Source of the DNA: Hufsiella ginkgonis
GTDB taxonomy: Bacteria > Bacteroidota > Bacteroidia > Sphingobacteriales > Sphingobacteriaceae
NCBI RefSeq assembly: GCF_009834915.1
Contig: NZ_WVHS01000003.1
Coordinates: 372,001 to 436,000, forward strand
Direction of reading: 5' to 3'
DNA length: 64,000 nt
Shown: piece after piece, positions 1 to 64,000 of the stretch
How the letters are laid out: each line of letters opens with the position of its first letter
Position numbering within the stretch: the first letter of the stretch is position 1
The notes under the pieces: generated by a model
Database searches by the model: none
What the model was told of the DNA's origin: nothing
Seen by the model: the letters and a program-made list of their open reading frames with translations, nothing else
Program-made: the position numbers and the translations under genes

Positions 1-1738
1 ACAATTCATCCAACAAGTATACGAAGGGATTAAGTTCCTGGTAAGCAGGCCGGCTTATGCGTTTGTTATAGCTGATCGACCAGCTATGGCCTTTTGCCGG
101 GGCGAACGAGAAACTTAAAAATGGAAAGAAATTGCTATAGTCCTGTTTAATAGCCTGCCGGGACCCGGAGCCGTTGTTTATGAAACTGAGAACGCCGTCA
201 GAATTGGTATTTTCAAATCGTACGCCCGCATCGACCGACAATTTACCGAGTTTTTTTCCATAGTTGAGGTAGGCGGCGGCGATCCGTTCCTTAAACGTAA
301 AATAATTGGAGCGCTGTTCATCTAAACTATCCGCTGCCGCCATTAAGATGTGGTAGAAACGGCCATCATTACCGGAATTAACCTGCGAATATTTACCGCC
401 AAGCTCCAGTTTGCCTTTCCACAAATTGTCTCCGTAGTCGGCCTTTACGCCAAATAAACGGATATCGATCGCATTTAGCGTGCGATACCGGTTTTGAGCG
501 GTGATCGTATTTTGGTTGTCGAGGTACCTGTTATCCTGCAGGTTGCCATTTGATTTTTTAAAGCATCCGTGGTCGGCGTCGATGCTAAAGGATCGGCCGG
601 ATTTGCCCTCGAAACGGTAGTTCACGTTGTTGTTATAGCGCCGGGTCTTTTGGGAATAATAATCGTTAAGCGCTAAAAGGGTCTGTCTTAAATTGGCGGA
701 AACGGGATCCGTGACCTGCGTTCGCGTATCCGTGATACCGCCACCGAGAATAAAATTTGCTGTAGTTAAAAAGCCGATCGTGTTTTTAGCGTTAAGCTGA
801 ACGTCGGCGCCAAGGCGTCCATTCATTCTTTGCCTCTTATCAATATCTTCTGTATAGCTATTGAAGCGCGTGCCGGATTGGAGCCTGTCTGACCCATATT
901 CATAATTATAATTGCCGAGATTTTGATTGTAGCCCCCGTAAACGGTCACTTTCTCTTTACGGTAGGTAATGTTCCCGTCCGCCTGGTGTTTAACGGATAT
1001 TCCGTAAGAGAGCCCGGTGGATAGGGTTGCGGTTAAGCCTTTCTGCAGATTTTTATTCGTGCGCAGGTTAATGATGCCGGCCGAGCCTTCGGCATCGTAC
1101 CGGGCGCCGGGTGTGGTGATCAGCTCAACCGTTTTTAACTGCGATGACGGCATAGATCGCAGCAGGTCGATCACTTCCTTGGCAGACAGGTAGGTAGGCT
1201 TACCGTCGAGGTAAATTAACGCACCCTGTTTTCCGTTAAGGCTGATGCTGGTTTCATTATCCACGTCAACACCTGGCATTTTTTTTAGCAGTTCAAGCGC
1301 TGTCATGCCCTGGGAAGTGATGTTCTTATCGACATTAAAGATCAGGTTGCCGCCTTTTATTTCAAGCGCGTCCTGTTTGGCGCGAACCGAAATTTCTTTG
1401 AGGTTCTTTGTGGCCGGTTTTAACTGGATAATACCGGGGTCGTAATCGGATGCCTTAAAAAATCCGGATCGGTATGAATGATAATTGAGGAACTCGATTA
1501 GTACGCTTAACTGTCCTGAACCACCTGCATCGAGCGAAAAAAGGCCGGTGCTGTCGGTCACCGTTTTTTGTAAAATCTTTTTCTCTAAATTGATGAGGGA
1601 TACGGTGGCAAGATATAATGGCTGGCCGTGCTCGTCGACGACCTTACCTGCTATTTTACTCTTCGTGGGTTGTGCGGATGCAAATCGGAAAAGAAAAACC
1701 GGCAAAATAATGAGCAGCAGGTATTTAGTCATCCGCAT
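1..1738 (-). CDS. TonB-dependent outer membrane beta-barrel protein (partial)
   Basis: The reading frame is open from an ATG at 1738 to the window edge (579 codons); the C-terminus lies outside. It begins with a signal peptide (MRMTKYLLLIILPVF) followed by a carboxypeptidase-regulatory-like domain (about residues 25-100) and a plug domain with a GxxAxYDAEGSAGIINLRT-type stretch. A long barrel region ends at the edge in NKRISRPAYQELNPF, the hallmark of the OMP_b-brl_3 branch of TonB-dependent receptors. These proteins sit in the outer membrane, and their ligand is usually unknown. A second in-frame ATG at 1732 is also possible. It is not next to a SusD gene, so it is not a classical SusC. Confident in family, not in substrate. 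Confidence 0.88.
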   Translation of the reverse strand, partial: MRMTKYLLLIILPVFLFRFASAQPTKSKIAGKVVDEHGQPLYLATVSLINLEKKILQKTVTDSTGLFSLDAGGSGQLSVLIEFLNYHSYRSGFFKASDYDPGIIQLKPATKNLKEISVRAKQDALEIKGGNLIFNVDKNITSQGMTALELLKKMPGVDVDNETSISLNGKQGALIYLDGKPTYLSAKEVIDLLRSMPSSQLKTVELITTPGARYDAEGSAGIINLRTNKNLQKGLTATLSTGLSYGISVKHQADGNITYRKEKVTVYGGYNQNLGNYNYEYGSDRLQSGTRFNSYTEDIDKRQRMNGRLGADVQLNAKNTIGFLTTANFILGGGITDTRTQVTDPVSANLRQTLLALNDYYSQKTRRYNNNVNYRFEGKSGRSFSIDADHGCFKKSNGNLQDNRYLDNQNTITAQNRYRTLNAIDIRLFGVKADYGDNLWKGKLELGGKYSQVNSGNDGRFYHILMAAADSLDEQRSNYFTFKERIAAAYLNYGKKLGKLSVDAGVRFENTNSDGVLSFINNGSGSRQAIKQDYSNFFPFLSFSFAPAKGHSWSISYNKRISRPAYQELNPFVYLLDEL

Positions 1739-1840
1739 AAACGTAAGGTATAAAGCTAGTAAAATTAAATGACTGCGAAATTTTACGGGGTGCGTGGACA
1801 TGCCCGGTGCAAGGCAGTTTTACACATGGGCTCATAAAAA

Positions 1841-1863
1841 AACCATCCTTTATGGGGATGGTT
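1841..1863 (-). terminator. Rho-independent terminator after the DUF3276 gene
   Basis: On the minus strand an 8-bp perfect stem (AACCATCC / GGATGGTT) with a 7-nt loop is followed by a run of T residues. It lies 26 nt beyond the stop of the DUF3276 gene and before the start of the TonB-dependent receptor gene. Confidence 0.8.
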
Positions 1864-1888
1864 CCTTACTACCAGTAACAGGTTTTTA

Positions 1889-2224
1889 TTAAATATCGAA
1901 AGAGAAGTCGTCGGCAATGGATTTTGCGGTAACTTCAGCGTGGTTATCCGTGTATTCGTACCGCTTTTCTACAACTTCCTGGTGTGCCTTAATGTAATCA
2001 ACCGTGTCTTTTAACCCTTCTGCGAATTTTTCGAAGTCCTCTTTATACAAAAAGATCTTATGTTTTACAAATACGCCATCTTCCAGTCTTTTCTTGCTTT
2101 CGGTGACGGTGATGTAGTAGTCATTTGATCTTGTTGATTTAACATCGAAAAAATAAGTACGCTTCCCAGCTCTTACCTTTTTTGAAAAAACCTCTTCTCT
2201 CTCTTTGTTTTCAAAATCGCCCAT
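1889..2224 (-). CDS. DUF3276 (PUR-like) family protein
   Basis: This 111-residue protein matches the Bacteroidota DUF3276 family, whose fold resembles PUR-alpha single-stranded nucleic-acid-binding repeats. Visible hallmarks are the N-terminal EEVFSKKVRAGKRTYFFDVKS stretch followed by alternating strands and a helix (YKEDFEKFAEGLKDTVDYI). It is charged, has no signal peptide and is presumably cytoplasmic. It is single-copy and followed by its own terminator. The family's role is not well defined; RNA or ssDNA binding is inferred from the fold. Confidence 0.88.
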   Translation of the reverse strand: MGDFENKEREEVFSKKVRAGKRTYFFDVKSTRSNDYYITVTESKKRLEDGVFVKHKIFLYKEDFEKFAEGLKDTVDYIKAHQEVVEKRYEYTDNHAEVTAKSIADDFSFDI

Positions 2225-2334
2225 TTTCAGTTATCAGTTTTGGTTGCGGTAAATATAATAGAAACTTTTTTAAAGATGCAAGGAATGGAATACAATAAAA
2301 AGACCGTGATGCCACAGCGAGCCGGTATAAGGGG

Positions 2335-4134
2335 CTATTCTTTACCGGTTTCCCCGCTGCCCTCGAGCAGCTGCTTTTCGTAAAGGTCGGCATAAACGCC
2401 CTGCGCATTCATCAATACGTGGTGGGTGCCTTCTTCCACTACCCGGCCGGCTTCGAGCACGATGATGTGGTCGGCATTTTTGATGGTGGAAACGCGGTGA
2501 GCGATGATGATACTGGTTTTACCGGCCATATTGCGGCCGAGGTGGCTAAGGATCTCCTCTTCCGTGCTGGTATCTACGGCCGAGAGGCAATCGTCGAAAA
2601 TGAGCAATTTCGGTTCTTTCACCAATGCACGGGCAATAGAAACGCGTTGTTTCTGGCCTCCTGAAAGTGTTACGCCACGTTCGCCGGTAACGGTTTCAAA
2701 ACCATGCTCAAAACCCATGATGTTCTGGTAAACAGCGGCATCTTTTGCGGCCCGCTCTATTTGCTCCCGCGAAGCGTCGGGTGACCCGAAAGAGATATTA
2801 TTAGAGATGGTGTCGGAAAAGAGGAAAACATCCTGCGGCACAAATCCCACCTGGCTGCGGTAGTGGTTCAGGTCGAGCTGCCCGATGGGATGACCGTCTA
2901 CCAGGATCGCCCCGGAACTGGCATCGTACATCCTCAGCGCCAGATCGGCAATGGTCGATTTCCCGGAGCCCGTTCTGCCGATGATGGCAAGCAACTCGCC
3001 CGGTTTTACCTTGAATGATACATTTTTGAGGGCAGTAATGCCGGTTCCCCCATAGGTGAAGCTCACATCCCGGAACTCGATCCCGCCTCGCAGCGGTACG
3101 GTTAAGGCGTTTGCCGGCGACTGGATCTCGGGCACAGTTTGAAGAAACTCATTGATGCGTTTCTGCGATGCCGCCGCCCGCTGGATCAGCGACGTTACCC
3201 AACCCAGCATCGTAACCGGGAAGGTAAGCATGGTTACGTATACTATAAATTCGGCGATATTGCCGGCCGTGATCGTGCCGTTCATCACCTCGATACCACC
3301 TACGTATACGGTGATGATGGTGCTTAGCCCCACCAGCAGCAGCATCAGTGGAAAAAACAGCGCCTGTACTTTGGCCAGCGCCAAGGAATGTTCCTTGTAG
3401 TGATTGCTTTCTTCCGCAAACTTGCTGCGGATATACTCCTCGCGCACGTACGATTTCACTACGCGGATGCCGGAGAATGTTTCCTGCACGAAGCTCGAAA
3501 GCCCCGACAATTGCTGCTGGATGCGCTCGCTCCGGTGGTTAATCATGTTGTTTACGTAATAAATGGTAACCGCCAGCAGGGGAAGCGGCAGCACACAGTA
3601 AAAAGCCAGTTTAGCGTTTACGCTGATCATGAAATAGATCGTCATCAGGAACAGCACCGCCGTATTGCTGGTGTACATAATGCCCGGCCCCAGGTACATG
3701 CGTACGCGGCTTACGTCTTCGCTCACGCGGTTCATCATGTCGCCGGTATTGTTGCGGCGGTAGAACGACATCGACAGGTGCTGGTAATGCGCATACAATT
3801 CGTTCTTAAGGTCGTATTCTATATGGCGCGACATAAGGATAATGGTCTGCCGCATCAAAAAGAGAAAGATGCCGCGCAGGATCGCCATAAAGATCACCGT
3901 GGCGCCAAATAGCAGCAGGCTTTGCCCGAAGATCTTGTAAACCAGCTGCTGCCTGGCAAATCCTTCGAAAAGATGGTACATGGCAATATTTTCCTGCACC
4001 AGCTCAAAGGCCATGCGAATGATCTGCGCAGGAAGCACGGCAAATAAATTGGAAATTACAACAAAAATAATCCCCGGAATTAACCGCCACCGGTATTTGT
4101 AGAGGAACTTATTCAGGTAGGAGAGGTGTTTCAT
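2335..4134 (-). CDS. ABC transporter, fused permease/ATPase (exporter type)
   Basis: This 599-residue half-transporter of the ABCB/MsbA/MdlB exporter class has an N-terminal six-helix membrane domain (about 1-320) and a C-terminal nucleotide-binding domain. The ATPase shows Walker A GRTGSGKST, signature LSGGQKQRVSIARAL, Walker B LLIFDDCLSAVD and an H-loop IIAHRVS. It probably works as a homodimer or pairs with a half-transporter elsewhere, since the neighbours are unrelated. The substrate cannot be read from the sequence; lipid or drug export is typical of the class. Confidence 0.93.
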   Translation of the reverse strand: MKHLSYLNKFLYKYRWRLIPGIIFVVISNLFAVLPAQIIRMAFELVQENIAMYHLFEGFARQQLVYKIFGQSLLLFGATVIFMAILRGIFLFLMRQTIILMSRHIEYDLKNELYAHYQHLSMSFYRRNNTGDMMNRVSEDVSRVRMYLGPGIMYTSNTAVLFLMTIYFMISVNAKLAFYCVLPLPLLAVTIYYVNNMINHRSERIQQQLSGLSSFVQETFSGIRVVKSYVREEYIRSKFAEESNHYKEHSLALAKVQALFFPLMLLLVGLSTIITVYVGGIEVMNGTITAGNIAEFIVYVTMLTFPVTMLGWVTSLIQRAAASQKRINEFLQTVPEIQSPANALTVPLRGGIEFRDVSFTYGGTGITALKNVSFKVKPGELLAIIGRTGSGKSTIADLALRMYDASSGAILVDGHPIGQLDLNHYRSQVGFVPQDVFLFSDTISNNISFGSPDASREQIERAAKDAAVYQNIMGFEHGFETVTGERGVTLSGGQKQRVSIARALVKEPKLLIFDDCLSAVDTSTEEEILSHLGRNMAGKTSIIIAHRVSTIKNADHIIVLEAGRVVEEGTHHVLMNAQGVYADLYEKQLLEGSGETGKE

Positions 4135-4178
4135 TGGAATGCGGTAAAAGTACGTGATTATTATTATTTTTGACCCAC

Positions 4179-5279
4179 ATGTCCGATTTCAGTCAAGATA
4201 ATGCCGCGATCTTTTCCCAGCTGACCCGTTTTGGTCACCAGGAAGTGGTTTTTTGTAACGATGAAGACACGGGGCTGCGGGCCATCATCGCCATTCACGA
4301 TACCACCCTCGGCCCTGCGCTGGGCGGTACCCGCATGTGGCAGTATAAGTCGGAAGCGGAAGCCCTGCAGGATGTGTTGAGGCTATCCCGTACCATGACC
4401 CTTAAAGCGGCTATCAGCGGCTTAAACCTGGGCGGCGGGCAAGCGGTGATCATCGGCGATAGCCGCGGACATAAAACCGAAGCGATGATGCGTCGTTTCG
4501 GCCGGTTCATTCAAAACCTTAACGGATCTTTTATCACCGCCGAAGACCTCGGCACCAACCTGCGCGATATGGAATTTATCCGCATGGAAACCAGTTTCGT
4601 TACGGGCGTACCGGAATCGATAGGCGGTAGCGGAGACCCCGCACCGGTTACCGCGCGCGGCGTGTTTATGGGAATTAAAGCCTGTGTGCGCGAAATGTTC
4701 GGGTCAGACGACCTCGCAGGACGCTCCGTTGCCGTACAGGGAGTGGGCCACGTGGGCGAGAACCTGGTGCGAATGCTGCGCGAAGAGAACGCCAGGGTGT
4801 ATGTGAGCGACATCAACGACGAAAGACCGGGCCGTGTGGCGAAGCGATATGGCGCCGAAGCGATCTCTAATAATGCACTTTTCGATATCGAGTTCGATGT
4901 TTACGCGCCTTGCGCGTTCGGCGCGACCGTAAATACCGATACCATCCGGAAAATGAAATGCGCCATCATCGCCGGGTCGGCCAATAACCAGCTCGCCGAC
5001 GAGAAGAAACATGGTAAGATGCTGCTGGACAAAGGGATCATTTACGCGCCCGATTACCTCATTAACGCCGGCGGAATGATCAATTGCTATTCAGAAATTG
5101 CCGGCTACAACAAAAAGCGCACCATGCAGCTCACCGAAAATATCTATGAAGCAACCCGTTCTGTGCTTAGAAAATCCAGGGAGGAGCATATTCCTGCCAA
5201 CGAAGCCGCAGATATTATTGCATTAAAAAGAATATCCGATATAAAAAAGATAAAGGGTTCTTATATTTGCGGCAAATAA
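4179..5279 (+). CDS. Leucine/Glu/Phe/Val dehydrogenase family protein with Lys-to-Gln active-site change
   Basis: The protein (366 residues from the ATG at 4179; a TTG lies 9 nt upstream) is a full-length branched-chain amino acid dehydrogenase homologue with the N-terminal dimerisation domain and a C-terminal Rossmann domain (VAVQGVGHVGENL). In characterised leucine dehydrogenases two lysines 12 residues apart (K68, K80) bind and activate the substrate. Here K76 is kept (MTLK), but the K80 equivalent in the LGGGK motif is Q88 (codon CAA at 4440-4442). The catalytic Asp equivalent (D123 in AEDLGT) is conserved with exactly the expected spacing. The gene may therefore encode an impaired enzyme, a regulatory homologue or a lineage variant. 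It precedes nusB by 24 nt. Confidence 0.88.
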   Translation: MSDFSQDNAAIFSQLTRFGHQEVVFCNDEDTGLRAIIAIHDTTLGPALGGTRMWQYKSEAEALQDVLRLSRTMTLKAAISGLNLGGGQAVIIGDSRGHKTEAMMRRFGRFIQNLNGSFITAEDLGTNLRDMEFIRMETSFVTGVPESIGGSGDPAPVTARGVFMGIKACVREMFGSDDLAGRSVAVQGVGHVGENLVRMLREENARVYVSDINDERPGRVAKRYGAEAISNNALFDIEFDVYAPCAFGATVNTDTIRKMKCAIIAGSANNQLADEKKHGKMLLDKGIIYAPDYLINAGGMINCYSEIAGYNKKRTMQLTENIYEATRSVLRKSREEHIPANEAADIIALKRISDIKKIKGSYICGK

Positions 5280-5303
5280 AAAAAATCGTTCTTATCAATT
5301 TCT

Positions 5304-6251
5304 ATGTTAAACAGAAGGCACCTCAGGGTTAAAGTGTTGCAGGTACTATACGCATACCACCAGTCGGAAAATAAACAAGTAAAAACATTTGAGAAAAGCC
5401 TGTTACAAAGCGTAGACGAAGTTTACCAGATGTACATTTGGGTGCTCTCGCTGCTGATCGAAACTGCAGACTACGTAGTTACCGATGCCGATGAGCGCGC
5501 AAATAAGTACCTTCCTTCCGAAGGCGACCTCAACGCAAACCTGGCGCTCCATAACAACAAGTTCATTAACGCCTTACGTACAAATCCTGAATATTTAGCG
5601 GGTTTTAAGAAGTACAAGGTTTCCTGGTCGTTCGACCCGGAGATCGTACGCACCGTTTTCAGCACCCTCAGGGCCATGCCCGAATACGGCGAATACCTGG
5701 TACAGGAAGACCGCTCCATCCGCGCGGAAAAGGATATCATCAAGGTGATCTTTAAGAAGATCATTCTCAAAAACCCGGTGATCGAGCAGGTATTCGAAGA
5801 GAAGTTCATCAACTGGCCGGTAGATAAGGAAGTGCTCCAGGCGCTGATCGCCAAAACGTTCAAGAACTTCAGCAGCGAAAATCCCAAAGAGAACAAGCTG
5901 GCTGAACTTTGCCCTAACTGGGAAGAAGACCGGCAGTTTATTGTCGACCTGTTTAACCGGTGCGTGGCTTTCGATTCGGAATACCAGGCCCTCATCGCGC
6001 AGAAAACAAAGAACTGGGAGTCTGATCGCATCGCGATGATCGATACTTTACTCATGAAAATGGCCGTTACGGAACTGGTGCATTTCTCGTCGATCCCGGT
6101 TAAAGTAACCATTAACGAGTACATAGAGATCTCGAAAGAGTTCAGCACGCCCAAGAGCAATACGTTTATAAATGGTATTTTAGACAAAATTTACGCGGAA
6201 CTGAAAGCGGAAGGCAAGGTCCGTAAATTTGGAAGAGGATTATTAGAATAA
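5304..6251 (+). CDS. nusB: Transcription antitermination factor NusB
   Basis: This 315-residue protein carries the NusB all-helical RNA-binding fold in its C-terminal half (about 190-300: SDRIAMIDTLLMKMAVTELVHF, then VKVTINEYIEISKEFSTPKSN and FINGILDKI). The N-terminus starts with the typical LNRRHLRVKVLQVLYAY. The long central insertion that makes it about twice the size of E. coli NusB is usual for Bacteroidota. It acts with NusE/S10 on boxA RNA to support rRNA transcription. It heads a co-directional set with the DUF1573 lipoprotein and yajC. Confidence 0.95.
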   Translation: MLNRRHLRVKVLQVLYAYHQSENKQVKTFEKSLLQSVDEVYQMYIWVLSLLIETADYVVTDADERANKYLPSEGDLNANLALHNNKFINALRTNPEYLAGFKKYKVSWSFDPEIVRTVFSTLRAMPEYGEYLVQEDRSIRAEKDIIKVIFKKIILKNPVIEQVFEEKFINWPVDKEVLQALIAKTFKNFSSENPKENKLAELCPNWEEDRQFIVDLFNRCVAFDSEYQALIAQKTKNWESDRIAMIDTLLMKMAVTELVHFSSIPVKVTINEYIEISKEFSTPKSNTFINGILDKIYAELKAEGKVRKFGRGLLE

Positions 6252-6259
6252 TTAATCAT

Positions 6260-6724
6260 ATGAACAAGTTCATTTATATTTTGACTGCAGCGGCACTTGC
6301 TGCAGGATGCAGCGGAAACAAATCGGCAACCAGCCAGGATTCTACGGCGGCAACGGTCGTAGCGAGCACGGATACTTCGCAGGTAGCGCCAAACCCGGAT
6401 GCAGCGATCATGGAGTTCGAGAACGTGAAATACGACTTCGGAAAGATCAAAGAAGGTGAGAAAATATCGTACACCTTTAAGTTTAAGAACTCCGGGAAAT
6501 CTCCGCTGATCATTACCAACGCTACCGCCACCTGCGGCTGCACCACGCCGACTTACCCGCACGAGCCGATCGTTCCGGGCGCTACCGGCAATATCGACGT
6601 GACGTTTAACAGCACCGGCAAAAGCGGTATGCAGGACAAAGTGATCACCGTTACTTCGAACGCCAGCCCTGCAGTTAACGAGGTCCATTTAACCGGCGAG
6701 GTTACCGCAAAAAGTACAAATTAA
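6260..6724 (+). CDS. DUF1573 domain lipoprotein
   Basis: This 154-residue protein starts with a lipoprotein signal (ILTAAALAAGC; lipobox Cys at 17) and a Ser/Thr/Ala-rich linker. A DUF1573 immunoglobulin-like domain (about 45-150) follows, with the family motif FENVKYDFGKIKEGEKISYTF and the central ATCGCTTP. It lies 8 nt downstream of nusB and 18 nt upstream of yajC, an arrangement often seen in this phylum. The function of the family is unknown; it is probably anchored in the envelope. Confidence 0.9.
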   Translation: MNKFIYILTAAALAAGCSGNKSATSQDSTAATVVASTDTSQVAPNPDAAIMEFENVKYDFGKIKEGEKISYTFKFKNSGKSPLIITNATATCGCTTPTYPHEPIVPGATGNIDVTFNSTGKSGMQDKVITVTSNASPAVNEVHLTGEVTAKSTN

Positions 6725-6742
6725 TAGTGTAAGCAAACAAAT

Positions 6743-7030
6743 ATGAACCCAAACATGACCTCGATGCTCACCTTAGGGATGATCATCTTAGTGTTTTACT
6801 TTTTTATGATACGCCCCCAGATGAAAAAGGCAAAGGATCACAAGAAGTATATTGACGAATTAACAAAAGGCTCGCGCGTGATCACCACCGCAGGCATCCA
6901 TGGCAAAATTGTTGATATGAACGACACCACCTTCCTGATTGAAACCGAAGGCGGGGGTAAGATCCGTTTCGATAAATCTGCCGTATCCCTGGATGCTTCC
7001 AAAGCGTTGAATACGCCGGCAAAAGTTTAA
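6743..7030 (+). CDS. yajC: Preprotein translocase subunit YajC
   Basis: This 95-residue protein has a single N-terminal membrane helix (MLTLGMIILVFYFFMIRPQ) with the diagnostic RPQMKKAKDH stretch. A small soluble domain follows (LTKGSRVITTAGIHGKIVDM). YajC is an accessory subunit of the SecDF-YajC complex at the inner membrane. It closes the nusB operon, and the gap to mutS2 contains heptad repeats. Confidence 0.94.
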   Translation: MNPNMTSMLTLGMIILVFYFFMIRPQMKKAKDHKKYIDELTKGSRVITTAGIHGKIVDMNDTTFLIETEGGGKIRFDKSAVSLDASKALNTPAKV

Positions 7031-7031
7031 T

Positions 7032-7135
7032 ACGTTCGACGTTAGACGTTGTACTTTCTGCGTCCCTGCATTGACGCCAGGCTGCGCCATACTAAAAGAG
7101 GGATAGAAACGTACAACGTCAACGAATAACGTTCA
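7032..7135. repeat. Paired 7-bp-period arrays in inverted orientation (yajC-mutS2 gap)
   Basis: The left array (7032-7054) reads ACGTTCG, ACGTTAG, ACGTTGT, AC. The right array (7108-7135) reads AACGTAC, AACGTCA, ACGAATA, ACGTTCA. The two are roughly inverted copies, so the transcript could fold into a long imperfect hairpin between yajC and mutS2. Both show the 7-nt spacing seen in three other gaps of this window. Confidence 0.6.
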
Positions 7136-7142
7136 ACCCTGC

Positions 7143-9509
7143 ATGACATACCCCGAAAACGCCCTCGATAAACTCGGTTTTACCGAGGTCAAAGCCCTTA
7201 TCAGGTCCCAGTGCCTCAGTGAAATGGGCCGGGAAATGGCCGACAGGATCAGGCCGATGTCTAACTTCGAGCAGATCAACAAGTTCCTGCGGCAGGCAGA
7301 CGAGTGTAAGAATATCCTGGAGAATGATTCTCCGCTTCCCATCCAGAACTTTTATAACATCGAACAGCTGGCGCGAAAAGCCAGGGTAGAAGGCTCTTTT
7401 TTAACCGAAGACGAGTTCTTCCGCTTGCTGGTTTCGCTCACTACCGTATTCGCGGTGATCGCTTATTTTAACGACCGGGAAGGATTGTACCCAAACCTCG
7501 AAGCTTTATTTGAGCATCTTCCCGTAGAAAAGAAGATCATCCGGCAGATCGAACAGGTGATAGACCCCAGGGGAAAGATCCGGCCGAACGCATCGAAAGA
7601 GCTGCAGGAGATCATCTCGGCCATTGCCAAAGCAGAGCAGGAGGCAAGGAAGAAGATCAGCCAGGTGTTTAACCAGGCACGTGAAAACGGCTGGGTGGCC
7701 GATGGCGGCTTAACCGTGCGCGATGGCCGCTTGTGTATCCCGGTGCTCGCCGAAAATAAACGCAAGCTTAAGGGATTTATCCATGATGAATCAGCTTCCG
7801 GGCAAACCGTGTACCTTGAGCCCGAAGAAGTTTTCAGGCTGAACAACCAGGTACGCGACCTGGAGTTCGATCTTCGCCGCGAAACTATCAGGATCCTTAC
7901 CGCGCTAACTACCGAGCTCCGCCCGTATGTGCCCCTGCTGGAATCATACCACGGCTTATTGGCGAAACTGGATTTTGTGCGTGCAAAAGCCCTTTTTGCG
8001 CTGGAAGTGGAAGGCGCAATGCCTGAGCTGCTCACAGACCAAACGCTTAACCTAGTAAACGCGCGTCACCCGTTGCTGCTGCTGGCCATGAAGAAACACC
8101 AGCAGGCTGTTGTGCCGCTTAACGTACGGATCGACCAGGGGCAGCGCATTGTGGTTGTTTCGGGGCCTAATGCCGGCGGAAAATCCGTATGCATGAAAAC
8201 GGTCGGCCTGCTGCAGGTAATGGTGCAGGCAGGCTTGTTGATCCCTGCAGACAGTGCTTCGAAAGTCGGCGTTTTCAGGCAGATCTTTGCGGATATCGGC
8301 GATGACCAGTCTATTGAAAGCGATTTGAGTACTTATAGCGCTCACTTGTCAAAAATGAAGTATTTCGTACAGCATGCAGATGCGCGGACGATGGTGCTTA
8401 TCGACGAGTTCGGTACCGGCACCGACCCTCAATTTGGCGGCCCGATGGCCGAAGCGGTACTGGAAGCGCTCAATAAAAAGAAGATCCGCGGGGTGATCAC
8501 TACGCATTATTCTAACCTCAAGATCTTCGCCAATGCGGCAGAAGGCATCGAAAATGCCTCGATGCTGTTCGATTCGGTAGGCTTGCGCCCGATGTATATC
8601 CTTGAAACCGGTAAGCCGGGGAGCTCTTACGCATTCGAGATCGCCCAAAAGATCGGGTTGCCCAACGAAGTGCTCGAATCTGCGAAAAGCAAGATCGGGG
8701 AACACCAGAAACGGGTCGACTCGATGCTGATCGATCTTGAGCGCGACAAAAAGCTCCTGGTAGAATCCCGCGCGGAAATGCAGAAACAGGAACGCCGCGT
8801 AAAAGCGCTGATCGACGAAAACGAGAAGCTTAAAGCTTACCTGGAAGAGAATAAGAAGGGCATTTTAAAAGCAGCGAAACAGGAAGCGCAGCAGATCATC
8901 CAGGGAGCGAACAAGCTGATCGAAAACACTATTTCCGGGATCCGCGAAAGCAAAGCCGATCAGCAAATAACCCGGGACCTCCGCGAAAATCTCCGCCAGG
9001 AGATGAAAAAGAACGAAGTGAAGGAAGCGCCGAAGCTCGCGATAGCCGCGCAGCCGGCGGAAGAGCTCGCGCAGGGCGACTGGGTAAAACTAACGGATTC
9101 TGACACCATAGGCCAGGTAATAGACCTCCATAAAGACAACGTGGTACTGGCCATCGGCGACCTGCGTTCGGTGGTAAAGCGCAAACGCGTGCAAAAGATC
9201 ACCATGAAAGAGGTGCCGAAGGAAGTGCGCAAATCGTCGTCTACGCTGAGCGCCGATTCCATCGCACAGTTTAAGCCCGAGCTTGATGTGAGGGGTATGC
9301 GCGGGGAAGAAGCGCTTTACGAGATCGAGAAGCTGCTAGATCGCGCTTTAATGATGGGTTTCCCAAGCCTCAGGATCATTCATGGAAAAGGCGATGGCAT
9401 TCTCCGCAAGCTGATCCGCGACTACCTGAGAAAGTATTCGCATGTAAAACGCATAGAAGACGAGCACGCAGACCGCGGAGGCGACGGAATTACTTATGTT
9501 TATATGTAA
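7143..9509 (+). CDS. mutS2: MutS2 family ATPase/nuclease
   Basis: This 788-residue protein has the MutS core and clamp (about 1-310), an ATPase domain with Walker A GPNAGGKS and Walker B VLIDEFGTGTDP, a long charged coiled coil (about 515-640) and a C-terminal Smr domain. The Smr domain (about 710-788) contains LDVRGMRGEEAL and the HGKGDG motif. MutS2 proteins lack the mismatch-recognition domain of MutS; they are linked to suppression of recombination and to rescue of collided ribosomes. Length and domain order are normal. Confidence 0.95.
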   Translation: MTYPENALDKLGFTEVKALIRSQCLSEMGREMADRIRPMSNFEQINKFLRQADECKNILENDSPLPIQNFYNIEQLARKARVEGSFLTEDEFFRLLVSLTTVFAVIAYFNDREGLYPNLEALFEHLPVEKKIIRQIEQVIDPRGKIRPNASKELQEIISAIAKAEQEARKKISQVFNQARENGWVADGGLTVRDGRLCIPVLAENKRKLKGFIHDESASGQTVYLEPEEVFRLNNQVRDLEFDLRRETIRILTALTTELRPYVPLLESYHGLLAKLDFVRAKALFALEVEGAMPELLTDQTLNLVNARHPLLLLAMKKHQQAVVPLNVRIDQGQRIVVVSGPNAGGKSVCMKTVGLLQVMVQAGLLIPADSASKVGVFRQIFADIGDDQSIESDLSTYSAHLSKMKYFVQHADARTMVLIDEFGTGTDPQFGGPMAEAVLEALNKKKIRGVITTHYSNLKIFANAAEGIENASMLFDSVGLRPMYILETGKPGSSYAFEIAQKIGLPNEVLESAKSKIGEHQKRVDSMLIDLERDKKLLVESRAEMQKQERRVKALIDENEKLKAYLEENKKGILKAAKQEAQQIIQGANKLIENTISGIRESKADQQITRDLRENLRQEMKKNEVKEAPKLAIAAQPAEELAQGDWVKLTDSDTIGQVIDLHKDNVVLAIGDLRSVVKRKRVQKITMKEVPKEVRKSSSTLSADSIAQFKPELDVRGMRGEEALYEIEKLLDRALMMGFPSLRIIHGKGDGILRKLIRDYLRKYSHVKRIEDEHADRGGDGITYVYM

Positions 9510-9526
9510 TTAGGGTTAAAACGTCC

Positions 9527-10315
9527 TCATACATAGATTTCCCCCTTCAAATACGTTACCGCATTCCCGGCCATAGTTACCCGGTCACCTTTAAGCGCAC
9601 ACCACAATTCGCCTCTGCGTGCCGAAACCTGGAAAGCGTGTAATTCGGTCTTTCCCAGCTTCTCCGCCCAGTAGGGAATGAGGTTGCAATGTGCCGAGCC
9701 TGTAACCGGGTCTTCGTTAATCCCGGCACCGGGTGCAAAGAAGCGAGAAACGAAGTCGCTCGATCTGCCCGGCGCCGTCGCGATAACGCCCACGGTATTT
9801 ACCTTGCTTAGCAGGTTAAAATCGGGCTTCAGGTTAACGATGTCGTCCTCCGACTCGTACACCAGCATATAATCACGTGATTTTAGTATTTCAAGGGGCC
9901 GTTTGGCGCCCATCGCTTCCAGGAGGAATTCGGGCGCTTCGGCTTTTTCCGCCACGCGCGACGGGAAATTGAGGCTGTACTTGTCGCCTTCCCGCGTAAC
10001 GGTAAGCGTGCCCGCTTTAAGGGTATGAAAGTGGATGGTATCGCGGTTATAGCCGAGCGCCGTAAAAAGAATGTGTGCACTCGCCAGCGTGGCGTGTCCG
10101 CACAGGTCGATCTCGTATTCAGGGGTGAACCAGCGCAGTTCGAAGTCGTTTCCCTGGTGAATAAAAAATGCGGTTTCCGCCAGGTTGTTTTCGGCGGCGA
10201 TCTTTTGCATTTGAGGAGCTGGCAGCCATTCGTCGAGCGGACAGATAGCCGCCGGGTTACCACCAAATAAATGACTGGTAAATGCATCAGCCTGGTAAAT
10301 TGCGATCGTTTTCAT
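9527..10315 (-). CDS. PhzF family isomerase-like protein
   Basis: From the ATG at 10315 the protein has 262 residues (MKTIAIYQADAFTSHLFGG) and the two-lobed diaminopimelate-epimerase-like fold of the PhzF family. Visible hallmarks are GNPAAI near the N-terminus, NLAETAFF with the catalytic Glu, GHATLASAH and DPVTGSAHCNLIPYWAEKLGK in the C-terminal lobe. Family members are isomerases of small acidic metabolites. There are no phenazine genes nearby, so the substrate is unknown. It is convergent with mutS2. Confidence 0.9.
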   Translation of the reverse strand: MKTIAIYQADAFTSHLFGGNPAAICPLDEWLPAPQMQKIAAENNLAETAFFIHQGNDFELRWFTPEYEIDLCGHATLASAHILFTALGYNRDTIHFHTLKAGTLTVTREGDKYSLNFPSRVAEKAEAPEFLLEAMGAKRPLEILKSRDYMLVYESEDDIVNLKPDFNLLSKVNTVGVIATAPGRSSDFVSRFFAPGAGINEDPVTGSAHCNLIPYWAEKLGKTELHAFQVSARRGELWCALKGDRVTMAGNAVTYLKGEIYV

Positions 10316-10364
10316 GACGCAAAATACGATGGCGAAGGTCATCTTCCGTTATTCAATTGTAAAT

Positions 10365-11015
10365 TTAACGGAAGTCGGGGATGTACTGGTAGCGCACCAG
10401 TTCGGCTTCTTCCCTGATGGGGTACACCGCCTGGTTGTGAAGCAGCAAGATGCGGGTGCTTACTTCCATCAGCGGGCGGTAATTATGATCGGTGAGCACA
10501 ACCGCTTTAGTTACCGCCGCCCGGCGGATCAGCTCCTGCAGCATTTCTACATGGATCGGGGAAACGCCCATAAACGGCTCGTCGAGCAGGATGTATGTAG
10601 CAGGCCGTGATACGATCCAGCTGGTTTCCAGCATTTTTAGCTCCCCGCCCGAAAGGTCGCCCACTGTTTTGTCCTTGCAACTGTCAAGTATACGCTCAAT
10701 ACCGGTGCCCGCGATCAATGACCGGCGGATCTTTGGAAGAACATCCGGTACCTTTAAAAACGACGGGAAGAAGCTATCCTGCGGCAAATAAGCGACTTCC
10801 TGGCTCTTGAAAGCCCGGTTTACGATCTTGTCATCAATCCGCAGGTGTTTGAAATCGGCTTTCAGCGATCCGAAGATGATCTTTAGCAGGCTCGACTTCC
10901 CGGACCCGTTTCTGCCCAGGAGGCCGACAATCTCGCCGGGACGGCAGGACAGGTAACAACCTGAAAGGACGCTTTTGCCCGAAAAACTCAGGGTTACGCT
11001 GTCGATGTTAAGCAT
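10365..11015 (-). CDS. ABC transporter ATP-binding protein (LptB-like)
   Basis: This 216-residue stand-alone ATPase has Walker A GRNGSGKS, signature LSGGELKMLE, Walker B YILLDEPFMGV and the H-loop LTDHN. The DEPFMGVSP and TDHNYR segments resemble LptB-type ATPases. It overlaps the small membrane protein gene upstream by 8 bp. No typical ABC permease is encoded next to it, so either the small membrane protein or a distant gene supplies the membrane part. Confidence 0.85.
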   Translation of the reverse strand: MLNIDSVTLSFSGKSVLSGCYLSCRPGEIVGLLGRNGSGKSSLLKIIFGSLKADFKHLRIDDKIVNRAFKSQEVAYLPQDSFFPSFLKVPDVLPKIRRSLIAGTGIERILDSCKDKTVGDLSGGELKMLETSWIVSRPATYILLDEPFMGVSPIHVEMLQELIRRAAVTKAVVLTDHNYRPLMEVSTRILLLHNQAVYPIREEAELVRYQYIPDFR

Positions 11016-11310
11016 GGGTGAACAGTTGGAGGAGCCAGGCGATTAGCAGGAATAGCAGGAAGTCGGCCGGGACCAGCTTGATAAAAAGAGCACCCGTACT
11101 GCTTCCCAGGTTAAGAAAGTAATACTTATTCCGGCTGCTGAAAATAAGCGAGACGGAGTAGACGGCCGGGTAGATTACCAGTTTCGTAACGGTAGCCAGC
11201 AGGAGGCCGGCGCCCATGAACACCACCCATCCCGCAATATTACCCACCAGTAACCAGGCCCAGTAAAGCTTGATAAAGTCGCGGTAAACTGGGTTTTTAA
11301 TTCCTTTCAT
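11008..11310 (-). CDS. Small integral membrane protein of unknown function
   Basis: This 100-residue protein has three hydrophobic segments (about 16-36, 38-60 and 80-98) and no recognised family. It overlaps the polytopic membrane protein gene upstream by 14 bp and the ABC ATPase gene downstream by 8 bp, so the three are very probably translated together. A role as membrane partner of the ATPase is an inference from this coupling only. Confidence 0.7.
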   Translation of the reverse strand: MKGIKNPVYRDFIKLYWAWLLVGNIAGWVVFMGAGLLLATVTKLVIYPAVYSVSLIFSSRNKYYFLNLGSSTGALFIKLVPADFLLFLLIAWLLQLFTHA

Positions 11311-12772
11311 AGATCGCTATTTGATAGCCCGGGTAGGTGTTGCTTATTTTTAGGCCAGCCAGCCGTACGTTTTGCCTGATAAACCCGTCTTTGATGATGT
11401 GGAAGCCGGGATATACTTCCGGCTCGAGCCTGCCGGAGTAACTTTGCTGCACCATTAAAAAGCGAACGGCGGTATCGGAAGGTATTTGCTCACCTGAGTA
11501 AGCGATAATAACACGGTCCGACCGGTCCAGGCAATACGGCCAGAGACCGCTGGTAATACTGATCTTTTCTCCCTGCCTGATCTTTCTTTGCAGGCTTTCG
11601 AACTCATCCCGGAAATAGGATGCGGTAACAAACCGGTCGCGCGCAGCGGCAAAAACAGCCACCCGGCGGATAAAACCTGTGGCGTTAACGGCGAGCAGGA
11701 CGATAAGCAGCCATTGCGCAATACCATGCCTCCCGGTTAACCGAACCCCTTCGCCTGTATTAACGTACCAAACAAAAATGATAAAGAACACCGGTGGCGT
11801 AAGCACGTACAGGTTGTAAGACATGGGCATGCTCCTGAAGGAGAAGTAGCACACCACCGCAACCAGCAGGGTGAGAGGAAAGATAACCCGGTATTTCTTT
11901 TTCCTGAGCAGTGCGCTCAGCGCGATCACAAGCGCCGCAAAAAAAGACACCACGCTTAAAGGGTTGAGCGTAAAAAGGTGGTTGGTTTTAAACCCGCCTA
12001 ACAAGCTTTCTTCATAACGGTGGAAGATCACGTTCCGTGAATGTGCGACCATGGCGGTAACCAGCTCGCTGATCTTGTAGGGGTAAAAAACCGCGAAAAG
12101 CAGGAAGACGAAGGCTGCGCCCGCCATCGTTTCGAAGACGGTCCGTAACGTGAGCTCTTCCCGGTACAGGAGGACGCACCACATCATGGGCAAAAGGTAA
12201 AACGTCGATATCGGTGAGGTGATGGCGGTAAGCCCGGTAAGGACGCCGTTAAACAGGTTTCTCTTTCGCGAACCAGGATATAAGTTATTGAGAATGAACA
12301 GCGAGATGAACAGCTTACATAAGATCTCGGGCCTGCCCGGCGAGATTCCCTGGAAACTAAACAAAGCGGTTAGCCAAACGGCTGAAAATAACGCTGTTAT
12401 CCAGGTGCCCCGGTGCCTGCTTTTAGGGATGTACCGGTACAGGCTGAGCAGCAGCACGGCAACGGTAAGCGTGTCCAATAGGGTTAACGTGGCGGCAAGG
12501 CTATTTAAATGGGAGGGAAGCATGCCCGACACCAGGGCTATTACACAGGGAAAAAGCGGTGGATAGAATAAGAAATTACCAGGCGTTGTACTCACGCCGC
12601 CATCATAGAAAGGGTTGACCAGCGCATGCGTATGGCGAATGAAATAACCTGCCGGCACAAAACACGAAGAATCGATGGAAAATAAGGGATAACCGTTATA
12701 AGCAAATACGAACGTGATCGCGGTAGCTGCTATGAACAGGGAGAAGAGCAGCCGGGGAATGCTTAGGGTCAT
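11297..12772 (-). CDS. Polytopic membrane protein, GT-C-glycosyltransferase-like
   Basis: From the ATG at 12772 (a TTG lies 9 nt upstream) this is a 491-residue protein with roughly ten membrane helices and a periplasmic C-terminal segment. The first extracellular loop carries an acidic SIDSS patch after the first helix, as in GT39/ArnT-like GT-C enzymes that use lipid-phosphate sugars. The overall layout fits this superfamily, but no diagnostic motif settles it. It is the first gene of the three-gene set with a small membrane protein and an ABC ATPase. Confidence 0.6.
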   Translation of the reverse strand: MTLSIPRLLFSLFIAATAITFVFAYNGYPLFSIDSSCFVPAGYFIRHTHALVNPFYDGGVSTTPGNFLFYPPLFPCVIALVSGMLPSHLNSLAATLTLLDTLTVAVLLLSLYRYIPKSRHRGTWITALFSAVWLTALFSFQGISPGRPEILCKLFISLFILNNLYPGSRKRNLFNGVLTGLTAITSPISTFYLLPMMWCVLLYREELTLRTVFETMAGAAFVFLLFAVFYPYKISELVTAMVAHSRNVIFHRYEESLLGGFKTNHLFTLNPLSVVSFFAALVIALSALLRKKKYRVIFPLTLLVAVVCYFSFRSMPMSYNLYVLTPPVFFIIFVWYVNTGEGVRLTGRHGIAQWLLIVLLAVNATGFIRRVAVFAAARDRFVTASYFRDEFESLQRKIRQGEKISITSGLWPYCLDRSDRVIIAYSGEQIPSDTAVRFLMVQQSYSGRLEPEVYPGFHIIKDGFIRQNVRLAGLKISNTYPGYQIAIYERN

Positions 12773-12806
12773 ATGACGCAAAATACAGCAATGGCTGGAA
12801 ATTGCA

Positions 12807-12840
12807 TAAAAAAGGCCTCCTTTTTACAGGAAGCCTTTTA
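12807..12840 (-). terminator. Terminator downstream of rpoD
   Basis: On the minus strand a stem AAAAGGCTTCC / GGAGGCCTTTT (one mismatch) with a short loop is followed by a T-run. It lies 23 nt after the rpoD stop and before the start of the next minus-strand gene. Confidence 0.8.
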
Positions 12841-12862
12841 ATTTTGGTTATCCGGGAAATTA

Positions 12863-13723
12863 TTACCCCAGGTAAGATTTCAGGATCTTGCTTCTTGAGG
12901 TATGTCTCAACCGCTGAAGCGCCTTATCTTTGATCTGGCGTACACGCTCGCGCGTGAGGTTGAATTTTTCGCCGATCTCTTCCAGCGAAAGCGGGTGATT
13001 GGTGCTTAACCCGAAGAAAAGCACGATGATCTCGCGCTCGCGTTCGGTCAAGGTAGCCAATGAACGTTTTATTTCTTCCGAAAGCGATTCGTTGATCAGG
13101 TTACTATCCGTGTTCGGATCGTTGTTTTCGAGTACATCTAACAGGGTATTTTCTTCGCCCTGTACAAAAGGCGCATCCATAGACACGTGACGGCCGGAAT
13201 TACTCAGCGTATCGGAGATCTTGTCTACCGTAGTTTCCAGGATATCTGCCAATTCTTCGGGCGATGGCTCGCGCTCATATTCCTGTTCGAGCTTTGAAAA
13301 AGCCTTGCTGATCTTGCTGAGCGATCCCACCTGGTTTAACGGTAGGCGCACAATACGCGATTGCTCGGCAATGGCCTGCAGGATGGACTGACGGATCCAC
13401 CATACCGCGTAAGAGATGAATTTAAAGCCTTTGGTTTCGTCAAAGCGTTTGGCGGCTTTGATCAAACCGAGGTTACCTTCGTTGATCAGGTCGCCGAGCG
13501 TTAAACCCTGGTTCTGGTACTGTTTCGCTACCGAAACTACGAAACGTAAATTTGTTTTGGTCAGTCGCTCTAATGCCGCCTGGTCCCCTTCACGAATCTT
13601 CTGTGCTAGAATAACCTCTTCTTCGGCTGTAATCAGGTCCACCTTACCAATTTCGTGTAAATACTTGTCGAGTGACTGCGATTCACGGTTGGTAATGGAC
13701 TGCGTTATCTTGAGTTGTCTCAT
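12863..13723 (-). CDS. rpoD: Primary RNA polymerase sigma factor (sigma-70/RpoD)
   Basis: This 286-residue protein has the short N-terminus typical of the Bacteroidota primary sigma factor. Regions visible are 1.2 ([21 protein letters not shown]), 2 ([47 protein letters not shown]), 3 ([13 protein letters not shown]) and 4.2 ([24 protein letters not shown]). It directs transcription from promoters with a TAnnTTTG -7 element, and one such element lies in front of this gene. It is monocistronic, with a terminator behind it. Confidence 0.96.
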
Positions 13724-13755
13724 TGATTGTGTGGATTCCCCTTTCTGAAAGTTTG

Positions 13756-13763
13756 CAAAGTTA
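13756..13763 (-). promoter_or_regulatory. Putative Bacteroidota -7 element for rpoD
   Basis: The minus strand reads TAACTTTG, matching TAnnTTTG, ending 33 nt before the rpoD ATG. A clear -33 TTTG box at the usual distance was not found. The remaining stretch up to 14005 holds no gene I can support. Confidence 0.45.
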
Positions 13764-14005
13764 ACAACTTTTAAGTGATTAACGAGTTTTGACTAAAAAA
13801 GTTGACGCAAACGTATTGACTTTTTGAAAATAATTATGTACATATCCACCCGCAAAAATCATTCCAGTCAGCGGTCAATTTCCGGTTACCTGTTGCTGAC
13901 AAACGCAGAACTCTCACTTAATGACGTGGGAGTGATCGTTACCAATTAACGGTTGCGTAATTGCAGAACAGGAACTGACAATTGCTCACGGAAACTGACA
14001 AACCA

Positions 14006-17000
14006 CTACTCCTCCGCATGCAGCGTATCTTTATGCGCTTCCGGGTTATACGCGGCCTGTAACGCTTCCAGTTTCTTTTTCCCGTAAGCGATCTTAACGA
14101 TGAGCACGAATATAACAGGTACGATAAAGATGGCCAGTAAGGTCGCCGCCAGCATACCGCCGATCACGGTCCAGCCGATGGTTTGACGGGCTACGGCGCC
14201 CGCGCCTGACGAAAACGCCAGTGGCAGTACCCCTAGGATAAACGCGAACGAAGTCATGATGATCGGTCGTAAGCGCAGTTGTACCGCTTCGACGGTAGCG
14301 CTCAGCAGCGACATTCCCCAATCCACTCTTTCTTTCGCGAATTCGACGATCAGGATAGCGTTTTTGGCGGAGAGCCCGATCAGCGTGATCAAGCCGATCT
14401 GTGCATACACGTTATTGGTAAGCTGTGGCAGGAAGGTAAGGGCAATGATCGCCCCGAAAGCGCCCAGCGGTACCGCCAGCAGGATCGAGAACGGTACCGA
14501 CCAGCTTTCGTACAATGCCGCCAGCAGCAGGAACACGAATACGATGGAGAGGCCGAAGATCACGGTGGTGCTGTTCCCCGAGCTGATCTCTTCGCGGCTA
14601 AGGCCGGAGAAATCGTATCCATAACCGGCGGGGAGCACCTGCGCGGCCACTTCCCGCAGCGCCTGTATGGCTTGCCCGGAGCTATAACCGGGTCTTGCTT
14701 CTACCGTGAACTCCGCCGAGCGGAACAGGTTATAATGCGAGATCAGCGGGGCGCTCTCTACCACTTTATAGCTGATGAGCGTGCTCAGCGGGATCGACTC
14801 GCCGGCCTGGTTCAGCACGAAGTAGTTACCGATATCGCTGATGTCTTTGCGGTACATCGTATCGGCTTGTGCCACCACCCTGAAATTCCGGCCATATTTG
14901 GTAAAGTCGTTTACATAGGAACTCCCCATGAGCGTGGAAATCGTTGAAAATATGTTCGACAAAGGCACGCCCAGCTTCTTGGCCCGTTCCCGGTCGACGG
15001 TGACCTGGTAGCCCGGTGTTTTAGCGGTGAAGAAAGTATAGGCCAGGCCGATCTCCTTCCGCTGGTTAGCGGCCATCATGAACTTCATCACCTGGGTTTC
15101 AAATGCCTTGATGTCGCCGGCGCCTTCACGCTGTTCCAGCATAAAGCTCACGCCGCCGGAGTTACCCAGCCCGGGAATCGCCGGTGGGGCGACCACGCGG
15201 ATGGTGGCGCCTTTAATCACCGAGAACTCCTGCTGCAGCTTGGCGATCACACCGTAAAGGCGTAAGGAATCTGCCTGCCGTTCATCCCAAGGCTTCATCT
15301 GTATAAAGATGGTACCGCTGCTCGGTTTGAAGGAGAAGTTGAGCGCATTTAACCCGGCGATAGCGGTGGCGTTGCTGATGGCGGGAACTTTTTTGCCGAT
15401 AATGTCAGAAAGCTGGTTGAGGATCTCCTTGGTGCGTATGCTCGACGCACTTTGGGGAAGCTCTACCGAAACGAACAGCCGGCCTTCATCCTCCGTAGGA
15501 ATAAAACCTGTTGGCTTCATTTTAAACAACCCGAGCGTGCCCGCATAAATACATACCCCGATGATGAGTACCAGCGGCGTCGCTTTGATGCTCCTTTTTA
15601 CCCCGTTGGAGTAGGAGTGTGTTACTTTTCCAAACCATTGGTTGAACCGGAAGAAAAGCTTGTTGATGCCCCTGGAATCCTTATCCAGGTTGGCAGGCTT
15701 TAACATCATCGAGCACAGGGCCGGGGTAAGCGACAGCGCGATGAACGCCGAAAGCATTACCGAGATCGCGATCGTAATGGCGAACTGCTGGTACAGGCGT
15801 CCCACGATCCCGGGGATAAACCCTACGGGGATAAATACCGCGGCCAGGATGAGCGCAATAGCGATCACCGGTGCGGTGATATCTTTCATCGCCCTGCGGG
15901 TGGCTTCCTTTGCCGATAATTTGTCGTGGTCTATATAATGCTGCACGGCTTCCACCACCACGATGGCATCGTCTACCACGATACCGATAGCGAGCACGAA
16001 TCCAAATAAGGTTAACGTGTTGATGGTGAACCCCAGCGGGATAAAGAGGATGAACGTACCGATGATCGAAACCGGGATAGCCAGGATCGGGATCAGCGTG
16101 GCGCGCCAGTTCTGGAGGAACAGGAATACCACCAGCGTAACCAGCAGCAAAGCCTCCACCAGGGTATGGATCACTTCTTCGATAGACACTTTTACCACGT
16201 TTACGGTTTCAAAAGCTACTTTATAGTCCATATCGGCCGGGAACTTGCTTTTAAGCTCCTCCATGGTTTTGGTTACCCCTTCGGCGGTTTCGATGGCGTT
16301 GCTGCCCGGCGCCTGGTTCACCAACAGGATGGTAGTGGGGTTGCCGTTGATGGTCGAGGACCGCCCGTAGCTGAACTGTCCCAGCTCGATCCTGGCTACG
16401 TCTTTCAGGTAAACCGGGCTCCCGTCGCGCGGGTTGGTGCGTACCACGACGTTGTTGAACTGCTCTTCGCTGTCAAGCCTTCCGTTTACGTAAATGGAAT
16501 ATTCGAAGGCCTGGGAGTTGTATTGCGGGGTTGCGCCCACGGTGCCGGCCGCTACCTGGATGTTCTGCTCGCGGAGGGCGTTGAGCACCTCGTTGGGCGA
16601 CATGCCCAGCTGGGAGAGCTTATCCGGTTTTAACCACACGCGCATACTGAAATCCTGCCCGATAGCGGTCACATCACCCACACCCTTTACGCGCAACAGG
16701 GCGTCCTTGATATAGATATTGGTGTAGTTATCGAGGAACTTGATGTCGTGCGATTTCTTGGGAGAATACACGGTAAGCACCATCATGATCGTGGGATTGC
16801 GTTTCTTAACGGTAAGGCCGAGGCGTCTCACCTCGTCGGGCAGGGTAGGGAGGGCTACACTCACACGGTTTTGCACATCGAGCGTGGCGATGTTCACGTC
16901 GGTGCCGATTTCGAAAGTAACGTTGGTCGAGATCCTGCCGTCGCTGGTGGCATTCGACTGGAGGTAGGCCATTCCCGGCGTTCCGTTGATCTGTGTTTCC

Positions 17001-17197
17001 ACGGGCGTAACCACGGTTTGCTCTACGGTTTGTGCATCGGCTCCCGTATAGCCGCCCGATACCTGTACTACTGGCGGCGTGATGTCGGGGTATTGGCTTA
17101 CGGGCAGCGTCAGGATAGAGATCACCCCCACCAACACGATAACGATAGAGACCACAATGGCAGTAACCGGTCTTTTTATAAATACATCTGAGATCAT
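14006..17197 (-). CDS. RND multidrug efflux permease (AcrB/HAE1 type)
   Basis: This 1063-residue inner-membrane proton/drug antiporter starts with MISDVFIKRPVTAIVVSIVIVLVG, has the paired large periplasmic loops and 12 membrane helices, and carries the proton-relay pair in GIVVDDAIVVVE of helix 4. The length is typical. It forms a tripartite pump with the adaptor (10 nt upstream) and the TolC-like protein, downstream of a TetR regulator gene. Substrate range cannot be told from the sequence. Confidence 0.96.
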   Translation of the reverse strand: MISDVFIKRPVTAIVVSIVIVLVGVISILTLPVSQYPDITPPVVQVSGGYTGADAQTVEQTVVTPVETQINGTPGMAYLQSNATSDGRISTNVTFEIGTDVNIATLDVQNRVSVALPTLPDEVRRLGLTVKKRNPTIMMVLTVYSPKKSHDIKFLDNYTNIYIKDALLRVKGVGDVTAIGQDFSMRVWLKPDKLSQLGMSPNEVLNALREQNIQVAAGTVGATPQYNSQAFEYSIYVNGRLDSEEQFNNVVVRTNPRDGSPVYLKDVARIELGQFSYGRSSTINGNPTTILLVNQAPGSNAIETAEGVTKTMEELKSKFPADMDYKVAFETVNVVKVSIEEVIHTLVEALLLVTLVVFLFLQNWRATLIPILAIPVSIIGTFILFIPLGFTINTLTLFGFVLAIGIVVDDAIVVVEAVQHYIDHDKLSAKEATRRAMKDITAPVIAIALILAAVFIPVGFIPGIVGRLYQQFAITIAISVMLSAFIALSLTPALCSMMLKPANLDKDSRGINKLFFRFNQWFGKVTHSYSNGVKRSIKATPLVLIIGVCIYAGTLGLFKMKPTGFIPTEDEGRLFVSVELPQSASSIRTKEILNQLSDIIGKKVPAISNATAIAGLNALNFSFKPSSGTIFIQMKPWDERQADSLRLYGVIAKLQQEFSVIKGATIRVVAPPAIPGLGNSGGVSFMLEQREGAGDIKAFETQVMKFMMAANQRKEIGLAYTFFTAKTPGYQVTVDRERAKKLGVPLSNIFSTISTLMGSSYVNDFTKYGRNFRVVAQADTMYRKDISDIGNYFVLNQAGESIPLSTLISYKVVESAPLISHYNLFRSAEFTVEARPGYSSGQAIQALREVAAQVLPAGYGYDFSGLSREEISSGNSTTVIFGLSIVFVFLLLAALYESWSVPFSILLAVPLGAFGAIIALTFLPQLTNNVYAQIGLITLIGLSAKNAILIVEFAKERVDWGMSLLSATVEAVQLRLRPIIMTSFAFILGVLPLAFSSGAGAVARQTIGWTVIGGMLAATLLAIFIVPVIFVLIVKIAYGKKKLEALQAAYNPEAHKDTLHAEE

Positions 17198-17207
17198 CTG
17201 GACGGGT

Positions 17208-18308
17208 TTAAGGTTTGTTCGCGTTTACAACGGCTCCTTCGCGCAGGTTTTGCACGCCGTCGCTTACAATGGTGTCGCCGGCTTTGAGGCCGTTGCGGAT
17301 CACCGCTTTATCGCCAAAACGGGCGCCTACATCTACTTTCCGTTGTGATACCTTGCTGCTGTCGCCCACGATGAACACAAAGAACTCGCTCATTTGCTCG
17401 GTGAGCGCTTTAGTCGGGATGGTTAATTTCTTACCGTCATCTGAGTTGCGCACCAGCAGCGTGCAGGTCATGCCTGCACGAAGCCGTCCGCCGGCATTGG
17501 GAAAGCTCACCCTTACGGTGATGGTCCCTGTCTGTTCATTTACGGCGCGGTCTATGGCAACGATCTTCCCGGGAAGCCGGAGGGTGTCCTGCCCGGCTAC
17601 GGCGACAGAAAATACCGACTCTGCGGCAACGCTTCGCTGCAAAGCGTTAAAACGCCCGATATCGGCGGCATTGATGGAAAAATCTACCGCGATGGGATCT
17701 TCCGAAGAAAGGGTATTGATGAGGGTGGACCCGGCCGCTACCAGCGAGCCGCGTTTTACCGCCGCGATGCCGATGGTCCCGGAGAACGGTGCGGTGATTA
17801 CCGCATGGCCGAGGTCGTTCCGGGTGTTGTTTAAGGTCGATTTGGCGGCTTCGAGCTGCGCCTGCGCGTTATTTACGTCGGTTTGTGCGTAATCTACCCG
17901 CTGCCTGGCAATGGCGTCCTGCTGCGCCAGGCGGGTATAGCGCTCCAGGTCCTTGTTTACCTTGTCGAGGTTGGCCTGAGCGATCCGTACCGCCGAGGAA
18001 GCCGACTGTACCGCGGCAAGATACCGGGTGCGGTCTACCTCGTATAATTTCTGTCCCTTCGAAACCTTCTGTCCGTCTGTTACATACACACCGGTAAGGT
18101 AACCTCCAACTTCCGCCCGGAGCTCCACTTCGTTAAGCGGTACCACCGAGGCCGGGTAGCTGTCGGTGCCCACTACGGTTTCTTCGCTTACAATATAAGT
18201 GGCCACATTGGCAGGCGGCGGAACAGGCGCCGCCGGAGGGGTGGAGTTTGAACAGGAAACGGCCGCGACAGAAGCGACCAGGAAAAGTATTGCAATGTTT
18301 TTGTTCAT
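17208..18308 (-). CDS. RND efflux periplasmic adaptor (MFP) lipoprotein
   Basis: This 366-residue membrane fusion protein has an N-terminal lipoprotein signal (LVASVAAVSCSNS), a barrel-sandwich/lipoyl half motif (VELRAEVGGYLTGVYVTDGQKVSKGQ) and a helical hairpin (about 95-165). The second lipoyl half (VITAPFSGTIGIAAVKRGSLV) and a beta-barrel follow. It links the RND pump to the outer-membrane channel. The gene lies between the TolC-like gene (10 nt) and the RND gene (10 nt). Confidence 0.95.
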   Translation of the reverse strand: MNKNIAILFLVASVAAVSCSNSTPPAAPVPPPANVATYIVSEETVVGTDSYPASVVPLNEVELRAEVGGYLTGVYVTDGQKVSKGQKLYEVDRTRYLAAVQSASSAVRIAQANLDKVNKDLERYTRLAQQDAIARQRVDYAQTDVNNAQAQLEAAKSTLNNTRNDLGHAVITAPFSGTIGIAAVKRGSLVAAGSTLINTLSSEDPIAVDFSINAADIGRFNALQRSVAAESVFSVAVAGQDTLRLPGKIVAIDRAVNEQTGTITVRVSFPNAGGRLRAGMTCTLLVRNSDDGKKLTIPTKALTEQMSEFFVFIVGDSSKVSQRKVDVGARFGDKAVIRNGLKAGDTIVSDGVQNLREGAVVNANKP

Positions 18309-18318
18309 GGTAAGGTAA

Positions 18319-19641
18319 TTAAGGATTGACAGGTAAGGTCCCGGAGGCTTTTTGTACGTCGAGTTTGCTGGATAAAACGCTGTATAATGCGTTCAGGTAG
18401 CTGATTTCCGCTGTGCGGAGGTCTGATTCGGCTATGGTAACTTCCAAAAAGGTTTTGATGCCTTCGTTATACTGGAGTTTAATGGTATTGTAAACGTCTC
18501 TTGCCAGGGCCACGTTCGCCTGGTAGGTTTTCCACTCGTTGAGGTTGCTGCGGTAGGAGGCGATGGCCGTCTGGTACTCGGTGTTTACGGCGTTGCGTGT
18601 ATCTACCAGGTCGAGCTCCATCCTGCGTTCCTGCAATTCCGCACGGCGGAGGTTTTGCAGTCGCCGGGTACCGGTAAATATGGGGATCGAGAGCGTGAGG
18701 CCCGCCTGCGAATTGGGGTATTTAGTGCTGTAGAGGTCCTGGAAACGGTTGTTTTGGTACGAGAGGTTATAGTTAACAAACGCAGATACTTCGGGCAGGA
18801 AGCCGTAGCGGTAATACGACGTGTTAAGCGCCAGTAATTGCTGACGGGTGCGCAGCTGCCTGATCTCTACACGGTTATCATAGTTAAGTGCCTGCAGGGT
18901 GTCCAGCAGCATCTCCTGCTCCATACCGGTGCTCCGTACCGCCAGTTGAATGGGGGTCTGCGGCGACAGTCCGATAAGTTGTTTCAGGTAGGCATATTTG
19001 TAGTTGAGGGATTCGGCCGTGGTCTTTTTTTGCGCACGTGCGCCGTTCAGCGTAATGGTAGCACGCTGGTAATCCGTTTTGTCTGCAATCCCGGCCTGGT
19101 ACTGTGCATAAGAATCTTTCAGCTGCTTTTCCAGGCGGAGGATATCCTCGTCGAGGATCCGCAGCTGCTCCTGGCTGGTGAGGATGTTATAGTAAGCTTT
19201 GCTTACGTCCGTCACCGTAGCGATCCGCGTAAGCTCTGTATTTTGCCGGCTCTGCTCGCGGGTGAACCTGGAGGCTTTCGAGGCCAGTACCAGGCCGGTG
19301 CTAAAGATAGACTGGTTGGCTTCTACACCGAACAGCGAGCTATACGACGGCTGTATCTGCACCGGCTGCCCGTTAAAAAGGGTGGTAGGCCTTTTCAGGT
19401 AATGCGACAGGTTGGCGTCGCCGCTGACCTGTGGCAGCCACCCTGCCAGGCTGGCGCGGATATCGCGCTCGGTGATCTCCTCGTCGAGCAGCGATTGCTG
19501 TACGCCGGGCTGATTTTTCAGCGCATAGCGAATACATTGCTCGAGGGTGACCGGCCCCGCGAGGGTATCCGTTTTCGTTTGGGCAGCTGCGCCGCAAAAC
19601 GCCAGCGGGAGTAAAAAGAGCAGGTATCGGATCTGGTTCAT
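18319..19641 (-). CDS. TolC family outer membrane efflux protein
   Basis: From the ATG at 19641 (signal peptide MNQIRYLLFLLPLAFCGAAA) the protein has about 440 residues and two OEP repeats with long coiled helices (for example LRTRQQLLALNTSYYRYGFLPEVSAFV). It is the outer-membrane channel of the tripartite pump. An in-frame ATG at 19653 overlaps the TetR gene; the start chosen gives a clean signal peptide and begins 1 nt after the TetR stop, implying translational coupling. Confidence 0.92.
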   Translation of the reverse strand: MNQIRYLLFLLPLAFCGAAAQTKTDTLAGPVTLEQCIRYALKNQPGVQQSLLDEEITERDIRASLAGWLPQVSGDANLSHYLKRPTTLFNGQPVQIQPSYSSLFGVEANQSIFSTGLVLASKASRFTREQSRQNTELTRIATVTDVSKAYYNILTSQEQLRILDEDILRLEKQLKDSYAQYQAGIADKTDYQRATITLNGARAQKKTTAESLNYKYAYLKQLIGLSPQTPIQLAVRSTGMEQEMLLDTLQALNYDNRVEIRQLRTRQQLLALNTSYYRYGFLPEVSAFVNYNLSYQNNRFQDLYSTKYPNSQAGLTLSIPIFTGTRRLQNLRRAELQERRMELDLVDTRNAVNTEYQTAIASYRSNLNEWKTYQANVALARDVYNTIKLQYNEGIKTFLEVTIAESDLRTAEISYLNALYSVLSSKLDVQKASGTLPVNP

Positions 19642-19642
19642 G

Positions 19643-20251
19643 CTATTGATCATGGTCTTGGTTCGTGTGTTGATGTTTTTTAATACCATCCCAGGAAATG
19701 CAGGCAATATCATACAAGTCTTTCTCCGTGAAAAGGTATCGCCCGGCGAGGTGGTATTTGGCGGTGGCCACGATGGCTCCGCGGATCACCGGCCCGAGCA
19801 GTTCGGAATCAATGGGCTTAAGAGTTCCGTTCTCGATACCCGAACGGAAAAACGGCACGATCTGCCCGCGGAACAAATCGCTTTCCTGGTCGGGATAAAG
19901 CCTCGGGTACGGGGAGTTCACATATTGTTCCATAAAAACAAGGGAGCCTTCGTTGCTGATGTAGTACTTGCATTGGTTCACCCAAAAGGCCAGGAAACGG
20001 TCTTTATAGCTCACGTTTTCGTTATAACCAGCCAGCATGGCACGGGCCAGCTCTTCCTTAACATATACATATAAGGCGGTGATCAGCGTATCTTTACTGT
20101 CGAAATAATGGTAGATGGTACCGGCCGCCACGCGCGCGTTCCGGGCGATCTCGCTCATGGGAGTGCCATGAAAGCCATGCTCTTTAATCAGTTCAAGCGT
20201 ACTTTTAAGAATGGCAGTACGCTTATCCGGCTTTTCTAATTGAACGTTCAT
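19643..20251 (-). CDS. TetR family transcriptional regulator
   Basis: From the ATG at 20251 this 202-residue protein has the TetR N-terminal helix-turn-helix (RTAILKSTLELIKEHGFHGTPMSEIARNARVAAGTIYHYFDSK) and a helical ligand-binding domain. It is the first gene of the efflux operon (TetR, TolC, MFP, RND), so it very probably represses this operon until a pump substrate binds. Longer in-frame starts exist upstream (20272, 20374) but reach into the divergent gene's control region. Confidence 0.92.
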   Translation of the reverse strand: MNVQLEKPDKRTAILKSTLELIKEHGFHGTPMSEIARNARVAAGTIYHYFDSKDTLITALYVYVKEELARAMLAGYNENVSYKDRFLAFWVNQCKYYISNEGSLVFMEQYVNSPYPRLYPDQESDLFRGQIVPFFRSGIENGTLKPIDSELLGPVIRGAIVATAKYHLAGRYLFTEKDLYDIACISWDGIKKHQHTNQDHDQ

Positions 20252-20338
20252 TCGGTTTGTAAAGTAAACCATTATGATCGGTGTTTGTTGACCCGTGGCA
20301 GATAATGACATTGGGGTGGCTTTTACCGGGAATTTTTT

Positions 20339-20968
20339 ATGAGAACTTTTGACACGATGAAATACCGGAAACATCCCGGGGGGCTTTCCGCCGTGCTGGC
20401 CGTTTTCCGCATGCGGTTCCCTGTTGTGCTCGCGTTAACTGCGCTCTTCCTGGTCTTTTCAGGCTATATGATGGTAGCCGGCGATCCGGCGGTAAAGATG
20501 ATCGCAGTGAATGCGCACGCGGTCCCGCCGAAAGGTACTGCAGGCAGCTCCGGCGACGCCATGCATTACGATTATCATTTTAAGGCCCGTAACCTGGCCG
20601 ACTGGCTGGCATTTGACCGTGGCATGTTCGCCGGTTTCGGATTTTTTAACGCACTTTTTACCATGGCGGTACTGACTTACGGCTACCGGGTTACCCGGAT
20701 CCTTACGTTGCGGCAGCCGTTTCTCTTCCCGGTAGCCAATTATTTGCAGGTTATTGGCTGGATAATCATTGCGGGCGGGGTGCTCAACACGGTGCGGTAC
20801 TTTTATATCGCGGCAGCTGTCCGGAGTATTACCGGGGGCAGCTACCGGGCCGACCTTAGCTCCGCGTCGGGATATACCCTGGCGGCCGGGATCATTATTT
20901 TAATTGCCGCGAAAGTATACCGCAGGGGATGTGAGCTTCAGGCAGAAAGAACAAAACATTCCATCTAA
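20339..20968 (+). CDS. DUF2975-like membrane protein
   Basis: This 209-residue protein has four membrane helices (about 28-50, 92-112, 133-155 and 175-195) and the C-terminal signature AAKVYRRGCELQAE, like DUF2975 proteins. These are usually paired with a small HTH regulator, which is missing here. It is transcribed divergently from the TetR gene with 87 nt between the chosen starts, so it may share that control region. A second start at 20357 is possible. Function unknown. Confidence 0.6.
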   Translation: MRTFDTMKYRKHPGGLSAVLAVFRMRFPVVLALTALFLVFSGYMMVAGDPAVKMIAVNAHAVPPKGTAGSSGDAMHYDYHFKARNLADWLAFDRGMFAGFGFFNALFTMAVLTYGYRVTRILTLRQPFLFPVANYLQVIGWIIIAGGVLNTVRYFYIAAAVRSITGGSYRADLSSASGYTLAAGIIILIAAKVYRRGCELQAERTKHSI

Positions 20969-21014
20969 CCAATGCCCATATTATCAACCTTGACGTGATG
21001 ATGGCCATTAGCAG

Positions 21015-21049
21015 TCAGCTATCAGTCATTAGCTGTCAGCCGTCAGCTT
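21015..21049. repeat. 7-bp-period array upstream of accC (5 units)
   Basis: Consecutive heptamers are TCAGCTA, TCAGTCA, TTAGCTG, TCAGCCG and TCAGCTT. The array ends 33 nt before the accC start. It shares its unit with the larger array at 39582-39665. Confidence 0.75.
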
Positions 21050-21081
21050 TTTTGCCTAATATTGTAACCTGCATATCAAGT

Positions 21082-22575
21082 ATGACGACAATAGACAAGC
21101 TACTGGTGGCCAATCGCGGCGAGATCGCACTGCGTGTGATGAGATCGGCGCGGGAAATGGGGCTGCAGACCGTAGCGGTATACTCGGAAGCCGACCGGGA
21201 CGCGCTGCATGTGCGTTACGCAGATGAGGCGGTATTTATCGGACCGGCGCCTTCCTCGCAGTCGTACCTGGTGGGGGAGAAGATCATCGATGCCTGCCGG
21301 CAAACCGGCGCGAAATATATTCATCCCGGTTATGGCTTTCTTTCTGAGAACGCCGCCTTTGCACGGCTGGTGCGCGATGCAGGCCTGGTATTAGTGGGGC
21401 CGTCGCCCGAAGCCATGGAGATCATGGGCAATAAGCTATCCGCTAAGGCGGCCGCATTAACCTACCACATCCCGATGGTTCCAGGCACGGTTTCGGCGGT
21501 AACGGATGTGAACGAGGCTATGGAAGAAGCCGTAAAGATCGGTTTCCCCATCCTCATTAAAGCGGCGGCAGGCGGCGGCGGAAAAGGAATGCGGATCGTG
21601 GAGAAAGCGGCGGATTTTGAAGAGCAGATGAAGCTGGCGGTGTCCGAGGCAAAATCGGCATTTAACGATGGTTCGGTATTTATGGAACGGTATGTGTCGT
21701 CGCCCCGCCACATCGAGATCCAGGTGATCGGTGATACCTATGGCAATATCGTGCACTTATTTGAACGCGAATGTTCGGTGCAGCGCCGTCACCAGAAAGT
21801 AGTGGAGGAAGCGCCGTCATCGGTGCTCAGCCCGGAGATCCGTCAGCGAATGGGCGAAAGCGCGGTCAATGTGGCACGCTCCTGCGGTTACTCAAGTACC
21901 GGCACCGTGGAGTTCATCCTCGATGAAAACCTGGACTTCTTCTTCCTGGAGATGAATACACGCCTGCAGGTGGAGCACCCGGTAACCGAAATGATCACGG
22001 GTGTCGACCTGGTTAAAGAGCAGATCCGCATCGCCATGGGCGAAAAGCTGGGCTTTACCCAAAACGAGCTGGAGATCAGGGGCCATGCCATCGAGCTGCG
22101 CGTGTACGCGGAAGATCCCGCCAATAATTTCCTTCCGGATATCGGCACATTGCTCAGTTACTCGGTACCGGCCGGTCCGGGTGTGCGGGTGGACGACGCT
22201 TTCGAGGCAGGTATGGAGATCCCGATCTATTACGACCCGATGATCGCCAAGCTGATCACCTACGGGAAAGACCGCCCGGAAGCCATCGCGCGCATGCGAA
22301 GGGCCATTGACGAGTACCGCATCACGGGGATCACTACCACGCTCGGCTTCGGGCGTTTTGTGATGGAGCACGAGGCCTTTATTTCCGGGAACTTCGACAC
22401 ACACTTCGTAAAAAAATATTTTGATTCTTCGGCGCCGCCCGCAGCGCAGAACAGGGATGAGGCCATGATTGCGGCGATACTGGCCGCATCCCTGCTGGCA
22501 GACCAGGCGCAATCATCGATAGCACCGCAGGTAAGCGGGGTTTCTAACTGGAAAAGAAACCGAAAAATAAGTTAA
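21082..22575 (+). CDS. accC: Biotin carboxylase subunit of acyl-CoA carboxylase
   Basis: From the ATG at 21082 the protein has 497 residues (MTTIDKLLVANRGEIALRVMRSA). It shows the biotin carboxylase N domain, the ATP-grasp domain (KAAAGGGGKGMR, EMNTRLQVEHPVTEMITGVDLV) and the C-terminal domain (RGHAIELRVYAEDP). It carboxylates biotin on a carrier protein using ATP and bicarbonate. There is no biotin carrier or carboxyltransferase gene beside it; the extended C-terminus ending SNWKRNRKIS suggests a propionyl/acyl-CoA carboxylase-type subunit. An upstream in-frame extension would translate heptad repeats and is rejected. ribE follows after 4 nt. Confidence 0.92.
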   Translation: MTTIDKLLVANRGEIALRVMRSAREMGLQTVAVYSEADRDALHVRYADEAVFIGPAPSSQSYLVGEKIIDACRQTGAKYIHPGYGFLSENAAFARLVRDAGLVLVGPSPEAMEIMGNKLSAKAAALTYHIPMVPGTVSAVTDVNEAMEEAVKIGFPILIKAAAGGGGKGMRIVEKAADFEEQMKLAVSEAKSAFNDGSVFMERYVSSPRHIEIQVIGDTYGNIVHLFERECSVQRRHQKVVEEAPSSVLSPEIRQRMGESAVNVARSCGYSSTGTVEFILDENLDFFFLEMNTRLQVEHPVTEMITGVDLVKEQIRIAMGEKLGFTQNELEIRGHAIELRVYAEDPANNFLPDIGTLLSYSVPAGPGVRVDDAFEAGMEIPIYYDPMIAKLITYGKDRPEAIARMRRAIDEYRITGITTTLGFGRFVMEHEAFISGNFDTHFVKKYFDSSAPPAAQNRDEAMIAAILAASLLADQAQSSIAPQVSGVSNWKRNRKIS

Positions 22576-22579
22576 CGGC

Positions 22580-23167
22580 ATGTTTACAGGAATTATTGAA
22601 ACTACAGGCATCGTTACCCGCCTCGAGCAAACCCAGGGAAATCTACACATTACCGTAACGGCATCTATTGCCAGCGAGCTGAAGATCGATCAGTCGGTGG
22701 CACATAACGGCGTATGCCTAACGGTGGTTTCGTCCGGTGATACCAGCTACCGCGTAACCGCGATCGATGAAACGCTTCAGAAAACCAACCTCGGCGCCCT
22801 TCGCGAAGGCGACCTGGTAAACCTCGAGCGCTGCATGGCGATGAACGGCCGGCTGGATGGCCACATCGTACAGGGGCATGTAGACCAGACCGCCACCTGC
22901 ACCGCTTTCCGGCAACTGGAGGGCAGCTGGGAATATACTTTTGAATATGACCCCGCAGCGGGAAATATTACGGTTGAAAAAGGATCTGTCTGTGTAAACG
23001 GTATAAGCCTCACCGTGGTAAATTCGCAGGCGAACAGTTTCTCGGTCGCCATAATCCCGTACACGTACGAGCATACCAACCTGCAGCAGGTGCGCGAAGG
23101 ATCGACGGTGAACCTCGAATTTGATATTATCGGCAAATATGTGGCCCGTTTACTTGGCAGAAGCTGA
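22580..23167 (+). CDS. ribE: Riboflavin synthase (alpha chain)
   Basis: This 195-residue protein has two tandem lumazine-binding repeats, each starting with a typical segment (MFTGIIETTGIVTRLE and GHIVQGHVDQTATC). The repeats include LTVVSSGDTSYRVTAIDETL and ISLTVVNSQANSFSVAIIPYT. It converts two 6,7-dimethyl-8-ribityllumazine to riboflavin. It follows accC by 4 nt, and its 3' end overlaps the convergent TPR gene by 18 bp. Confidence 0.95.
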   Translation: MFTGIIETTGIVTRLEQTQGNLHITVTASIASELKIDQSVAHNGVCLTVVSSGDTSYRVTAIDETLQKTNLGALREGDLVNLERCMAMNGRLDGHIVQGHVDQTATCTAFRQLEGSWEYTFEYDPAAGNITVEKGSVCVNGISLTVVNSQANSFSVAIIPYTYEHTNLQQVREGSTVNLEFDIIGKYVARLLGRS

Positions 23168-24328
23168 AGTGCCTGCCGGGCTGAGGTCTTTTATTCTTGC
23201 CAATGAATAATGGTAGCACGCTTTGTTGTTGTCCCGCTCCTCGTTATATAAGTCAACGTACTTTTTATAGTATTTCAGCGCATTTTTCCGGTCTTCCAGT
23301 TTCTGATCGTAAATACGGGCACGGGCATAGTTAAAAACGTTTCGGCTGTCGAAGGTTTCCGCTTTGTCGAGATGATTGATCCCGGCGCGGTACTTTTTTT
23401 GCTGCTCATCGTTCACACTCATTTCCTGGTAGTATACCGGGATGTTGTTAGAGATGCCTTCGCGTACGCTCCTGGCGAGGTACTCGTTGCTCTTTAATAT
23501 ATTCCCCAGTTGCCGGTAAGCCAATGCGGTGTAGTAGTAAGTCGTTTCATTCGAATTGCTGGTCAATTCTAAAATGGAGAAGGCGGCCACACAATCCTTG
23601 TATTGCCGCAGGTAATAGCAGCCGATCCCAAGGAGATTAAAGGTCTGGCCCGCGTTATCTCCCAGGTCGATCGCTTTCCTGGCCATTTTTACCGATAACT
23701 TATAATCTTCCTGTTTATGGGCCAGGTTCATACGGGTATTAATGAGCAGGATATTCAGGGAATCTGTTGCCATGGCAATGCTCAGCACCGAATCAACCAA
23801 CCCGTATCTTTTCCTTTTGATCAGCAGCCGCGCATAATCGTAGGCGATATCAGGTTCCCGGGGATTTAATCCGTTGGCTTTTTTAAGGTTCCGGAGCCAG
23901 CCGGTGGTATCGCGCAGGTTATCACATACATCGGCCAGTTTTTTATAGGTGAGGAAGTTGATACTGTCCAGCAATAGCATTTTCTCGTAATAACGCCTGG
24001 TTTGGAGATAATTTCCTCTTTTCTCGTTAATGCCGGCCAGGTAGTTGAGCGCGGTGCGGTTGGTGGTGTCCTTTGCCAGCAATATCCCGAAATTTCGTTC
24101 CGCATCGGGGAGATTTCCTGCCATGTAATTGCAATAGGCGAGGCGCGAAAGGATCTTATCATCGGAGATCTCAGCCGGGTAAACCGATTTGATGTAGGCG
24201 GCTGCTTCTTTATACCGCTGGTTCTGGATCATGTCCAGGAGCTGCTCGCTGTCGAACTGCTGGGAAAAGGATTTAAAACCCGTAAAAAGAAGAGTAGTTA
24301 AAAGAATTGTATGAAGTATCGCACGCAT
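23150..24328 (-). CDS. Secreted tetratricopeptide-repeat protein
   Basis: From the ATG at 24328 (signal peptide MRAILHTILLTTLLFTGFKSFSQ) this is a 392-residue protein made of TPR-like helical pairs (for example NYLAGINEKRGNYLQTRRYYEKMLLLD, FNLLGIGCYYLRQYKDCVAAF). It is probably periplasmic or surface exposed. The binding partner is unknown. Its start lies directly beside a perfect palindrome shared with the lspA upstream region. Confidence 0.85.
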   Translation of the reverse strand: MRAILHTILLTTLLFTGFKSFSQQFDSEQLLDMIQNQRYKEAAAYIKSVYPAEISDDKILSRLAYCNYMAGNLPDAERNFGILLAKDTTNRTALNYLAGINEKRGNYLQTRRYYEKMLLLDSINFLTYKKLADVCDNLRDTTGWLRNLKKANGLNPREPDIAYDYARLLIKRKRYGLVDSVLSIAMATDSLNILLINTRMNLAHKQEDYKLSVKMARKAIDLGDNAGQTFNLLGIGCYYLRQYKDCVAAFSILELTSNSNETTYYYTALAYRQLGNILKSNEYLARSVREGISNNIPVYYQEMSVNDEQQKKYRAGINHLDKAETFDSRNVFNYARARIYDQKLEDRKNALKYYKKYVDLYNEERDNNKACYHYSLARIKDLSPAGTSASAK

Positions 24329-24335
24329 GAACAAA

Positions 24336-24357
24336 TATAACTAAAAACTTAGTTATA
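24336..24357. promoter_or_regulatory. Perfect palindrome in the TPR/lspA divergent region
   Basis: Arms TATAACTAA and TTAGTTATA are separated by AAAC. The minus strand also reads TATATTTG (TAnnTTTG) across 24331-24338, only a few bases from the TPR start codon, so that transcript would be nearly leaderless. Operator or promoter role is inferred. Confidence 0.4.
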
Positions 24358-24427
24358 AAAATAGTCGTCAGTTGACGTGTAATATTTTGATGTGAGTGAA
24401 GTTCTCCTTCTTCTTTATCTTTATAAA

Positions 24428-24952
24428 ATGAAATTAACAAGAACCATCCGCAACCTCGCTATACTTGCGGTGATCCTTTGCAACATTGGTTGCGACCAGG
24501 TCACCAAAACCGTTATCCGCCGGAACATGGGGGAGTATGAGCAGCTCAGCTATCTCAACAATCATTTCACCATCACTAAAACGGAAAATACCGGCGCCTT
24601 TCTGAGCCTGGGCGATACGCTTCCCCTGCCGGTTAAGCTGGTGGTGCTTTCGTTACTGCCCTTGCTGGTGCTTGGCGGAGCTACGTATTTCGTGATCACC
24701 AAAACCAATATTTCTAACGTGCTGGCGCTTGGGATCTGTTTTGTGATCGGTGGCGGAGTGGGTAATTTATACGACCGGATCGTACATGGATCTGTTACCG
24801 ATTTCCTGCACCTCGACTTTGTCGTTTTTCGCACGGGTATTTTTAATATGGCCGATGTATCCATCATGACCGGTATGGCGCTGATCCTCTGTTATACCTA
24901 TCTTACCAAAGTAAAACCGGCGGATACTTACCAAACGCCGCCGCTGGAATGA
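24428..24952 (+). CDS. lspA: Lipoprotein signal peptidase (SPase II)
   Basis: From the ATG at 24428 this is a 174-residue inner-membrane aspartic protease with four helices. Conserved boxes are CDQVTK near the N-terminus, NTGAFLSLG, GGGVGNLYDRI, GSVTDFLHL (first catalytic Asp) and FNMADVSIM (second catalytic Asp). It cleaves prolipoprotein signal peptides after diacylglyceryl transfer. A GTG start 36 nt upstream is less likely. Confidence 0.94.
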   Translation: MKLTRTIRNLAILAVILCNIGCDQVTKTVIRRNMGEYEQLSYLNNHFTITKTENTGAFLSLGDTLPLPVKLVVLSLLPLLVLGGATYFVITKTNISNVLALGICFVIGGGVGNLYDRIVHGSVTDFLHLDFVVFRTGIFNMADVSIMTGMALILCYTYLTKVKPADTYQTPPLE

Positions 24953-25192
24953 ACTGGTCATCCGAAATTGCCGGAAGAGCAAAGCAGGGATCGCTGAAAA
25001 CGGTTTCACGGTGGTTCCCCCGGTATATGGAATCGCATAGATCCAGGAAATTACCAACCGCGAAACTTGCGCCCGCTGCGCGAATTTCTCTCGCGTTCCC
25101 TGCATAAATTTCGCCTGTCAATTTTCTTCTCATTTCGCCGAAAAAACCGACATTGGCGCGAAATTAAAGTGATAAACCGATTCAGCTCACCA

Positions 25193-26473
25193 ATGTCCAC
25201 TAAACAACCCCTGCAACTTACCGAAGACTGGACCGTCGTCCTGCTTGGCGGCGCGATCATCTTCTTAGCTCTTTCCGGCGTGATCGTTCCCGCCCCTTCT
25301 TTCGGGTGGAAAGATAGCGAAACGCTGTTTGCCAACGTGCTTTCGGCGGCCAATTTGGGGAAGATGGGGCAGCAGTTACTCCTGGTGCTGGCTACGGCGG
25401 TGCTGGGTTCGCTGTTAACCGGTAAGCCGCTCAGGAAGTTCATATGGGTATTCCCGGTGGTATTTGTAGTCACCATCCTGGCGCTGCTGCTTGCCGGGAA
25501 CGCCAGGGTAAAAGCGCTGAACCTGGAAGCCGTGATCTTTAGCCTGGGTTTGGGCCTGCTGATCAGCAACCTGTTTAAGCTGCCACAGTGGTTCAGGGAT
25601 GCGCTTTCCACGGAATTGTTTGTAAAGATCGGGCTGGTATTGCTTGGCACGGGCATTATCTTTTCGGATATCCTGAAGGCGGGTTCCCTCGGCTTGCTGC
25701 AGGCATTGGTAGTGGTGCTCTCGGTATGGTATTTTGCGTTCTGGCTGTGCAAGAAGCTGAAAGTGGACGATGAGCTGGCGATGATGATCTCCAGCGCGGT
25801 ATCCATTTGCGGCGTTTCGGCGGCCATAGCCACCTCGGGTGCCATTAAGGGGGATGCCAAGAAGCTGTCGTACGTGATCTCGATGGTGCTTATCACGGCT
25901 ATTCCCATGATGATCTTTATGCCTATGATCGCCAATTATTTTCACTTTAAGGAGGAAGTAACCGGTGCCTGGCTCGGGGGCAGTATAGATACCACCGGGG
26001 CCGTGGTAGCTTCGGGTACGCTGGTGGGCGACATAGCGTTGAAGTACAGTACCATCATTAAGTTTTCGCAAAATGTGTTGCTCGGACTGGCAGCGTTTGC
26101 CATATCCGTTTACTGGACGTATACCCATAAATCATCCGCCGAAGTGATACAGGCAAAGCCTACCGCGGGAGTGATCTGGGAGCGGTTCCCCAAGTTCGTG
26201 CTGGGTTTTGTGGGTGCGTCGTTATTGTTTTCGTTCGTGGTTTCTGCCGAAGCGGCTGCGGCGGTGAAAGACAGCCTGAAAAACCTCCAGGGTTTATGGT
26301 TCGCGCTGGCTTTTACCAGCATTGGCCTCGAAACCAATTTTGCTGACCTGTTTAACAAAGAAAGCCGGAAACCGCTGTACGCGTTCCTGCTGGCCCAAAC
26401 GTTTAACGTGCTGATCACGCTGGTGATCGCGTACCTGTTATTTGGCCGGGAAAGCGCCGCCTTGACTGTGTAA
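25193..26473 (+). CDS. YeiH/UPF0324 family putative sulfate exporter
   Basis: From the ATG at 25193 the protein has 426 residues and about 11 membrane helices. It matches the YeiH/UPF0324 family (Cons_hypoth698), with the glycine-rich ISSAVSICGVSAAIATSGAI and GSIDTTGAVVASGTLVGD repeats. Members are proposed anion or sulfate exporters, but the substrate is unproven. The 240 bases before the start contain no gene that I can support. It is convergent with the WYL regulator. Confidence 0.88.
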   Translation: MSTKQPLQLTEDWTVVLLGGAIIFLALSGVIVPAPSFGWKDSETLFANVLSAANLGKMGQQLLLVLATAVLGSLLTGKPLRKFIWVFPVVFVVTILALLLAGNARVKALNLEAVIFSLGLGLLISNLFKLPQWFRDALSTELFVKIGLVLLGTGIIFSDILKAGSLGLLQALVVVLSVWYFAFWLCKKLKVDDELAMMISSAVSICGVSAAIATSGAIKGDAKKLSYVISMVLITAIPMMIFMPMIANYFHFKEEVTGAWLGGSIDTTGAVVASGTLVGDIALKYSTIIKFSQNVLLGLAAFAISVYWTYTHKSSAEVIQAKPTAGVIWERFPKFVLGFVGASLLFSFVVSAEAAAAVKDSLKNLQGLWFALAFTSIGLETNFADLFNKESRKPLYAFLLAQTFNVLITLVIAYLLFGRESAALTV

Positions 26474-26515
26474 GCGCTTTCCTTCCGCCCGTTCGGCGAT
26501 ACTAATTTTGACTCA

Positions 26516-27205
26516 TCAGAACGAAACGGGTAACTGTTTCATGTAATCGCTCATGGCCATGTGGTCTTCCTTTTGGAAACCACGTTCCTGGATGCGCACC
26601 GCCTCCAGGCGGGAGATCTTAAAGTCGCGGTAGCTGCTGCGTAAATGGCACCAGCCGATGAGGTGCCAGCTGAACGCATAAAATACCAGTCCTATCGGTT
26701 CTACACAGCGTTTACTAAATTCGCCATTGTTATTTTTATAATCGATCTCGATAATCTTCCTGGCGGAGATGGCCTGCTGCAGGGTAGAGAGGTACCCGAA
26801 ATCCTGGTCGGGACGGGAAGGCAGCTGCATCAGGATGTTGTTATCAAGGTTTTCCAGGCTTTCCTTCTGCGAGGTTTTAAGCACCGACCTTACTTTGCTG
26901 AGCGCGGTAGCATAATGTTTGCGTATCGAGTTGTCTGCAAACCCATTTACGATCTGTTCCACCAGCAGCAGGGCATTGGCTTCGTCGGAACTAAAAGAAA
27001 CAGGCGGCAGGAAATAGCCTTGTACTACAAAATATCCCTTGTTTTGCTCGAAACTGAGGGGTACGCCTTGTTCGTTCAGTGCTTTAATATCCCGGTAGAC
27101 GGTACGCACGCTGATGCCAAACTTTTCGGCGATCTGCCCGGCCTGGATGTATTTTTTCGATTGCAGGAATAGCAGGATCCCGAAGAGGCGGTCAACACGG
27201 TTCAT
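26516..27205 (-). CDS. YafY-type HTH-WYL transcriptional regulator
   Basis: This 229-residue protein has an N-terminal winged helix (HTH_11; AEKFGISVRTVYRDIKALNEQGVPL) and a C-terminal WYL domain (KIIEIDYKNNNGEFSKRCVEPIGLVFYAFSWHLIGWC). WYL domains sense ligands such as nucleic acids or nucleotides. It stands alone, and its target is not evident from the neighbours. Confidence 0.9.
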   Translation of the reverse strand: MNRVDRLFGILLFLQSKKYIQAGQIAEKFGISVRTVYRDIKALNEQGVPLSFEQNKGYFVVQGYFLPPVSFSSDEANALLLVEQIVNGFADNSIRKHYATALSKVRSVLKTSQKESLENLDNNILMQLPSRPDQDFGYLSTLQQAISARKIIEIDYKNNNGEFSKRCVEPIGLVFYAFSWHLIGWCHLRSSYRDFKISRLEAVRIQERGFQKEDHMAMSDYMKQLPVSF

Positions 27206-27226
27206 GTCAGGTTGCTGGTTGTGTAG

Positions 27227-28903
27227 TTATCTTACCAGGGTAACGGCGCCGGAGCGTTTGTAGGGCATCAGGTTCTCTTTACCGTCGATCACCCAATAAT
27301 AGGTGCCGCCGGGGGCGTTGCTGCCGTTCTGATTACGGCCCGTCCAAAAGTTGGTGATATCGCGGGTCTGGAAGACCAGCGCTCCCCACCGGTTATAGAT
27401 CTTGAGGTAGTTCAGGTCCACGGGCCGGTTCAGGTCGACGGTGAGTACATCGTTTATCCCGTCGCCATTCGGCGTGAACACATTGGGGATATCGATGTCG
27501 AGCACCAGGATGTCGGCAAAAAGTTTAGCGGTAACGGTACAACCCTCGGAGCTAACTCCTTTCAGGTAATAATCACCGCCAAAGCGCACCCTGTGCGGAT
27601 CTTCCCGGATAGGAATTTTCATGGCTGTATCCAGCCAGTAGGAGTATGTGAGCCTGGGATCTGGCAGGAAGGAGGCGCCAAGGTCGAGTGTAGCCGGGTA
27701 TTGGATCTGTGGCTGTTGAATCACTTCGATAGGCAGTACCGGGTTATAAATTACATCTACCTCCCGCACCAGTTTGCATCCCGATGGCGCTTGTGCCTGC
27801 AGGTAGTAAGTACCGCTGGCCGTAATATTTCGTGGGTCAGGCACCTGCTCACGAAGCGCGGCATCTTTCCAGTACGTGTAAGTAAGCCCGGCCGTGCTTC
27901 CGGCGATGATAGCAGTGGCAGTAAGGTCGACCGGGTAGCAGCTTGCCTGCGGCGGATTGACGTTAAGTGCCACACCGGTAATGGTGGTAACCAGTGTTTG
28001 ATCGCATCCAAGGCCCGGGAAGGCAAACATATCTACCGCGATACGGGTACCGGGCGGCGGAACCGGTGATAACGTAATACTTTCCGTTGTTCCCAGCTCT
28101 TCTTGTGTGTCGGGTTTATACCAGCGGTACCTTTCGAATCCGGGTACTGCGCTGAGTACGGTCGACCGGTCGCCGGTGCAAACGGCCGCACCACTTATCG
28201 GCGCAGAACAGTTCTCTGCGAAATCCAGGTAGGCATAACCGAAATGCCGGGTATGAGTGCAATCATTGGTAGTGAACTCGAGCCTTACGGTATGCCCCTG
28301 GTAGGCAGACAGGTCTATGGCGGCTGCCGACCAGGGTTTGTAGGTTACGGAAGCATCCTTTGCTGAAATACTAAAACCAGGCTGATTGCTGGCGGCAATA
28401 AACGTGAAAGATCCGCATGGCGTGGTAGTGTTGGTTGTTTCATTAATTACGGTAGCAATAAACCTCGGTTGCTCCAGGAGGGTAGGGTGACCGGGATTCT
28501 GGAGTACCAGCGCGTAATTAAAGATCACCGAATAGGTTGGCGCGTTAGCGGGTACTTTCAGGGTGTAACTGATCCCCTCCGCCCCCCTGCCGCCCTCATT
28601 GTTGCCGAGCTTAATCACATATTTACTTCCGTTAGGCGATTTCAGCGAAAAATCGCCGTATTCGTCGACGCCATCACTGATGACGGTATGCCTGCCGTTA
28701 ATTGAGCCGCTGGGCGAAAGCGTAATTACCCCGCCCGGATCCGTTTGTGTGGTTTCGCTGATCTCGCCGGTCAAACATTGCCAGTTGGCGAACGTGCCTT
28801 TTTCGAACCCGATGTTTTGCGGGCATTCTACCACTGTTTGCCCCAGGGCTGCGAGTGCAGCGAGGCAGAACAAGGCAGTGAACAACCAATGTTTAAATTC
28901 CAT
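27227..28903 (-). CDS. Secreted protein with gliding-motility/T9SS C-terminal domain (CHU_C)
   Basis: This 558-residue protein has a signal peptide (MEFKHWLFTALFCLAALAALGQ), an N-terminal galactose-binding-like region (about 25-235) and Ig-like/PKD-like repeats. It ends in a type-B sorting domain (about 470-558: IPNVFTPNGDGINDVL, LKIYNRWGALVF, GGTYYWVI). This domain marks cargo of the type IX secretion system. It is probably a surface adhesin; the ligand is unknown. Confidence 0.9.
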   Translation of the reverse strand: MEFKHWLFTALFCLAALAALGQTVVECPQNIGFEKGTFANWQCLTGEISETTQTDPGGVITLSPSGSINGRHTVISDGVDEYGDFSLKSPNGSKYVIKLGNNEGGRGAEGISYTLKVPANAPTYSVIFNYALVLQNPGHPTLLEQPRFIATVINETTNTTTPCGSFTFIAASNQPGFSISAKDASVTYKPWSAAAIDLSAYQGHTVRLEFTTNDCTHTRHFGYAYLDFAENCSAPISGAAVCTGDRSTVLSAVPGFERYRWYKPDTQEELGTTESITLSPVPPPGTRIAVDMFAFPGLGCDQTLVTTITGVALNVNPPQASCYPVDLTATAIIAGSTAGLTYTYWKDAALREQVPDPRNITASGTYYLQAQAPSGCKLVREVDVIYNPVLPIEVIQQPQIQYPATLDLGASFLPDPRLTYSYWLDTAMKIPIREDPHRVRFGGDYYLKGVSSEGCTVTAKLFADILVLDIDIPNVFTPNGDGINDVLTVDLNRPVDLNYLKIYNRWGALVFQTRDITNFWTGRNQNGSNAPGGTYYWVIDGKENLMPYKRSGAVTLVR

Positions 28904-28999
28904 CCGGTACCCGGGAAAAGTTGACAGCCTTAAAAGTACTAAATTACCGGGTAGTATTTTCGGCGTAACAAATTCTCCGCCGAAAAAACCAGGATAGCT

Positions 29000-29464
29000 T
29001 CAGAAATCTTCGGCAGGCGTGGTAAACCAGATCCTGGAGCCTCTCCCTGCAATGCTTTCCGCACCCATCGTCCCCTGGTGGTTCCTGATCATTTCCGCGG
29101 CCGCCGCAAGGCTATGTCCCGTACCGTGGTCCCGGTCTTGATCGAAGATAAAAGGGATTTCTTCCACGGGAATAGCGCTACCGAAATCGGTCACGGTTAT
29201 TTTAACGGCGCCTTTTAGTTTGCTTGCGGTGATGATGATCATTTTGCCATCGGCAGACCGTTTTGCCGCAAACGAAACCAGTGTATTGATCACCTGTCCG
29301 AGATGTTCGCGGTCGGCAAAAACCCTGGCATCGGTATGGCATTCGCCAAAGAGCTCGTGACAAGGCGCGTAATCCAGTGAATGGCTGCATTCGTCAATCA
29401 GTTCCCTAATGGGAAAGGAGGTTTTCGAGAGGTGCTCAGCGCCGGATCCCTGGGTAGTTGTCAT
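29000..29464 (-). CDS. Stand-alone GHKL ATPase-like domain protein
   Basis: This 154-residue protein consists almost only of a histidine-kinase-type ATPase domain: DREHLGQVINTLVSFAAKRS (N box), VTDFGSAIP (G1-like) and HGTGHSLAAAAEMIRNHQGTMGAES (G2). There is no histidine-bearing DHp domain, sensor or receiver. The N box lacks the second Asn (VSF for the usual SNA), so ATP binding may be weakened. It could be a kinase relic or an anti-sigma/partner-type GHKL protein. It is divergent from the desaturase gene. Confidence 0.7.
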   Translation of the reverse strand: MTTTQGSGAEHLSKTSFPIRELIDECSHSLDYAPCHELFGECHTDARVFADREHLGQVINTLVSFAAKRSADGKMIIITASKLKGAVKITVTDFGSAIPVEEIPFIFDQDRDHGTGHSLAAAAEMIRNHQGTMGAESIAGRGSRIWFTTPAEDF

Positions 29465-29536
29465 GTAATAAAGATAACAGTAAAAAACTAAGCATGTTTT
29501 TACTGTCGTTTTAAGATAATATATTTCTTCTTTAAA

Positions 29537-29544
29537 TAATTTTG
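29537..29544 (+). promoter_or_regulatory. Putative -7 element for the desaturase gene
   Basis: TAATTTTG matches the Bacteroidota TAnnTTTG element in a very AT-rich intergenic region, 61 nt before the desaturase ATG. Confidence 0.4.
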
Positions 29545-29605
29545 TTTTATAAAATAAAGATGGTTTAAATTTCGTTAATTTAGTAAAATCAAAGCGCCCT
29601 ATTGC

Positions 29606-30676
29606 ATGTCAAAAGTTACCTTCAATAATACCAACAGTCCTTTTTTTAAGTCGTTAAAAGAGAAGGTAAACAATTACTTCGAAGAGACGCAGCTCCCCCG
29701 AACAGGCGGCAGGAAGCTCTTTATTAAGGGGATGTATATTATACTTTCCGCTATTGCGATCTATGTGGCGCTTGTTTTTTTCACGCCTCCGGCGCCGGTC
29801 GCCATCCTGCTCTGTTGCTTATTTGGCTGTAATATGGCGGCTATCGGTTTTAATATCATGCACGAAGGCGGGCACGGCAGCTTTTCCAGCCATAAGTGGA
29901 TCAATGAATTTTCAGGTTATTCGCTGAACGTGCTGGGCGGCACCATCCATTTCTGGAAGCAGAAACACAACATCGATCACCATACCTATACCAATATCAA
30001 GGGGATGGACCACGATATCGACGTTCAGTTTATGCGTTTACACGCTGAACAGCCAAAACACTGGTACCACCGTTTCCAGCACCTGTATTTCGTATTGTTG
30101 TACGGCATCTCTTACATGGCGTGGATATTATACGAAGATTTTGTCAAGTATTTCTCCGGTAAGATGGGAAAGGTCGGTCCGAAAAGAAAGCTGGAGGTAA
30201 AAGAGCACCTGATCTTTTGGCTCACCAAAGCCACTTATGTTTTTATCTACCTGGTATTGCCGTTGATAATGGTGGGATGGTTAGAAACGTTGATCGGTTA
30301 CACCATTGCTTGTGTGGTTTGCGGGTTAGTGATCAGCACGGTGTTCCAATTGGCACATGTGGTAGAAGGCACCCAATTTCCTGAGCCCGACGAGCAAACC
30401 AATAAGATCCAGAAAGAATGGGCGATACACCAGGTGAGTACCACGGCTAATTTTGCCACCCGGAGCAAGATAGTATCCTGGTTCCTGGGCGGGTTGAATT
30501 TCCAGGTGGAGCATCACCTTTTCCCGGGCATCAGCCATGTTCATTACCCCCAGATCAATAAACTGGTGAAAGAAACCTGTCATGAATTCAGCGTGGCTTA
30601 CCTGGAGCACCGTACCATGGCCGGCGCCATATTGTCGCATTTGCTGCATATCAAAAAACTGGGAAGCGTAGCGTAG
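29606..30676 (+). CDS. Membrane fatty acid desaturase
   Basis: This 356-residue integral membrane di-iron desaturase has the three histidine boxes HEGGH (about 91-95), HNIDHH (about 118-123) and QVEHH (about 300-304), and four main membrane helices. The QxxHH third box is typical of front-end or linoleoyl-CoA-type desaturases. It introduces a double bond in an acyl chain at the membrane. A strong AT-rich promoter region precedes it. Confidence 0.92.
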   Translation: MSKVTFNNTNSPFFKSLKEKVNNYFEETQLPRTGGRKLFIKGMYIILSAIAIYVALVFFTPPAPVAILLCCLFGCNMAAIGFNIMHEGGHGSFSSHKWINEFSGYSLNVLGGTIHFWKQKHNIDHHTYTNIKGMDHDIDVQFMRLHAEQPKHWYHRFQHLYFVLLYGISYMAWILYEDFVKYFSGKMGKVGPKRKLEVKEHLIFWLTKATYVFIYLVLPLIMVGWLETLIGYTIACVVCGLVISTVFQLAHVVEGTQFPEPDEQTNKIQKEWAIHQVSTTANFATRSKIVSWFLGGLNFQVEHHLFPGISHVHYPQINKLVKETCHEFSVAYLEHRTMAGAILSHLLHIKKLGSVA

Positions 30677-30765
30677 CCGGTCACCTTATCCCGCGCAGGC
30701 TGCAATTGTAATGTTTGCGTGAACCTAAGCTAAATAGCGGGTTATTTCGCTATTTTACAGCGGAT

Positions 30766-31875
30766 ATGAACCACGCAAAATCAACGGTTGCGGTATGCTT
30801 GTTATGCTCATTTTTAGCGGTAGATGCCGCTGCACAATCGCCATTCCAGGGCCTGGAACACCTGTTTACACAGCCTAAATCTTATCCCGCTTCATTTACT
30901 GCCCGACCCCCTGTGATAGACGGGGAGGTTAGCGATGCCGCCTGGGCAACCGTTGCCTGGTCATCGTCATTCGTGGATATAGAGGGCGACAAGAAACCAT
31001 CCCCGCGCTTTGATACCCGGATTAAGATGCTTTGGAACGACACCTGCCTGTTTATTGCGGCAGAGCTAAAAGAGCCGCATGTTTGGGCGAACCTTAGGAA
31101 ACACGATGAAGTGGTGTTTTACGATAATGATTTCGAGGTATTTATCGATCCCGACAACAATACCCACCAGTATTACGAGATCGAAGTAAACGCCCTTAAT
31201 ACCATCTTCGATCTTTTTATGCCAAAGCCTTACCGGAACGGAAGCGGGGCGCTTATCCCATACGATACCCCGGGAATGAAGACCGCGGTAAAAGTGCACG
31301 GTACATTGAACGATCCCTCAGACACCGACCAGGGCTGGACGGTAGAGATGCGCATTCCTTTCCGCGCGATCAGTATGGGTAACGGGGCGCAGGTTCCTCA
31401 GCCAGGAGCGGTGTGGCGCATTAATTTTTCGCGCGTGGAGTGGGATACCGGGATCATCGGCGGGAAATACGTGAAGAAAAAAGACGGCAAAGGACGTACT
31501 TTGCCTGAGAATAACTGGGTATGGTCTCCCCAGGGAGTGGTTAATATGCATTATCCCGAACGCTGGGGTTATCTTCAGTTCGTAAAACCCGGCACGGAGC
31601 CGCAGCCTTTTAAATTTCCCCATGCCGAACTGCGAAAACAGTACTTATGGTTGGTTTATTACAAACAAAAAGCGTATTTTGAAAGGGCCGGGAAGTACGC
31701 GCCTACGCTGACAGAATTGGGAATAAGCGGTGAGCCGCAGGTTGAAAACCAACTGAATAGGATCATGATGGAGACCGCAGGCCGGCAGTTCAACGCCACC
31801 ATAACCGAAGACGGCGGCGAGACGTGGAGTATTAATGATGAAGGATTAATTCAAACGGGAAGGACATCAAAATGA
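30766..31875 (+). CDS. CBM9-like carbohydrate-binding secreted protein
   Basis: From the ATG at 30766 (signal peptide ending AVDAAAQ) the protein has 369 residues. A CBM9-like beta-sandwich (about 45-260) shows ARPPVIDGEVSDAAWATVAW, DTRIKMLWNDTCLFIAAEL, DNDFEVFIDPDNN and PFRAISMG. The C-terminal ~100 residues are helical. It binds glycans or is part of a larger hydrolase system. Its stop overlaps the start of the next gene (ATGA), so it is coupled to the GHL10-type protein. Confidence 0.85.
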   Translation: MNHAKSTVAVCLLCSFLAVDAAAQSPFQGLEHLFTQPKSYPASFTARPPVIDGEVSDAAWATVAWSSSFVDIEGDKKPSPRFDTRIKMLWNDTCLFIAAELKEPHVWANLRKHDEVVFYDNDFEVFIDPDNNTHQYYEIEVNALNTIFDLFMPKPYRNGSGALIPYDTPGMKTAVKVHGTLNDPSDTDQGWTVEMRIPFRAISMGNGAQVPQPGAVWRINFSRVEWDTGIIGGKYVKKKDGKGRTLPENNWVWSPQGVVNMHYPERWGYLQFVKPGTEPQPFKFPHAELRKQYLWLVYYKQKAYFERAGKYAPTLTELGISGEPQVENQLNRIMMETAGRQFNATITEDGGETWSINDEGLIQTGRTSK

Positions 31876-32951
31876 CCAGCAGAAGAGACTTTGTAAAAAA
31901 GAGCGTGCTGGCCGGGCTGGCATCCGCGGTTCCGGCAGGCGCCGTAAGCGCTACCGATAACGACCCGGTGAAGACATCGTCGCGTAAGCATTGGGTATGG
32001 ATCAATCCCAATGCAGCGGATAAAGACGCCGACCTGGTTGCCCGGTATAGGCAATACTATGAAGCCGGCATCCGGGCTATTTTCTTTGAAGCCGACAGCG
32101 AAAAGCATTACCGCATCGCTAAGTCGCAAAAACTCGAGGCTCACCGGTGGATGTGGACCATGAACAGGGGTGAAAAATCGTTGCTGTCTGCACATCCCGA
32201 ATGGTATAGCCGCAACCGCAAAGGCGAGTCCTGTGCAGATAAACCTCCATATGTGAACTATTACCGCTGGCTTTGTCCTTCCCGGGAGGAGGTGAAGCAA
32301 TACCTGGAAGCCGATGTGAAGAGTATTCTCGCGAAAGATTACGTGGATGGCATTCACCTGGATTACGTGCGGTTTTGCGACGTGATCCTGCCGGTAAACC
32401 TTTGGGCTAACTACAAGCTTGACCAAACAAAGGAGCTGCCGGAATACGATTATTGCTACTGCGAGGTATGCCGTGCGGGGTTCAAGGAGTGGCGGGGCGA
32501 AGACATTAGCGCTATCCAGTACCCGGAGGCAAGCTTATCCTGGCGTTTGTTTCGCTACCAGGCAATCACCAACGTGGTGAACCGGTTGGCGAAAGTGGCA
32601 AATTCATATAAAAAGCCCATTACCGCTGCTGTTTTTCCTACACCGGAAGTCGCCCGCCGCAATGTGCGCCAGGATTGGGTGAACTGGAACCTCGACGGCG
32701 TTTGCCCGATGATATACCACGGGTTTTACAAAGAGCCGGTAGCCTGGATCGGCGATGCGGTACATGAAGGCGTGAATGCCCTGCACGGCAAATACCCGCT
32801 TTACGCAGGTATTTACCTTCCGGATTTTAAGAACCCGCAGGAAGTAAAGCAAGGTATCGAGTATGCGTTAAAAAACGGCGCTGCGGGCGTATCGATCTTC
32901 GGCAACGTAACCCCCGAAGTGCTCTATGCGTTAAAAACCGCGACTGTATAG
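31872..32951 (+). CDS. Putative glycoside hydrolase, GHL10/DUF-type TIM barrel, Tat-type signal
   Basis: This 359-residue protein begins with a twin-arginine-like signal (MTSRRDFVKKSVLAGLASA). A TIM-barrel domain related to the family-10-like hydrolases (GHL) follows; the conserved VDGIHLDYVRFCD contains the Asp pair of the family, and YLYAGIYLPDF-like and GAAGVSIFGN strands follow. The substrate is unknown. It is coupled to the CBM9 gene and faces the chitin genes, so a glycan target is likely. Confidence 0.75.
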   Translation: MTSRRDFVKKSVLAGLASAVPAGAVSATDNDPVKTSSRKHWVWINPNAADKDADLVARYRQYYEAGIRAIFFEADSEKHYRIAKSQKLEAHRWMWTMNRGEKSLLSAHPEWYSRNRKGESCADKPPYVNYYRWLCPSREEVKQYLEADVKSILAKDYVDGIHLDYVRFCDVILPVNLWANYKLDQTKELPEYDYCYCEVCRAGFKEWRGEDISAIQYPEASLSWRLFRYQAITNVVNRLAKVANSYKKPITAAVFPTPEVARRNVRQDWVNWNLDGVCPMIYHGFYKEPVAWIGDAVHEGVNALHGKYPLYAGIYLPDFKNPQEVKQGIEYALKNGAAGVSIFGNVTPEVLYALKTATV

Positions 32952-33794
32952 TTATTTCCTGCGGGATCCCAGCCACAAAAGGGAGTTGATGAGGAGCTTG
33001 TTTTGCGTCTCGTTATCAAACGTGAACGAGAGTGCTTGGTTGGTTTTTCCGTAATCCATGTCGTTGTGGCCCATGTTTACGTATACCATGCGAAATTTTT
33101 TGTTGGTCCACACTACCGGGTAATACCCGCTGTGCCAGATCTCGTATTCTTTAGGGCCTGTGCCCAGGGGGAAGCTGGTGGAATCGATAGCGAGCAGGAT
33201 ATCGATATCAGGGTTGGCTTTAAGATCGTTGCTCCAGCGGTACCACTCGTTTGGCGAAGATTTAAATGTTCCCGGTAATCCTTTCATGGTAGGATGTTTG
33301 GCGTTTTCAACACGCAGCACAGCGGATGTTGGCCGCCAGGTATTGCTTTTATATTGTCCCGAGCCGAGGAACACGTTGTGGAACCAGTCCCAGTTTTGCG
33401 GGTAAGCGGATGGACTGAGTGCGAAGGCCGAGAAGTGGAAGCCCATCCAGGCGCCGCCATTTTCCATGTAATGCTGGAATGCCTCACGCTGCGCCGGTTT
33501 CTCGGGCCGGGTATCCAGGAACAATATCACCTGGTACTTGGCGAGGAACTCCGCATTCATGTTATCCCAGTTCGAAGTAGAATCGTAGGTGAAGTGGTAC
33601 TTTTCGGCCATTTTAGGGAACCATTGGTTGGCTTCGTGAACGTAACTGATATGTGCCAGGTCGCTTTTGCCGGTGTAAAAGGCGATCACGTTAAATTTTG
33701 ATTTGCCGCTTTGCGCGCGAACCGGGGAGAAGGCAGCCAGGATAACCAGCAAACCGGCGATGGTCTTGCCGGCGGTGTTAAAAACTGAAGGCAT
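32952..33794 (-). CDS. ThuA domain secreted protein
   Basis: From the ATG at 33794 the protein has 280 residues: a signal peptide ending SPVRAQ, then a ThuA domain of the class-I glutamine-amidotransferase-like fold (FNVIAFYTGKSDLAHISYVHEA, YQVILFLDTRP, GGAWMGFHFSAFA, NEWYRWSNDLKAN, PVVWTNKKFRMVYVNMGHND). ThuA proteins are linked to sugar catabolism through keto-sugar derivatives, though the chemistry is unclear. Two more ThuA domains occur at 49.4-52.7 kb. Its start lies inside the remnant gene next door. Confidence 0.85.
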   Translation of the reverse strand: MPSVFNTAGKTIAGLLVILAAFSPVRAQSGKSKFNVIAFYTGKSDLAHISYVHEANQWFPKMAEKYHFTYDSTSNWDNMNAEFLAKYQVILFLDTRPEKPAQREAFQHYMENGGAWMGFHFSAFALSPSAYPQNWDWFHNVFLGSGQYKSNTWRPTSAVLRVENAKHPTMKGLPGTFKSSPNEWYRWSNDLKANPDIDILLAIDSTSFPLGTGPKEYEIWHSGYYPVVWTNKKFRMVYVNMGHNDMDYGKTNQALSFTFDNETQNKLLINSLLWLGSRRK

Positions 33795-34227
33795 ATGGTT
33801 GTAATAAGGGATTAATATTTCTTTTTTGTTTGCCGTAGGAAGTAAAACGTTGGCCTTCTTTCTGACTTTCGTAATCGAGCCTGGCCCAATGTTCATCTTT
33901 TGCTTGGTTCATTACGCGGGCCTCGTGGCGTCTTTGAATCCTGCGAGGGTCCGTTTCATTAAGGTGCCATACACAGGTAACGCCCATGCCGGTATCGAGC
34001 ACCGCCTGTGAATCGTTTGCTGAGGCTGCACCCGCGTTTCCCCGGTAAAGGTAAATGGCCTGTGAACTGCCGTTCCCTTTCACGGATGAGAGCAGCACCC
34101 GGATCAATGCGGTCTTTTTTACGAAGCGCCATTTGCCGAGGTCTCCAGCCGCCAACTCCGGCGAAAGCAGGAGCACCGTTATAAAGAGGGTGGCGCCCCG
34201 GGTAAGCCATGTGCGGTTTATCTTCAT
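33778..34227 (-). pseudogene. Decayed DUF2341/LamG surface protein gene
   Basis: The frame is open for 149 codons but looks like a collapsed larger gene. After a signal peptide (TRGATLFITVLLLSPELAAG) it contains a piece of a DUF2341 domain (SVKGNGSSQAIYLYRGN, GVTCVWHLNE). Next comes a stretch that makes sense only in another frame (TLAGFKDAT), then the tail of a LamG/DUF2341 protein (ARVMNQAKDEHWARLDYESQK). Intact relatives have several hundred residues between these segments. Near the 3' end a CAAAAAAG run with one base missing would explain why the natural stop is skipped. It probably once bound or cleaved glycans at the cell surface. Confidence 0.7.
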
Positions 34228-35198
34228 TGTTTCTTATAAGCTTTTACGGTATCGTCAATCGCTTTTAACAGGGAATACTGGTCGTAGGTATCGTATGACA
34301 GTGCCCAGATCATGATCCCGGCGGCCTGGTCCATGGCGAGCTTTGTTTTCTTCTGGATGGTTGGGATGCCATTATGGTAGAAAATGTCGCCCAACTCGTC
34401 TTTCGAATAGGCATCCGGGTACACTTTAATGATCTCGTTATAATTTTTGTAATCCATTTTGATCAGGTCGCGGAAGGCATGGCCGTAGAAAGGGACGCCT
34501 ACGATGAGCTGGTCGCGCCGAGCCCCGCGTTTCGCCCATTTGTCGAGGCCACGCTGCGCGTATTCGTAGGAGGCATGCTGCCCCGGGTTATTGGGCGTCC
34601 ACGCGCCGGTAGCGTCGTACGACATGATATTGATCCAGTCGAACAGCGGTATGGTCGAATCGCTGAAACGATCGCTGGCATCGCCGTTTAAGGCCGCGGT
34701 AACGAGCATTTTTTGCGGACGAAGCGTATCACACAACTGCCGGATAAAAGCATCGTAGTCCTTGTTGATGGCTGGTCCCTCCAGGTCTACATCGATGCCC
34801 TGCAGCTTATTCCGTTTCAGAAAATCCGAGATGTTGTGTATAAACGAGGCGCGGGCCCCGGGTGTGGCGATCAATTTAAAGTAATTGAAACGCATGTTCC
34901 CGCTGGCAGACCCGCCGCCGAGCGAAACCAGCACTTTCACATTTTCTGCATGGGCGCGCGTAACCAGCTTTTCCATCCCGCGGTTGTTGCCACGGAAGTT
35001 CCCGGTGGTATCGGGGTTAATAAATGCCCAGTTGATGTGCGTCAGCTTCTTAAAATCGAGGCTGTCGATGTCTTTGTTCATATCGGCCCAGCCGGGGAAA
35101 TAGCCGATCACTTTAAAAGCGGGTTCCTGCGCCAGTGCGCGTGAACCGGTAAACAGCAAACCGCAAAACAGGAATGAAAGGTAATTTTTTATAGACAT
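34224..35198 (-). CDS. GH18 family glycoside hydrolase (chitinase-like)
   Basis: This 324-residue protein has a signal peptide (MSIKNYLSFLFCGLLFTGSRALA) and a single GH18 TIM barrel. The catalytic DxxDxDxE-type motif reads GIDVDLEG with the acid E140. KVIGYFPGWADMNKDID and KVLVSLGGGSASG are the other family strands, and IMSYDATGAW matches the substrate-assist strand. It cleaves beta-1,4-GlcNAc linkages (chitin, chitooligosaccharides or possibly N-glycan cores). It overlaps the remnant gene by 4 bp and is divergent from the regulator gene. Confidence 0.9.
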   Translation of the reverse strand: MSIKNYLSFLFCGLLFTGSRALAQEPAFKVIGYFPGWADMNKDIDSLDFKKLTHINWAFINPDTTGNFRGNNRGMEKLVTRAHAENVKVLVSLGGGSASGNMRFNYFKLIATPGARASFIHNISDFLKRNKLQGIDVDLEGPAINKDYDAFIRQLCDTLRPQKMLVTAALNGDASDRFSDSTIPLFDWINIMSYDATGAWTPNNPGQHASYEYAQRGLDKWAKRGARRDQLIVGVPFYGHAFRDLIKMDYKNYNEIIKVYPDAYSKDELGDIFYHNGIPTIQKKTKLAMDQAAGIMIWALSYDTYDQYSLLKAIDDTVKAYKKQ

Positions 35199-35250
35199 AA
35201 GTATAATTGGCCGGATCTTTCTGACCCACTACAAACGTGCGGATTAGTTC

Positions 35251-35294
35251 TGTAGAGTTGTAGTTTTTACACACTACAATAACTCTACAACTAC
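35251..35294. promoter_or_regulatory. Putative operator between GH18 gene and regulator gene
   Basis: The left part reads TGTAGAGTTGTAG (35251-35263) on the plus strand. The right part (35274-35294) reads, on the minus strand, GTAG-N7-GTAG with the core GTAGAGTTATTGTAG. A related site lies before the first GH9 gene at 57070-57087, in the same orientation and at a similar distance from the start codon (about 76 versus 67 bp). A further CACTACAAAC half-site lies at 35227-35236. Confidence 0.55.
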
Positions 35295-35411
35295 CCGAAA
35301 TACAGGTTATATTACCATTTCCCGATTTTTTGATGCCCCTACAGTTAAGCTGATCCAAATTAATTATCCTTAATTTCGGGTTCAACATAACCATACCACC
35401 GTTCCAATTGC

Positions 35412-38324
35412 ATGAAGATCTTTTTTTCCCTGGTTATCTTTTTATTCCTGGTTCCTGGCTGTAGTTCCCTTTTTTCCGCACGCGCTCAGAATACCATTGG
35501 CTGGCCATCCGTTACCAATTACAGCAGCATGGATTACAAGGGAGGAGCCCAGACCTCCGATATTGCGCAGGACCAGAACGGCATTCTTTACTTTGCCAAT
35601 GACGATGGCCTCCTTACCTTTAACGGTCGCTACTGGAAGATTTATGCCCTGCCGAATAAGGCGCAGGTAAAAGCGATAGCGGTAGATAACGAAGGGCGCA
35701 TTTATGTGGGCGGACACGATGAGCTTGGCTACTTCGCTCCCGGAAAACAGGGAACACTTGTATTTCATTCACTCAGGAGCCTGGTGCCTGCCGGCGAGCG
35801 GCAATTCGCGGATATATGGAACATCGTATTTCATGGCAAAGAAGTTTTCTTTCGCACCAACGAGTCTATCTTCAGGTTAAAGGATAACAAGATCACCACC
35901 TTCGACGCCCCGGGCGGATGGCGGCTGCTCGCCAATGTGGGAACCCGCCTTTTTGCGGAGGATAAGCGCGACGGTTTTGTAACGTTTTCCGGCAATAAAT
36001 GGGTTCCCGTCATCCCCGGGGTCACCAATCACCTGAAGATAAAGGCAATTACCCTTTACAGGGGCGATACGCTGCTGGTTTATACCATGAAGGACGGCTT
36101 GTTCCTGCTTTCCGGAACCACCTTATTCCGGATGCCTTCGGAGGCGGACCCCTACCTTACCAGCGCGGTTGTAAACTGTGCACGGCAGATCAGCGCAGAC
36201 CGATTTATGGTGGGCACGATCTCCGGAGGTTGTTACATTATCGATCTGCATGGCAGGCTGGTACAGAAGTTCTCGCGGCGGGAGGGGATACAAAACAACA
36301 ATATCAAGAGCATTTTCCTGGACCGTGATCATAATCTATGGCTGGCGCTTGAAAATGGCGTCGATTTTATTGCCTATAGTAGCGCAGTCACCCGCATCCA
36401 TCCCGATAGGGAAGACCAGGTGAACTGCGGCGTCGTCCGTATTTTCGACGGAAAGCTGTTTGTAGGTACTTCCAACGGTCTTTATTTCGTTCCGCTAGAC
36501 TTTTCGAAAAGCGACCTGAGCTTTAGCAAGGGAACTTTTACACCTGTTCCTAATACCAAAGGGATGGTTTGGGGCCTGTCTGAGGTGAATCGTCAATTAT
36601 TGCTGGGACACAACGACGGCGGTTTCGCCATCCGCAATAATCAACCGGTACCGTTAACCACGCAGCATGGCGTATTTAATTTTTTTGCGCTCCCGGGCGG
36701 CGAAGCGCTCGCATCCACCTATACCGGGTTGGAGCTGCTGAGCTTCAAAGGCGGATCTTTTGCCGATGCGGGGAAGGTGAACGGAATTTACGAAGCATTG
36801 CGGTATGTGGCTATCGACAGGCAAACGGTTTGGGCATCCCATTCGTTCCGCGGCGTTTTCCGGCTCCGGTTGTCGGCCGATCACCGGTCGGTAGTGCCTG
36901 ACACGTTGTATGGTAAAACGTCGGGCTTGCCTTCCAATGTAAATAATTTCGTTTTCCCGGTAAGGGGCAGGGTAGTGATCGCTACCGGGAAAGGTATCTA
37001 CGAGTTTGATGAAACACACAAGCGATTTCGGCCATCGCCCTTGTTTAAGCCGGTATTTCAGGAAGAAAGCATCAGGTACCTGGTGGAAGACGACCGGAGT
37101 AATATCTGGTTTGTGAGTAACCAGCGGGTAGGCGTGGTAGATTTCCACAAACCGAATGGAAAGCAGCCATTTACTATCATTTATTTCCCCGAGATCACGG
37201 CACAAAACCAGGCTGGTTACGGATATATCTACCCGTATAACCAGGAGAATGTTTTTATCGGGTCTGGTAAAGGTGTATATCACCTTAATTACAGTAAATA
37301 TTCAGGCGACAAAGTGGCCCCGACTGTGAGCTTAAGTGCTGTAAAAGCGGTTTCCGGTAAGGATAGCCTGATCTTTGACGGTTATTTCTTTAACGGGAAA
37401 GGCGCATCGAAACAACAGGAGGCCGACCAGATCGTGAGCCTTCCCAGTCGCTGGAATTCCTTTCACTTCGAATATTCGCCGGGCCTGTATGGTCAGAACG
37501 ATCATGCTGAGTTTAGCTACCAGCTTTCGGGGTTTGACAAAGGATGGTCTGACTGGTCATCCAAAACGGAGAAAGATTATACCAATCTTCCTTATGGGAT
37601 GTATACCTTTTCCGTAAAGGTACGCAACAACCTGGGAGCGATTTCGAAACCGGTGCAATATACGTTCATCGTTCAGCCCGCATGGTACGAAACCGCCTGG
37701 GCCTATTTATGTTACGCCTTGCTGGCGGGATGGGTGATATACCTGTTAACGGGGCAGCAAAAAAAGCGGCTGGCGTTGCAGCAAAAGAAACACGAGGAAG
37801 AGCAGCAACGCCGCGCCTACCTGCACCAGCTGGAGCTCGACCGCACGGAGAAGGAGATCATTGCCCTGAAGAACGATAAGCTGGAATCGGATGTGATGTT
37901 CAAAAATAAGGAGCTGGCGACCATTACCATGCACCTGGTAGAAAGAGGAAAGCTGCTTTCGAAGATCCGCGATGAGCTGGCTGCGCTTCCCAGGAAAACG
38001 GACGGCTCCAATGAGTTCAGGTCCATTCTCCGGCTGTTAGCCGAAGCAGAGAAGGGCGATAAAGACTGGGAGCACTTCTCCACCTATTTTGACGAGGTGC
38101 ACCGCAACTTCCTCTCTAAGCTGAAGGCGTTGTATCCCGTTCTCAGCTCTACCGATCTGAAGTTATGCGCCTACCTGCGGATTAATCTCAGCTCGAAAGA
38201 GATTGCCCAGTTGATGAACATTTCGCTTAAAGGCGTGGAGATCAGTCGTTACCGGCTGAGAAAAAAACTAGGGCTCTCGCAGGAAGTGAACTTATTTGAT
38301 TTCCTGATGCAGGCCGCTAATTAA
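35412..38324 (+). CDS. Membrane-anchored beta-propeller / Y_Y_Y / LuxR-type regulator
   Basis: This 970-residue protein has a lipoprotein-like or signal N-terminus (VIFLFLVPGC) and a periplasmic two-component-regulator-type propeller (about 35-640). A triple-tyrosine Y_Y_Y domain follows (about 675-755: FSYQLSGFDKGWSDWS, TNLPYGMYTFSVKVRNN), then a single membrane helix (about 757-778), a charged coiled coil (about 780-850) and a C-terminal LuxR-like HTH (about 905-970: LSSKEIAQLMNISLKGVEISRYRLRKKLG). There is no kinase or receiver domain, so it would act as a one-component membrane regulator sensing a periplasmic glycan. It is divergent from GH18 and adjacent to the chitin/PTS operon. Confidence 0.88.
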   Translation: MKIFFSLVIFLFLVPGCSSLFSARAQNTIGWPSVTNYSSMDYKGGAQTSDIAQDQNGILYFANDDGLLTFNGRYWKIYALPNKAQVKAIAVDNEGRIYVGGHDELGYFAPGKQGTLVFHSLRSLVPAGERQFADIWNIVFHGKEVFFRTNESIFRLKDNKITTFDAPGGWRLLANVGTRLFAEDKRDGFVTFSGNKWVPVIPGVTNHLKIKAITLYRGDTLLVYTMKDGLFLLSGTTLFRMPSEADPYLTSAVVNCARQISADRFMVGTISGGCYIIDLHGRLVQKFSRREGIQNNNIKSIFLDRDHNLWLALENGVDFIAYSSAVTRIHPDREDQVNCGVVRIFDGKLFVGTSNGLYFVPLDFSKSDLSFSKGTFTPVPNTKGMVWGLSEVNRQLLLGHNDGGFAIRNNQPVPLTTQHGVFNFFALPGGEALASTYTGLELLSFKGGSFADAGKVNGIYEALRYVAIDRQTVWASHSFRGVFRLRLSADHRSVVPDTLYGKTSGLPSNVNNFVFPVRGRVVIATGKGIYEFDETHKRFRPSPLFKPVFQEESIRYLVEDDRSNIWFVSNQRVGVVDFHKPNGKQPFTIIYFPEITAQNQAGYGYIYPYNQENVFIGSGKGVYHLNYSKYSGDKVAPTVSLSAVKAVSGKDSLIFDGYFFNGKGASKQQEADQIVSLPSRWNSFHFEYSPGLYGQNDHAEFSYQLSGFDKGWSDWSSKTEKDYTNLPYGMYTFSVKVRNNLGAISKPVQYTFIVQPAWYETAWAYLCYALLAGWVIYLLTGQQKKRLALQQKKHEEEQQRRAYLHQLELDRTEKEIIALKNDKLESDVMFKNKELATITMHLVERGKLLSKIRDELAALPRKTDGSNEFRSILRLLAEAEKGDKDWEHFSTYFDEVHRNFLSKLKALYPVLSSTDLKLCAYLRINLSSKEIAQLMNISLKGVEISRYRLRKKLGLSQEVNLFDFLMQAAN

Positions 38325-38810
38325 CTGGTTCATGTAGTCGTCGATACCTTTAAACAATAGCTGGTCATCGCGTTTCCAGGGTTTTCCGTTCTTATAGTCC
38401 CACCAACGGTATTCGATCTCCGAGTATTCGTGGGTAACCCCGGGCATGATGGGGTTCACATAAAAATTATAGGCCTGGAAAATGCAGCTGTCATTGCGAA
38501 CCAGTATAGCGATTTCAGGTTTTACCCAAAAGTAATTGCCCGATTCGCTGGTGGTGAGCTTAAAGATAGTGCTGCCGGAGATCCTTCCCGATAGTTTACC
38601 GGCATGCTGCAGTCCTTGGTCTTTTCCTTTGAAACTCGCTTTAAACCACGACAATGCTTTTTTATAAGCATCATCCCTCGTCCCGTTTACCGGGAACGAT
38701 CTTTCGTAAAAGACGATCCCCTTTTTAATGGGCATGCGGATGATAGAGTCCTTTTGTGCGAAGGAATGTATAGCCATAAATAAGGGCAGAAAGAAAATGA
38801 GCTTTTTCAT
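38292..38810 (-). CDS. DUF4468 (TBP-like fold) secreted protein
   Basis: From the ATG at 38810 (signal peptide MKKLIFFLPLFMAIHSFAQ) this 172-residue protein has a DUF4468 domain (about 30-130: FYERSFPVNGTRDDAYKKALSWF, GRISGSTIFKL). The family is common in Bacteroidota and has no known function. It starts 22 nt after nagB, so it may be the last gene of the amino-sugar operon. Its 3' end overlaps the convergent regulator gene by 33 bp. Confidence 0.8.
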   Translation of the reverse strand: MKKLIFFLPLFMAIHSFAQKDSIIRMPIKKGIVFYERSFPVNGTRDDAYKKALSWFKASFKGKDQGLQHAGKLSGRISGSTIFKLTTSESGNYFWVKPEIAILVRNDSCIFQAYNFYVNPIMPGVTHEYSEIEYRWWDYKNGKPWKRDDQLLFKGIDDYMNQLISGLHQEIK

Positions 38811-38832
38811 TGTGATTGGTGGTTTGTTGGTC

Positions 38833-39570
38833 CTAAATCCTTCCCGCAATTCTTGATGCCGCTGCGGCATCAAGCAGGATCTCGCAATTGGGGTGCAGCT
38901 GCACCACCGAAGCGGGAATGTCTGTGGTAACAGGCCCCAGGATGGCCTGTTCGATAATTTCAGCCTTATGTACGCCCTTCGCGATCAGGATGAGTTTACG
39001 GGTGTGCATAATATTTTTTATTCCCCGTGTTAAGCCACCGAGCTCGATATGGGGCGGTACTTGCGTTTCCCTGCGCACACGCGCCTCAAAATCCGGGTCC
39101 ATGGGCGAAACCCAGGTTTCGCTTTCAAACGGTGTTCCCGGCTGGTTGATGCCGATATGACCGTTGCTGCCAATACCAAGCATTTGGAGGTCTGCGCCGC
39201 CGCGCGAAGCGAGGCGTTCTTCAAAGAGACGTGCTTCCGCTTCAAAATCATCCGAAAGCGTGGGCGGCATGATAAAGTTTTCTTCAGGGATGCCCAGCGG
39301 TCCTGCCAGTTGGTTGAGGATCATAGTGTAACAGCTCCCTGCGTAGTCCCGCGAAAGGTTGGTGAGCTCGTCGACATTAAACAAGGTGATCTTCGACACG
39401 TCGAACGGGTATTTCGCGTAGATATCCGACACGATAGCGTGCATATCAATCGTTGTCTGGCCGGTGGATAGCCCGATCACCGCATTGGGTTTTTCCAGCA
39501 TTTGGGCGATGATGCGCCAGGCAGCGGCGATATTAAATTCCTGTTCGGTAGAGGTTATAGTTATTTTCAT
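38833..39570 (-). CDS. nagB: Glucosamine-6-phosphate deaminase
   Basis: This 245-residue protein of the NagB/RpiA fold converts glucosamine-6-phosphate to fructose-6-phosphate and ammonia. Family features are AVIGLSTGQTT, the catalytic Asp in FNVDEL (D67), GIGSNGHIGINQPG with the catalytic His, and LTRGIKNIMHTRKLILIAKG. It lies in the PTS operon behind ptsH, separated by a 12-unit heptad array. It is the cytosolic exit step for the sugar phosphate made by the PTS; nagA is not present in the window. Confidence 0.94.
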   Translation of the reverse strand: MKITITSTEQEFNIAAAWRIIAQMLEKPNAVIGLSTGQTTIDMHAIVSDIYAKYPFDVSKITLFNVDELTNLSRDYAGSCYTMILNQLAGPLGIPEENFIMPPTLSDDFEAEARLFEERLASRGGADLQMLGIGSNGHIGINQPGTPFESETWVSPMDPDFEARVRRETQVPPHIELGGLTRGIKNIMHTRKLILIAKGVHKAEIIEQAILGPVTTDIPASVVQLHPNCEILLDAAAASRIAGRI

Positions 39571-39581
39571 GTTTTGGGGAA

Positions 39582-39665
39582 TCAGTTGTCAGTTGTCAGC
39601 TATCAGCTATCAGCTGTCAGCCGTCAGCTGTTAACTATCAGCCGGCAGCTATCAGCTGGCAGCAA
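39582..39665. repeat. 12-unit 7-bp-period array between nagB and ptsH
   Basis: Twelve consecutive heptamers with no slippage: TCAGTTG twice, TCAGCTA twice, then TCAGCTG, TCAGCCG, TCAGCTG, TTAACTA, TCAGCCG, GCAGCTA, TCAGCTG, GCAGCAA. The last two positions vary most. CAGCTG within units is self-complementary, so the mRNA could form many alternative hairpins inside the operon. Confidence 0.9.
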
Positions 39666-39670
39666 CAGTA

Positions 39671-39937
39671 TTACAAATTCTGCAGGTCTTCGTTGAAAAA
39701 TTTGTCGAGTTGGGTAGCGGCGAACAGTTTGTCCTCGCCGTCGATATGTACCAGGAGGATATCGCCGTGCTTGATGGCCAGCGACAGCAGCCCGATCATG
39801 CTTTGCAGCGGGATGCGTTTTTCGTTCTTGGTAACATGTATGGCCGATTTAAACTGTCGGGCAAGCCGGATCAGCGAGGTTGCGGGACGTGCATGGAGGC
39901 CGTTGGCGGCCAGGATCCTGTATTCTTTCGTGATCAT
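39671..39937 (-). CDS. ptsH: Phosphocarrier protein HPr
   Basis: This 88-residue protein has the HPr fold with phosphorylation site H15 in GLHARPAT and the regulatory-type S46 in LQSMIGLLSL. It receives phosphate from Enzyme I and passes it to EIIA. It overlaps ptsI by 4 bp. A Ser46 site suggests possible control by HPr kinase, whose gene is not in the window. Confidence 0.94.
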   Translation of the reverse strand: MITKEYRILAANGLHARPATSLIRLARQFKSAIHVTKNEKRIPLQSMIGLLSLAIKHGDILLVHIDGEDKLFAATQLDKFFNEDLQNL

Positions 39938-41652
39938 TGGCCTTCCTCCTTCAGATATCGGATGATGGTTGCGGAATTATCCATTTTCATTACGTTTTCT
40001 GTGATCTCCCGGGCCTTCGCCATGGAGTTATTTATTAGGATGTGTTTAATACCTGGAATGGCAGAGGCGCTCATGGAGAATTCCCGGAGACCCATGCCGA
40101 GCAGCAGCAGCGTGGCCATCGGGTCTGAGGCCATCTCTCCGCACATGCCCACGTGAATTTCGTGGAGATTGGCTTGTTCGATGGTGTTCCGGAGGAGGCG
40201 CAGCACCCCGGGGTTGTAAGGATCGTATACCTTTTCTACCTGCTGGTTCATACGGTCGGCGGCAACGGTGTATTGACAAAGATCGTTCGTGCCGATGCTG
40301 AAGAAATCGACCTCGCGGGCAAAAAGGTCGGCCATCACGGCTGCCGCCGGAATTTCGATCATCATCCCGATCTCGATGCCTGCGTTATAGGTGAGGTTGC
40401 TGGCTGCCAGTTCGTGTTTCGCTTTTTCGACCATCGCCTTTGCCTGGCGCAGCTCCTGCAGCGAAGAGATCATCGGGAACATGATCTTCAGGTTGCCATA
40501 GACCGAGGCCCTAAGGATCGCCTTCAGCTGGGTAATAAACAGGTCTTCGCGGTCGAGGCAGATGCGGATGGCCCGATATCCCAGGAAAGGGTTTTCTTCG
40601 GCGGGCAGCGGCAGGTAGGGAAGTTGTTTGTCTCCGCCGATATCCAGCGTGCGGATGATCAGGGTTCGGCTGGCCAGCTTTAACGCGGTTTTTTTGTAGA
40701 ACTCAAACTGCATTTCTTCCGTGGGGAATGAATCATGTCCAAGGAACAACATTTCCGTACGCAGCAGGCCGATGCCCTCGCCGCCGTTGGCCGTTACTAT
40801 TTCGAGCTCATCCGGGCCGGAGATATTCGCAAGGAGCTTCACCAGTTTTCCATCGCGGGTAACCGCCGGGATGTCTTTTAATGATTTTAACTTAAACTGG
40901 TCATTCTCGCGGGCTTTCTTCCTGTTGTACATGGCGATGGTAGCTTCATCCGGACGAATTATCACGAGCCCTTCCGAACCATCGGCTATCACCAGGTCAT
41001 CGTCGGCTACCTGCCCGGGCTCCATTACACAGCCTACAATGGCCGGGATGCCTTTAGACCGGGCGAGGATGGCGGTATGCGAGGTCTTTCCACCCATGCG
41101 TGTCACGATGGCCGATATGGTATCTGCCGTAAAGGTAAGTGCATCCGAGGGGGCGATATCCTCGGCGAACAGCACCGTATCCAGTTCAATGTGCGCCATT
41201 GATTCCGCGGTTCCCGGGCTTAATTGCCTCATCAGCCGGTTGCCGATGTCTTCGATGTCGGCCGACCGGGCACGCATATATTCGTCGTCCATTTGCCGGA
41301 ATACCTGTACCAGTGCGGCAATGGCTTCCAGCACCGCATCGTGCGCGGTCATTCGCCCCGTGCCGATCCGTTCGGTTACATCCCCCCGCAACTGGGGGTC
41401 GTTCAGCAATTCCACTTGTGTCTCCAGGATGTCGGACGCTTCGGCCGAAAGGTTGGTATTTTCGTTTCGAATGGCATTAATTTCGCGCAGGGAGCCAGTC
41501 ACCGCCTGTTCATAATTGGCCAGCTCCTGTTCAATTTCGGCATCGGTAGACAGCACTTTCCCGCGGAGCGCTGTTTTCGTTTTCCTGAGCACCCTGGCTT
41601 TGCCGATCGCAACGCCGGGTGAAACGCCTAAGCCGGTAATTTTGAGGTTCAT
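39934..41652 (-). CDS. ptsI: PTS Enzyme I (PEP-protein phosphotransferase)
   Basis: From the ATG at 41652 this is a 572-residue protein with the N-terminal HPr-binding and phosphohistidine domains (H192 in GGKTSHTAILARSKGIPAIVG) and the C-terminal PEP-binding barrel (RTEMLFLG, GTNDLCQYTVAADRMN, HVGMCGEMASDP). It takes phosphate from phosphoenolpyruvate and hands it to HPr. The start codon shares one base with the stop of the EIIC-EIID gene (TGATG), so translation is coupled. A longer start would run into that gene and is rejected. Confidence 0.95.
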   Translation of the reverse strand: MNLKITGLGVSPGVAIGKARVLRKTKTALRGKVLSTDAEIEQELANYEQAVTGSLREINAIRNENTNLSAEASDILETQVELLNDPQLRGDVTERIGTGRMTAHDAVLEAIAALVQVFRQMDDEYMRARSADIEDIGNRLMRQLSPGTAESMAHIELDTVLFAEDIAPSDALTFTADTISAIVTRMGGKTSHTAILARSKGIPAIVGCVMEPGQVADDDLVIADGSEGLVIIRPDEATIAMYNRKKARENDQFKLKSLKDIPAVTRDGKLVKLLANISGPDELEIVTANGGEGIGLLRTEMLFLGHDSFPTEEMQFEFYKKTALKLASRTLIIRTLDIGGDKQLPYLPLPAEENPFLGYRAIRICLDREDLFITQLKAILRASVYGNLKIMFPMISSLQELRQAKAMVEKAKHELAASNLTYNAGIEIGMMIEIPAAAVMADLFAREVDFFSIGTNDLCQYTVAADRMNQQVEKVYDPYNPGVLRLLRNTIEQANLHEIHVGMCGEMASDPMATLLLLGMGLREFSMSASAIPGIKHILINNSMAKAREITENVMKMDNSATIIRYLKEEGQ

Positions 41653-43232
41653 CAGCCGAAAATATTTAAGATGCTGCCAAGGAAACCAACGGCCAGTAAG
41701 CCCGGCAGCAGCCACGTGGTTTTTACGTTCTTTTTTACCAGGAAGTATACCAGGAAGGTAAGGCCCAGCGGGAGCACGCCGGGAATGACCTGGTCCAGCA
41801 CCCCCTGTACGGCGATCGGCGAACCATGTGTACCGATCGTAAGCGGCGTGGTAATAGGCATCAGCGTGGCGGGCATGGCGCCCACCACCATCATCCCCAG
41901 GATAGAGGCGCCATAAGTAAGCTTATCCAATACCTGGTTCCTGGCCATTTTCTGGAGGAACCTGGTGCCGGCGGTATACCCGATGAAAGTAAGCCGGTAC
42001 CGCAGTAAAAAATGGGGAATGTTAAAGATGAGCAGGAAGAGAATAGGGCCTAGCAGGCTGCCTTTTAATGCCAGGGAGGTGCCTACGCCGGCGGAGATCA
42101 CCTTAAGCGTGCCCCAGAAAAAGGAGTCGAAAACACCGGCGAGCGGTCCCATTAAGCCCAGTTTAACGGAGTTGATGGATTCTTCGTCAAAGCTTTTATC
42201 GCGGCTGTTCTGCTCTTCCATGGCGGCAGTAATACCCAGGATGAGCGTGGAGCCATGCGGTGCGGTATTAAAGAACTGCAGGTGCCGTTTCAGCGCTGCG
42301 GCCATGTCTTCCCGGGCGGGATATAGTTTCCGGAGCACCGGGATGATCGAAAAGGCGAAACCGGTATTTTGCCAGGTCTCAAAGTTAAAGTTCGCTTCCA
42401 GCGCCATCGACCGCAAGAAAACGCTCCTGAGCTCCCTTTTACCGATGCCTGATGGTCCGGCGGGCTCTTTTTCGGCCGTGAGGGGGTCCATGTCTTCTTC
42501 CCCGGGTTCGTCTTTGTGGGTAAGGCTGGTGATGATCAGCGCCGTAATAACGCCAAGTCCGCCGACAGCGATGAGCGGAAGTTTCAGGTAGCTTGTCATG
42601 ATAAAACCGAGGAAGAAATAAGGCGCTACATTTTTATTGAACATCAGGTTCATCAGCAAAGCGAAACCGAGCGCCGGCAGCATGTTCCCGGCTACCTGCA
42701 GTCCTGAATGTACCCAGGAGGGGACCTGGTCGAGCGCCATTTTAATCGCCTCCGAGCCCAACTGAAGGGCAAGCAGGGAGATGAAACCCATCAGCAGCGG
42801 TTTCAGTAGTCCCGAAAAAATATGCAGCCACTGGATCTTGCGGTAGTTCCCTTCTTCGGCATACCGGTTAAACCGCTTATTAAAAACGGGTCTGAACACG
42901 AACAGGCCGCTGATCAGTAATTCGGCCAGTATAGAGATTGGAACGGCCAGCGCGAGGGCTATCGCCGGTCCCTTTCCTGAAAGGATGGCAAAGGCGGTCC
43001 CGAGCACGCCGCCGGTGATCACGTCCGGCGGAATGGCCGCGCCAACCTTAATGTTTCCCATAAAAATGAGCTCGAGGGTAGCGCCGATCAGGATCCCCTG
43101 GTGAAGGTCGCCAAGAACAAGGCCTACGAGCGGCCCAAGCACCAGCGGGCGGCTGAGCAATGAAGTGCCGAGAAAATCTTCGGAGTGCCCGAACAGCACA
43201 ATGAGCGTAATAAGCAGGTAAGTGATGAACAT
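41652..43232 (-). CDS. PTS mannose/fructose/sorbose-class EIIC-EIID fusion
   Basis: This 526-residue protein joins two polypeptides that are normally separate. Residues about 1-238 are EIIC (VLGPLVGLVLGDLHQGILIGATLELIFMG, AAIPPDVITGGVLGTAFAI), 239-261 are a charged, Glu/Pro-rich linker, and 262-526 are EIID (GKRELRSVFLRSMALEANFNFETWQNTGFAFSIIPVLRKLY, FNTAPHGSTLILGITAAMEEQ, LGLMGPLAGVFDSFFWGTL). Together they form the sugar channel of a mannose-class PTS, in which EIIB phosphorylates the sugar during entry. Members of this class take glucosamine, GlcNAc, mannose or galactosamine; the substrate here is inferred from context. Confidence 0.92.
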   Translation of the reverse strand: MFITYLLITLIVLFGHSEDFLGTSLLSRPLVLGPLVGLVLGDLHQGILIGATLELIFMGNIKVGAAIPPDVITGGVLGTAFAILSGKGPAIALALAVPISILAELLISGLFVFRPVFNKRFNRYAEEGNYRKIQWLHIFSGLLKPLLMGFISLLALQLGSEAIKMALDQVPSWVHSGLQVAGNMLPALGFALLMNLMFNKNVAPYFFLGFIMTSYLKLPLIAVGGLGVITALIITSLTHKDEPGEEDMDPLTAEKEPAGPSGIGKRELRSVFLRSMALEANFNFETWQNTGFAFSIIPVLRKLYPAREDMAAALKRHLQFFNTAPHGSTLILGITAAMEEQNSRDKSFDEESINSVKLGLMGPLAGVFDSFFWGTLKVISAGVGTSLALKGSLLGPILFLLIFNIPHFLLRYRLTFIGYTAGTRFLQKMARNQVLDKLTYGASILGMMVVGAMPATLMPITTPLTIGTHGSPIAVQGVLDQVIPGVLPLGLTFLVYFLVKKNVKTTWLLPGLLAVGFLGSILNIFG

Positions 43233-43245
43233 CTTCCGGTGATTA

Positions 43246-43716
43246 TCAGATCAGGCTTTGTACGAATCGTTTTGTGTCAGACGGCACCTGCCTGATCTCC
43301 AGCTCAATCCCGTCATCTGCCAGTTGCCTGATAAGGGTAATGTCATCGTCGTTTACCGCGATGGCCTTCGAAATAAGCTTCGAGCCTTCTTTTCCGCGGA
43401 TGCCGCCAAAATTAACGGACCTGATCTCGGGCACCTGTGCCGATAGCAGTGCGGCGTCTTTAATCGAGCTTACCAGCAGCAGGATCTTTAAGGCCTTGCT
43501 TTTCTCGGAGTTAAGGAAGGTGATGCTTTCTTTTAATGATTTGATCATCAGTTGTGTGCGTGCCGGTTTGGCCAGGCCGAGCGTGAGCTTTAAAAATTCA
43601 TCGCTGGCCACTTTGTCGTTGGCTACCACCAGGCAATCGATCCCCAGGGAAGGTACCCAGGTAAATGCTACCTGGCCGTGTACCAATCGGTCGTCTATTC
43701 GTGTAAGTTTAATCAT
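43246..43716 (-). CDS. PTS mannose-class EIIB
   Basis: This 156-residue cytosolic phosphocarrier has the phosphorylation site H13 in RIDDRLVHGQVAFTW, followed by the Rossmann-like EIIB fold (CLVVANDKVASDEFLK). It takes phosphate from EIIA and transfers it to the incoming sugar. It overlaps the EIIA gene by 8 bp and lies 13 nt before the EIIC-EIID gene. Confidence 0.94.
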   Translation of the reverse strand: MIKLTRIDDRLVHGQVAFTWVPSLGIDCLVVANDKVASDEFLKLTLGLAKPARTQLMIKSLKESITFLNSEKSKALKILLLVSSIKDAALLSAQVPEIRSVNFGGIRGKEGSKLISKAIAVNDDDITLIRQLADDGIELEIRQVPSDTKRFVQSLI

Positions 43717-44131
43717 AAGTGTTTGTTGCTTGTTCCGTATTCATGAGTTTATTTACATAAACCAGTTGTTCTTTAGCGTTTGCAATGGCGTTTTCGATCA
43801 CTTCGTCCACCGGTTCTGCCGGGTCAGAAAGGATGATTTCCATTACAAGGGCGAGGTTAAAGCCCGACACCACGTGCGCCCTGCCCTGCAAAGCGTGGGT
43901 TAACACCTGGTTGGTGATGCTGCCGCCGAGCAGGTCGGTAAAAACGACCAGTTCGGCATCGGGGCTTACCTGCCCGAGCACGGCATCGAGCTCTTGTTCT
44001 ATCGTCCTGTTTTCGTCGACATAGGCTTGTATGATAAATACCTGCTCTGTGGCACCGGTGATGATATCGAGTGCCGATTTAACACCGGAAGAGAAGGTGC
44101 CGTGGGAAGCTATCAGGAATTGTCTCATCAT
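43709..44131 (-). CDS. PTS mannose-class EIIA
   Basis: This 140-residue protein of the EIIA-Man fold has active H10 in IASHGTFSSGV and the characteristic VVFTDLLGGSITNQVL segment. It relays phosphate from HPr to EIIB. Its start overlaps the stop of the copper amine oxidase gene by 4 bp, tying a cytosolic PTS component to a periplasmic oxidase. Confidence 0.93.
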   Translation of the reverse strand: MMRQFLIASHGTFSSGVKSALDIITGATEQVFIIQAYVDENRTIEQELDAVLGQVSPDAELVVFTDLLGGSITNQVLTHALQGRAHVVSGFNLALVMEIILSDPAEPVDEVIENAIANAKEQLVYVNKLMNTEQATNTYD

Positions 44132-46173
44132 TTTTTGGGTTGAATTTTTGCGGCTGGCATACCAGCTACCGGGTTGGACGACATAAATCCGTTTGGCATC
44201 AGGTTAATGGCTACGGTATGCTGGTTCATGATCGGCCACTCTTCGGTGCGCACTACATGGGTAACGCCTGTAACATACCACACCACCACGTCGGTATTAT
44301 CGATGCTGCGGTTTTTGGCGGTCCACGCCGGCAGCCCTTGTCCTTTTTGATTACTGGCCGGGTAGTCTCCCGCGGGATAGAATTCGTCGGGGTTATAAGG
44401 GGTGGCCCAGAAATGGTGCCATAGTACTTCGGTGCGGTTAAACAGCGAGGATGTTTTATCGGCCAGCGGAGTAGCTCCCGATGCCGGCATTAACATGTAG
44501 GAGGCATTATTGCCGAATTTATTTTTTACCGTGGGATTGCTCACCATCCAACTCCGGTTAGTGGCCGTATTTACGTCGCGCTGGGCATCTTTCTCTTTCA
44601 CGAACAGGGTCATTTTCGACACCAGGCTGTTGCCGAGCGGGTTGTTCGGGCCTTTCGGTACCTGGATGGTGTTCATCTCGCCTACGTTATTGGTCTGCCC
44701 GTCTACGTCCAGGTCGAAACGGTATACAAACCAGTGCTGGTGATTGGTCGCCTCGATATGCGGTCCCACGATGGTGCCGTACTGACTTCCCTGGTAAGGG
44801 ATGGTTTCGTCGGCCGTGGCAGGGTCCATGGCATTCATCGGCATGTTTTTCATATCGCCCATGTCGTTAGAAACGCGGGCCACGGTGCGGATATGGGGGA
44901 TGCCGTTCAGTTCGGTTTCCACGGTAATGTTGCCATCTTCCTTAAAGATCCATTTAAAGCCGTAGTCGTAGTTACCGGCCGTTACATAATATTTGATGGC
45001 CAGGTTGGTCGCCCTGCGCGAATAGTTTTCGTGCCGCCAGAGAATACCGCCATACTCCTCGAATACGGCGACGGAATTGTCGGATTTTATCGGGGAGCCG
45101 AATTCATCGTGCAGGGTTGCGGGCAGGTACGATGAATTCTCAGGGGCATCGGCGCCGATGGTGAGCGGACGTGCCTGGTCCTGGAAGAGGCGGTAAACCC
45201 CCACATCGAAATAATTGTTCACGGCATTTAAAAGATCCGGCGACCCGTAATTGACGATCATTTCGGCGAGCGAGCCGCGGTACATGATATAGCGCCATTT
45301 TTTCTGGGTATTGTCAAAGTACTGTACCTCCGAGATCACCAGTCCTTCGCGATTGTGAATACCAAACCGGAATTTCCAGAACGGGGAGATCACCTGGTTA
45401 CCCTCGATGCGGTAATTGGTTCCTTCGGGCTGGGTGATCACTACCGGTTTAGGCGCCGTGAGATCGGGTTTTAAGGTCTTTCCGTCGAAGTAGCTGATGG
45501 CCAGCCGTTCTGAATAGCCCTTACCCATGTCGATTACTTTCAGCACTTTTTTATCGGTAAGGTCGAGATAAGCGTAAATACCGGGGATAGGATTTTCGCT
45601 GTATTTCTTGTTCTTGTACTCCGGTGAAACGATCCGTTCACGATGACCGATGGGAGATAAGCCCACATCGGCCGCAAAATTCCCGCGGTGCGAACGAACG
45701 GAATCGGGATCGATACCTCTTTTGCGGAGCGCCGCGTTCCATTCCTTGTTGCCGTAAATGACCTGGGAAACCAGGATAGAATCCTGCCTGAACTTCCCGA
45801 CAGGTTGTTTGCCGGGCACGATCTCGTACGACAGCATTTTGGCCTCCCGCAGGTCGACCACCGTTTTGGCCATCGTGTTACTGGCATAGTCGTAAAGCAA
45901 AGCATATCCTTCGCGCCGGTAGGTTTGCCCTGGTTTCCAGGCGAGCACCTCTTGTTTAGGCGGTTCTTTCAGGTTGATGATGCTAAACAGGCTCAGGCTA
46001 TCATTACGAACTTTGCCGGCTTTGAGGAGCACCTGCCTCATCAGCCTGATCTCGGTAGAATCCAGCGGATCGAGCGGATGTTTGTATTGCATGGTGGTGC
46101 GCTGCTGGGCATCGGCGCGGTTGAAGAGGGAAAGGACCAGCGTGAAACAGAAAAGAGGTAAGGTTTTCTTCAT
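44128..46173 (-). CDS. Copper amine oxidase (primary-amine oxidase), secreted
   Basis: This 681-residue protein has a signal peptide (MKKTLPLFCFTLVLSLFNRADA), an N-terminal region with the N2/N3-like domains and the catalytic beta-sandwich. Key residues fit the family: catalytic base D323 in YFDVGVY, topaquinone precursor Y402 in TAGNYD, and copper ligands H478 and H480 (NHQHW) with H652 (MNQHTVAINL). Such enzymes oxidise RCH2NH2 to an aldehyde with release of ammonia and H2O2 in the periplasm. All catalytic residues are present, so activity is likely. The gene is in one transcription unit with a PTS, and its stop overlaps EIIA by 4 bp. The true substrate is not known. Confidence 0.93.
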   Translation of the reverse strand: MKKTLPLFCFTLVLSLFNRADAQQRTTMQYKHPLDPLDSTEIRLMRQVLLKAGKVRNDSLSLFSIINLKEPPKQEVLAWKPGQTYRREGYALLYDYASNTMAKTVVDLREAKMLSYEIVPGKQPVGKFRQDSILVSQVIYGNKEWNAALRKRGIDPDSVRSHRGNFAADVGLSPIGHRERIVSPEYKNKKYSENPIPGIYAYLDLTDKKVLKVIDMGKGYSERLAISYFDGKTLKPDLTAPKPVVITQPEGTNYRIEGNQVISPFWKFRFGIHNREGLVISEVQYFDNTQKKWRYIMYRGSLAEMIVNYGSPDLLNAVNNYFDVGVYRLFQDQARPLTIGADAPENSSYLPATLHDEFGSPIKSDNSVAVFEEYGGILWRHENYSRRATNLAIKYYVTAGNYDYGFKWIFKEDGNITVETELNGIPHIRTVARVSNDMGDMKNMPMNAMDPATADETIPYQGSQYGTIVGPHIEATNHQHWFVYRFDLDVDGQTNNVGEMNTIQVPKGPNNPLGNSLVSKMTLFVKEKDAQRDVNTATNRSWMVSNPTVKNKFGNNASYMLMPASGATPLADKTSSLFNRTEVLWHHFWATPYNPDEFYPAGDYPASNQKGQGLPAWTAKNRSIDNTDVVVWYVTGVTHVVRTEEWPIMNQHTVAINLMPNGFMSSNPVAGMPAAKIQPKK

Positions 46174-46185
46174 GGTGCTATCTGA

Positions 46186-46398
46186 TTAATTACGGATCGG
46201 CTCATACAACCGCCTGACCAGGCGATTATTAAAAATTGTCCTTCTCATTTCCGCCGGATCGGTCGTGCCTTGCCGAGCATAAACGATCTTGCCTCCGGGT
46301 TCTCCGGTCGAAAGCGTTTTAACGTCCTGTGAAAACGGTAAGGTGCTCCGGCATAGCAGCAACGCGGTAATGATAAATGTCCTGGTAAGATCTTTCAT
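46186..46398 (-). CDS. Small secreted protein of unknown function
   Basis: From the ATG at 46398 this is a 70-residue protein with a signal peptide (MKDLTRTFIITALLLCRSTLPFS) and a mature part of about 46 residues rich in Arg (MRRTIFNNRLVRRLYEPIRN). No homologue is recognised. It starts 11 nt after the second GH9 gene and ends 12 nt before the amine oxidase, so it belongs to the operon. A longer in-frame start (46470) would overlap the GH9 gene. Confidence 0.55.
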   Translation of the reverse strand: MKDLTRTFIITALLLCRSTLPFSQDVKTLSTGEPGGKIVYARQGTTDPAEMRRTIFNNRLVRRLYEPIRN

Positions 46399-46409
46399 AT
46401 ACTGCCTGT

Positions 46410-48233
46410 TTATTGCAGCGAAACCGCCAGTAAGTACCAGGCTGCATGCGGCAGCCATTGCTCTCCCCATCGCCAGTCGTAATCTTTACCGGTTACTGCA
46501 TAGGATAGGTTAAAATCTATATCATGTTCATCGTTTAACCCGGAAGTAATGCCGTTCACGATCCCGCCGGGCGCATTCGAGTATTCGAACGTGCCGAAGA
46601 AGCCGTACGACGGGTTGTTGCGGCCGGTACCCTGGAGCATCGACGCATCGAAAGGGTTTAGCCCCAGCACCCAATTCAGCTGGTCGAGGGCAAAGCGCTG
46701 CAGCGCATCGTGGAAAGGCCGGTCATCTTTAAACAGGGCTGCCGCGAGTTTCGCGGCGGCGGCCAGAGAACCCAGCCTCGCGTTTTCACCCTGCCACCAG
46801 GGCGCGGCCTCGCTGCCATGTGGAAAGAAAAAGGCGCTATTCCGCTTACCCAGTGTGTCCTGTACCAGCTGCCGGCTGTAACCAAAAGGGTTGGTCACTT
46901 CGCGGGTGATTGCCAGTTCGTATTGCATCGATCTTCTCACCGCCTGGCGGATCTTGTTTTGCGTTTCCGCGGAGGCGTGGGGGTAATAAAAAGCCAGGCT
47001 CGTTACGGGCAGACCGGCATCCGAGGGGTGAAAGAAGGGACGGTCGGCGTTGTCTGCCCGCCAATAATCGTGGTAGGCTCCCCACGAGGCAAGCCTGCCG
47101 ATGAGTTGAAGTGCGCGTTTTTCTGCAGCATCTTTATAGCCGGCCTTTTTTGTAGCAGCGTAAAGCTCAGTGGCGGCACAAAGGGCGGTGTAATCATCAA
47201 TGATATTTTCCTGTCCATCGTTGGTCATTTGCACGTTTTCCTTTCCGAGAAAGGCGAAGGCCTTTTCTGCGGCACGGAGGTAGTCAGCCTGTTTAAAATC
47301 GCCCGAAACCGGGAACGTAGATGCCATGGCAAGCGCCGCGATCGCCAATCCCCCGCCCGAGCGGAAGCTTACCTGGTAGCTGCGCCAGTTATCGCTGACG
47401 GCGCTGTTGTTAAATGGCTGGTCCTTAGTTTGTTTTATGCGATAGCTTTGGTCTTCCGCCCTGATCACCCGGTCCTGCGGCAGTTTTCCCGGGCCAGGGG
47501 CAGAAACCGAGCGGTAGAAAGATCCGTTGGCAGTTTGCATCCTGACAAGAAAATCGGCCCCATACAGCGCTTCGTCCAGCAGCCTCCGGTTGTATTGGCG
47601 ATAGCTGGTACCCGCTCTTTGGGTGAGCAGCATATAGGTTTTAAACAGGGTCCACGCGGTTAGCGATGTTTGCTGCGGATTAAAAAACGACGAAAAAGTT
47701 AGGTGCGACAGGTGTTTGCCATAGTCGCCGGATGCGTCATACCAGCCACCGTGTGCATCAACCGTGTCTGTTTTACCCGCAAGGCGGATGTTGCGGTCGG
47801 CTTTGTCGGGCAGGCCCGAACTTCGCTGCCCTTTAAAGTAGTAGATCACGTCTGATAACGTGGCTTGCTCCAGTACTTCCTTACCGATCTTAAAGGGGCA
47901 GGACACTACCACCGTGGTTCCTGTGTTAATTTTGAGGAAATAGGTGCCCGGCGTTTTAAAGGCGGAGAAGTCCAGCGCCCAGAACACCCGGTTCTTCCAC
48001 TTATCTACCGGGCCGGCGTATGTTAATTTCCCAGTGTATACCGGTTTCGCGGTAATGGCCTCCACCAGCTGAAAATTCCCGATGGCCAGCTTCCTCGCTG
48101 CTACCACTACTGCGCGTTTGGCATAGGCGTCCTCGTACCCGACGTGGTTGACCAGGATCTTTGCCTGCTGCGCGCGCATCGCCAGCGGCAGCAGCAGCAA
48201 TGCCAGAAGGTATTTCGTTATTCCTGGCATCAT
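46410..48233 (-). CDS. GH9 family glycoside hydrolase, secreted
   Basis: This 607-residue protein has a signal peptide (KYLLALLLLPLAMRAQ), an N-terminal Ig-like CelD_N domain (about 22-110) and a GH9 (alpha/alpha)6 barrel. The nucleophile-activating Asp motif appears as GGWYDASGD, and a late acidic motif as WWQGENARLGS. GH9 is best known for cellulases but also contains exo-beta-D-glucosaminidases in Vibrionaceae chitin loci. The GH20, GH18 and NagB neighbours make an amino-sugar substrate more likely. It overlaps the acyltransferase gene upstream by 4 bp. Confidence 0.9.
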   Translation of the reverse strand: MMPGITKYLLALLLLPLAMRAQQAKILVNHVGYEDAYAKRAVVVAARKLAIGNFQLVEAITAKPVYTGKLTYAGPVDKWKNRVFWALDFSAFKTPGTYFLKINTGTTVVVSCPFKIGKEVLEQATLSDVIYYFKGQRSSGLPDKADRNIRLAGKTDTVDAHGGWYDASGDYGKHLSHLTFSSFFNPQQTSLTAWTLFKTYMLLTQRAGTSYRQYNRRLLDEALYGADFLVRMQTANGSFYRSVSAPGPGKLPQDRVIRAEDQSYRIKQTKDQPFNNSAVSDNWRSYQVSFRSGGGLAIAALAMASTFPVSGDFKQADYLRAAEKAFAFLGKENVQMTNDGQENIIDDYTALCAATELYAATKKAGYKDAAEKRALQLIGRLASWGAYHDYWRADNADRPFFHPSDAGLPVTSLAFYYPHASAETQNKIRQAVRRSMQYELAITREVTNPFGYSRQLVQDTLGKRNSAFFFPHGSEAAPWWQGENARLGSLAAAAKLAAALFKDDRPFHDALQRFALDQLNWVLGLNPFDASMLQGTGRNNPSYGFFGTFEYSNAPGGIVNGITSGLNDEHDIDFNLSYAVTGKDYDWRWGEQWLPHAAWYLLAVSLQ

Positions 48234-49351
48234 ATCTTTATATAGATTTTGCGTTTGTCAAGTATCCATCCAATAGACCAGCAGAGCAGCATGTACAGGA
48301 CCGCGTAAAGCAGCGACCCCGGCTTTCCATGGGAAATGTACCGTCCGATCCATTGGTTCGCTTTCCAGCCGATGGCGGGGCCCGCATAAAGTAACTGTAC
48401 CAACAGGTCGGAAAGGACATAGATGAACAAGGTATTCCGGCCAAAGACCAGGAAGAAATAGGTCCAGTTACCGTTGTTCCAGTTTTTTAGTTCGAGGCAG
48501 AAGATGAGGAAAGCGAGAATGATGAGATCGGTCCCGCTGGTAACCAGTACGAAAGAACTCGTCCATAATTTCTTATTAATGGGCAGTACCATATTCCAGC
48601 AAAGTGCTGCGAAAATTGCCAAACATCCTGAAAGCAGTAGCATGGTAAGCGTATCATAGCCTTTGCCTTTTAGCTGTACCAGGCGTCCGGCGTAGTAGCC
48701 GATAATAACGTTCACGATGGCAGGCAGCGTGCTCAGGATCCCTTCAGGATCAAATGGAACGCCTTCGCCATGGTAAAGATGGTCGTTCCCCAGCAGGAAC
48801 GTATCTAGGCGTGCGCCCGCATTACCTGTCATGCTCAGCGGGCCGGAAGCATCGGCAAACAGCAAAAGCACGGCCCAGTAGCCAACCAGCAGGATCGCCG
48901 AGGTAATAATCACCCATCTTGTGAAGAGGAAATGGACCATCAGCGAAGCGAAGCAATAACACAAGGCGATGCGCTGCAGCACGCCAAAAATGCGCACATG
49001 ACTAAACGGCCGGAAGGTTGCCGGGTCTTTGTCGAAGTTATAGAACGGGAACCAGAACAAGAGCACGCCGATCGCGAAAATGAGGAGGGTGCGGACCAGT
49101 ATTTTCCTGATCAATGCGGCGTTGCCAAGTTCGCTGTATTTTTTCAGCGAAAAGCTCATCGCGTTTCCCACGGCGAACAGGAAGGAGGGGAAAACGAGGT
49201 CGGTAGGGGTAAGTCCGTGCCAGGAAGCGTGTTCGAGCGGCGCATAGATGTTCCCCCAATCGCCCGGATTGTTCACGATGATCATGAAACAGACCGTCAT
49301 GCCGCGAAACACGTCCAGTGATAAAGATCTCGGTCCCGGGTTAACTTTCAT
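48230..49351 (-). CDS. HGSNAT/NagX-like transmembrane acyltransferase
   Basis: From the ATG at 49351 this 373-residue protein has about ten membrane helices and the family start SLDVFRGMTVCFMIIVNNPG. The active-site region reads HASWHGLTPTDLVFPSFLFAVGNAM, matching heparan-alpha-glucosaminide N-acetyltransferase, where a His carries acetyl from cytosolic acetyl-CoA to glucosamine outside. Bacterial relatives (COG4299, NagX) lie in GlcNAc loci. It could acetylate free glucosamine or oligomers in the periplasm. It starts 1 nt from the ThuA stop and overlaps GH9 by 4 bp. Confidence 0.82.
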   Translation of the reverse strand: MKVNPGPRSLSLDVFRGMTVCFMIIVNNPGDWGNIYAPLEHASWHGLTPTDLVFPSFLFAVGNAMSFSLKKYSELGNAALIRKILVRTLLIFAIGVLLFWFPFYNFDKDPATFRPFSHVRIFGVLQRIALCYCFASLMVHFLFTRWVIITSAILLVGYWAVLLLFADASGPLSMTGNAGARLDTFLLGNDHLYHGEGVPFDPEGILSTLPAIVNVIIGYYAGRLVQLKGKGYDTLTMLLLSGCLAIFAALCWNMVLPINKKLWTSSFVLVTSGTDLIILAFLIFCLELKNWNNGNWTYFFLVFGRNTLFIYVLSDLLVQLLYAGPAIGWKANQWIGRYISHGKPGSLLYAVLYMLLCWSIGWILDKRKIYIKI

Positions 49352-49352
49352 C

Positions 49353-50153
49353 TTATTTATTTTTCCTGCCGAGCCAAAGGATGGCGTCGCCGAACATTTT
49401 ATTTTGTAAGTCGCTGGTGAATATGTGGCTGCCATGGCCCATGTTCATATATAGCATATTGTATTTGTTGTTAGTCCACACCACGGGCGTGTCGCCACCC
49501 CTGATCTGGTCCTTAATACCAAGCGGGTAGTTCACCGGGTCGAGCGTTACCAATACCGTTACGTCCTTATTCAGGCGGGGGCTGGGCTCCCACGTATACC
49601 ATTCATTCGCCGGGGCACGGTACACGGCCGGCATGCGGTGTGTAACAGGGTGTTTCCGGTTATCCACAATTAATTGCACCGGCAGCGGCGGCCAGTTATT
49701 CATGTGGAAAACTCCGCCGCCCAAAAAGGCGAGGTACCAGGGCCATTTGGTATAACGGTCGTTATACGCGGCTACATGGAACCCGAGCCATCCGCCGCCG
49801 CTCTCCATATATTTCTCGAAAACAGCACGCTGGGCCGGGTTTTGCGGAAAATCATTTATCCACATCACTACCTGGTAGTCGCGGAGTTTTTCCTCGTTCA
49901 TATCGGACCAATGTGTGGTCGAATCGAACGTGAAGTGTTTCTTTTCAGCCAGCCTGGCGAAGTATTTAAGTGCATCCCGTTTAAATACCACGTGATCGCG
50001 TTCTACGGTATTTGAGTAAAAGGCGAGTACCTTAAAAGTTGATTGTGCGAAAACCGGGCTGCAGAAGAGCAGGAAAATAGTGGAGAACAGTAATCTTTTG
50101 CGTGCTCCTGCACGCTCAGCATAACAGGCGGACGTTATTTTTTTGATGCCCAT
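49353..50153 (-). CDS. ThuA domain secreted protein
   Basis: This 266-residue protein has a signal peptide (LLFSTIFLLFCSPVFA) and a ThuA domain (FKVLAFYSNTVERDHVVFKRDA, YQVVMWINDFP, GGGWLGFHVAAYN, NEWYTWEPSPRLN, PVVWTNNKYNMLYMNMGHGS). It is closely similar in layout to the ThuA protein at 32952-33794. Its start overlaps the end of the GH20-ThuA gene by 19 bp. The function in amino-sugar metabolism is unknown. Confidence 0.86.
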   Translation of the reverse strand: MGIKKITSACYAERAGARKRLLFSTIFLLFCSPVFAQSTFKVLAFYSNTVERDHVVFKRDALKYFARLAEKKHFTFDSTTHWSDMNEEKLRDYQVVMWINDFPQNPAQRAVFEKYMESGGGWLGFHVAAYNDRYTKWPWYLAFLGGGVFHMNNWPPLPVQLIVDNRKHPVTHRMPAVYRAPANEWYTWEPSPRLNKDVTVLVTLDPVNYPLGIKDQIRGGDTPVVWTNNKYNMLYMNMGHGSHIFTSDLQNKMFGDAILWLGRKNK

Positions 50154-52753
50154 GAGATCGCGTTTTTAAAGAGGGTTAAATAGTCAGGGTTGTCAAAAAG
50201 ATCGGGAGAGTGGCCCATAAAGATGTACACGTTGCGGGCCGCAACATTCGGGTTGGTCCATATCACCGGGTGGTCGCCCATTTTGATTTTAGAATCGGGG
50301 ACGTAGGTAGCCTCATTTACGCTGGCCAGCACGGTTACGTTTGGCCTTGGACTTTTATTATAGGTATACCATTCTTCCTTCCTGACGGGGAAACTGGGAG
50401 GTATGCCCTTCATCACCGGGTGATCTTTTGCTTCGTTCTTTACAGTGGCGGCGGCAAAAGTGGCTATGTAATTTTTATAGGTGATATCGCCCATAAAACC
50501 AGAGAACCATTTCCACATCGGGTAACCGTCAAACTCGCCCAGCAGTGTGGCGTGGTGGAAGCCGATCCAGCCGCCGCGACCTTCGGTAACGTATTTTTGA
50601 AAAGCGGTTGCCGCCGAATCCGTCCAGGCATATGGCGGATAATCCAACTGGATAAAAAGCTGGAACTGTTTAAGGTAGTCTTCAGTGACCGGTTTCGTGT
50701 TGCGGATAAAAACGAACGAAAAGCTGCTGTCGGCCCCAAGCTTATTGAGGTATTCTTTTGCCCTGGCTGAGTAGGCTTCGTGGTGACCGCCATTTTCGGC
50801 TAGCACGAGCACCCTGAACCTGGGTTCGCGGTTAGCTGCGCGCGTACGCAGGTCCTTCACAGGAATGGTCATCATCCGGCCTATCGGTTTTTTTCCCCGG
50901 TAGGTGATCATTCTCATTTGTGTGGCGTCCTTCGGCGGGACCACCGGGGAGGTATATTTTGGATAGAACCGGTCGGGATAGGTATTGTCAAAGCTGTAAT
51001 AGATGTCAAGGCCGTCGATCTCTGTACGCAGTACGATGTTCAAATCGCCCGAGGGGTTAACTTCGCTGCGGATTACCGGGTCGTACATCGCGGGAGAATA
51101 TTTCACCTCGGCGGCATCGAAGCGTGCAAACTGCTGCTCCACCCGGGGGATAAAACTTTTCCAGCTCTTTTTTTCTTTTGGCGACCAAACAGATTCAGAC
51201 AAGGCGAAGGCACGGGGCCAGGTCATATACTGCGCATGGCGAAGGTTATACACCTGCTCGGTCCATAAGTTGGCCTGCCCGCCTTTAATGTATTTTGCGT
51301 CGGCCCCTGCCGGGACCGGCTCGAATTTATAGGCTTTTTCCAATCGTAAGCTGGCGTAGATCAACGGCTCGGTGGCCGGATCGCCCTGCATGTAATCGAG
51401 GTAGCCAAAGCTGGTAGGGCTCATTACCACATCGTGTTTCAGGATACTGGCTTCTACACCGCCTTTTTCGCCGCGCCAGCTCATAACGGCTGCACCGGGC
51501 GCCAGTCCGCCTTCCAGGATCTCGTCCCAGCCGATCAGCTTCTTCCCTTTAGAATTAACGATGGCGCTTACCCGTTTCTCGAAATAGCTTTGTACTTCGT
51601 GCATGCTTTTTAGCCCTTCGCGCTGCATCAGGGCTTTTACGGCGTCGCTTTTCTCCCAGAAGTTCTTCGCACACTCGTCGCCGCCCACGTGAATATACCC
51701 AAACGGGAAGAGCGGGGCCATTTCTGAAAACACCTTGTCCAGAAACTCGTAGGCTTTTTCATTGGCAGGGCAGATCGTATTGTCAATGCTGGCGATAATG
51801 CCGTCAGGTTTCCAATCCATAAAATTGGCATCACCCGAACTTACCTGGTAATTTACCGCATCAGGGGTACAGGAAATTTCGGGATACGAGGCCACGGCGG
51901 CAAGGCTATGCCCGGGCACATCTACTTCCGGAAGCACGTTAATAAAGCGGTCCTGGGCATATTTTACCACCTCGCGGATCTCTTCCTGGGTGTAAAACCC
52001 GCCCTGGGTGCGGGGAGTGCCTGGCTCTGAAGGTGCAAAATTGCCGAATTTGCCCACTTTCGGGATATTCCAGGCCCCTTTCTTTGTTAGATTGGGCAGG
52101 CTTTTGATCTCGATCCGCCAGCCCTCATCGTCTGTTAAATGCCAGTGAAACAGGTTCAGCTTGTAACGCGACATCTGGTCGATATACGCCTTAACGTCCT
52201 GTACGGAGAAGAAATGCCGCGCTACGTCGAACATCAGCCCCCGCCATTCGAACCGCGGGTAATCGGTAATGCTTACGTGGGGAACGGTCCAACGCACAGT
52301 GTTAACCGGGTCATGGCTTTCTATTTCGGCAGGAAGCAACTGCACAAGCGTTTGAGCGCCATAGAACAGGCCGGCGGGCTGATTGGCGCGGATGATGATC
52401 CCCGCCGCGCTGCTGGTGAGGTGGTAGCCTTCTTTACCGATTTCAGGGTCGTTCTTCGTGGTCAGTATTAACCGGATAGTGGCAGCACTGGGTTTGCCGG
52501 TGGTTTTTACCGTGTACCCGGTCGCTACTGCCAGCTTCTGCCCGAGGAACGAGGTAACGGGAGCAATACCGGTACCTGCCGCCTGGATCGTGATCTGCCT
52601 TGGTAAGGTAAACCTTCCCGGGTGTTCCGTAACCTTTACCGGCTCGGGGATGAGCTTTACCTGGCTTTTACCGGCCGATCCCAGCAACATCAGTAAAACT
52701 GGAGCGAGAAAAAACTTTTTTAAGGACTTCCTGGAGCTAAAATTCCGGTTCAT
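50135..52753 (-). CDS. GH20 beta-N-acetylhexosaminidase fused to a ThuA domain
   Basis: This 872-residue protein has a signal peptide (FFLAPVLLMLLGSAGKS), a GH20b N-terminal domain (about 30-150) and a GH20 catalytic barrel. The catalytic Asp-Glu pair is D359-E360 in HVGGDECAKNFW, and the FEWRGLMFDVARHFF strand is present. A chitobiase C-terminal-like module (about 560-635) follows, then a complete ThuA domain (about 645-872: FRVLVLAENGGHHEAY, GGWIGFHHA, EEWYTYNKSPRPN, HPVIWTNPN). It removes terminal GlcNAc from chitooligosaccharides. The fusion implies that ThuA acts on the same substrate or product. Confidence 0.92.
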   Translation of the reverse strand: MNRNFSSRKSLKKFFLAPVLLMLLGSAGKSQVKLIPEPVKVTEHPGRFTLPRQITIQAAGTGIAPVTSFLGQKLAVATGYTVKTTGKPSAATIRLILTTKNDPEIGKEGYHLTSSAAGIIIRANQPAGLFYGAQTLVQLLPAEIESHDPVNTVRWTVPHVSITDYPRFEWRGLMFDVARHFFSVQDVKAYIDQMSRYKLNLFHWHLTDDEGWRIEIKSLPNLTKKGAWNIPKVGKFGNFAPSEPGTPRTQGGFYTQEEIREVVKYAQDRFINVLPEVDVPGHSLAAVASYPEISCTPDAVNYQVSSGDANFMDWKPDGIIASIDNTICPANEKAYEFLDKVFSEMAPLFPFGYIHVGGDECAKNFWEKSDAVKALMQREGLKSMHEVQSYFEKRVSAIVNSKGKKLIGWDEILEGGLAPGAAVMSWRGEKGGVEASILKHDVVMSPTSFGYLDYMQGDPATEPLIYASLRLEKAYKFEPVPAGADAKYIKGGQANLWTEQVYNLRHAQYMTWPRAFALSESVWSPKEKKSWKSFIPRVEQQFARFDAAEVKYSPAMYDPVIRSEVNPSGDLNIVLRTEIDGLDIYYSFDNTYPDRFYPKYTSPVVPPKDATQMRMITYRGKKPIGRMMTIPVKDLRTRAANREPRFRVLVLAENGGHHEAYSARAKEYLNKLGADSSFSFVFIRNTKPVTEDYLKQFQLFIQLDYPPYAWTDSAATAFQKYVTEGRGGWIGFHHATLLGEFDGYPMWKWFSGFMGDITYKNYIATFAAATVKNEAKDHPVMKGIPPSFPVRKEEWYTYNKSPRPNVTVLASVNEATYVPDSKIKMGDHPVIWTNPNVAARNVYIFMGHSPDLFDNPDYLTLFKNAISWASKK

Positions 52754-52799
52754 AGTTTCGTTATTAAGCCGATCGGCCGTGATTTATTCTTGTGCCGGG

Positions 52800-53915
52800 C
52801 TATCTTAATTTATCGTTCATTACGTCGAGTAAATACTCCTTAGGGTCCGAGTCATATTCCCAGAACATTACACCGCCCATGCGATGCTTCAGCACGTATT
52901 TACATTTGTTTTTTACCGACCATTCATCATCGTACGTCATAAACTGCAGGGTAGAGGCATTAAACAGGTAAGGGGCTTTTGCCGCTTTGTCGCGGTAAGC
53001 GGTAAATCCTTTTTTATTAACCAGGCTGTCTTTTATGAACGTGTATCCTTTCCCGAAAGAATGAGACAGCATCGCATCGCCGATCCCTTTTTGAGCGCCT
53101 TCTTTCAGCTTGGAAGTTTTGCCGTAGAACGCCACGCCCATCACCAGTTTGCCGGCCGGTACGCCCGCTGCGATATAAGACCGGATGGCCTTATCCGCAT
53201 CATTGCTTGATTTATAAAGCTTTGAAGCATACAGGTTTGTGTGGTGTCCGGCAATCGAGCTGTAGTAATAGTCGTAGGTCATCAGGTTGATATAATCCAG
53301 GTATTGTTGTGCTTTTCCCATCTCCGAGTGATCGAGGAACGATTCAAAGCCTCCCACCGCGGTGGTAAGCAGTTTATGTTTACCGGTTTCTTTCTCCAGT
53401 ACATCCAGTTCTTTGCGCAAGGCTTCGAACATCAGGGTGAAATTTTGTTTATCCTCCGGCCGGTGAATGTTTCCTTGCTCGCCCTGCATATCGGGATATT
53501 CCCAATCGATATCTACCCCGTCTAGCTGGTATTTGCGGATAATACCGGCTGCGCTCGCCGCGAAGGCCTGCCGGGAAGTATCGGTGAGTACGGCGTCTGA
53601 GAAGTTCTCGCTCCACGACCAGCCGCCGATGGAGATCAGGATCTTAAGGTCCGGGTTCTTTTTCTTCAACAGTACCAGGTTGCGGAAATTGGTACTGTCG
53701 GTACGGAGATTGGTAAGCACCGCCCGGTTGTTCTGCACGTTTACGAACGCGTAGTTGATGTGCGTTAATTTTTCGGCATTAATGCGGTCGGCTTTTACCA
53801 GGCCTTTGTAGCCGCCGATGTACCCGATGATCACCGGTTTCGGCTTGTCGGCCACCTTCATAGAAAGCACCGAAATGATCAGCGCTACGAAACAAGTAGT
53901 AAGTATAGTTCTCAT
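52800..53915 (-). CDS. GH18 chitinase
   Basis: This 371-residue protein has a signal peptide (ILTTCFVALIISVLSMKVAD) and a GH18 barrel with the full motif DGVDIDWEYP (catalytic E139). Other family strands are ILISIGGWSWSENF, YINLMTYDYY and KLVMGVAFYG, with an alpha/beta insertion (AYRDKAAKAPYLF). This is the second, more canonical GH18 of the locus and a candidate endo-chitinase. It overlaps the acyltransferase gene upstream by 4 bp. Confidence 0.93.
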   Translation of the reverse strand: MRTILTTCFVALIISVLSMKVADKPKPVIIGYIGGYKGLVKADRINAEKLTHINYAFVNVQNNRAVLTNLRTDSTNFRNLVLLKKKNPDLKILISIGGWSWSENFSDAVLTDTSRQAFAASAAGIIRKYQLDGVDIDWEYPDMQGEQGNIHRPEDKQNFTLMFEALRKELDVLEKETGKHKLLTTAVGGFESFLDHSEMGKAQQYLDYINLMTYDYYYSSIAGHHTNLYASKLYKSSNDADKAIRSYIAAGVPAGKLVMGVAFYGKTSKLKEGAQKGIGDAMLSHSFGKGYTFIKDSLVNKKGFTAYRDKAAKAPYLFNASTLQFMTYDDEWSVKNKCKYVLKHRMGGVMFWEYDSDPKEYLLDVMNDKLR

Positions 53916-55084
53916 ATTTTTAACCGGATCCTTCCTTTTTCCATAAATCTTACCAGGAGAATAACGAAGAGTGAAACCCCGACAGAACGGATCGCCCCGC
54001 CAAATCCTGTATTGAGGGCATCGGGATAATTAAAATGGGTCAATTCAAAAATAAAGTACAGGAGATATGGAACGAGGTAACAGGTGAGGGTGCTCGTTCC
54101 TGCGGGGCGAATGATCTTAAACCAGTCCTGTTTTCCTTTCCTGTCGACCAGGAAAATGAGGAGCTCGAAAACGAGTATGGTAATGCCGGCACAGATCAAT
54201 ACCCAGGCCGGTGTAGATTGAATTTTGGAGAGCCCGCCTGCAAACGGGCGGACCAGGAAGCCGCAAATGATGGCTAACGTTCCGGCTATGCCGAAAATGA
54301 TCCACAATAAATGATCTTTTCCCTTCCCGGATAGCCTTGAGTACGTGCCGGTGATCACGATTCCCCCCATCACAAGCGCTACCGAGGATCCGTCGTCTAT
54401 CAGCGGAATATTGAACCAATAGAACCCGGCATGGTTAGAAATATTAATGCCAAGGAATGCGAACAAAAGCACCAGCAGCACCCAGAAATTCTCTTTTACC
54501 AGGAAGAACAGGGAGGCGCAAACGAGGTATGCCCAGCCGATGATACCGAGAATGCCCCACCAGGAAGGCTCCATGCCATGCGGGTTCGCATCGTCGCCGC
54601 CTTTATATAGGCAGGCCATCAGGACCAGGATAGCCACGCCAATGCCTATCGGTACGTACCGTTTTAGTTTCGGCCAGGATTCAGGATAATCCAGCCAGAT
54701 CAGGAAGAAGGCGATGGTGATCAGCAATCCCCAAACAGGGTAAGGCAGTACGGCCGCCGAACTGTAGCTCTCCAGGTTCACATGGAAAAAACCCATCACG
54801 ATGAGCGCCAGCGAACGGGTAAAAATGTAGATGGCTACCTGCAGGAACGAGTCGCCCTTGTTTACCCGTGCGCGGATCGCCAGCGGAATGGAAAGTCCCA
54901 CGATAAAAAGAAAGGCCGGGAAGATAAGATCCGCAAACCCCATGCGGTCCTCATTGCCTTCGGCATGTTCCATCCAGGCGGGGATATTGGCCACCCCGCT
55001 CAGATCGTTCACAAAGATCATCAGGAACATAGTGATCGCGCGGAGCACGTCGAGGGAAAGAAGTCGTTTGGGGAGTTGGCGCAT
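53912..55084 (-). CDS. DUF5009/HGSNAT-like transmembrane acyltransferase (second copy)
   Basis: This 390-residue protein has about ten membrane helices and starts RLLSLDVLRAITMFLMIFVND. The active-site region differs from its paralogue: MEHAEGNEDRMGFADLIFPAFLFIVG keeps the His-Ala but has a longer, charged insertion. It belongs to the same COG4299 family as the gene at 48230-49351. It probably acetylates another acceptor. A 63-bp heptad array separates it from the upstream GH9 gene. Confidence 0.78.
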   Translation of the reverse strand: MRQLPKRLLSLDVLRAITMFLMIFVNDLSGVANIPAWMEHAEGNEDRMGFADLIFPAFLFIVGLSIPLAIRARVNKGDSFLQVAIYIFTRSLALIVMGFFHVNLESYSSAAVLPYPVWGLLITIAFFLIWLDYPESWPKLKRYVPIGIGVAILVLMACLYKGGDDANPHGMEPSWWGILGIIGWAYLVCASLFFLVKENFWVLLVLLFAFLGINISNHAGFYWFNIPLIDDGSSVALVMGGIVITGTYSRLSGKGKDHLLWIIFGIAGTLAIICGFLVRPFAGGLSKIQSTPAWVLICAGITILVFELLIFLVDRKGKQDWFKIIRPAGTSTLTCYLVPYLLYFIFELTHFNYPDALNTGFGGAIRSVGVSLFVILLVRFMEKGRIRLKI

Positions 55085-55120
55085 TTTTAGCTGATGTCTT
55101 GATTGTACCTGATATGCTGT

Positions 55121-55226
55121 ATTATCTATTATCTATTATCTATTGTCTATTATCTGATTGCTAATAACTAATAACCATTAACCTATTTGTACCCCCAATC
55201 AAGCTGTTACTCGTTAGCTATCAGCC
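55121..55226. repeat. 7-bp-period arrays between GH9 and acyltransferase genes
   Basis: Nine heptamers run at 55121-55183: ATTATCT three times, ATTGTCT, ATTATCT, GATTGCT, AATAACT, AATAACC, ATTAACC. After a gap, three more follow at 55206-55226: GTTACTC, GTTAGCT, ATCAGCC. The unit sequence drifts gradually but the 7-nt spacing is kept. Confidence 0.85.
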
Positions 55227-55230
55227 ACAG

Positions 55231-57003
55231 CTATCTCTCTTCCGCCATTGCGGCTACTGCCTGTAAAAACCATGCAGCATGCGGGATCCATTGTTCCGTC
55301 CAGCGCCATTCGTTGCCGTTCGCGCTGATTTTAAAATCGATACCGCTGCCGTCGGCGTTGCCGTCTTTGCCTGTTATGCCGTTGGATATGCCTCCTTTTC
55401 CCGACCCATGTCCGTAATTGGACGACATATACGGCACGTTATTTTTCCCGAACTGGTAAAGGAAACACATCGAGTAGGGGTTACGGCCGAGGATCCACGA
55501 TAACTGGTTTGCCGCGAATTCCGCCAGTTCGGGTTTTACCCCCCATCCGCCTTTGGCGGGATACACCAGCCGGCCGCCTATGATAGCCGCCGCCGCGAGG
55601 GAGCCAAGTCGTGCATTTTCACCCTGCCACCACCAGCCGGTCTCGTTTTCGTGGGGGATAAAAAAGCCGTTTTGGATATTACCCTTGTAGCGGAACGTTT
55701 GCCGGGCGTAGCCGAAGGGATTGTTGGTTTCGGAGGTCACGCGGAGGTTATAATCGAGCGCTGCTTTAATGGTCGCCAGTGCCGGGGCGGTATATGCCGG
55801 GTCGGTCTCTTTGGTTAAATAGCGCGAAAGTGCGACCACCGGCAGCCCGGCGTCAGAAGCATGCCAAAATGGGCGGTTGCCATCATCGGCGATAAAGTAT
55901 CCCTGGGGACTTAATCTTTTTTCGAGGTTCGCCGCACGTTTACGGGCCTCCGTCCGGTAACGCGGATCATTGGTAGCGATCCATAGTTCGGTAGCGCCAA
56001 GGAGCGCGCAATAATCATCGATAATATTTTCTTTCCCGTCATCCGTGTAGCGGGTGTTATTAATCAGCAGGTGATCGAACGCCTTTTTTGCGGCTTCGAG
56101 ATACGCTGCGGAGGTAAAATCTCCGTCTTTTCCAAGCATTGAGATCCGGGCAAGGGCGGCAATCGCCAGTCCCCCGCCTTCGCGGAAAGCGCTCTGGTAT
56201 TCGTTGGTAGTTATGCTGTTGGCCTTTAAGCCGACCACGCGGCGTGCAGAAGGATCTTTTTTAAAGTAACTGAAAATGATCATGCGGAAGTATCCGCTGT
56301 CTGACAGGGCGCGCATCATATAGTCGGCTCCCCAGATCGCCTCTTGCCGGAGCGAGTCCTTTACGGCGCCCGGAAGCAATCGCGGCAGGGCATCGTTGGC
56401 GCTCAGCATCGACCAAACAACGAGGGGTGTTTGTTGCGGCGACATAAAATTAGCGTACGCCAGGTGAGAAAAGTACTTACTCACATCGCCCGATGCGTCG
56501 CACCAGCCGCCGCGCATGTCGGCTGTTTCATTGCTGCCGTATAGCAATACTTTCGCATCCGCGGAAAGTTCTGCCGGCGTATCGGCACGCTGATGGGTGT
56601 AATAGGAAATAATGGCCGGGACGGTACGCACCGCGAGTGCATGAGCGGATATTTCAAAAGGTTCGGAACGGTATTCCTTGCCGCCTGAAGTGGTGCTGAC
56701 CACGTATTTGCCGGTTTTCGTAAATGCGGAAAAGTTAGCGCGGTAATAATACTTGCCAGGCGCCCAATCGCCGATGGTGGTTGCCTGCTCGCAGGGCGCG
56801 GTAAGTACGGTTTTATTTCCGGTAAGGCTTATTAACGAGAACGTAGGTTTGGACGGCGCCGGCGAATCCAGGCGGATCACCGCCATTTTTGGTCCTGCGG
56901 CATCCAGTGCCACCTGGTTAACATAAATGGCGGGTTGCGCAGCACTAACCGCCGGCAGCAAAAGAAATAGGCCGGGAAGAATAACGGATCTAAACTTTTT
57001 CAT
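55231..57003 (-). CDS. GH9 family glycoside hydrolase, secreted
   Basis: This 590-residue protein has a signal peptide (VILPGLFLLLPAVSAA), a CelD_N Ig-like domain (about 22-115) and a GH9 barrel with GGWCDASGD and WWWQGENARLGSLAAAA. It has the same architecture as the GH9 at 46410-48233 but is clearly divergent from it. It is the first gene of the PTS-containing operon, and a GTAG-N7-GTAG element lies 67 bp upstream. A glucosaminidase role is inferred from context. Confidence 0.9.
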   Translation of the reverse strand: MKKFRSVILPGLFLLLPAVSAAQPAIYVNQVALDAAGPKMAVIRLDSPAPSKPTFSLISLTGNKTVLTAPCEQATTIGDWAPGKYYYRANFSAFTKTGKYVVSTTSGGKEYRSEPFEISAHALAVRTVPAIISYYTHQRADTPAELSADAKVLLYGSNETADMRGGWCDASGDVSKYFSHLAYANFMSPQQTPLVVWSMLSANDALPRLLPGAVKDSLRQEAIWGADYMMRALSDSGYFRMIIFSYFKKDPSARRVVGLKANSITTNEYQSAFREGGGLAIAALARISMLGKDGDFTSAAYLEAAKKAFDHLLINNTRYTDDGKENIIDDYCALLGATELWIATNDPRYRTEARKRAANLEKRLSPQGYFIADDGNRPFWHASDAGLPVVALSRYLTKETDPAYTAPALATIKAALDYNLRVTSETNNPFGYARQTFRYKGNIQNGFFIPHENETGWWWQGENARLGSLAAAAIIGGRLVYPAKGGWGVKPELAEFAANQLSWILGRNPYSMCFLYQFGKNNVPYMSSNYGHGSGKGGISNGITGKDGNADGSGIDFKISANGNEWRWTEQWIPHAAWFLQAVAAMAEER

Positions 57004-57069
57004 TCGTGATCGCTGGATCTAATAGTTCAAAAATGAGACTAATCTTATGTTTTCTACCATTTGTGCGCC

Positions 57070-57087
57070 CTACAACAACCCTACTAA
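57070..57087 (-). promoter_or_regulatory. GTAG-N7-GTAG element upstream of the GH9/PTS operon
   Basis: The minus strand reads GTAGGGTTGTTGTAG, almost the same as the site before the GH18 gene at 35274-35294 (15 of 19 aligned bases match). Two GTAG boxes lie 11 bp apart, one helical turn, as expected for a dimeric regulator. The site is 67 bp upstream of the GH9 ATG. Confidence 0.55.
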
Positions 57088-57137
57088 AACCATTTATATG
57101 CGTAAAAAATGGGGTTAGGAACTTAAAGGTCAAAAAA

Positions 57138-57166
57138 AACCGCCTCATGGATTCCATGAGGCGGTT
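57138..57166 (-). terminator. Strong terminator of the SusCD operon
   Basis: On the minus strand a 13-bp perfect stem (AACCGCCTCATGG / CCATGAGGCGGTT) with a 3-nt loop is followed by a T-run, 12 nt after the stop of the last lipoprotein gene. It separates the SusCD operon from the GH9/PTS operon. Confidence 0.92.
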
Positions 57167-57177
57167 CATTCTATCGA

Positions 57178-58485
57178 TTAAGGTTTAAGATATTTCATTT
57201 TAACCGAATTGATCTTCAGGTACTGGTTGGTAGTGCTGGTACCGATCAGCGTAGCTACAAAACCAAAAGTTACGGTTTGTTGGGAGGTGAGCGTAAAGTT
57301 GATCGTTTGCGTGGCGATCGTAGTGAAGCTCAGGTAAGCGGCATCGCCAGTGGCGGTCAGCGTCGACTTAGGGGTGGTCAAACTGGCCGAGCCGATATTC
57401 GGCAGATCTGTACCTATCACTGCTACAAAGTAACAGGCGCCCGGCGAAGCGACGGCCATATTTCCAACCACTGTTTCCATGGTATAGGATCCGGCAGGTA
57501 AGGTAGCTGTCTGGTAGATCTTACCATTGGTAATGGTTAAACCGGTGGTGGTGTTTTTACCGGCCTCCATCGACATCGTACCTGCAAGCGGCGTGCCTCT
57601 TTCTACCCAGGTACCATAGCCTGCGTTGGTTGGCGCTACACCCCAGTTATTCGCGGCTGCGTTGGATGTCCAGTCAGCGAGCTTACGCCATCTTACGGCT
57701 GTTCCCGCAGTGGTTACACTTACGCCGGCGTCGCTGGTAGGCGCCATTGGGATGGACGCATTTTTGATGTACGTAGCGGTAACGTTGGTTTTTGCGCTCA
57801 CTTCCCTGAAATCGGTATAAAAAGTATCGATCGAAGCCGTATCAGGCAGGTAAGCAGTGCGGTAGCGGAAGGTGCTGCCATATTTGTAGTTAGGCAGCAA
57901 AGTCTGCTCGGCGGCAGGAAGCACCTTCACGGTACCGGTTGCGTTCGAGGTAAGCGTGTAAGTTAACCGGGTGAATTGTGCGCCACCGGTTTTATCAAGA
58001 CCGCCCCAGTTGATGGTGGTGGTCCCGTTGTCGGCCAGCTCTACGTCGGCGGTCGGTTTGTTAATCAGCGATGCTGCGTAACGGTCGCCGTATACATTCG
58101 CGGTAGCGCGAACTACGATCGAAGCATTCTTTAACTTGTCGTAAGTGATCACTTCGAAGTTATACGTTCCTTCCTGCAGGTTTGGGATCAGCTGTTTAAG
58201 TGTATCGGTTTTAGTGGTTCTTACCACGGGTACTACCAGCGAATCTTTACGGCTGTTCCAATAGATCTTGCAGGTAGTAACTTTAGGATCTGAAATGAAC
58301 AGGCCTTTTACCAATACCCGGTTACGACCCGGCAGGATTTTAAGGGAGTCGACCCTCCCGGTATAAGATATTTCGCCGTCCTTAACATATTTTTTAAAAT
58401 CATCCATTTTGGTACAGGATGTGATTCCCGCCATCAGGATTACAAGCAGGAATACGAGGACTTTATTGTTAGCAATTAATTTCAT
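57178..58485 (-). CDS. DUF4998/DUF5013-type surface lipoprotein
   Basis: This 435-residue protein has a lipoprotein signal (VLVFLLVILMAGITSCTKMDDF). An N-terminal DUF4998-like Ig region (about 30-230) starts TGRVDSLKILPGRNRVLVKGLF, and a C-terminal beta-rich DUF5013-type region follows. Proteins of this kind follow SusD genes and are thought to bind or present the glycan at the surface. It ends the operon and is followed by the terminator. Confidence 0.82.
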   Translation of the reverse strand: MKLIANNKVLVFLLVILMAGITSCTKMDDFKKYVKDGEISYTGRVDSLKILPGRNRVLVKGLFISDPKVTTCKIYWNSRKDSLVVPVVRTTKTDTLKQLIPNLQEGTYNFEVITYDKLKNASIVVRATANVYGDRYAASLINKPTADVELADNGTTTINWGGLDKTGGAQFTRLTYTLTSNATGTVKVLPAAEQTLLPNYKYGSTFRYRTAYLPDTASIDTFYTDFREVSAKTNVTATYIKNASIPMAPTSDAGVSVTTAGTAVRWRKLADWTSNAAANNWGVAPTNAGYGTWVERGTPLAGTMSMEAGKNTTTGLTITNGKIYQTATLPAGSYTMETVVGNMAVASPGACYFVAVIGTDLPNIGSASLTTPKSTLTATGDAAYLSFTTIATQTINFTLTSQQTVTFGFVATLIGTSTTNQYLKINSVKMKYLKP

Positions 58486-58506
58486 GATTTCGGATTTAAT
58501 GATTGA

Positions 58507-59733
58507 CTACTTAGGGTTACCGTATACCTGTACTTCTGTGATCATCAGGAATTGGGTGCCCATCCAGTTGTTGATGCATTTGATCCTCAGGTACCTGAGT
58601 TTCGGCACGTCTATGCGGAACTTCCAGCTGAAGCCGGCAGCGGCGATGTCGCGGTCTTCCTGTGTAAGCTCGCCATAAGTGGCAATGCCAGAAGGCTTTA
58701 CCGACGTATAAGTGCCCAGTTTGTACCAGCTGTCATAAGAGCCGTCGGGATTCGGGTTGGCAGATCCCCAGATCTCGAAGTTCTTCATGTTGCCACGATA
58801 GAACCAGGTTTTTAAGCCGTTGATCGTTTCGGGGTAATCCCAGATCACGATGCGGCTCAGCTGCGCTAGCTGACCCACGTCGAAGGTGATAGAATGCGGG
58901 CCCGCGTCGGTAATGGTTGGCGGCGTGTATGCGCAGCTTGGAAAAACCACGGTTTCACCATCCCACATAGTGGAGATCCCGGTAGGAGAGGTGCCTGCGT
59001 TCGAATACGTTGCACGCTGGTCGCCTGGCCAGATCACCGGGTTCATGGTTTTGTAAAGCGTTTTGGAGAGCTTCATTTCGAATAACGGCTTCACGGTTGT
59101 GAAAACGGTATCGGTGGTGTTCAGGAAACGGTCGCGCACCACCACTGCAATGGTGATTGGAACAGTATCCAGTCCGCGGATATCGCGGCTGATCGTTTCC
59201 GCAGAGGTATAAATGCCGTCAAACTGCACATAACCTTTGTAGCCATCCTTTTTCATAGGGATGATGGCGATGTTTGATTTGGTCGGGTTTACCGCAGAAA
59301 TGTTGATGCCGGCGAAATCGGCGATTACTTTAATAGAGCGTTTTACCCCCTGGATAGCATTCTCGAGCGGTTTAACCTTCACGATCACAGGTACGGAGGC
59401 TACCTCGCTCTTATTTACGGCGTAGATCTTTACTTCGTGCTCGTTGGTATCTCCGAACCCGTCGACCACCAGCGTATTGGTGTAGAAGGAGGCTTTCACT
59501 TCCCTTTCGGCGCCGGTTACCAGGGTGTATACCGCTTTTACGTAAGAGACGTCCTGGTCGGCAGGCAATTTATAGGTTAATGTCGCCTGGCCCGATTGAT
59601 TAAGCACGGTTACCGAGGTCACCGGTGCCGGCGGCGTATCGTTTGACGACAGCGGACCCAATATTTCCTTATTGCATCCCATGAATACGATGACAGGCAC
59701 CGCTAATGTTAATATGAATTTTAATGCTTTCAT
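58507..59733 (-). CDS. DUF4959/DUF5126/DUF5000 surface lipoprotein
   Basis: From the ATG at 59733 this 408-residue protein has a lipoprotein signal (LTLAVPVIVFMGCNKEI) and an N-terminal DUF4959 domain (about 20-125). A central DUF5126 follows, then a C-terminal DUF5000 discoidin-like domain (about 265-408: IVIWDYPETINGLKTWFYRGNMKNFEIWGS). It lies between the SusD and DUF4998 genes and is a likely surface glycan-binding protein. Confidence 0.84.
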   Translation of the reverse strand: MKALKFILTLAVPVIVFMGCNKEILGPLSSNDTPPAPVTSVTVLNQSGQATLTYKLPADQDVSYVKAVYTLVTGAEREVKASFYTNTLVVDGFGDTNEHEVKIYAVNKSEVASVPVIVKVKPLENAIQGVKRSIKVIADFAGINISAVNPTKSNIAIIPMKKDGYKGYVQFDGIYTSAETISRDIRGLDTVPITIAVVVRDRFLNTTDTVFTTVKPLFEMKLSKTLYKTMNPVIWPGDQRATYSNAGTSPTGISTMWDGETVVFPSCAYTPPTITDAGPHSITFDVGQLAQLSRIVIWDYPETINGLKTWFYRGNMKNFEIWGSANPNPDGSYDSWYKLGTYTSVKPSGIATYGELTQEDRDIAAAGFSWKFRIDVPKLRYLRIKCINNWMGTQFLMITEVQVYGNPK

Positions 59734-59750
59734 GTTCTTTGGTTTATAAA

Positions 59751-61667
59751 CTACCATCCGGGGTTTTGAACTAAGTTCGTGTTAACGGTGAAGTTGCTTG
59801 TCGCGATCGGCCACAGGTAATCTCTCGGCGCCACAAATGTTTGTGCGAAAATGAGCCTTGGCTGGTAATAACCGGCTGCGGTCGACTGGCTGATAGACCA
59901 TCCCGTGATGGGCGCATTCATCGCCGTTACCGCGTCTTTCCACCTGCGAAGGTCCCAGAAACGGCTGCCTTCAAAGGCAAGTTCGATGCTTCTCTCCTGT
60001 TTAATGATAGCCCTTAATCCGTCTTTGGTAGTGTACTTGGCCGGATTATTCGAGAAATTGGCCCACGATTCTTTTACGCCCAGAAGACTTGCACGTGTCC
60101 TGATCTTGTCGAGGTAAACGAAGATATCGGCTTCGTCCGGACCTTTGGCCTCATTAAGCGCCTCCGCGTATAACAGGTAAAGGTCTGCCAGCCTGATCTC
60201 GGGCCATTCGTAAGTTCTCACGGTATTGGCGCTGGCCGAGTTGGTGAGGTTCCATTCAACCAGCTTTTTAATAAAGTAACCGGTTTCATTGTAGTACCCT
60301 TCGGCGCCTGAATTGCCTGGCTGTGTGTATTTAGCCTGCATGTAGAAAGTACTTTCGTCTGTACCGCTGATGCCAGGGTTATTGGCGATCATGTACCATA
60401 CGCCGCCGTCGAAACCAAGATCGGCGTAAAAACGCGGCTCACGGTCGTAGTTGATGCGCGCGGTCTGGTAACCGTTGGAGACGTAAAAGCGTTCCTCCCT
60501 GACTGCGGTACGCAGCTGGTTCTTGTTCGAAAAATCGAGCGTTTTGTCTTCGTTGATCGGCACGCCGTTCTTCGAGTAGAACATGTCTGTGATCTTTAAC
60601 GGAACGGATAGCTGTGAGTTAGAGTTGTTTACGTTAAACGCAGTAGTTAAGCAACCCATCGCTACGCGCTGCAGGTTGTTGGCGTTGCTGCCTGAAAGCC
60701 CCCAAACTTTTTCCGCATTCCACCTTTCGGTGATGGCGTTACGAATGCTCATCTGGCGATCGGTCGTGTCTGATAAGTTTGAAGCAGGTACAAACGTGTA
60801 GAGCTTATGACCAGACAGCTCGCTTGCATCGATGGCCGCTTTGGCCGCATCGGCCGCTTTTTGCCACTTCGATACCTGGAAGGTGGTGTTGATAAGCTGC
60901 GTGCCGTCTTTATCTTTAAAGTTGGCGTAATCCGGGTTACCGTTAAATAAAGGGCTTGCGGCAAGCACCAGCAGTTTGGCTTTTATAGCCATTGCGATCG
61001 GCCTGGTGATCCGGCCCATCTCGGTCGCTCTTTCGCCGATCAACGGCGGAAGATCCGGTGTGGCTTCATCCAGCAGCTTTGCGATATAGTCTACGCAAGT
61101 GTCGAAAGGCATTCTTTTTACCTTCATGTCCTCGGTATCGGCAAAGATATCCAGGTTGGTATCAATGATCGGGATTGGGCCATAAGCTCTCAGCAGCTGG
61201 AAGTTGTAAAAGGCTTTCAGGAACTTCACCTCTGCGATCCAACGGGTGCGCAGGTCTGCGGGCAGGTCGAGCACCTTGTTCTTGTCACTGATGTTTTCCA
61301 GGAAAATGTTGCACTGCCTGATCGCCTGGAAGCGGCCGTTCCAGATATTTACGATCGGGCTGCCGGCATTCTGGCTTCCGCGGGCAATATCCCACGACAT
61401 GTTGAAGTTCTCCAGTATACCACGTCTTGAAGGCGGGATCCAGATCTCGTCGGCGCCCAGGAAAGCTACGTTACTTACCGGGTCGGCATCGTTAGGAAGG
61501 TATGAGTAGCAGGTGAACAGGTATTTTTCCGCTTCGGTCCGGCTGGTAAAAGCATTGTCGATGGTCGGAATATTGTCTGGCACGATGTCCAGGTAATTCT
61601 TACACGAAGTAGTTACCGAAAGTAAGGCGACGGTAAGGGCTACTAACGTTTTTGTTATCTTTTTCAT
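59751..61667 (-). CDS. susD: SusD/RagB family nutrient-binding lipoprotein
   Basis: From the ATG at 61667 (61679 is also possible) this 638-residue lipoprotein has a signal ending VTTSCKNYLDIVPDN and the all-helical TPR-like SusD fold. C-terminal family motifs include WPEIRLADLYLLYAEALNEAKGPD and EERSIELAFEGSRFWDLRRWK-like sequence. It forms the lid of the SusC channel and binds oligosaccharides at the surface. Chitin or chitosan specificity is inferred from the neighbours. It is 19 nt downstream of susC. Confidence 0.94.
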   Translation of the reverse strand: MKKITKTLVALTVALLSVTTSCKNYLDIVPDNIPTIDNAFTSRTEAEKYLFTCYSYLPNDADPVSNVAFLGADEIWIPPSRRGILENFNMSWDIARGSQNAGSPIVNIWNGRFQAIRQCNIFLENISDKNKVLDLPADLRTRWIAEVKFLKAFYNFQLLRAYGPIPIIDTNLDIFADTEDMKVKRMPFDTCVDYIAKLLDEATPDLPPLIGERATEMGRITRPIAMAIKAKLLVLAASPLFNGNPDYANFKDKDGTQLINTTFQVSKWQKAADAAKAAIDASELSGHKLYTFVPASNLSDTTDRQMSIRNAITERWNAEKVWGLSGSNANNLQRVAMGCLTTAFNVNNSNSQLSVPLKITDMFYSKNGVPINEDKTLDFSNKNQLRTAVREERFYVSNGYQTARINYDREPRFYADLGFDGGVWYMIANNPGISGTDESTFYMQAKYTQPGNSGAEGYYNETGYFIKKLVEWNLTNSASANTVRTYEWPEIRLADLYLLYAEALNEAKGPDEADIFVYLDKIRTRASLLGVKESWANFSNNPAKYTTKDGLRAIIKQERSIELAFEGSRFWDLRRWKDAVTAMNAPITGWSISQSTAAGYYQPRLIFAQTFVAPRDYLWPIATSNFTVNTNLVQNPGW

Positions 61668-61686
61668 TGTCTTAATCATCAATTAG

Positions 61687-64000
61687 TTAGAGTCCTACGT
61701 TTACGCCAAAGTTGTACACCCGCTGCAGCGGGTAGTCGAGCCCGTTGCCACGGACTTCGGGGTCCCATAGCTTGAATTTGGTAACCACGAACAGGTTCCT
61801 TGCACTTACGTACAGGCGAATGTTTTTCATATGCAGCTTGTCTCTCCACTGCTGTTTGGGAGTGAAACCGACCTCCACCTGCTGAAGTCTCAGGAATGAG
61901 CCTTCGCGCATCCACCAGCTAGACCGTACCGCGTTATTTGGGGTATTGATGCTATTCAGGCGCGGCCAGAAAGCGTAGGCGTTGCGGTTGTCTTCAGACC
62001 AGTGGTCTTCCGCGATTGCTTGCAGCAGGCCGTTCTGGTAGCCACCGATCTGTACGAACGGCGCGATACCGCTTTCGCTGAGGCTGCTGCCGTTAAATGC
62101 GCCCGAGTTTACGAAGAACGCAAAACGTGCGTTTCCATTCACCTGTGCGCTCAAATCGAAGCTTTTGTGGCTGGCGGAGAATCCGAAGCCGTAGGTGATC
62201 TCCGGGGTGCTGGGCAGACCCATGAAAACACGGTCGTTTGTGTTGATCACGCCGTCGTTGTTTACGTCGCGGTATTTGATATCGCCGCCTCTTACACGTA
62301 CGCCGCCGGCAATGGCCGCCTGGCTGGGGGAGTTGTCTACCTCTATGTCATCGGTAAAGAGGCGTTCCGCGATGTAACCCATCGATTCGCCGGCCGAGTG
62401 GCCTACCCGGTAAAGGTGTGCAAGACTGGCGGGGTACGACGGCTCATCGTAAGTAACGATCTTATTGGTGGCGTAAGTAAATGTTCCGCGGATCTGTACC
62501 CAGGATTTATTGCCGAGGGATTTGCTGTAATCCGCCTGCATATCAATCCCTTTATTATCCTGTACGCCTACGTTCGCTACTGCGGCTGCCAGGAGACCCA
62601 TGGTGCTTGGCACCGCGCTGCGGTCCTGCAGGATGTTGGAAGTTCTCTTTTTATAAGCATCGATCGTTACGTTAAGTGCATTGTATAGAGAAAAGTCGAC
62701 ACCCAGGTTCAATTGTTTCGATTCTTCCCAGGTAATGCGGTCATTGGCGTAACGTAATACCTGGATCCCGGGACGGCTATAAAGCAGCGAAGGATCTTCA
62801 CCAAAAGAGTAGCTTGGGCCACCGGTCAGGTTTACGTTAGAGAGGTAGAAGAAGCGGTCGGTATCAGCGCCTATCGCGTCATTACCGTTCAGCCCGTAAG
62901 TCGCTCTCAGTTTCATTTTGCTGACAACGTTTGACATTGGCTCCCAGAAGTTTTCATTGGAGACTACGTAAGCCACGCCGATCGACGGGAAGAACCCGAA
63001 GCGGTGATTTTTAGCAAAACGCTCCGTACCGTTGTAACCGAAGTTGAACTCCGTCATGTAACGCTCGTCGTACCCGTAAGTGAAACGGCCGGAGATCCCC
63101 TGGTTCCTTTTCGGTAATGAAGCTTGTAAGCTTCCGGCGTTCCCATTCAGCGAGTTACGGAGGGTTGCGATGAGCATTCCCGAAATGGCGTGTTTCCCGG
63201 CGAATGTGCGGCCGTAGTTCATGGCGGTTTCGGTGTAAAGCGCAGAAGAAAGCTCTTTATCGCCTTCGGCGTAGTTCAGGTACTCGCTTCCGGTAGTACC
63301 GATAGAGCCCGCACCACCGGGGTTGAGTGCATTCAGCACAATGTCTGTTCCATCGGTGGAACCTGCGCTGTAATAGAAAGGAAAATAAGAACGGTTAATG
63401 TCGAACTCCGAATTCCTGCGTACATAGCCCATGAAACGGAATTTCAGGCCTTTGGTCAGCCCGTCTAAATCCTGGGTCAGCTCGATCTGTGGCTGTAAGT
63501 TCGATTTGTTCTGTTGGCGGTAACCCTGTACGAGGAACGCATATGGGTTGTTATATAAACCGCCGCCTACAGACGAGCCGGGTACGGTTTCTTTAACGGC
63601 ATTGCCAAACAGCGGGTGTTTGATGTTTGGCGCGTAAGATGCCGGGTACCTCATCGGGAACATTACCGGGTTAGCGAAGATCGCTGCCTGGAAGATCTCT
63701 TTTCCGCCTCCGAGCGGTCCGTTGTAGTCGTCGAACTGGCCATATACCCTGATGTCTGCGCGGGTCGATTTGGTTAGCTGGAGTGTTACGTTCGAACGGA
63801 TCGAGTAGTTAAGCAGCTTTACGTTGTTGTTAAAGTTGTTCAGCTGATCCACTTTATAGATCCCGTTATCTACGTTGAAGGTACCGCCGACATAGTATTT
63901 TGCTTTGTCGGCACCACCGGTTACGCTCATATTGTACCGTTGGTTAAGAGTTTTGTCCTTAATGATCTGGTCGATCCAATTATTGCTTGGGTACAGGTAA
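61687..64000 (-). CDS. susC: SusC/RagA TonB-linked outer membrane protein (partial)
   Basis: The frame is open to the right edge, so the N-terminus (signal, carboxypeptidase-like domain, most of the plug) lies outside. The visible 771 codons start in NNWIDQIIKDKTLNQRYNMSVTGGADKAKYYVGGTF, a typical SusC plug-barrel junction, and end in the conserved LYVSARNLFVVTKF and WDPEVRGNGLDYPLQRVYNFGVNVGL. It imports oligosaccharides with SusD, powered by TonB. Confidence 0.95.
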   Translation of the reverse strand, partial: YLYPSNNWIDQIIKDKTLNQRYNMSVTGGADKAKYYVGGTFNVDNGIYKVDQLNNFNNNVKLLNYSIRSNVTLQLTKSTRADIRVYGQFDDYNGPLGGGKEIFQAAIFANPVMFPMRYPASYAPNIKHPLFGNAVKETVPGSSVGGGLYNNPYAFLVQGYRQQNKSNLQPQIELTQDLDGLTKGLKFRFMGYVRRNSEFDINRSYFPFYYSAGSTDGTDIVLNALNPGGAGSIGTTGSEYLNYAEGDKELSSALYTETAMNYGRTFAGKHAISGMLIATLRNSLNGNAGSLQASLPKRNQGISGRFTYGYDERYMTEFNFGYNGTERFAKNHRFGFFPSIGVAYVVSNENFWEPMSNVVSKMKLRATYGLNGNDAIGADTDRFFYLSNVNLTGGPSYSFGEDPSLLYSRPGIQVLRYANDRITWEESKQLNLGVDFSLYNALNVTIDAYKKRTSNILQDRSAVPSTMGLLAAAVANVGVQDNKGIDMQADYSKSLGNKSWVQIRGTFTYATNKIVTYDEPSYPASLAHLYRVGHSAGESMGYIAERLFTDDIEVDNSPSQAAIAGGVRVRGGDIKYRDVNNDGVINTNDRVFMGLPSTPEITYGFGFSASHKSFDLSAQVNGNARFAFFVNSGAFNGSSLSESGIAPFVQIGGYQNGLLQAIAEDHWSEDNRNAYAFWPRLNSINTPNNAVRSSWWMREGSFLRLQQVEVGFTPKQQWRDKLHMKNIRLYVSARNLFVVTKFKLWDPEVRGNGLDYPLQRVYNFGVNVGL

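Follow-up and report, generated by a model that had tools for sequence, protein, structure and literature searches.

What is a complete PTS doing in a member of the class Bacteroidia? Sugar uptake in these bacteria is usually described as the joint work of SusCD, inner-membrane permeases and kinases. The window considered here, a stretch of 64,000 nucleotides from Hufsiella ginkgonis, encodes all the components of a mannose-family PTS among genes for carbohydrate-degrading enzymes. We hold, at slightly better than even confidence, that the locus serves amino-sugar utilisation, and that its core would be a dedicated mannose-family PTS for glucosamine derived from chitosan-type oligomers.

The PTS genes lie on the minus strand and encode EIIA (43709..44131; PF03610, 55 bits), EIIB (43246..43716; PF03830, 147.6 bits), a fused EIIC-EIID of the mannose family (41652..43232; PF03609, 248 bits, and PF03613, 324 bits), Enzyme I (EI, ptsI; 39934..41652; PF02896, 383.6 bits) and the phosphocarrier HPr (39671..39937; PF00381, 74.5 bits). 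A nagB-like gene for a sugar-phosphate enzyme of the NagB/6-PGL fold family follows (38833..39570, minus strand). The EIIA-man, EIIB-sorb, EIIC-Sor and EIID domains all exceed their Pfam cut-offs, and EI reaches 617.8 bits on TIGR01417 against a cut-off of 341.7. Every gene named in the original prediction is present on the minus strand at the positions given there, and the catalytic histidines that it listed are in place: EI His192, HPr His15, EIIA His10 and EIIB His13. The EIIB histidine is retained in relatives, and the alignment of HPr also retains Ser46. The EI numbering counts from the Met at 41652; the open reading frame listing began at a GTG within the EIICD gene, and the ATG at 41652, which overlaps the EIICD stop, is the likelier start. 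The predicted tight packing holds for most of the run, but not for the gaps between HPr and the nagB-like gene (about 100 nt), between GH9b and the amine oxidase gene (236 nt) and between the acyltransferase gene and GH9a (146 nt).

Does this PTS share its general components with other systems in the cell? The genome has a single TIGR01417 match, a single HPr and a single Man-type EIIA, all of them in the window; the claim of a complete PTS with its own EI and HPr is borne out. Searches of the genome for an HPr kinase and for an EIIA of the PF00359 type found neither. Given this single EI, this single HPr and the missing kinase, the system seems to be a transporter with one purpose and not a global regulator. 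A role that is mainly regulatory, in which EI, HPr and EIIA sense PEP or an amino sugar and steer expression with little transport, is very improbable: the sampled EIs of other GTDB Bacteroidota classes, which have HPr and lack a cassette-like EIICD or nagB (loci of about 4.7 kb), could be regulatory, but here EIIB and EIIC-EIID are complete and highly conserved (72%), the usual regulatory parts are missing and the enzyme partner is a constant one of catabolic type.

How rare is such a system? A 2008 survey reported the PTS to be absent from Bacteroidetes (PMC2405797). The rarity assumed for the phylum stands for the class Bacteroidia, where sampling of 395 genomes turned up EI just once, in H. 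ginkgonis itself, but not for the wider GTDB phylum, where 277 of 395 genomes have it; among the matches listed, all except H. ginkgonis fall outside the class. The six-gene cassette EIIA-EIIB-EIICD-EI-HPr-nagB-like recurs at about 69 Bacteroidota loci in four orders, and its gene order is kept in nearly all of them. Within the order, the PTS block has an identical arrangement in 14 of 14 genomes with a full EIIC; because of this constancy, the arrangement is more than chance. The EIIC-EIID fusion is retained in 12 of 12 aligned relatives (71-74% identity), and the cassette genes co-diverge, with Spearman coefficients of 0.61-0.89 between distance matrices. The cassette is scattered, and the open-licence literature searched yielded no description of it, either in PTS papers on Mucilaginibacter, Dyadobacter or Bacteroidetes loci or in work on ThuA and 3-keto sugars; on this evidence, the objection that such operons are widespread and already characterised does not apply.

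Which other genes travel with the PTS? The nagB-like gene is found in all 14 EIIC genomes and in one other among 300 (Fisher 4e-23), and accompanies the PTS block in 52 of 52 long cassette loci. Close orthologues of GH9b occur in 11 of the 14 EIIC genomes and in 6 of 286 others (Fisher 1e-13). The expected co-occurrence of PTS genes with chitin-type hydrolases held for the exo-type GH9s, found within 10 kb in 41 of 52 long loci, but not for GH20: this gene, NagX and the SusCD pair of the window lie near the cassette in only 0-2 of 69 loci. The conserved core is therefore the PTS, the nagB-like enzyme and an exo-type GH9, often with a ThuA protein, a thioredoxin-like protein and a regulator. 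The picture of an operon encoding every step from the outer membrane to the inner membrane is specific to H. ginkgonis and does not extend to the other loci, since GH20, NagX and SusCD are nearly never found near other cassettes.

The degradative genes of the window give a first indication of the substrate. The locus had been described as a chitin-degradation operon; its two GH9 enzymes point to glucosamine- or chitosan-type substrates and not simply to chitin, because both appear to be exo-glucosaminidases. GH9b (46410..48233, minus strand), which has a signal peptide, scores 450 bits to VC0615 (6gdt), 426 bits to PBPRA0520 (5dgq) and at most 48 bits to endoglucanases. GH9a (55231..57003, minus strand) scores 405-445 bits to VC0615, VP2484 and PBPRA0520, and no other GH9 in the PDB gave a match. 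Scores of the pair against the characterised exo-glucosaminidase group span 405-458 bits overall. In GH9b, the catalytic residues Asp140, Asp144 and Glu546 are retained, and the alignment runs ungapped through them and through the two long exo-loops; the catalytic motifs of GH9a are present by eye. On these alignments, both enzymes are members of the Vibrio/Photobacterium exo-glucosaminidase branch. An ordinary GH9 cellulase is ruled out by the low scores to endoglucanase structures. At the -1 subsite (Tyr148, Trp220 and Tyr232), enzymes of the GH9a type retain Tyr148, while those of the GH9b type (32 loci) have His in place of this VC0615 residue, which lies near the 2-amino group.

Between and beside the GH9 genes, on the minus strand, lie a GH18 chitinase-type gene (52800..53915; PF00704, 272.8 bits; DGVDIDWE) and a gene for a GH20 beta-hexosaminidase that also carries Fn3-assoc and ThuA domains in a fusion (50135..52753; PF00728, 378.9 bits; PF06283, 135.7 bits; GGDE at 357). 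A secreted ThuA-domain protein (49353..50153; PF06283, 131.5 bits) scores 274 bits to the uncharacterised protein 4jqs; this gene and the ThuA domain on the GH20 had been overlooked. The predicted NagX-like transmembrane glucosamine N-acetyltransferase (48230..49435) has both the PF07786 domain and the conserved catalytic histidine (His68 of the listed frame, in EHASW); it scores 175.9 bits on the NCBIfam NagX model, below the equivalog cut-off of 480, and its start is likely later than the listed ATG. A second membrane acyltransferase is of the DUF5009/HGSNAT type (53912..55084; PF16401 and PF07786; EHA at 38-40). The secreted copper amine oxidase (44128..46173; PF01179, 365 bits; HQHW), in which a signal peptide and an NYD motif were recognised by eye, is probably accessory; of the 69 cassettes of relatives, 10 have a homologue close by.

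The locus extends beyond the span first noted. Upstream, on the same strand, are two SusE-like candidates for surface glycan binding, identified by domain matches to DUF4998/DUF5013 (57178..58485) and DUF4959/DUF5126/DUF5000 (58507..59757), a SusD-like lipoprotein (59751..61682; PF07980, 180.8 bits) and a SusC-like TonB-dependent transporter (61687..64000, continuing beyond the window to about 64992). The 747-aa part of the latter in the window has no Pfam match and is assigned by its sequence and its position beside SusD. The SusC/SusD pair adjoins the hydrolases, as in SusCD polysaccharide utilisation loci. On the downstream side, the run probably ends with a gene for a secreted 172-aa protein (38292..38810, minus strand) that has no Pfam match and whose homologue cluster occurs in other cassettes. 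The convergent neighbour on the plus strand is a transmembrane-type regulator with Reg_prop, Y_Y_Y and GerE domains by Pfam (35412..38324), homologues of which are found in 28 of 69 cassette loci. A second GH18 (34224..35198; PF00704, 128.6 bits) and a further ThuA-domain protein (32952..33896; PF06283, 107.5 bits) follow on the minus strand.

Are all these genes transcribed together? The SusCD genes, the hydrolases and the PTS are on one strand; a single transcript from SusC to the nagB-like gene is not assured, because a strong terminator-like hairpin (57137..57167, minus strand; 14-bp stem and T-run) splits the SusCD genes from GH9a. The window contains no match to the Bacteroidota -33/-7 promoter pattern, and its sigma-70-like promoter matches are at chance level only.

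The constant partner of the PTS is an unusual enzyme. The original prediction named it nagB, and it does belong to PF01182 (63.6 bits against a cut-off of 27), but its residues set it apart from an ordinary NagB: it forms a subfamily of its own in which the active site is altered. It stays under the NCBIfam deaminase cut-offs (141.5 against 236.9 for TIGR00502; 185 against 326 for NF001684). The motifs NGHIGINQP and STGQTT are present, and the enzyme retains the Asp base (NVDE), the His, the TGxT loop and a Lys near the C-terminus. Of the E. coli pair His143-Glu148, the His is kept and the catalytic Glu148 is replaced by Gln in 65 of 65 cassette copies. The family differs from canonical NagBs at 17 fixed positions, with DEY changed to DEL and TGxTP to TGQTT. 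Several aromatic residues have given way to smaller ones (Tyr to Leu69, Tyr to Cys80, Phe to Ile141 and Phe to Thr169). The copies are 79-92% identical to that of the window, and their synonymous sites are saturated. Recent transfer of the nagB-like gene alone was considered as an explanation for the high identity and rejected: four-fold sites are saturated (0.31, compared with 0.33 for EI and 0.34 for EIICD) at a protein identity of 0.85. A canonical NagB is also encoded in the genome. The only NagA match over the cut-off lies on another contig, and the lack of nagA in the cassette is as expected for an unacetylated substrate.

How might these parts work together? SusCD and the SusE-like proteins would bring chitin- or chitosan-type oligomers into the periplasm, where GH18 would shorten the chains, GH20 would take terminal GlcNAc and, to judge from their family branch and catalytic residues, both GH9s would take terminal glucosamine. 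Glucosamine would cross the inner membrane through EIIC-EIID and be phosphorylated at C6. The phosphorylation chain from PEP through EI, HPr, EIIA and EIIB is complete with its histidines; its sugar substrate is the putative element. The nagB-like enzyme, despite its altered active site, may convert the amino-sugar 6-phosphate to a ketose 6-phosphate, giving a route from chitosan-type oligomers through glucosamine and glucosamine-6-phosphate to fructose-6-phosphate. NagX, whose role was proposed from fitness data (PMC9007349), may acetylate leftover glucosamine for a separate GlcNAc route using the NagA and canonical NagB encoded elsewhere in the genome.

Several observations count against the glucosamine route. 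The nagB-like enzyme lacks Glu148 and falls under every NCBIfam deaminase cut-off; GH9b has His at Tyr148, and 11 of 52 long loci have no GH9 within 10 kb. EIIA and EIIC score highest, below cut-offs, on models of N-acetylgalactosamine/galactosamine PTS, and the hairpin stands between SusCD and the hydrolases.

Might the imported sugar be another C2-amino sugar, such as an N-substituted glucosamine (glucoselysine-like, or a catechol or peptide adduct)? The nagB-like enzyme would then be a deglycase that frees a bulkier amine, as SIS-family deglycases do in PTS loci related to this one. The shrunken aromatics beside an intact Asp base, His and TGxT loop would suit such a role, as would the change near the 2-amino pocket of GH9b and the presence of a canonical NagB. 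The nearest EIIC and EIID outside Bacteroidota (44-53% identity) are in Bacillota and Collinsella loci, 10 of the 11 listed having at least one SIS-type-cluster gene beside the PTS; the representatives that were scanned have SIS matches, together with sub-cut-off matches to models like GlmS, NagB-II or fructoselysine-6-P deglycase. However, a SIS deglycase is absent among the genes beside the window PTS and from the conserved cassette set, the idea that the pocket residues reflect substrate size comes from an alignment and not from a structure, and the characterised exo-GH9 relatives use plain GlcN or Glc. We regard this explanation as unlikely. A bolder form, which we consider a shade less likely again, is that the cassette is a Man-family PTS for an N-substituted or otherwise modified glucosamine freed by a modified exo-GH9, and that the nagB-like protein is a new phospho-amino-sugar deglycase, with Gln for the ring-opening Glu, which arose outside the SIS deglycases and was kept across soil and marine Bacteroidia. 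On this reading, an amino sugar would be imported in a manner without parallel among known systems.

It is rather improbable that the PTS is an Aga-like system for galactosamine or another hexosamine, with the nagB-like protein as an AgaI-type isomerase. EIIA scores 69.5 bits on AgaF, its top NCBIfam model, and 40.1 on EIIA-man; the top model for EIIC is AgaW (201 bits), and the nagB-like protein scores 132.6 on galactosamine-6-phosphate isomerase and 141.5 on nagB. All these scores are far under the model cut-offs, however, and EIID scores highest on generic or mannose models. The exo-GH9, GH18, GH20 and NagX form a chitin/chitosan set, and no galactosaminidase was seen among the enzymes of the locus.

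Glucose and mannose are common substrates of mannose-family PTS, and the window could be a beta-glucan locus whose PTS imports glucose or mannose freed by a GH9 beta-glucosidase. VC0615 does hydrolyse beta-glucosides too (PMC6096475). Glucose would need neither the nagB-like enzyme, constant in the long loci, nor the GH18, GH20 and NagX found here, and this explanation is improbable.

A complete, dedicated PTS in four orders with a constant enzyme partner would place PEP-coupled uptake within the repertoire of some Bacteroidia. The cassette suggests that these bacteria import amino sugars and phosphorylate them in the process, a route that they were believed not to have, and it would offer a clean example of a PTS with one purpose and none of the usual regulatory parts. 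Near-frozen in sequence with a catalytic residue altered, the family of nagB-like enzymes poses a concrete question of enzymology.

How does the locus compare with known systems? E. coli ManXYZ imports glucosamine. The window PTS shares IIA, IIB, IIC and IID domains and phosphorylation histidines with the mannose family (ManXYZ, AgaVWEF; TC 4.A.6), but its IIC and IID form one protein, EI and HPr are in the block, the nagB-like partner is divergent and the host class has been described as PTS-free. The Bacillota loci (L127-L137), which we take to be akin to gfr-type fructoselysine/glucoselysine PTS loci, have the closest EIIC and EIID outside the phylum and likewise place an amino-sugar-phosphate enzyme beside the PTS; the enzymes there are of the SIS family and occur with a sigma-54 activator, whereas in the cassettes the enzyme is nagB-like and the regulators are of the Reg_prop/GerE or NrtR type. 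Vibrionaceae chitin/chitosan catabolism (VC0615, PBPRA0520) shares exo-GH9s of the same branch; here, the GH9s have signal peptides, and their locus, in a Bacteroidota genome, includes a Man-family PTS with all its own components. The NagX glucosamine transacetylase pathway (PMC9007349) has in common with the window a NagX-like gene with the conserved His, but here this gene adjoins a PTS able in principle to take glucosamine. With NagB-I deaminases (E. coli; B. subtilis 2bkv, 125 bits), the nagB-like enzyme shares the PF01182 fold family and the retained catalytic elements, and it differs from them in the replaced Glu148, the two changed motifs and the 17 altered family-fixed positions.

The mannose-family phosphotransferase system (PTS) of Hufsiella ginkgonis is encoded once in the genome and in one place. 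The 5.2 Mb assembly, which is 99.99% complete, contains a single enzyme I (EI; TIGR01417) and one copy each of HPr, EIIA-man and EIIC-Sor, so that the original prediction of a self-contained system bringing its own EI and HPr is borne out. A second PF00391 match in the genome is an 883-aa ORF, which was taken for a PPDK-like protein. Searches of the genome for an HPr kinase and for a PF00359-type EIIA found neither; Ser46 of HPr is nevertheless kept in the alignment, despite no HPr kinase being seen.

The PTS genes lie in a run on the minus strand (window 38833-57003). In the direction of transcription, the run begins with the glycoside hydrolase GH9a (55231..57003), followed by a DUF5009/HGSNAT-type membrane protein, GH18, a GH20-ThuA fusion, ThuA and a NagX-like gene, the predicted transmembrane glucosamine N-acetyltransferase. 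The second half comprises GH9b (46410..48233), a copper amine oxidase, EIIA, EIIB, a fused EIIC-EIID (EIICD), EI, HPr and a nagB-like gene (38833..39570). Stop and start codons overlap at the amine oxidase/EIIA, EIIA/EIIB, EIICD/EI and EI/HPr junctions, and with the EI start at 41652 the active-site histidine falls at residue 192. The gap between HPr and the nagB-like gene (39570-39671) is occupied by a 7/14-nt tandem repeat of the CAGCTGA/TAGCTGA type. The GH20 with its fused ThuA domain spans 50135-52753, and ThuA proteins are found near 38 of 69 PTS cassettes; the amine oxidase (44128-46173) of this amino-sugar locus is a secreted copper enzyme, and 10 of the 69 related cassettes have a homologue nearby.

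On its 5' side the run is preceded by SusC, SusD and two SusE-like proteins, SusC being assigned by position and sequence because its in-window portion matched no Pfam model. Past the nagB-like gene, on the 3' side, lie genes for a secreted protein of 172 aa, for a Reg_prop/Y_Y_Y/GerE regulator (the latter encoded on the plus strand), and for GH18 and ThuA. GH9a is separated from the SusE-like gene by a strong terminator-like hairpin (57137-57167; 14-bp stem and T-run), which leaves the transcript structure of the locus uncertain.

How widely is this arrangement shared? The order EIIA-EIIB-EIICD-EI-HPr-nagB is kept, on the same strand, in all 14 genomes of the Sphingobacteriales that have a full EIIC; in two of them HPr fell under the ORF filter of the gene-order comparison and was recovered separately. 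Among 52 long loci, the nagB-like gene is present in every one, and EI, EIIA, EIIB and HPr are each present in 51. The neighbours are less constant: 41 of the 52 have a GH9, 32 have ThuA and 26 the regulator; GH18 is found in 13 and the amine oxidase in seven, and GH20, NagX and SusCD of the window type are found in almost none. Clustering places a thioredoxin-like gene in 31 loci, and certain loci of the Cytophagales and Flavobacteriales have an NrtR/AraR-type regulator instead of the usual one.

A full EIIC was found in 14 of 300 genomes of the order. At an E threshold of 1e-80, EI was detected in only one of 395 sampled Bacteroidia genomes, H. ginkgonis itself, a figure that measures scatter and not absence because that sample did not pick up the cassette loci of the genera named below. 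In a phylum-wide draw EI was found in 277 of 395 genomes, the listed matches all lying outside the class except for H. ginkgonis. A contig-wide scan returned at least 69 loci of Bacteroidota type among the best 80, a lower bound since the scan retains only the best 80 loci and relies on two peptide patterns. These loci include Mucilaginibacter, Pedobacter, Daejeonella, Dyadobacter and Chryseolinea, together with Chitinophaga, Puia, Ferruginibacter, Flagellimonas and Allomuricauda. One of the 69 (L117) is on a contig titled Beijerinckiaceae and has both the cassette (EIICD 64% identical) and SusC/SusD-cluster genes; it is probably a mis-binned Bacteroidota contig.

Within the order, the nagB-like gene is confined to the 14 PTS genomes and one other. 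The exception, locus L052 of genome G267, has the nagB-like gene, ThuA, GH18, HGSNAT and the regulator and is devoid of the PTS. A stop near 9990 divides its regulator (L052:7959-10901), which lies beside the nagB-like gene, into two ORFs, and the locus is a probable relic.

The nagB-like proteins are 79-92% identical to the window copy (median 87%), as against only 41-57% for EI; values are 83-84% in Flagellimonas/Allomuricauda and 79% in the PTS-less L052. Four-fold sites in the gene are saturated, and its sequence has therefore been kept by selection and not by recent transfer. The motif NGHIGINQP is present in 65 of 65 copies and STGQTT in 64, and 17 positions fixed in the family deviate from the residue common to three canonical NagBs. 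Residue numbers and roles follow E. coli NagB. The window protein reached no cut-off of the curated deaminase models. The canonical NagB of the genome (652 aa) retains NEPG and is 32% identical to the nagB-like protein; it is encoded, with NagA, on a contig other than that of the window.

Which sugar might the cassette import? Gene content, catalytic histidines, co-occurrence and the GH9 branch are the observed parts of the proposed mechanism. The transported sugar would be glucosamine, phosphorylated at C6 on import, and the nagB-like enzyme would convert the product to fructose-6-phosphate. NagX may provide a side route (PMC9007349). The strongest alternative, an N-substituted amino sugar as the PTS substrate, is unlikely but has several points in its favour: the closest transporters outside the phylum adjoin SIS-family genes, the scanned members of these genes resemble GlmS and fructoselysine-6-P deglycases, and aromatic side chains have been lost from the nagB-like pocket.

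The glucosamine reading draws on the GH9 enzymes. GH9a and GH9b score 405-458 bits against VP2484, VC0615 and PBPRA0520, the exo-glucosaminidase-branch references from Vibrio and Photobacterium, but at most 48 bits against endoglucanase structures. VC0615 prefers (GlcN)2 to (Glc)2 as a substrate, and its catalytic residues and the long loops that close its pocket have been described (PMC6096475). The alignment of GH9b is free of gaps across both long loops. The position of Tyr148 (VC0615 numbering) is occupied by His in GH9b-type enzymes (32 sequences), while the Tyr is kept in those of GH9a type (17 sequences).
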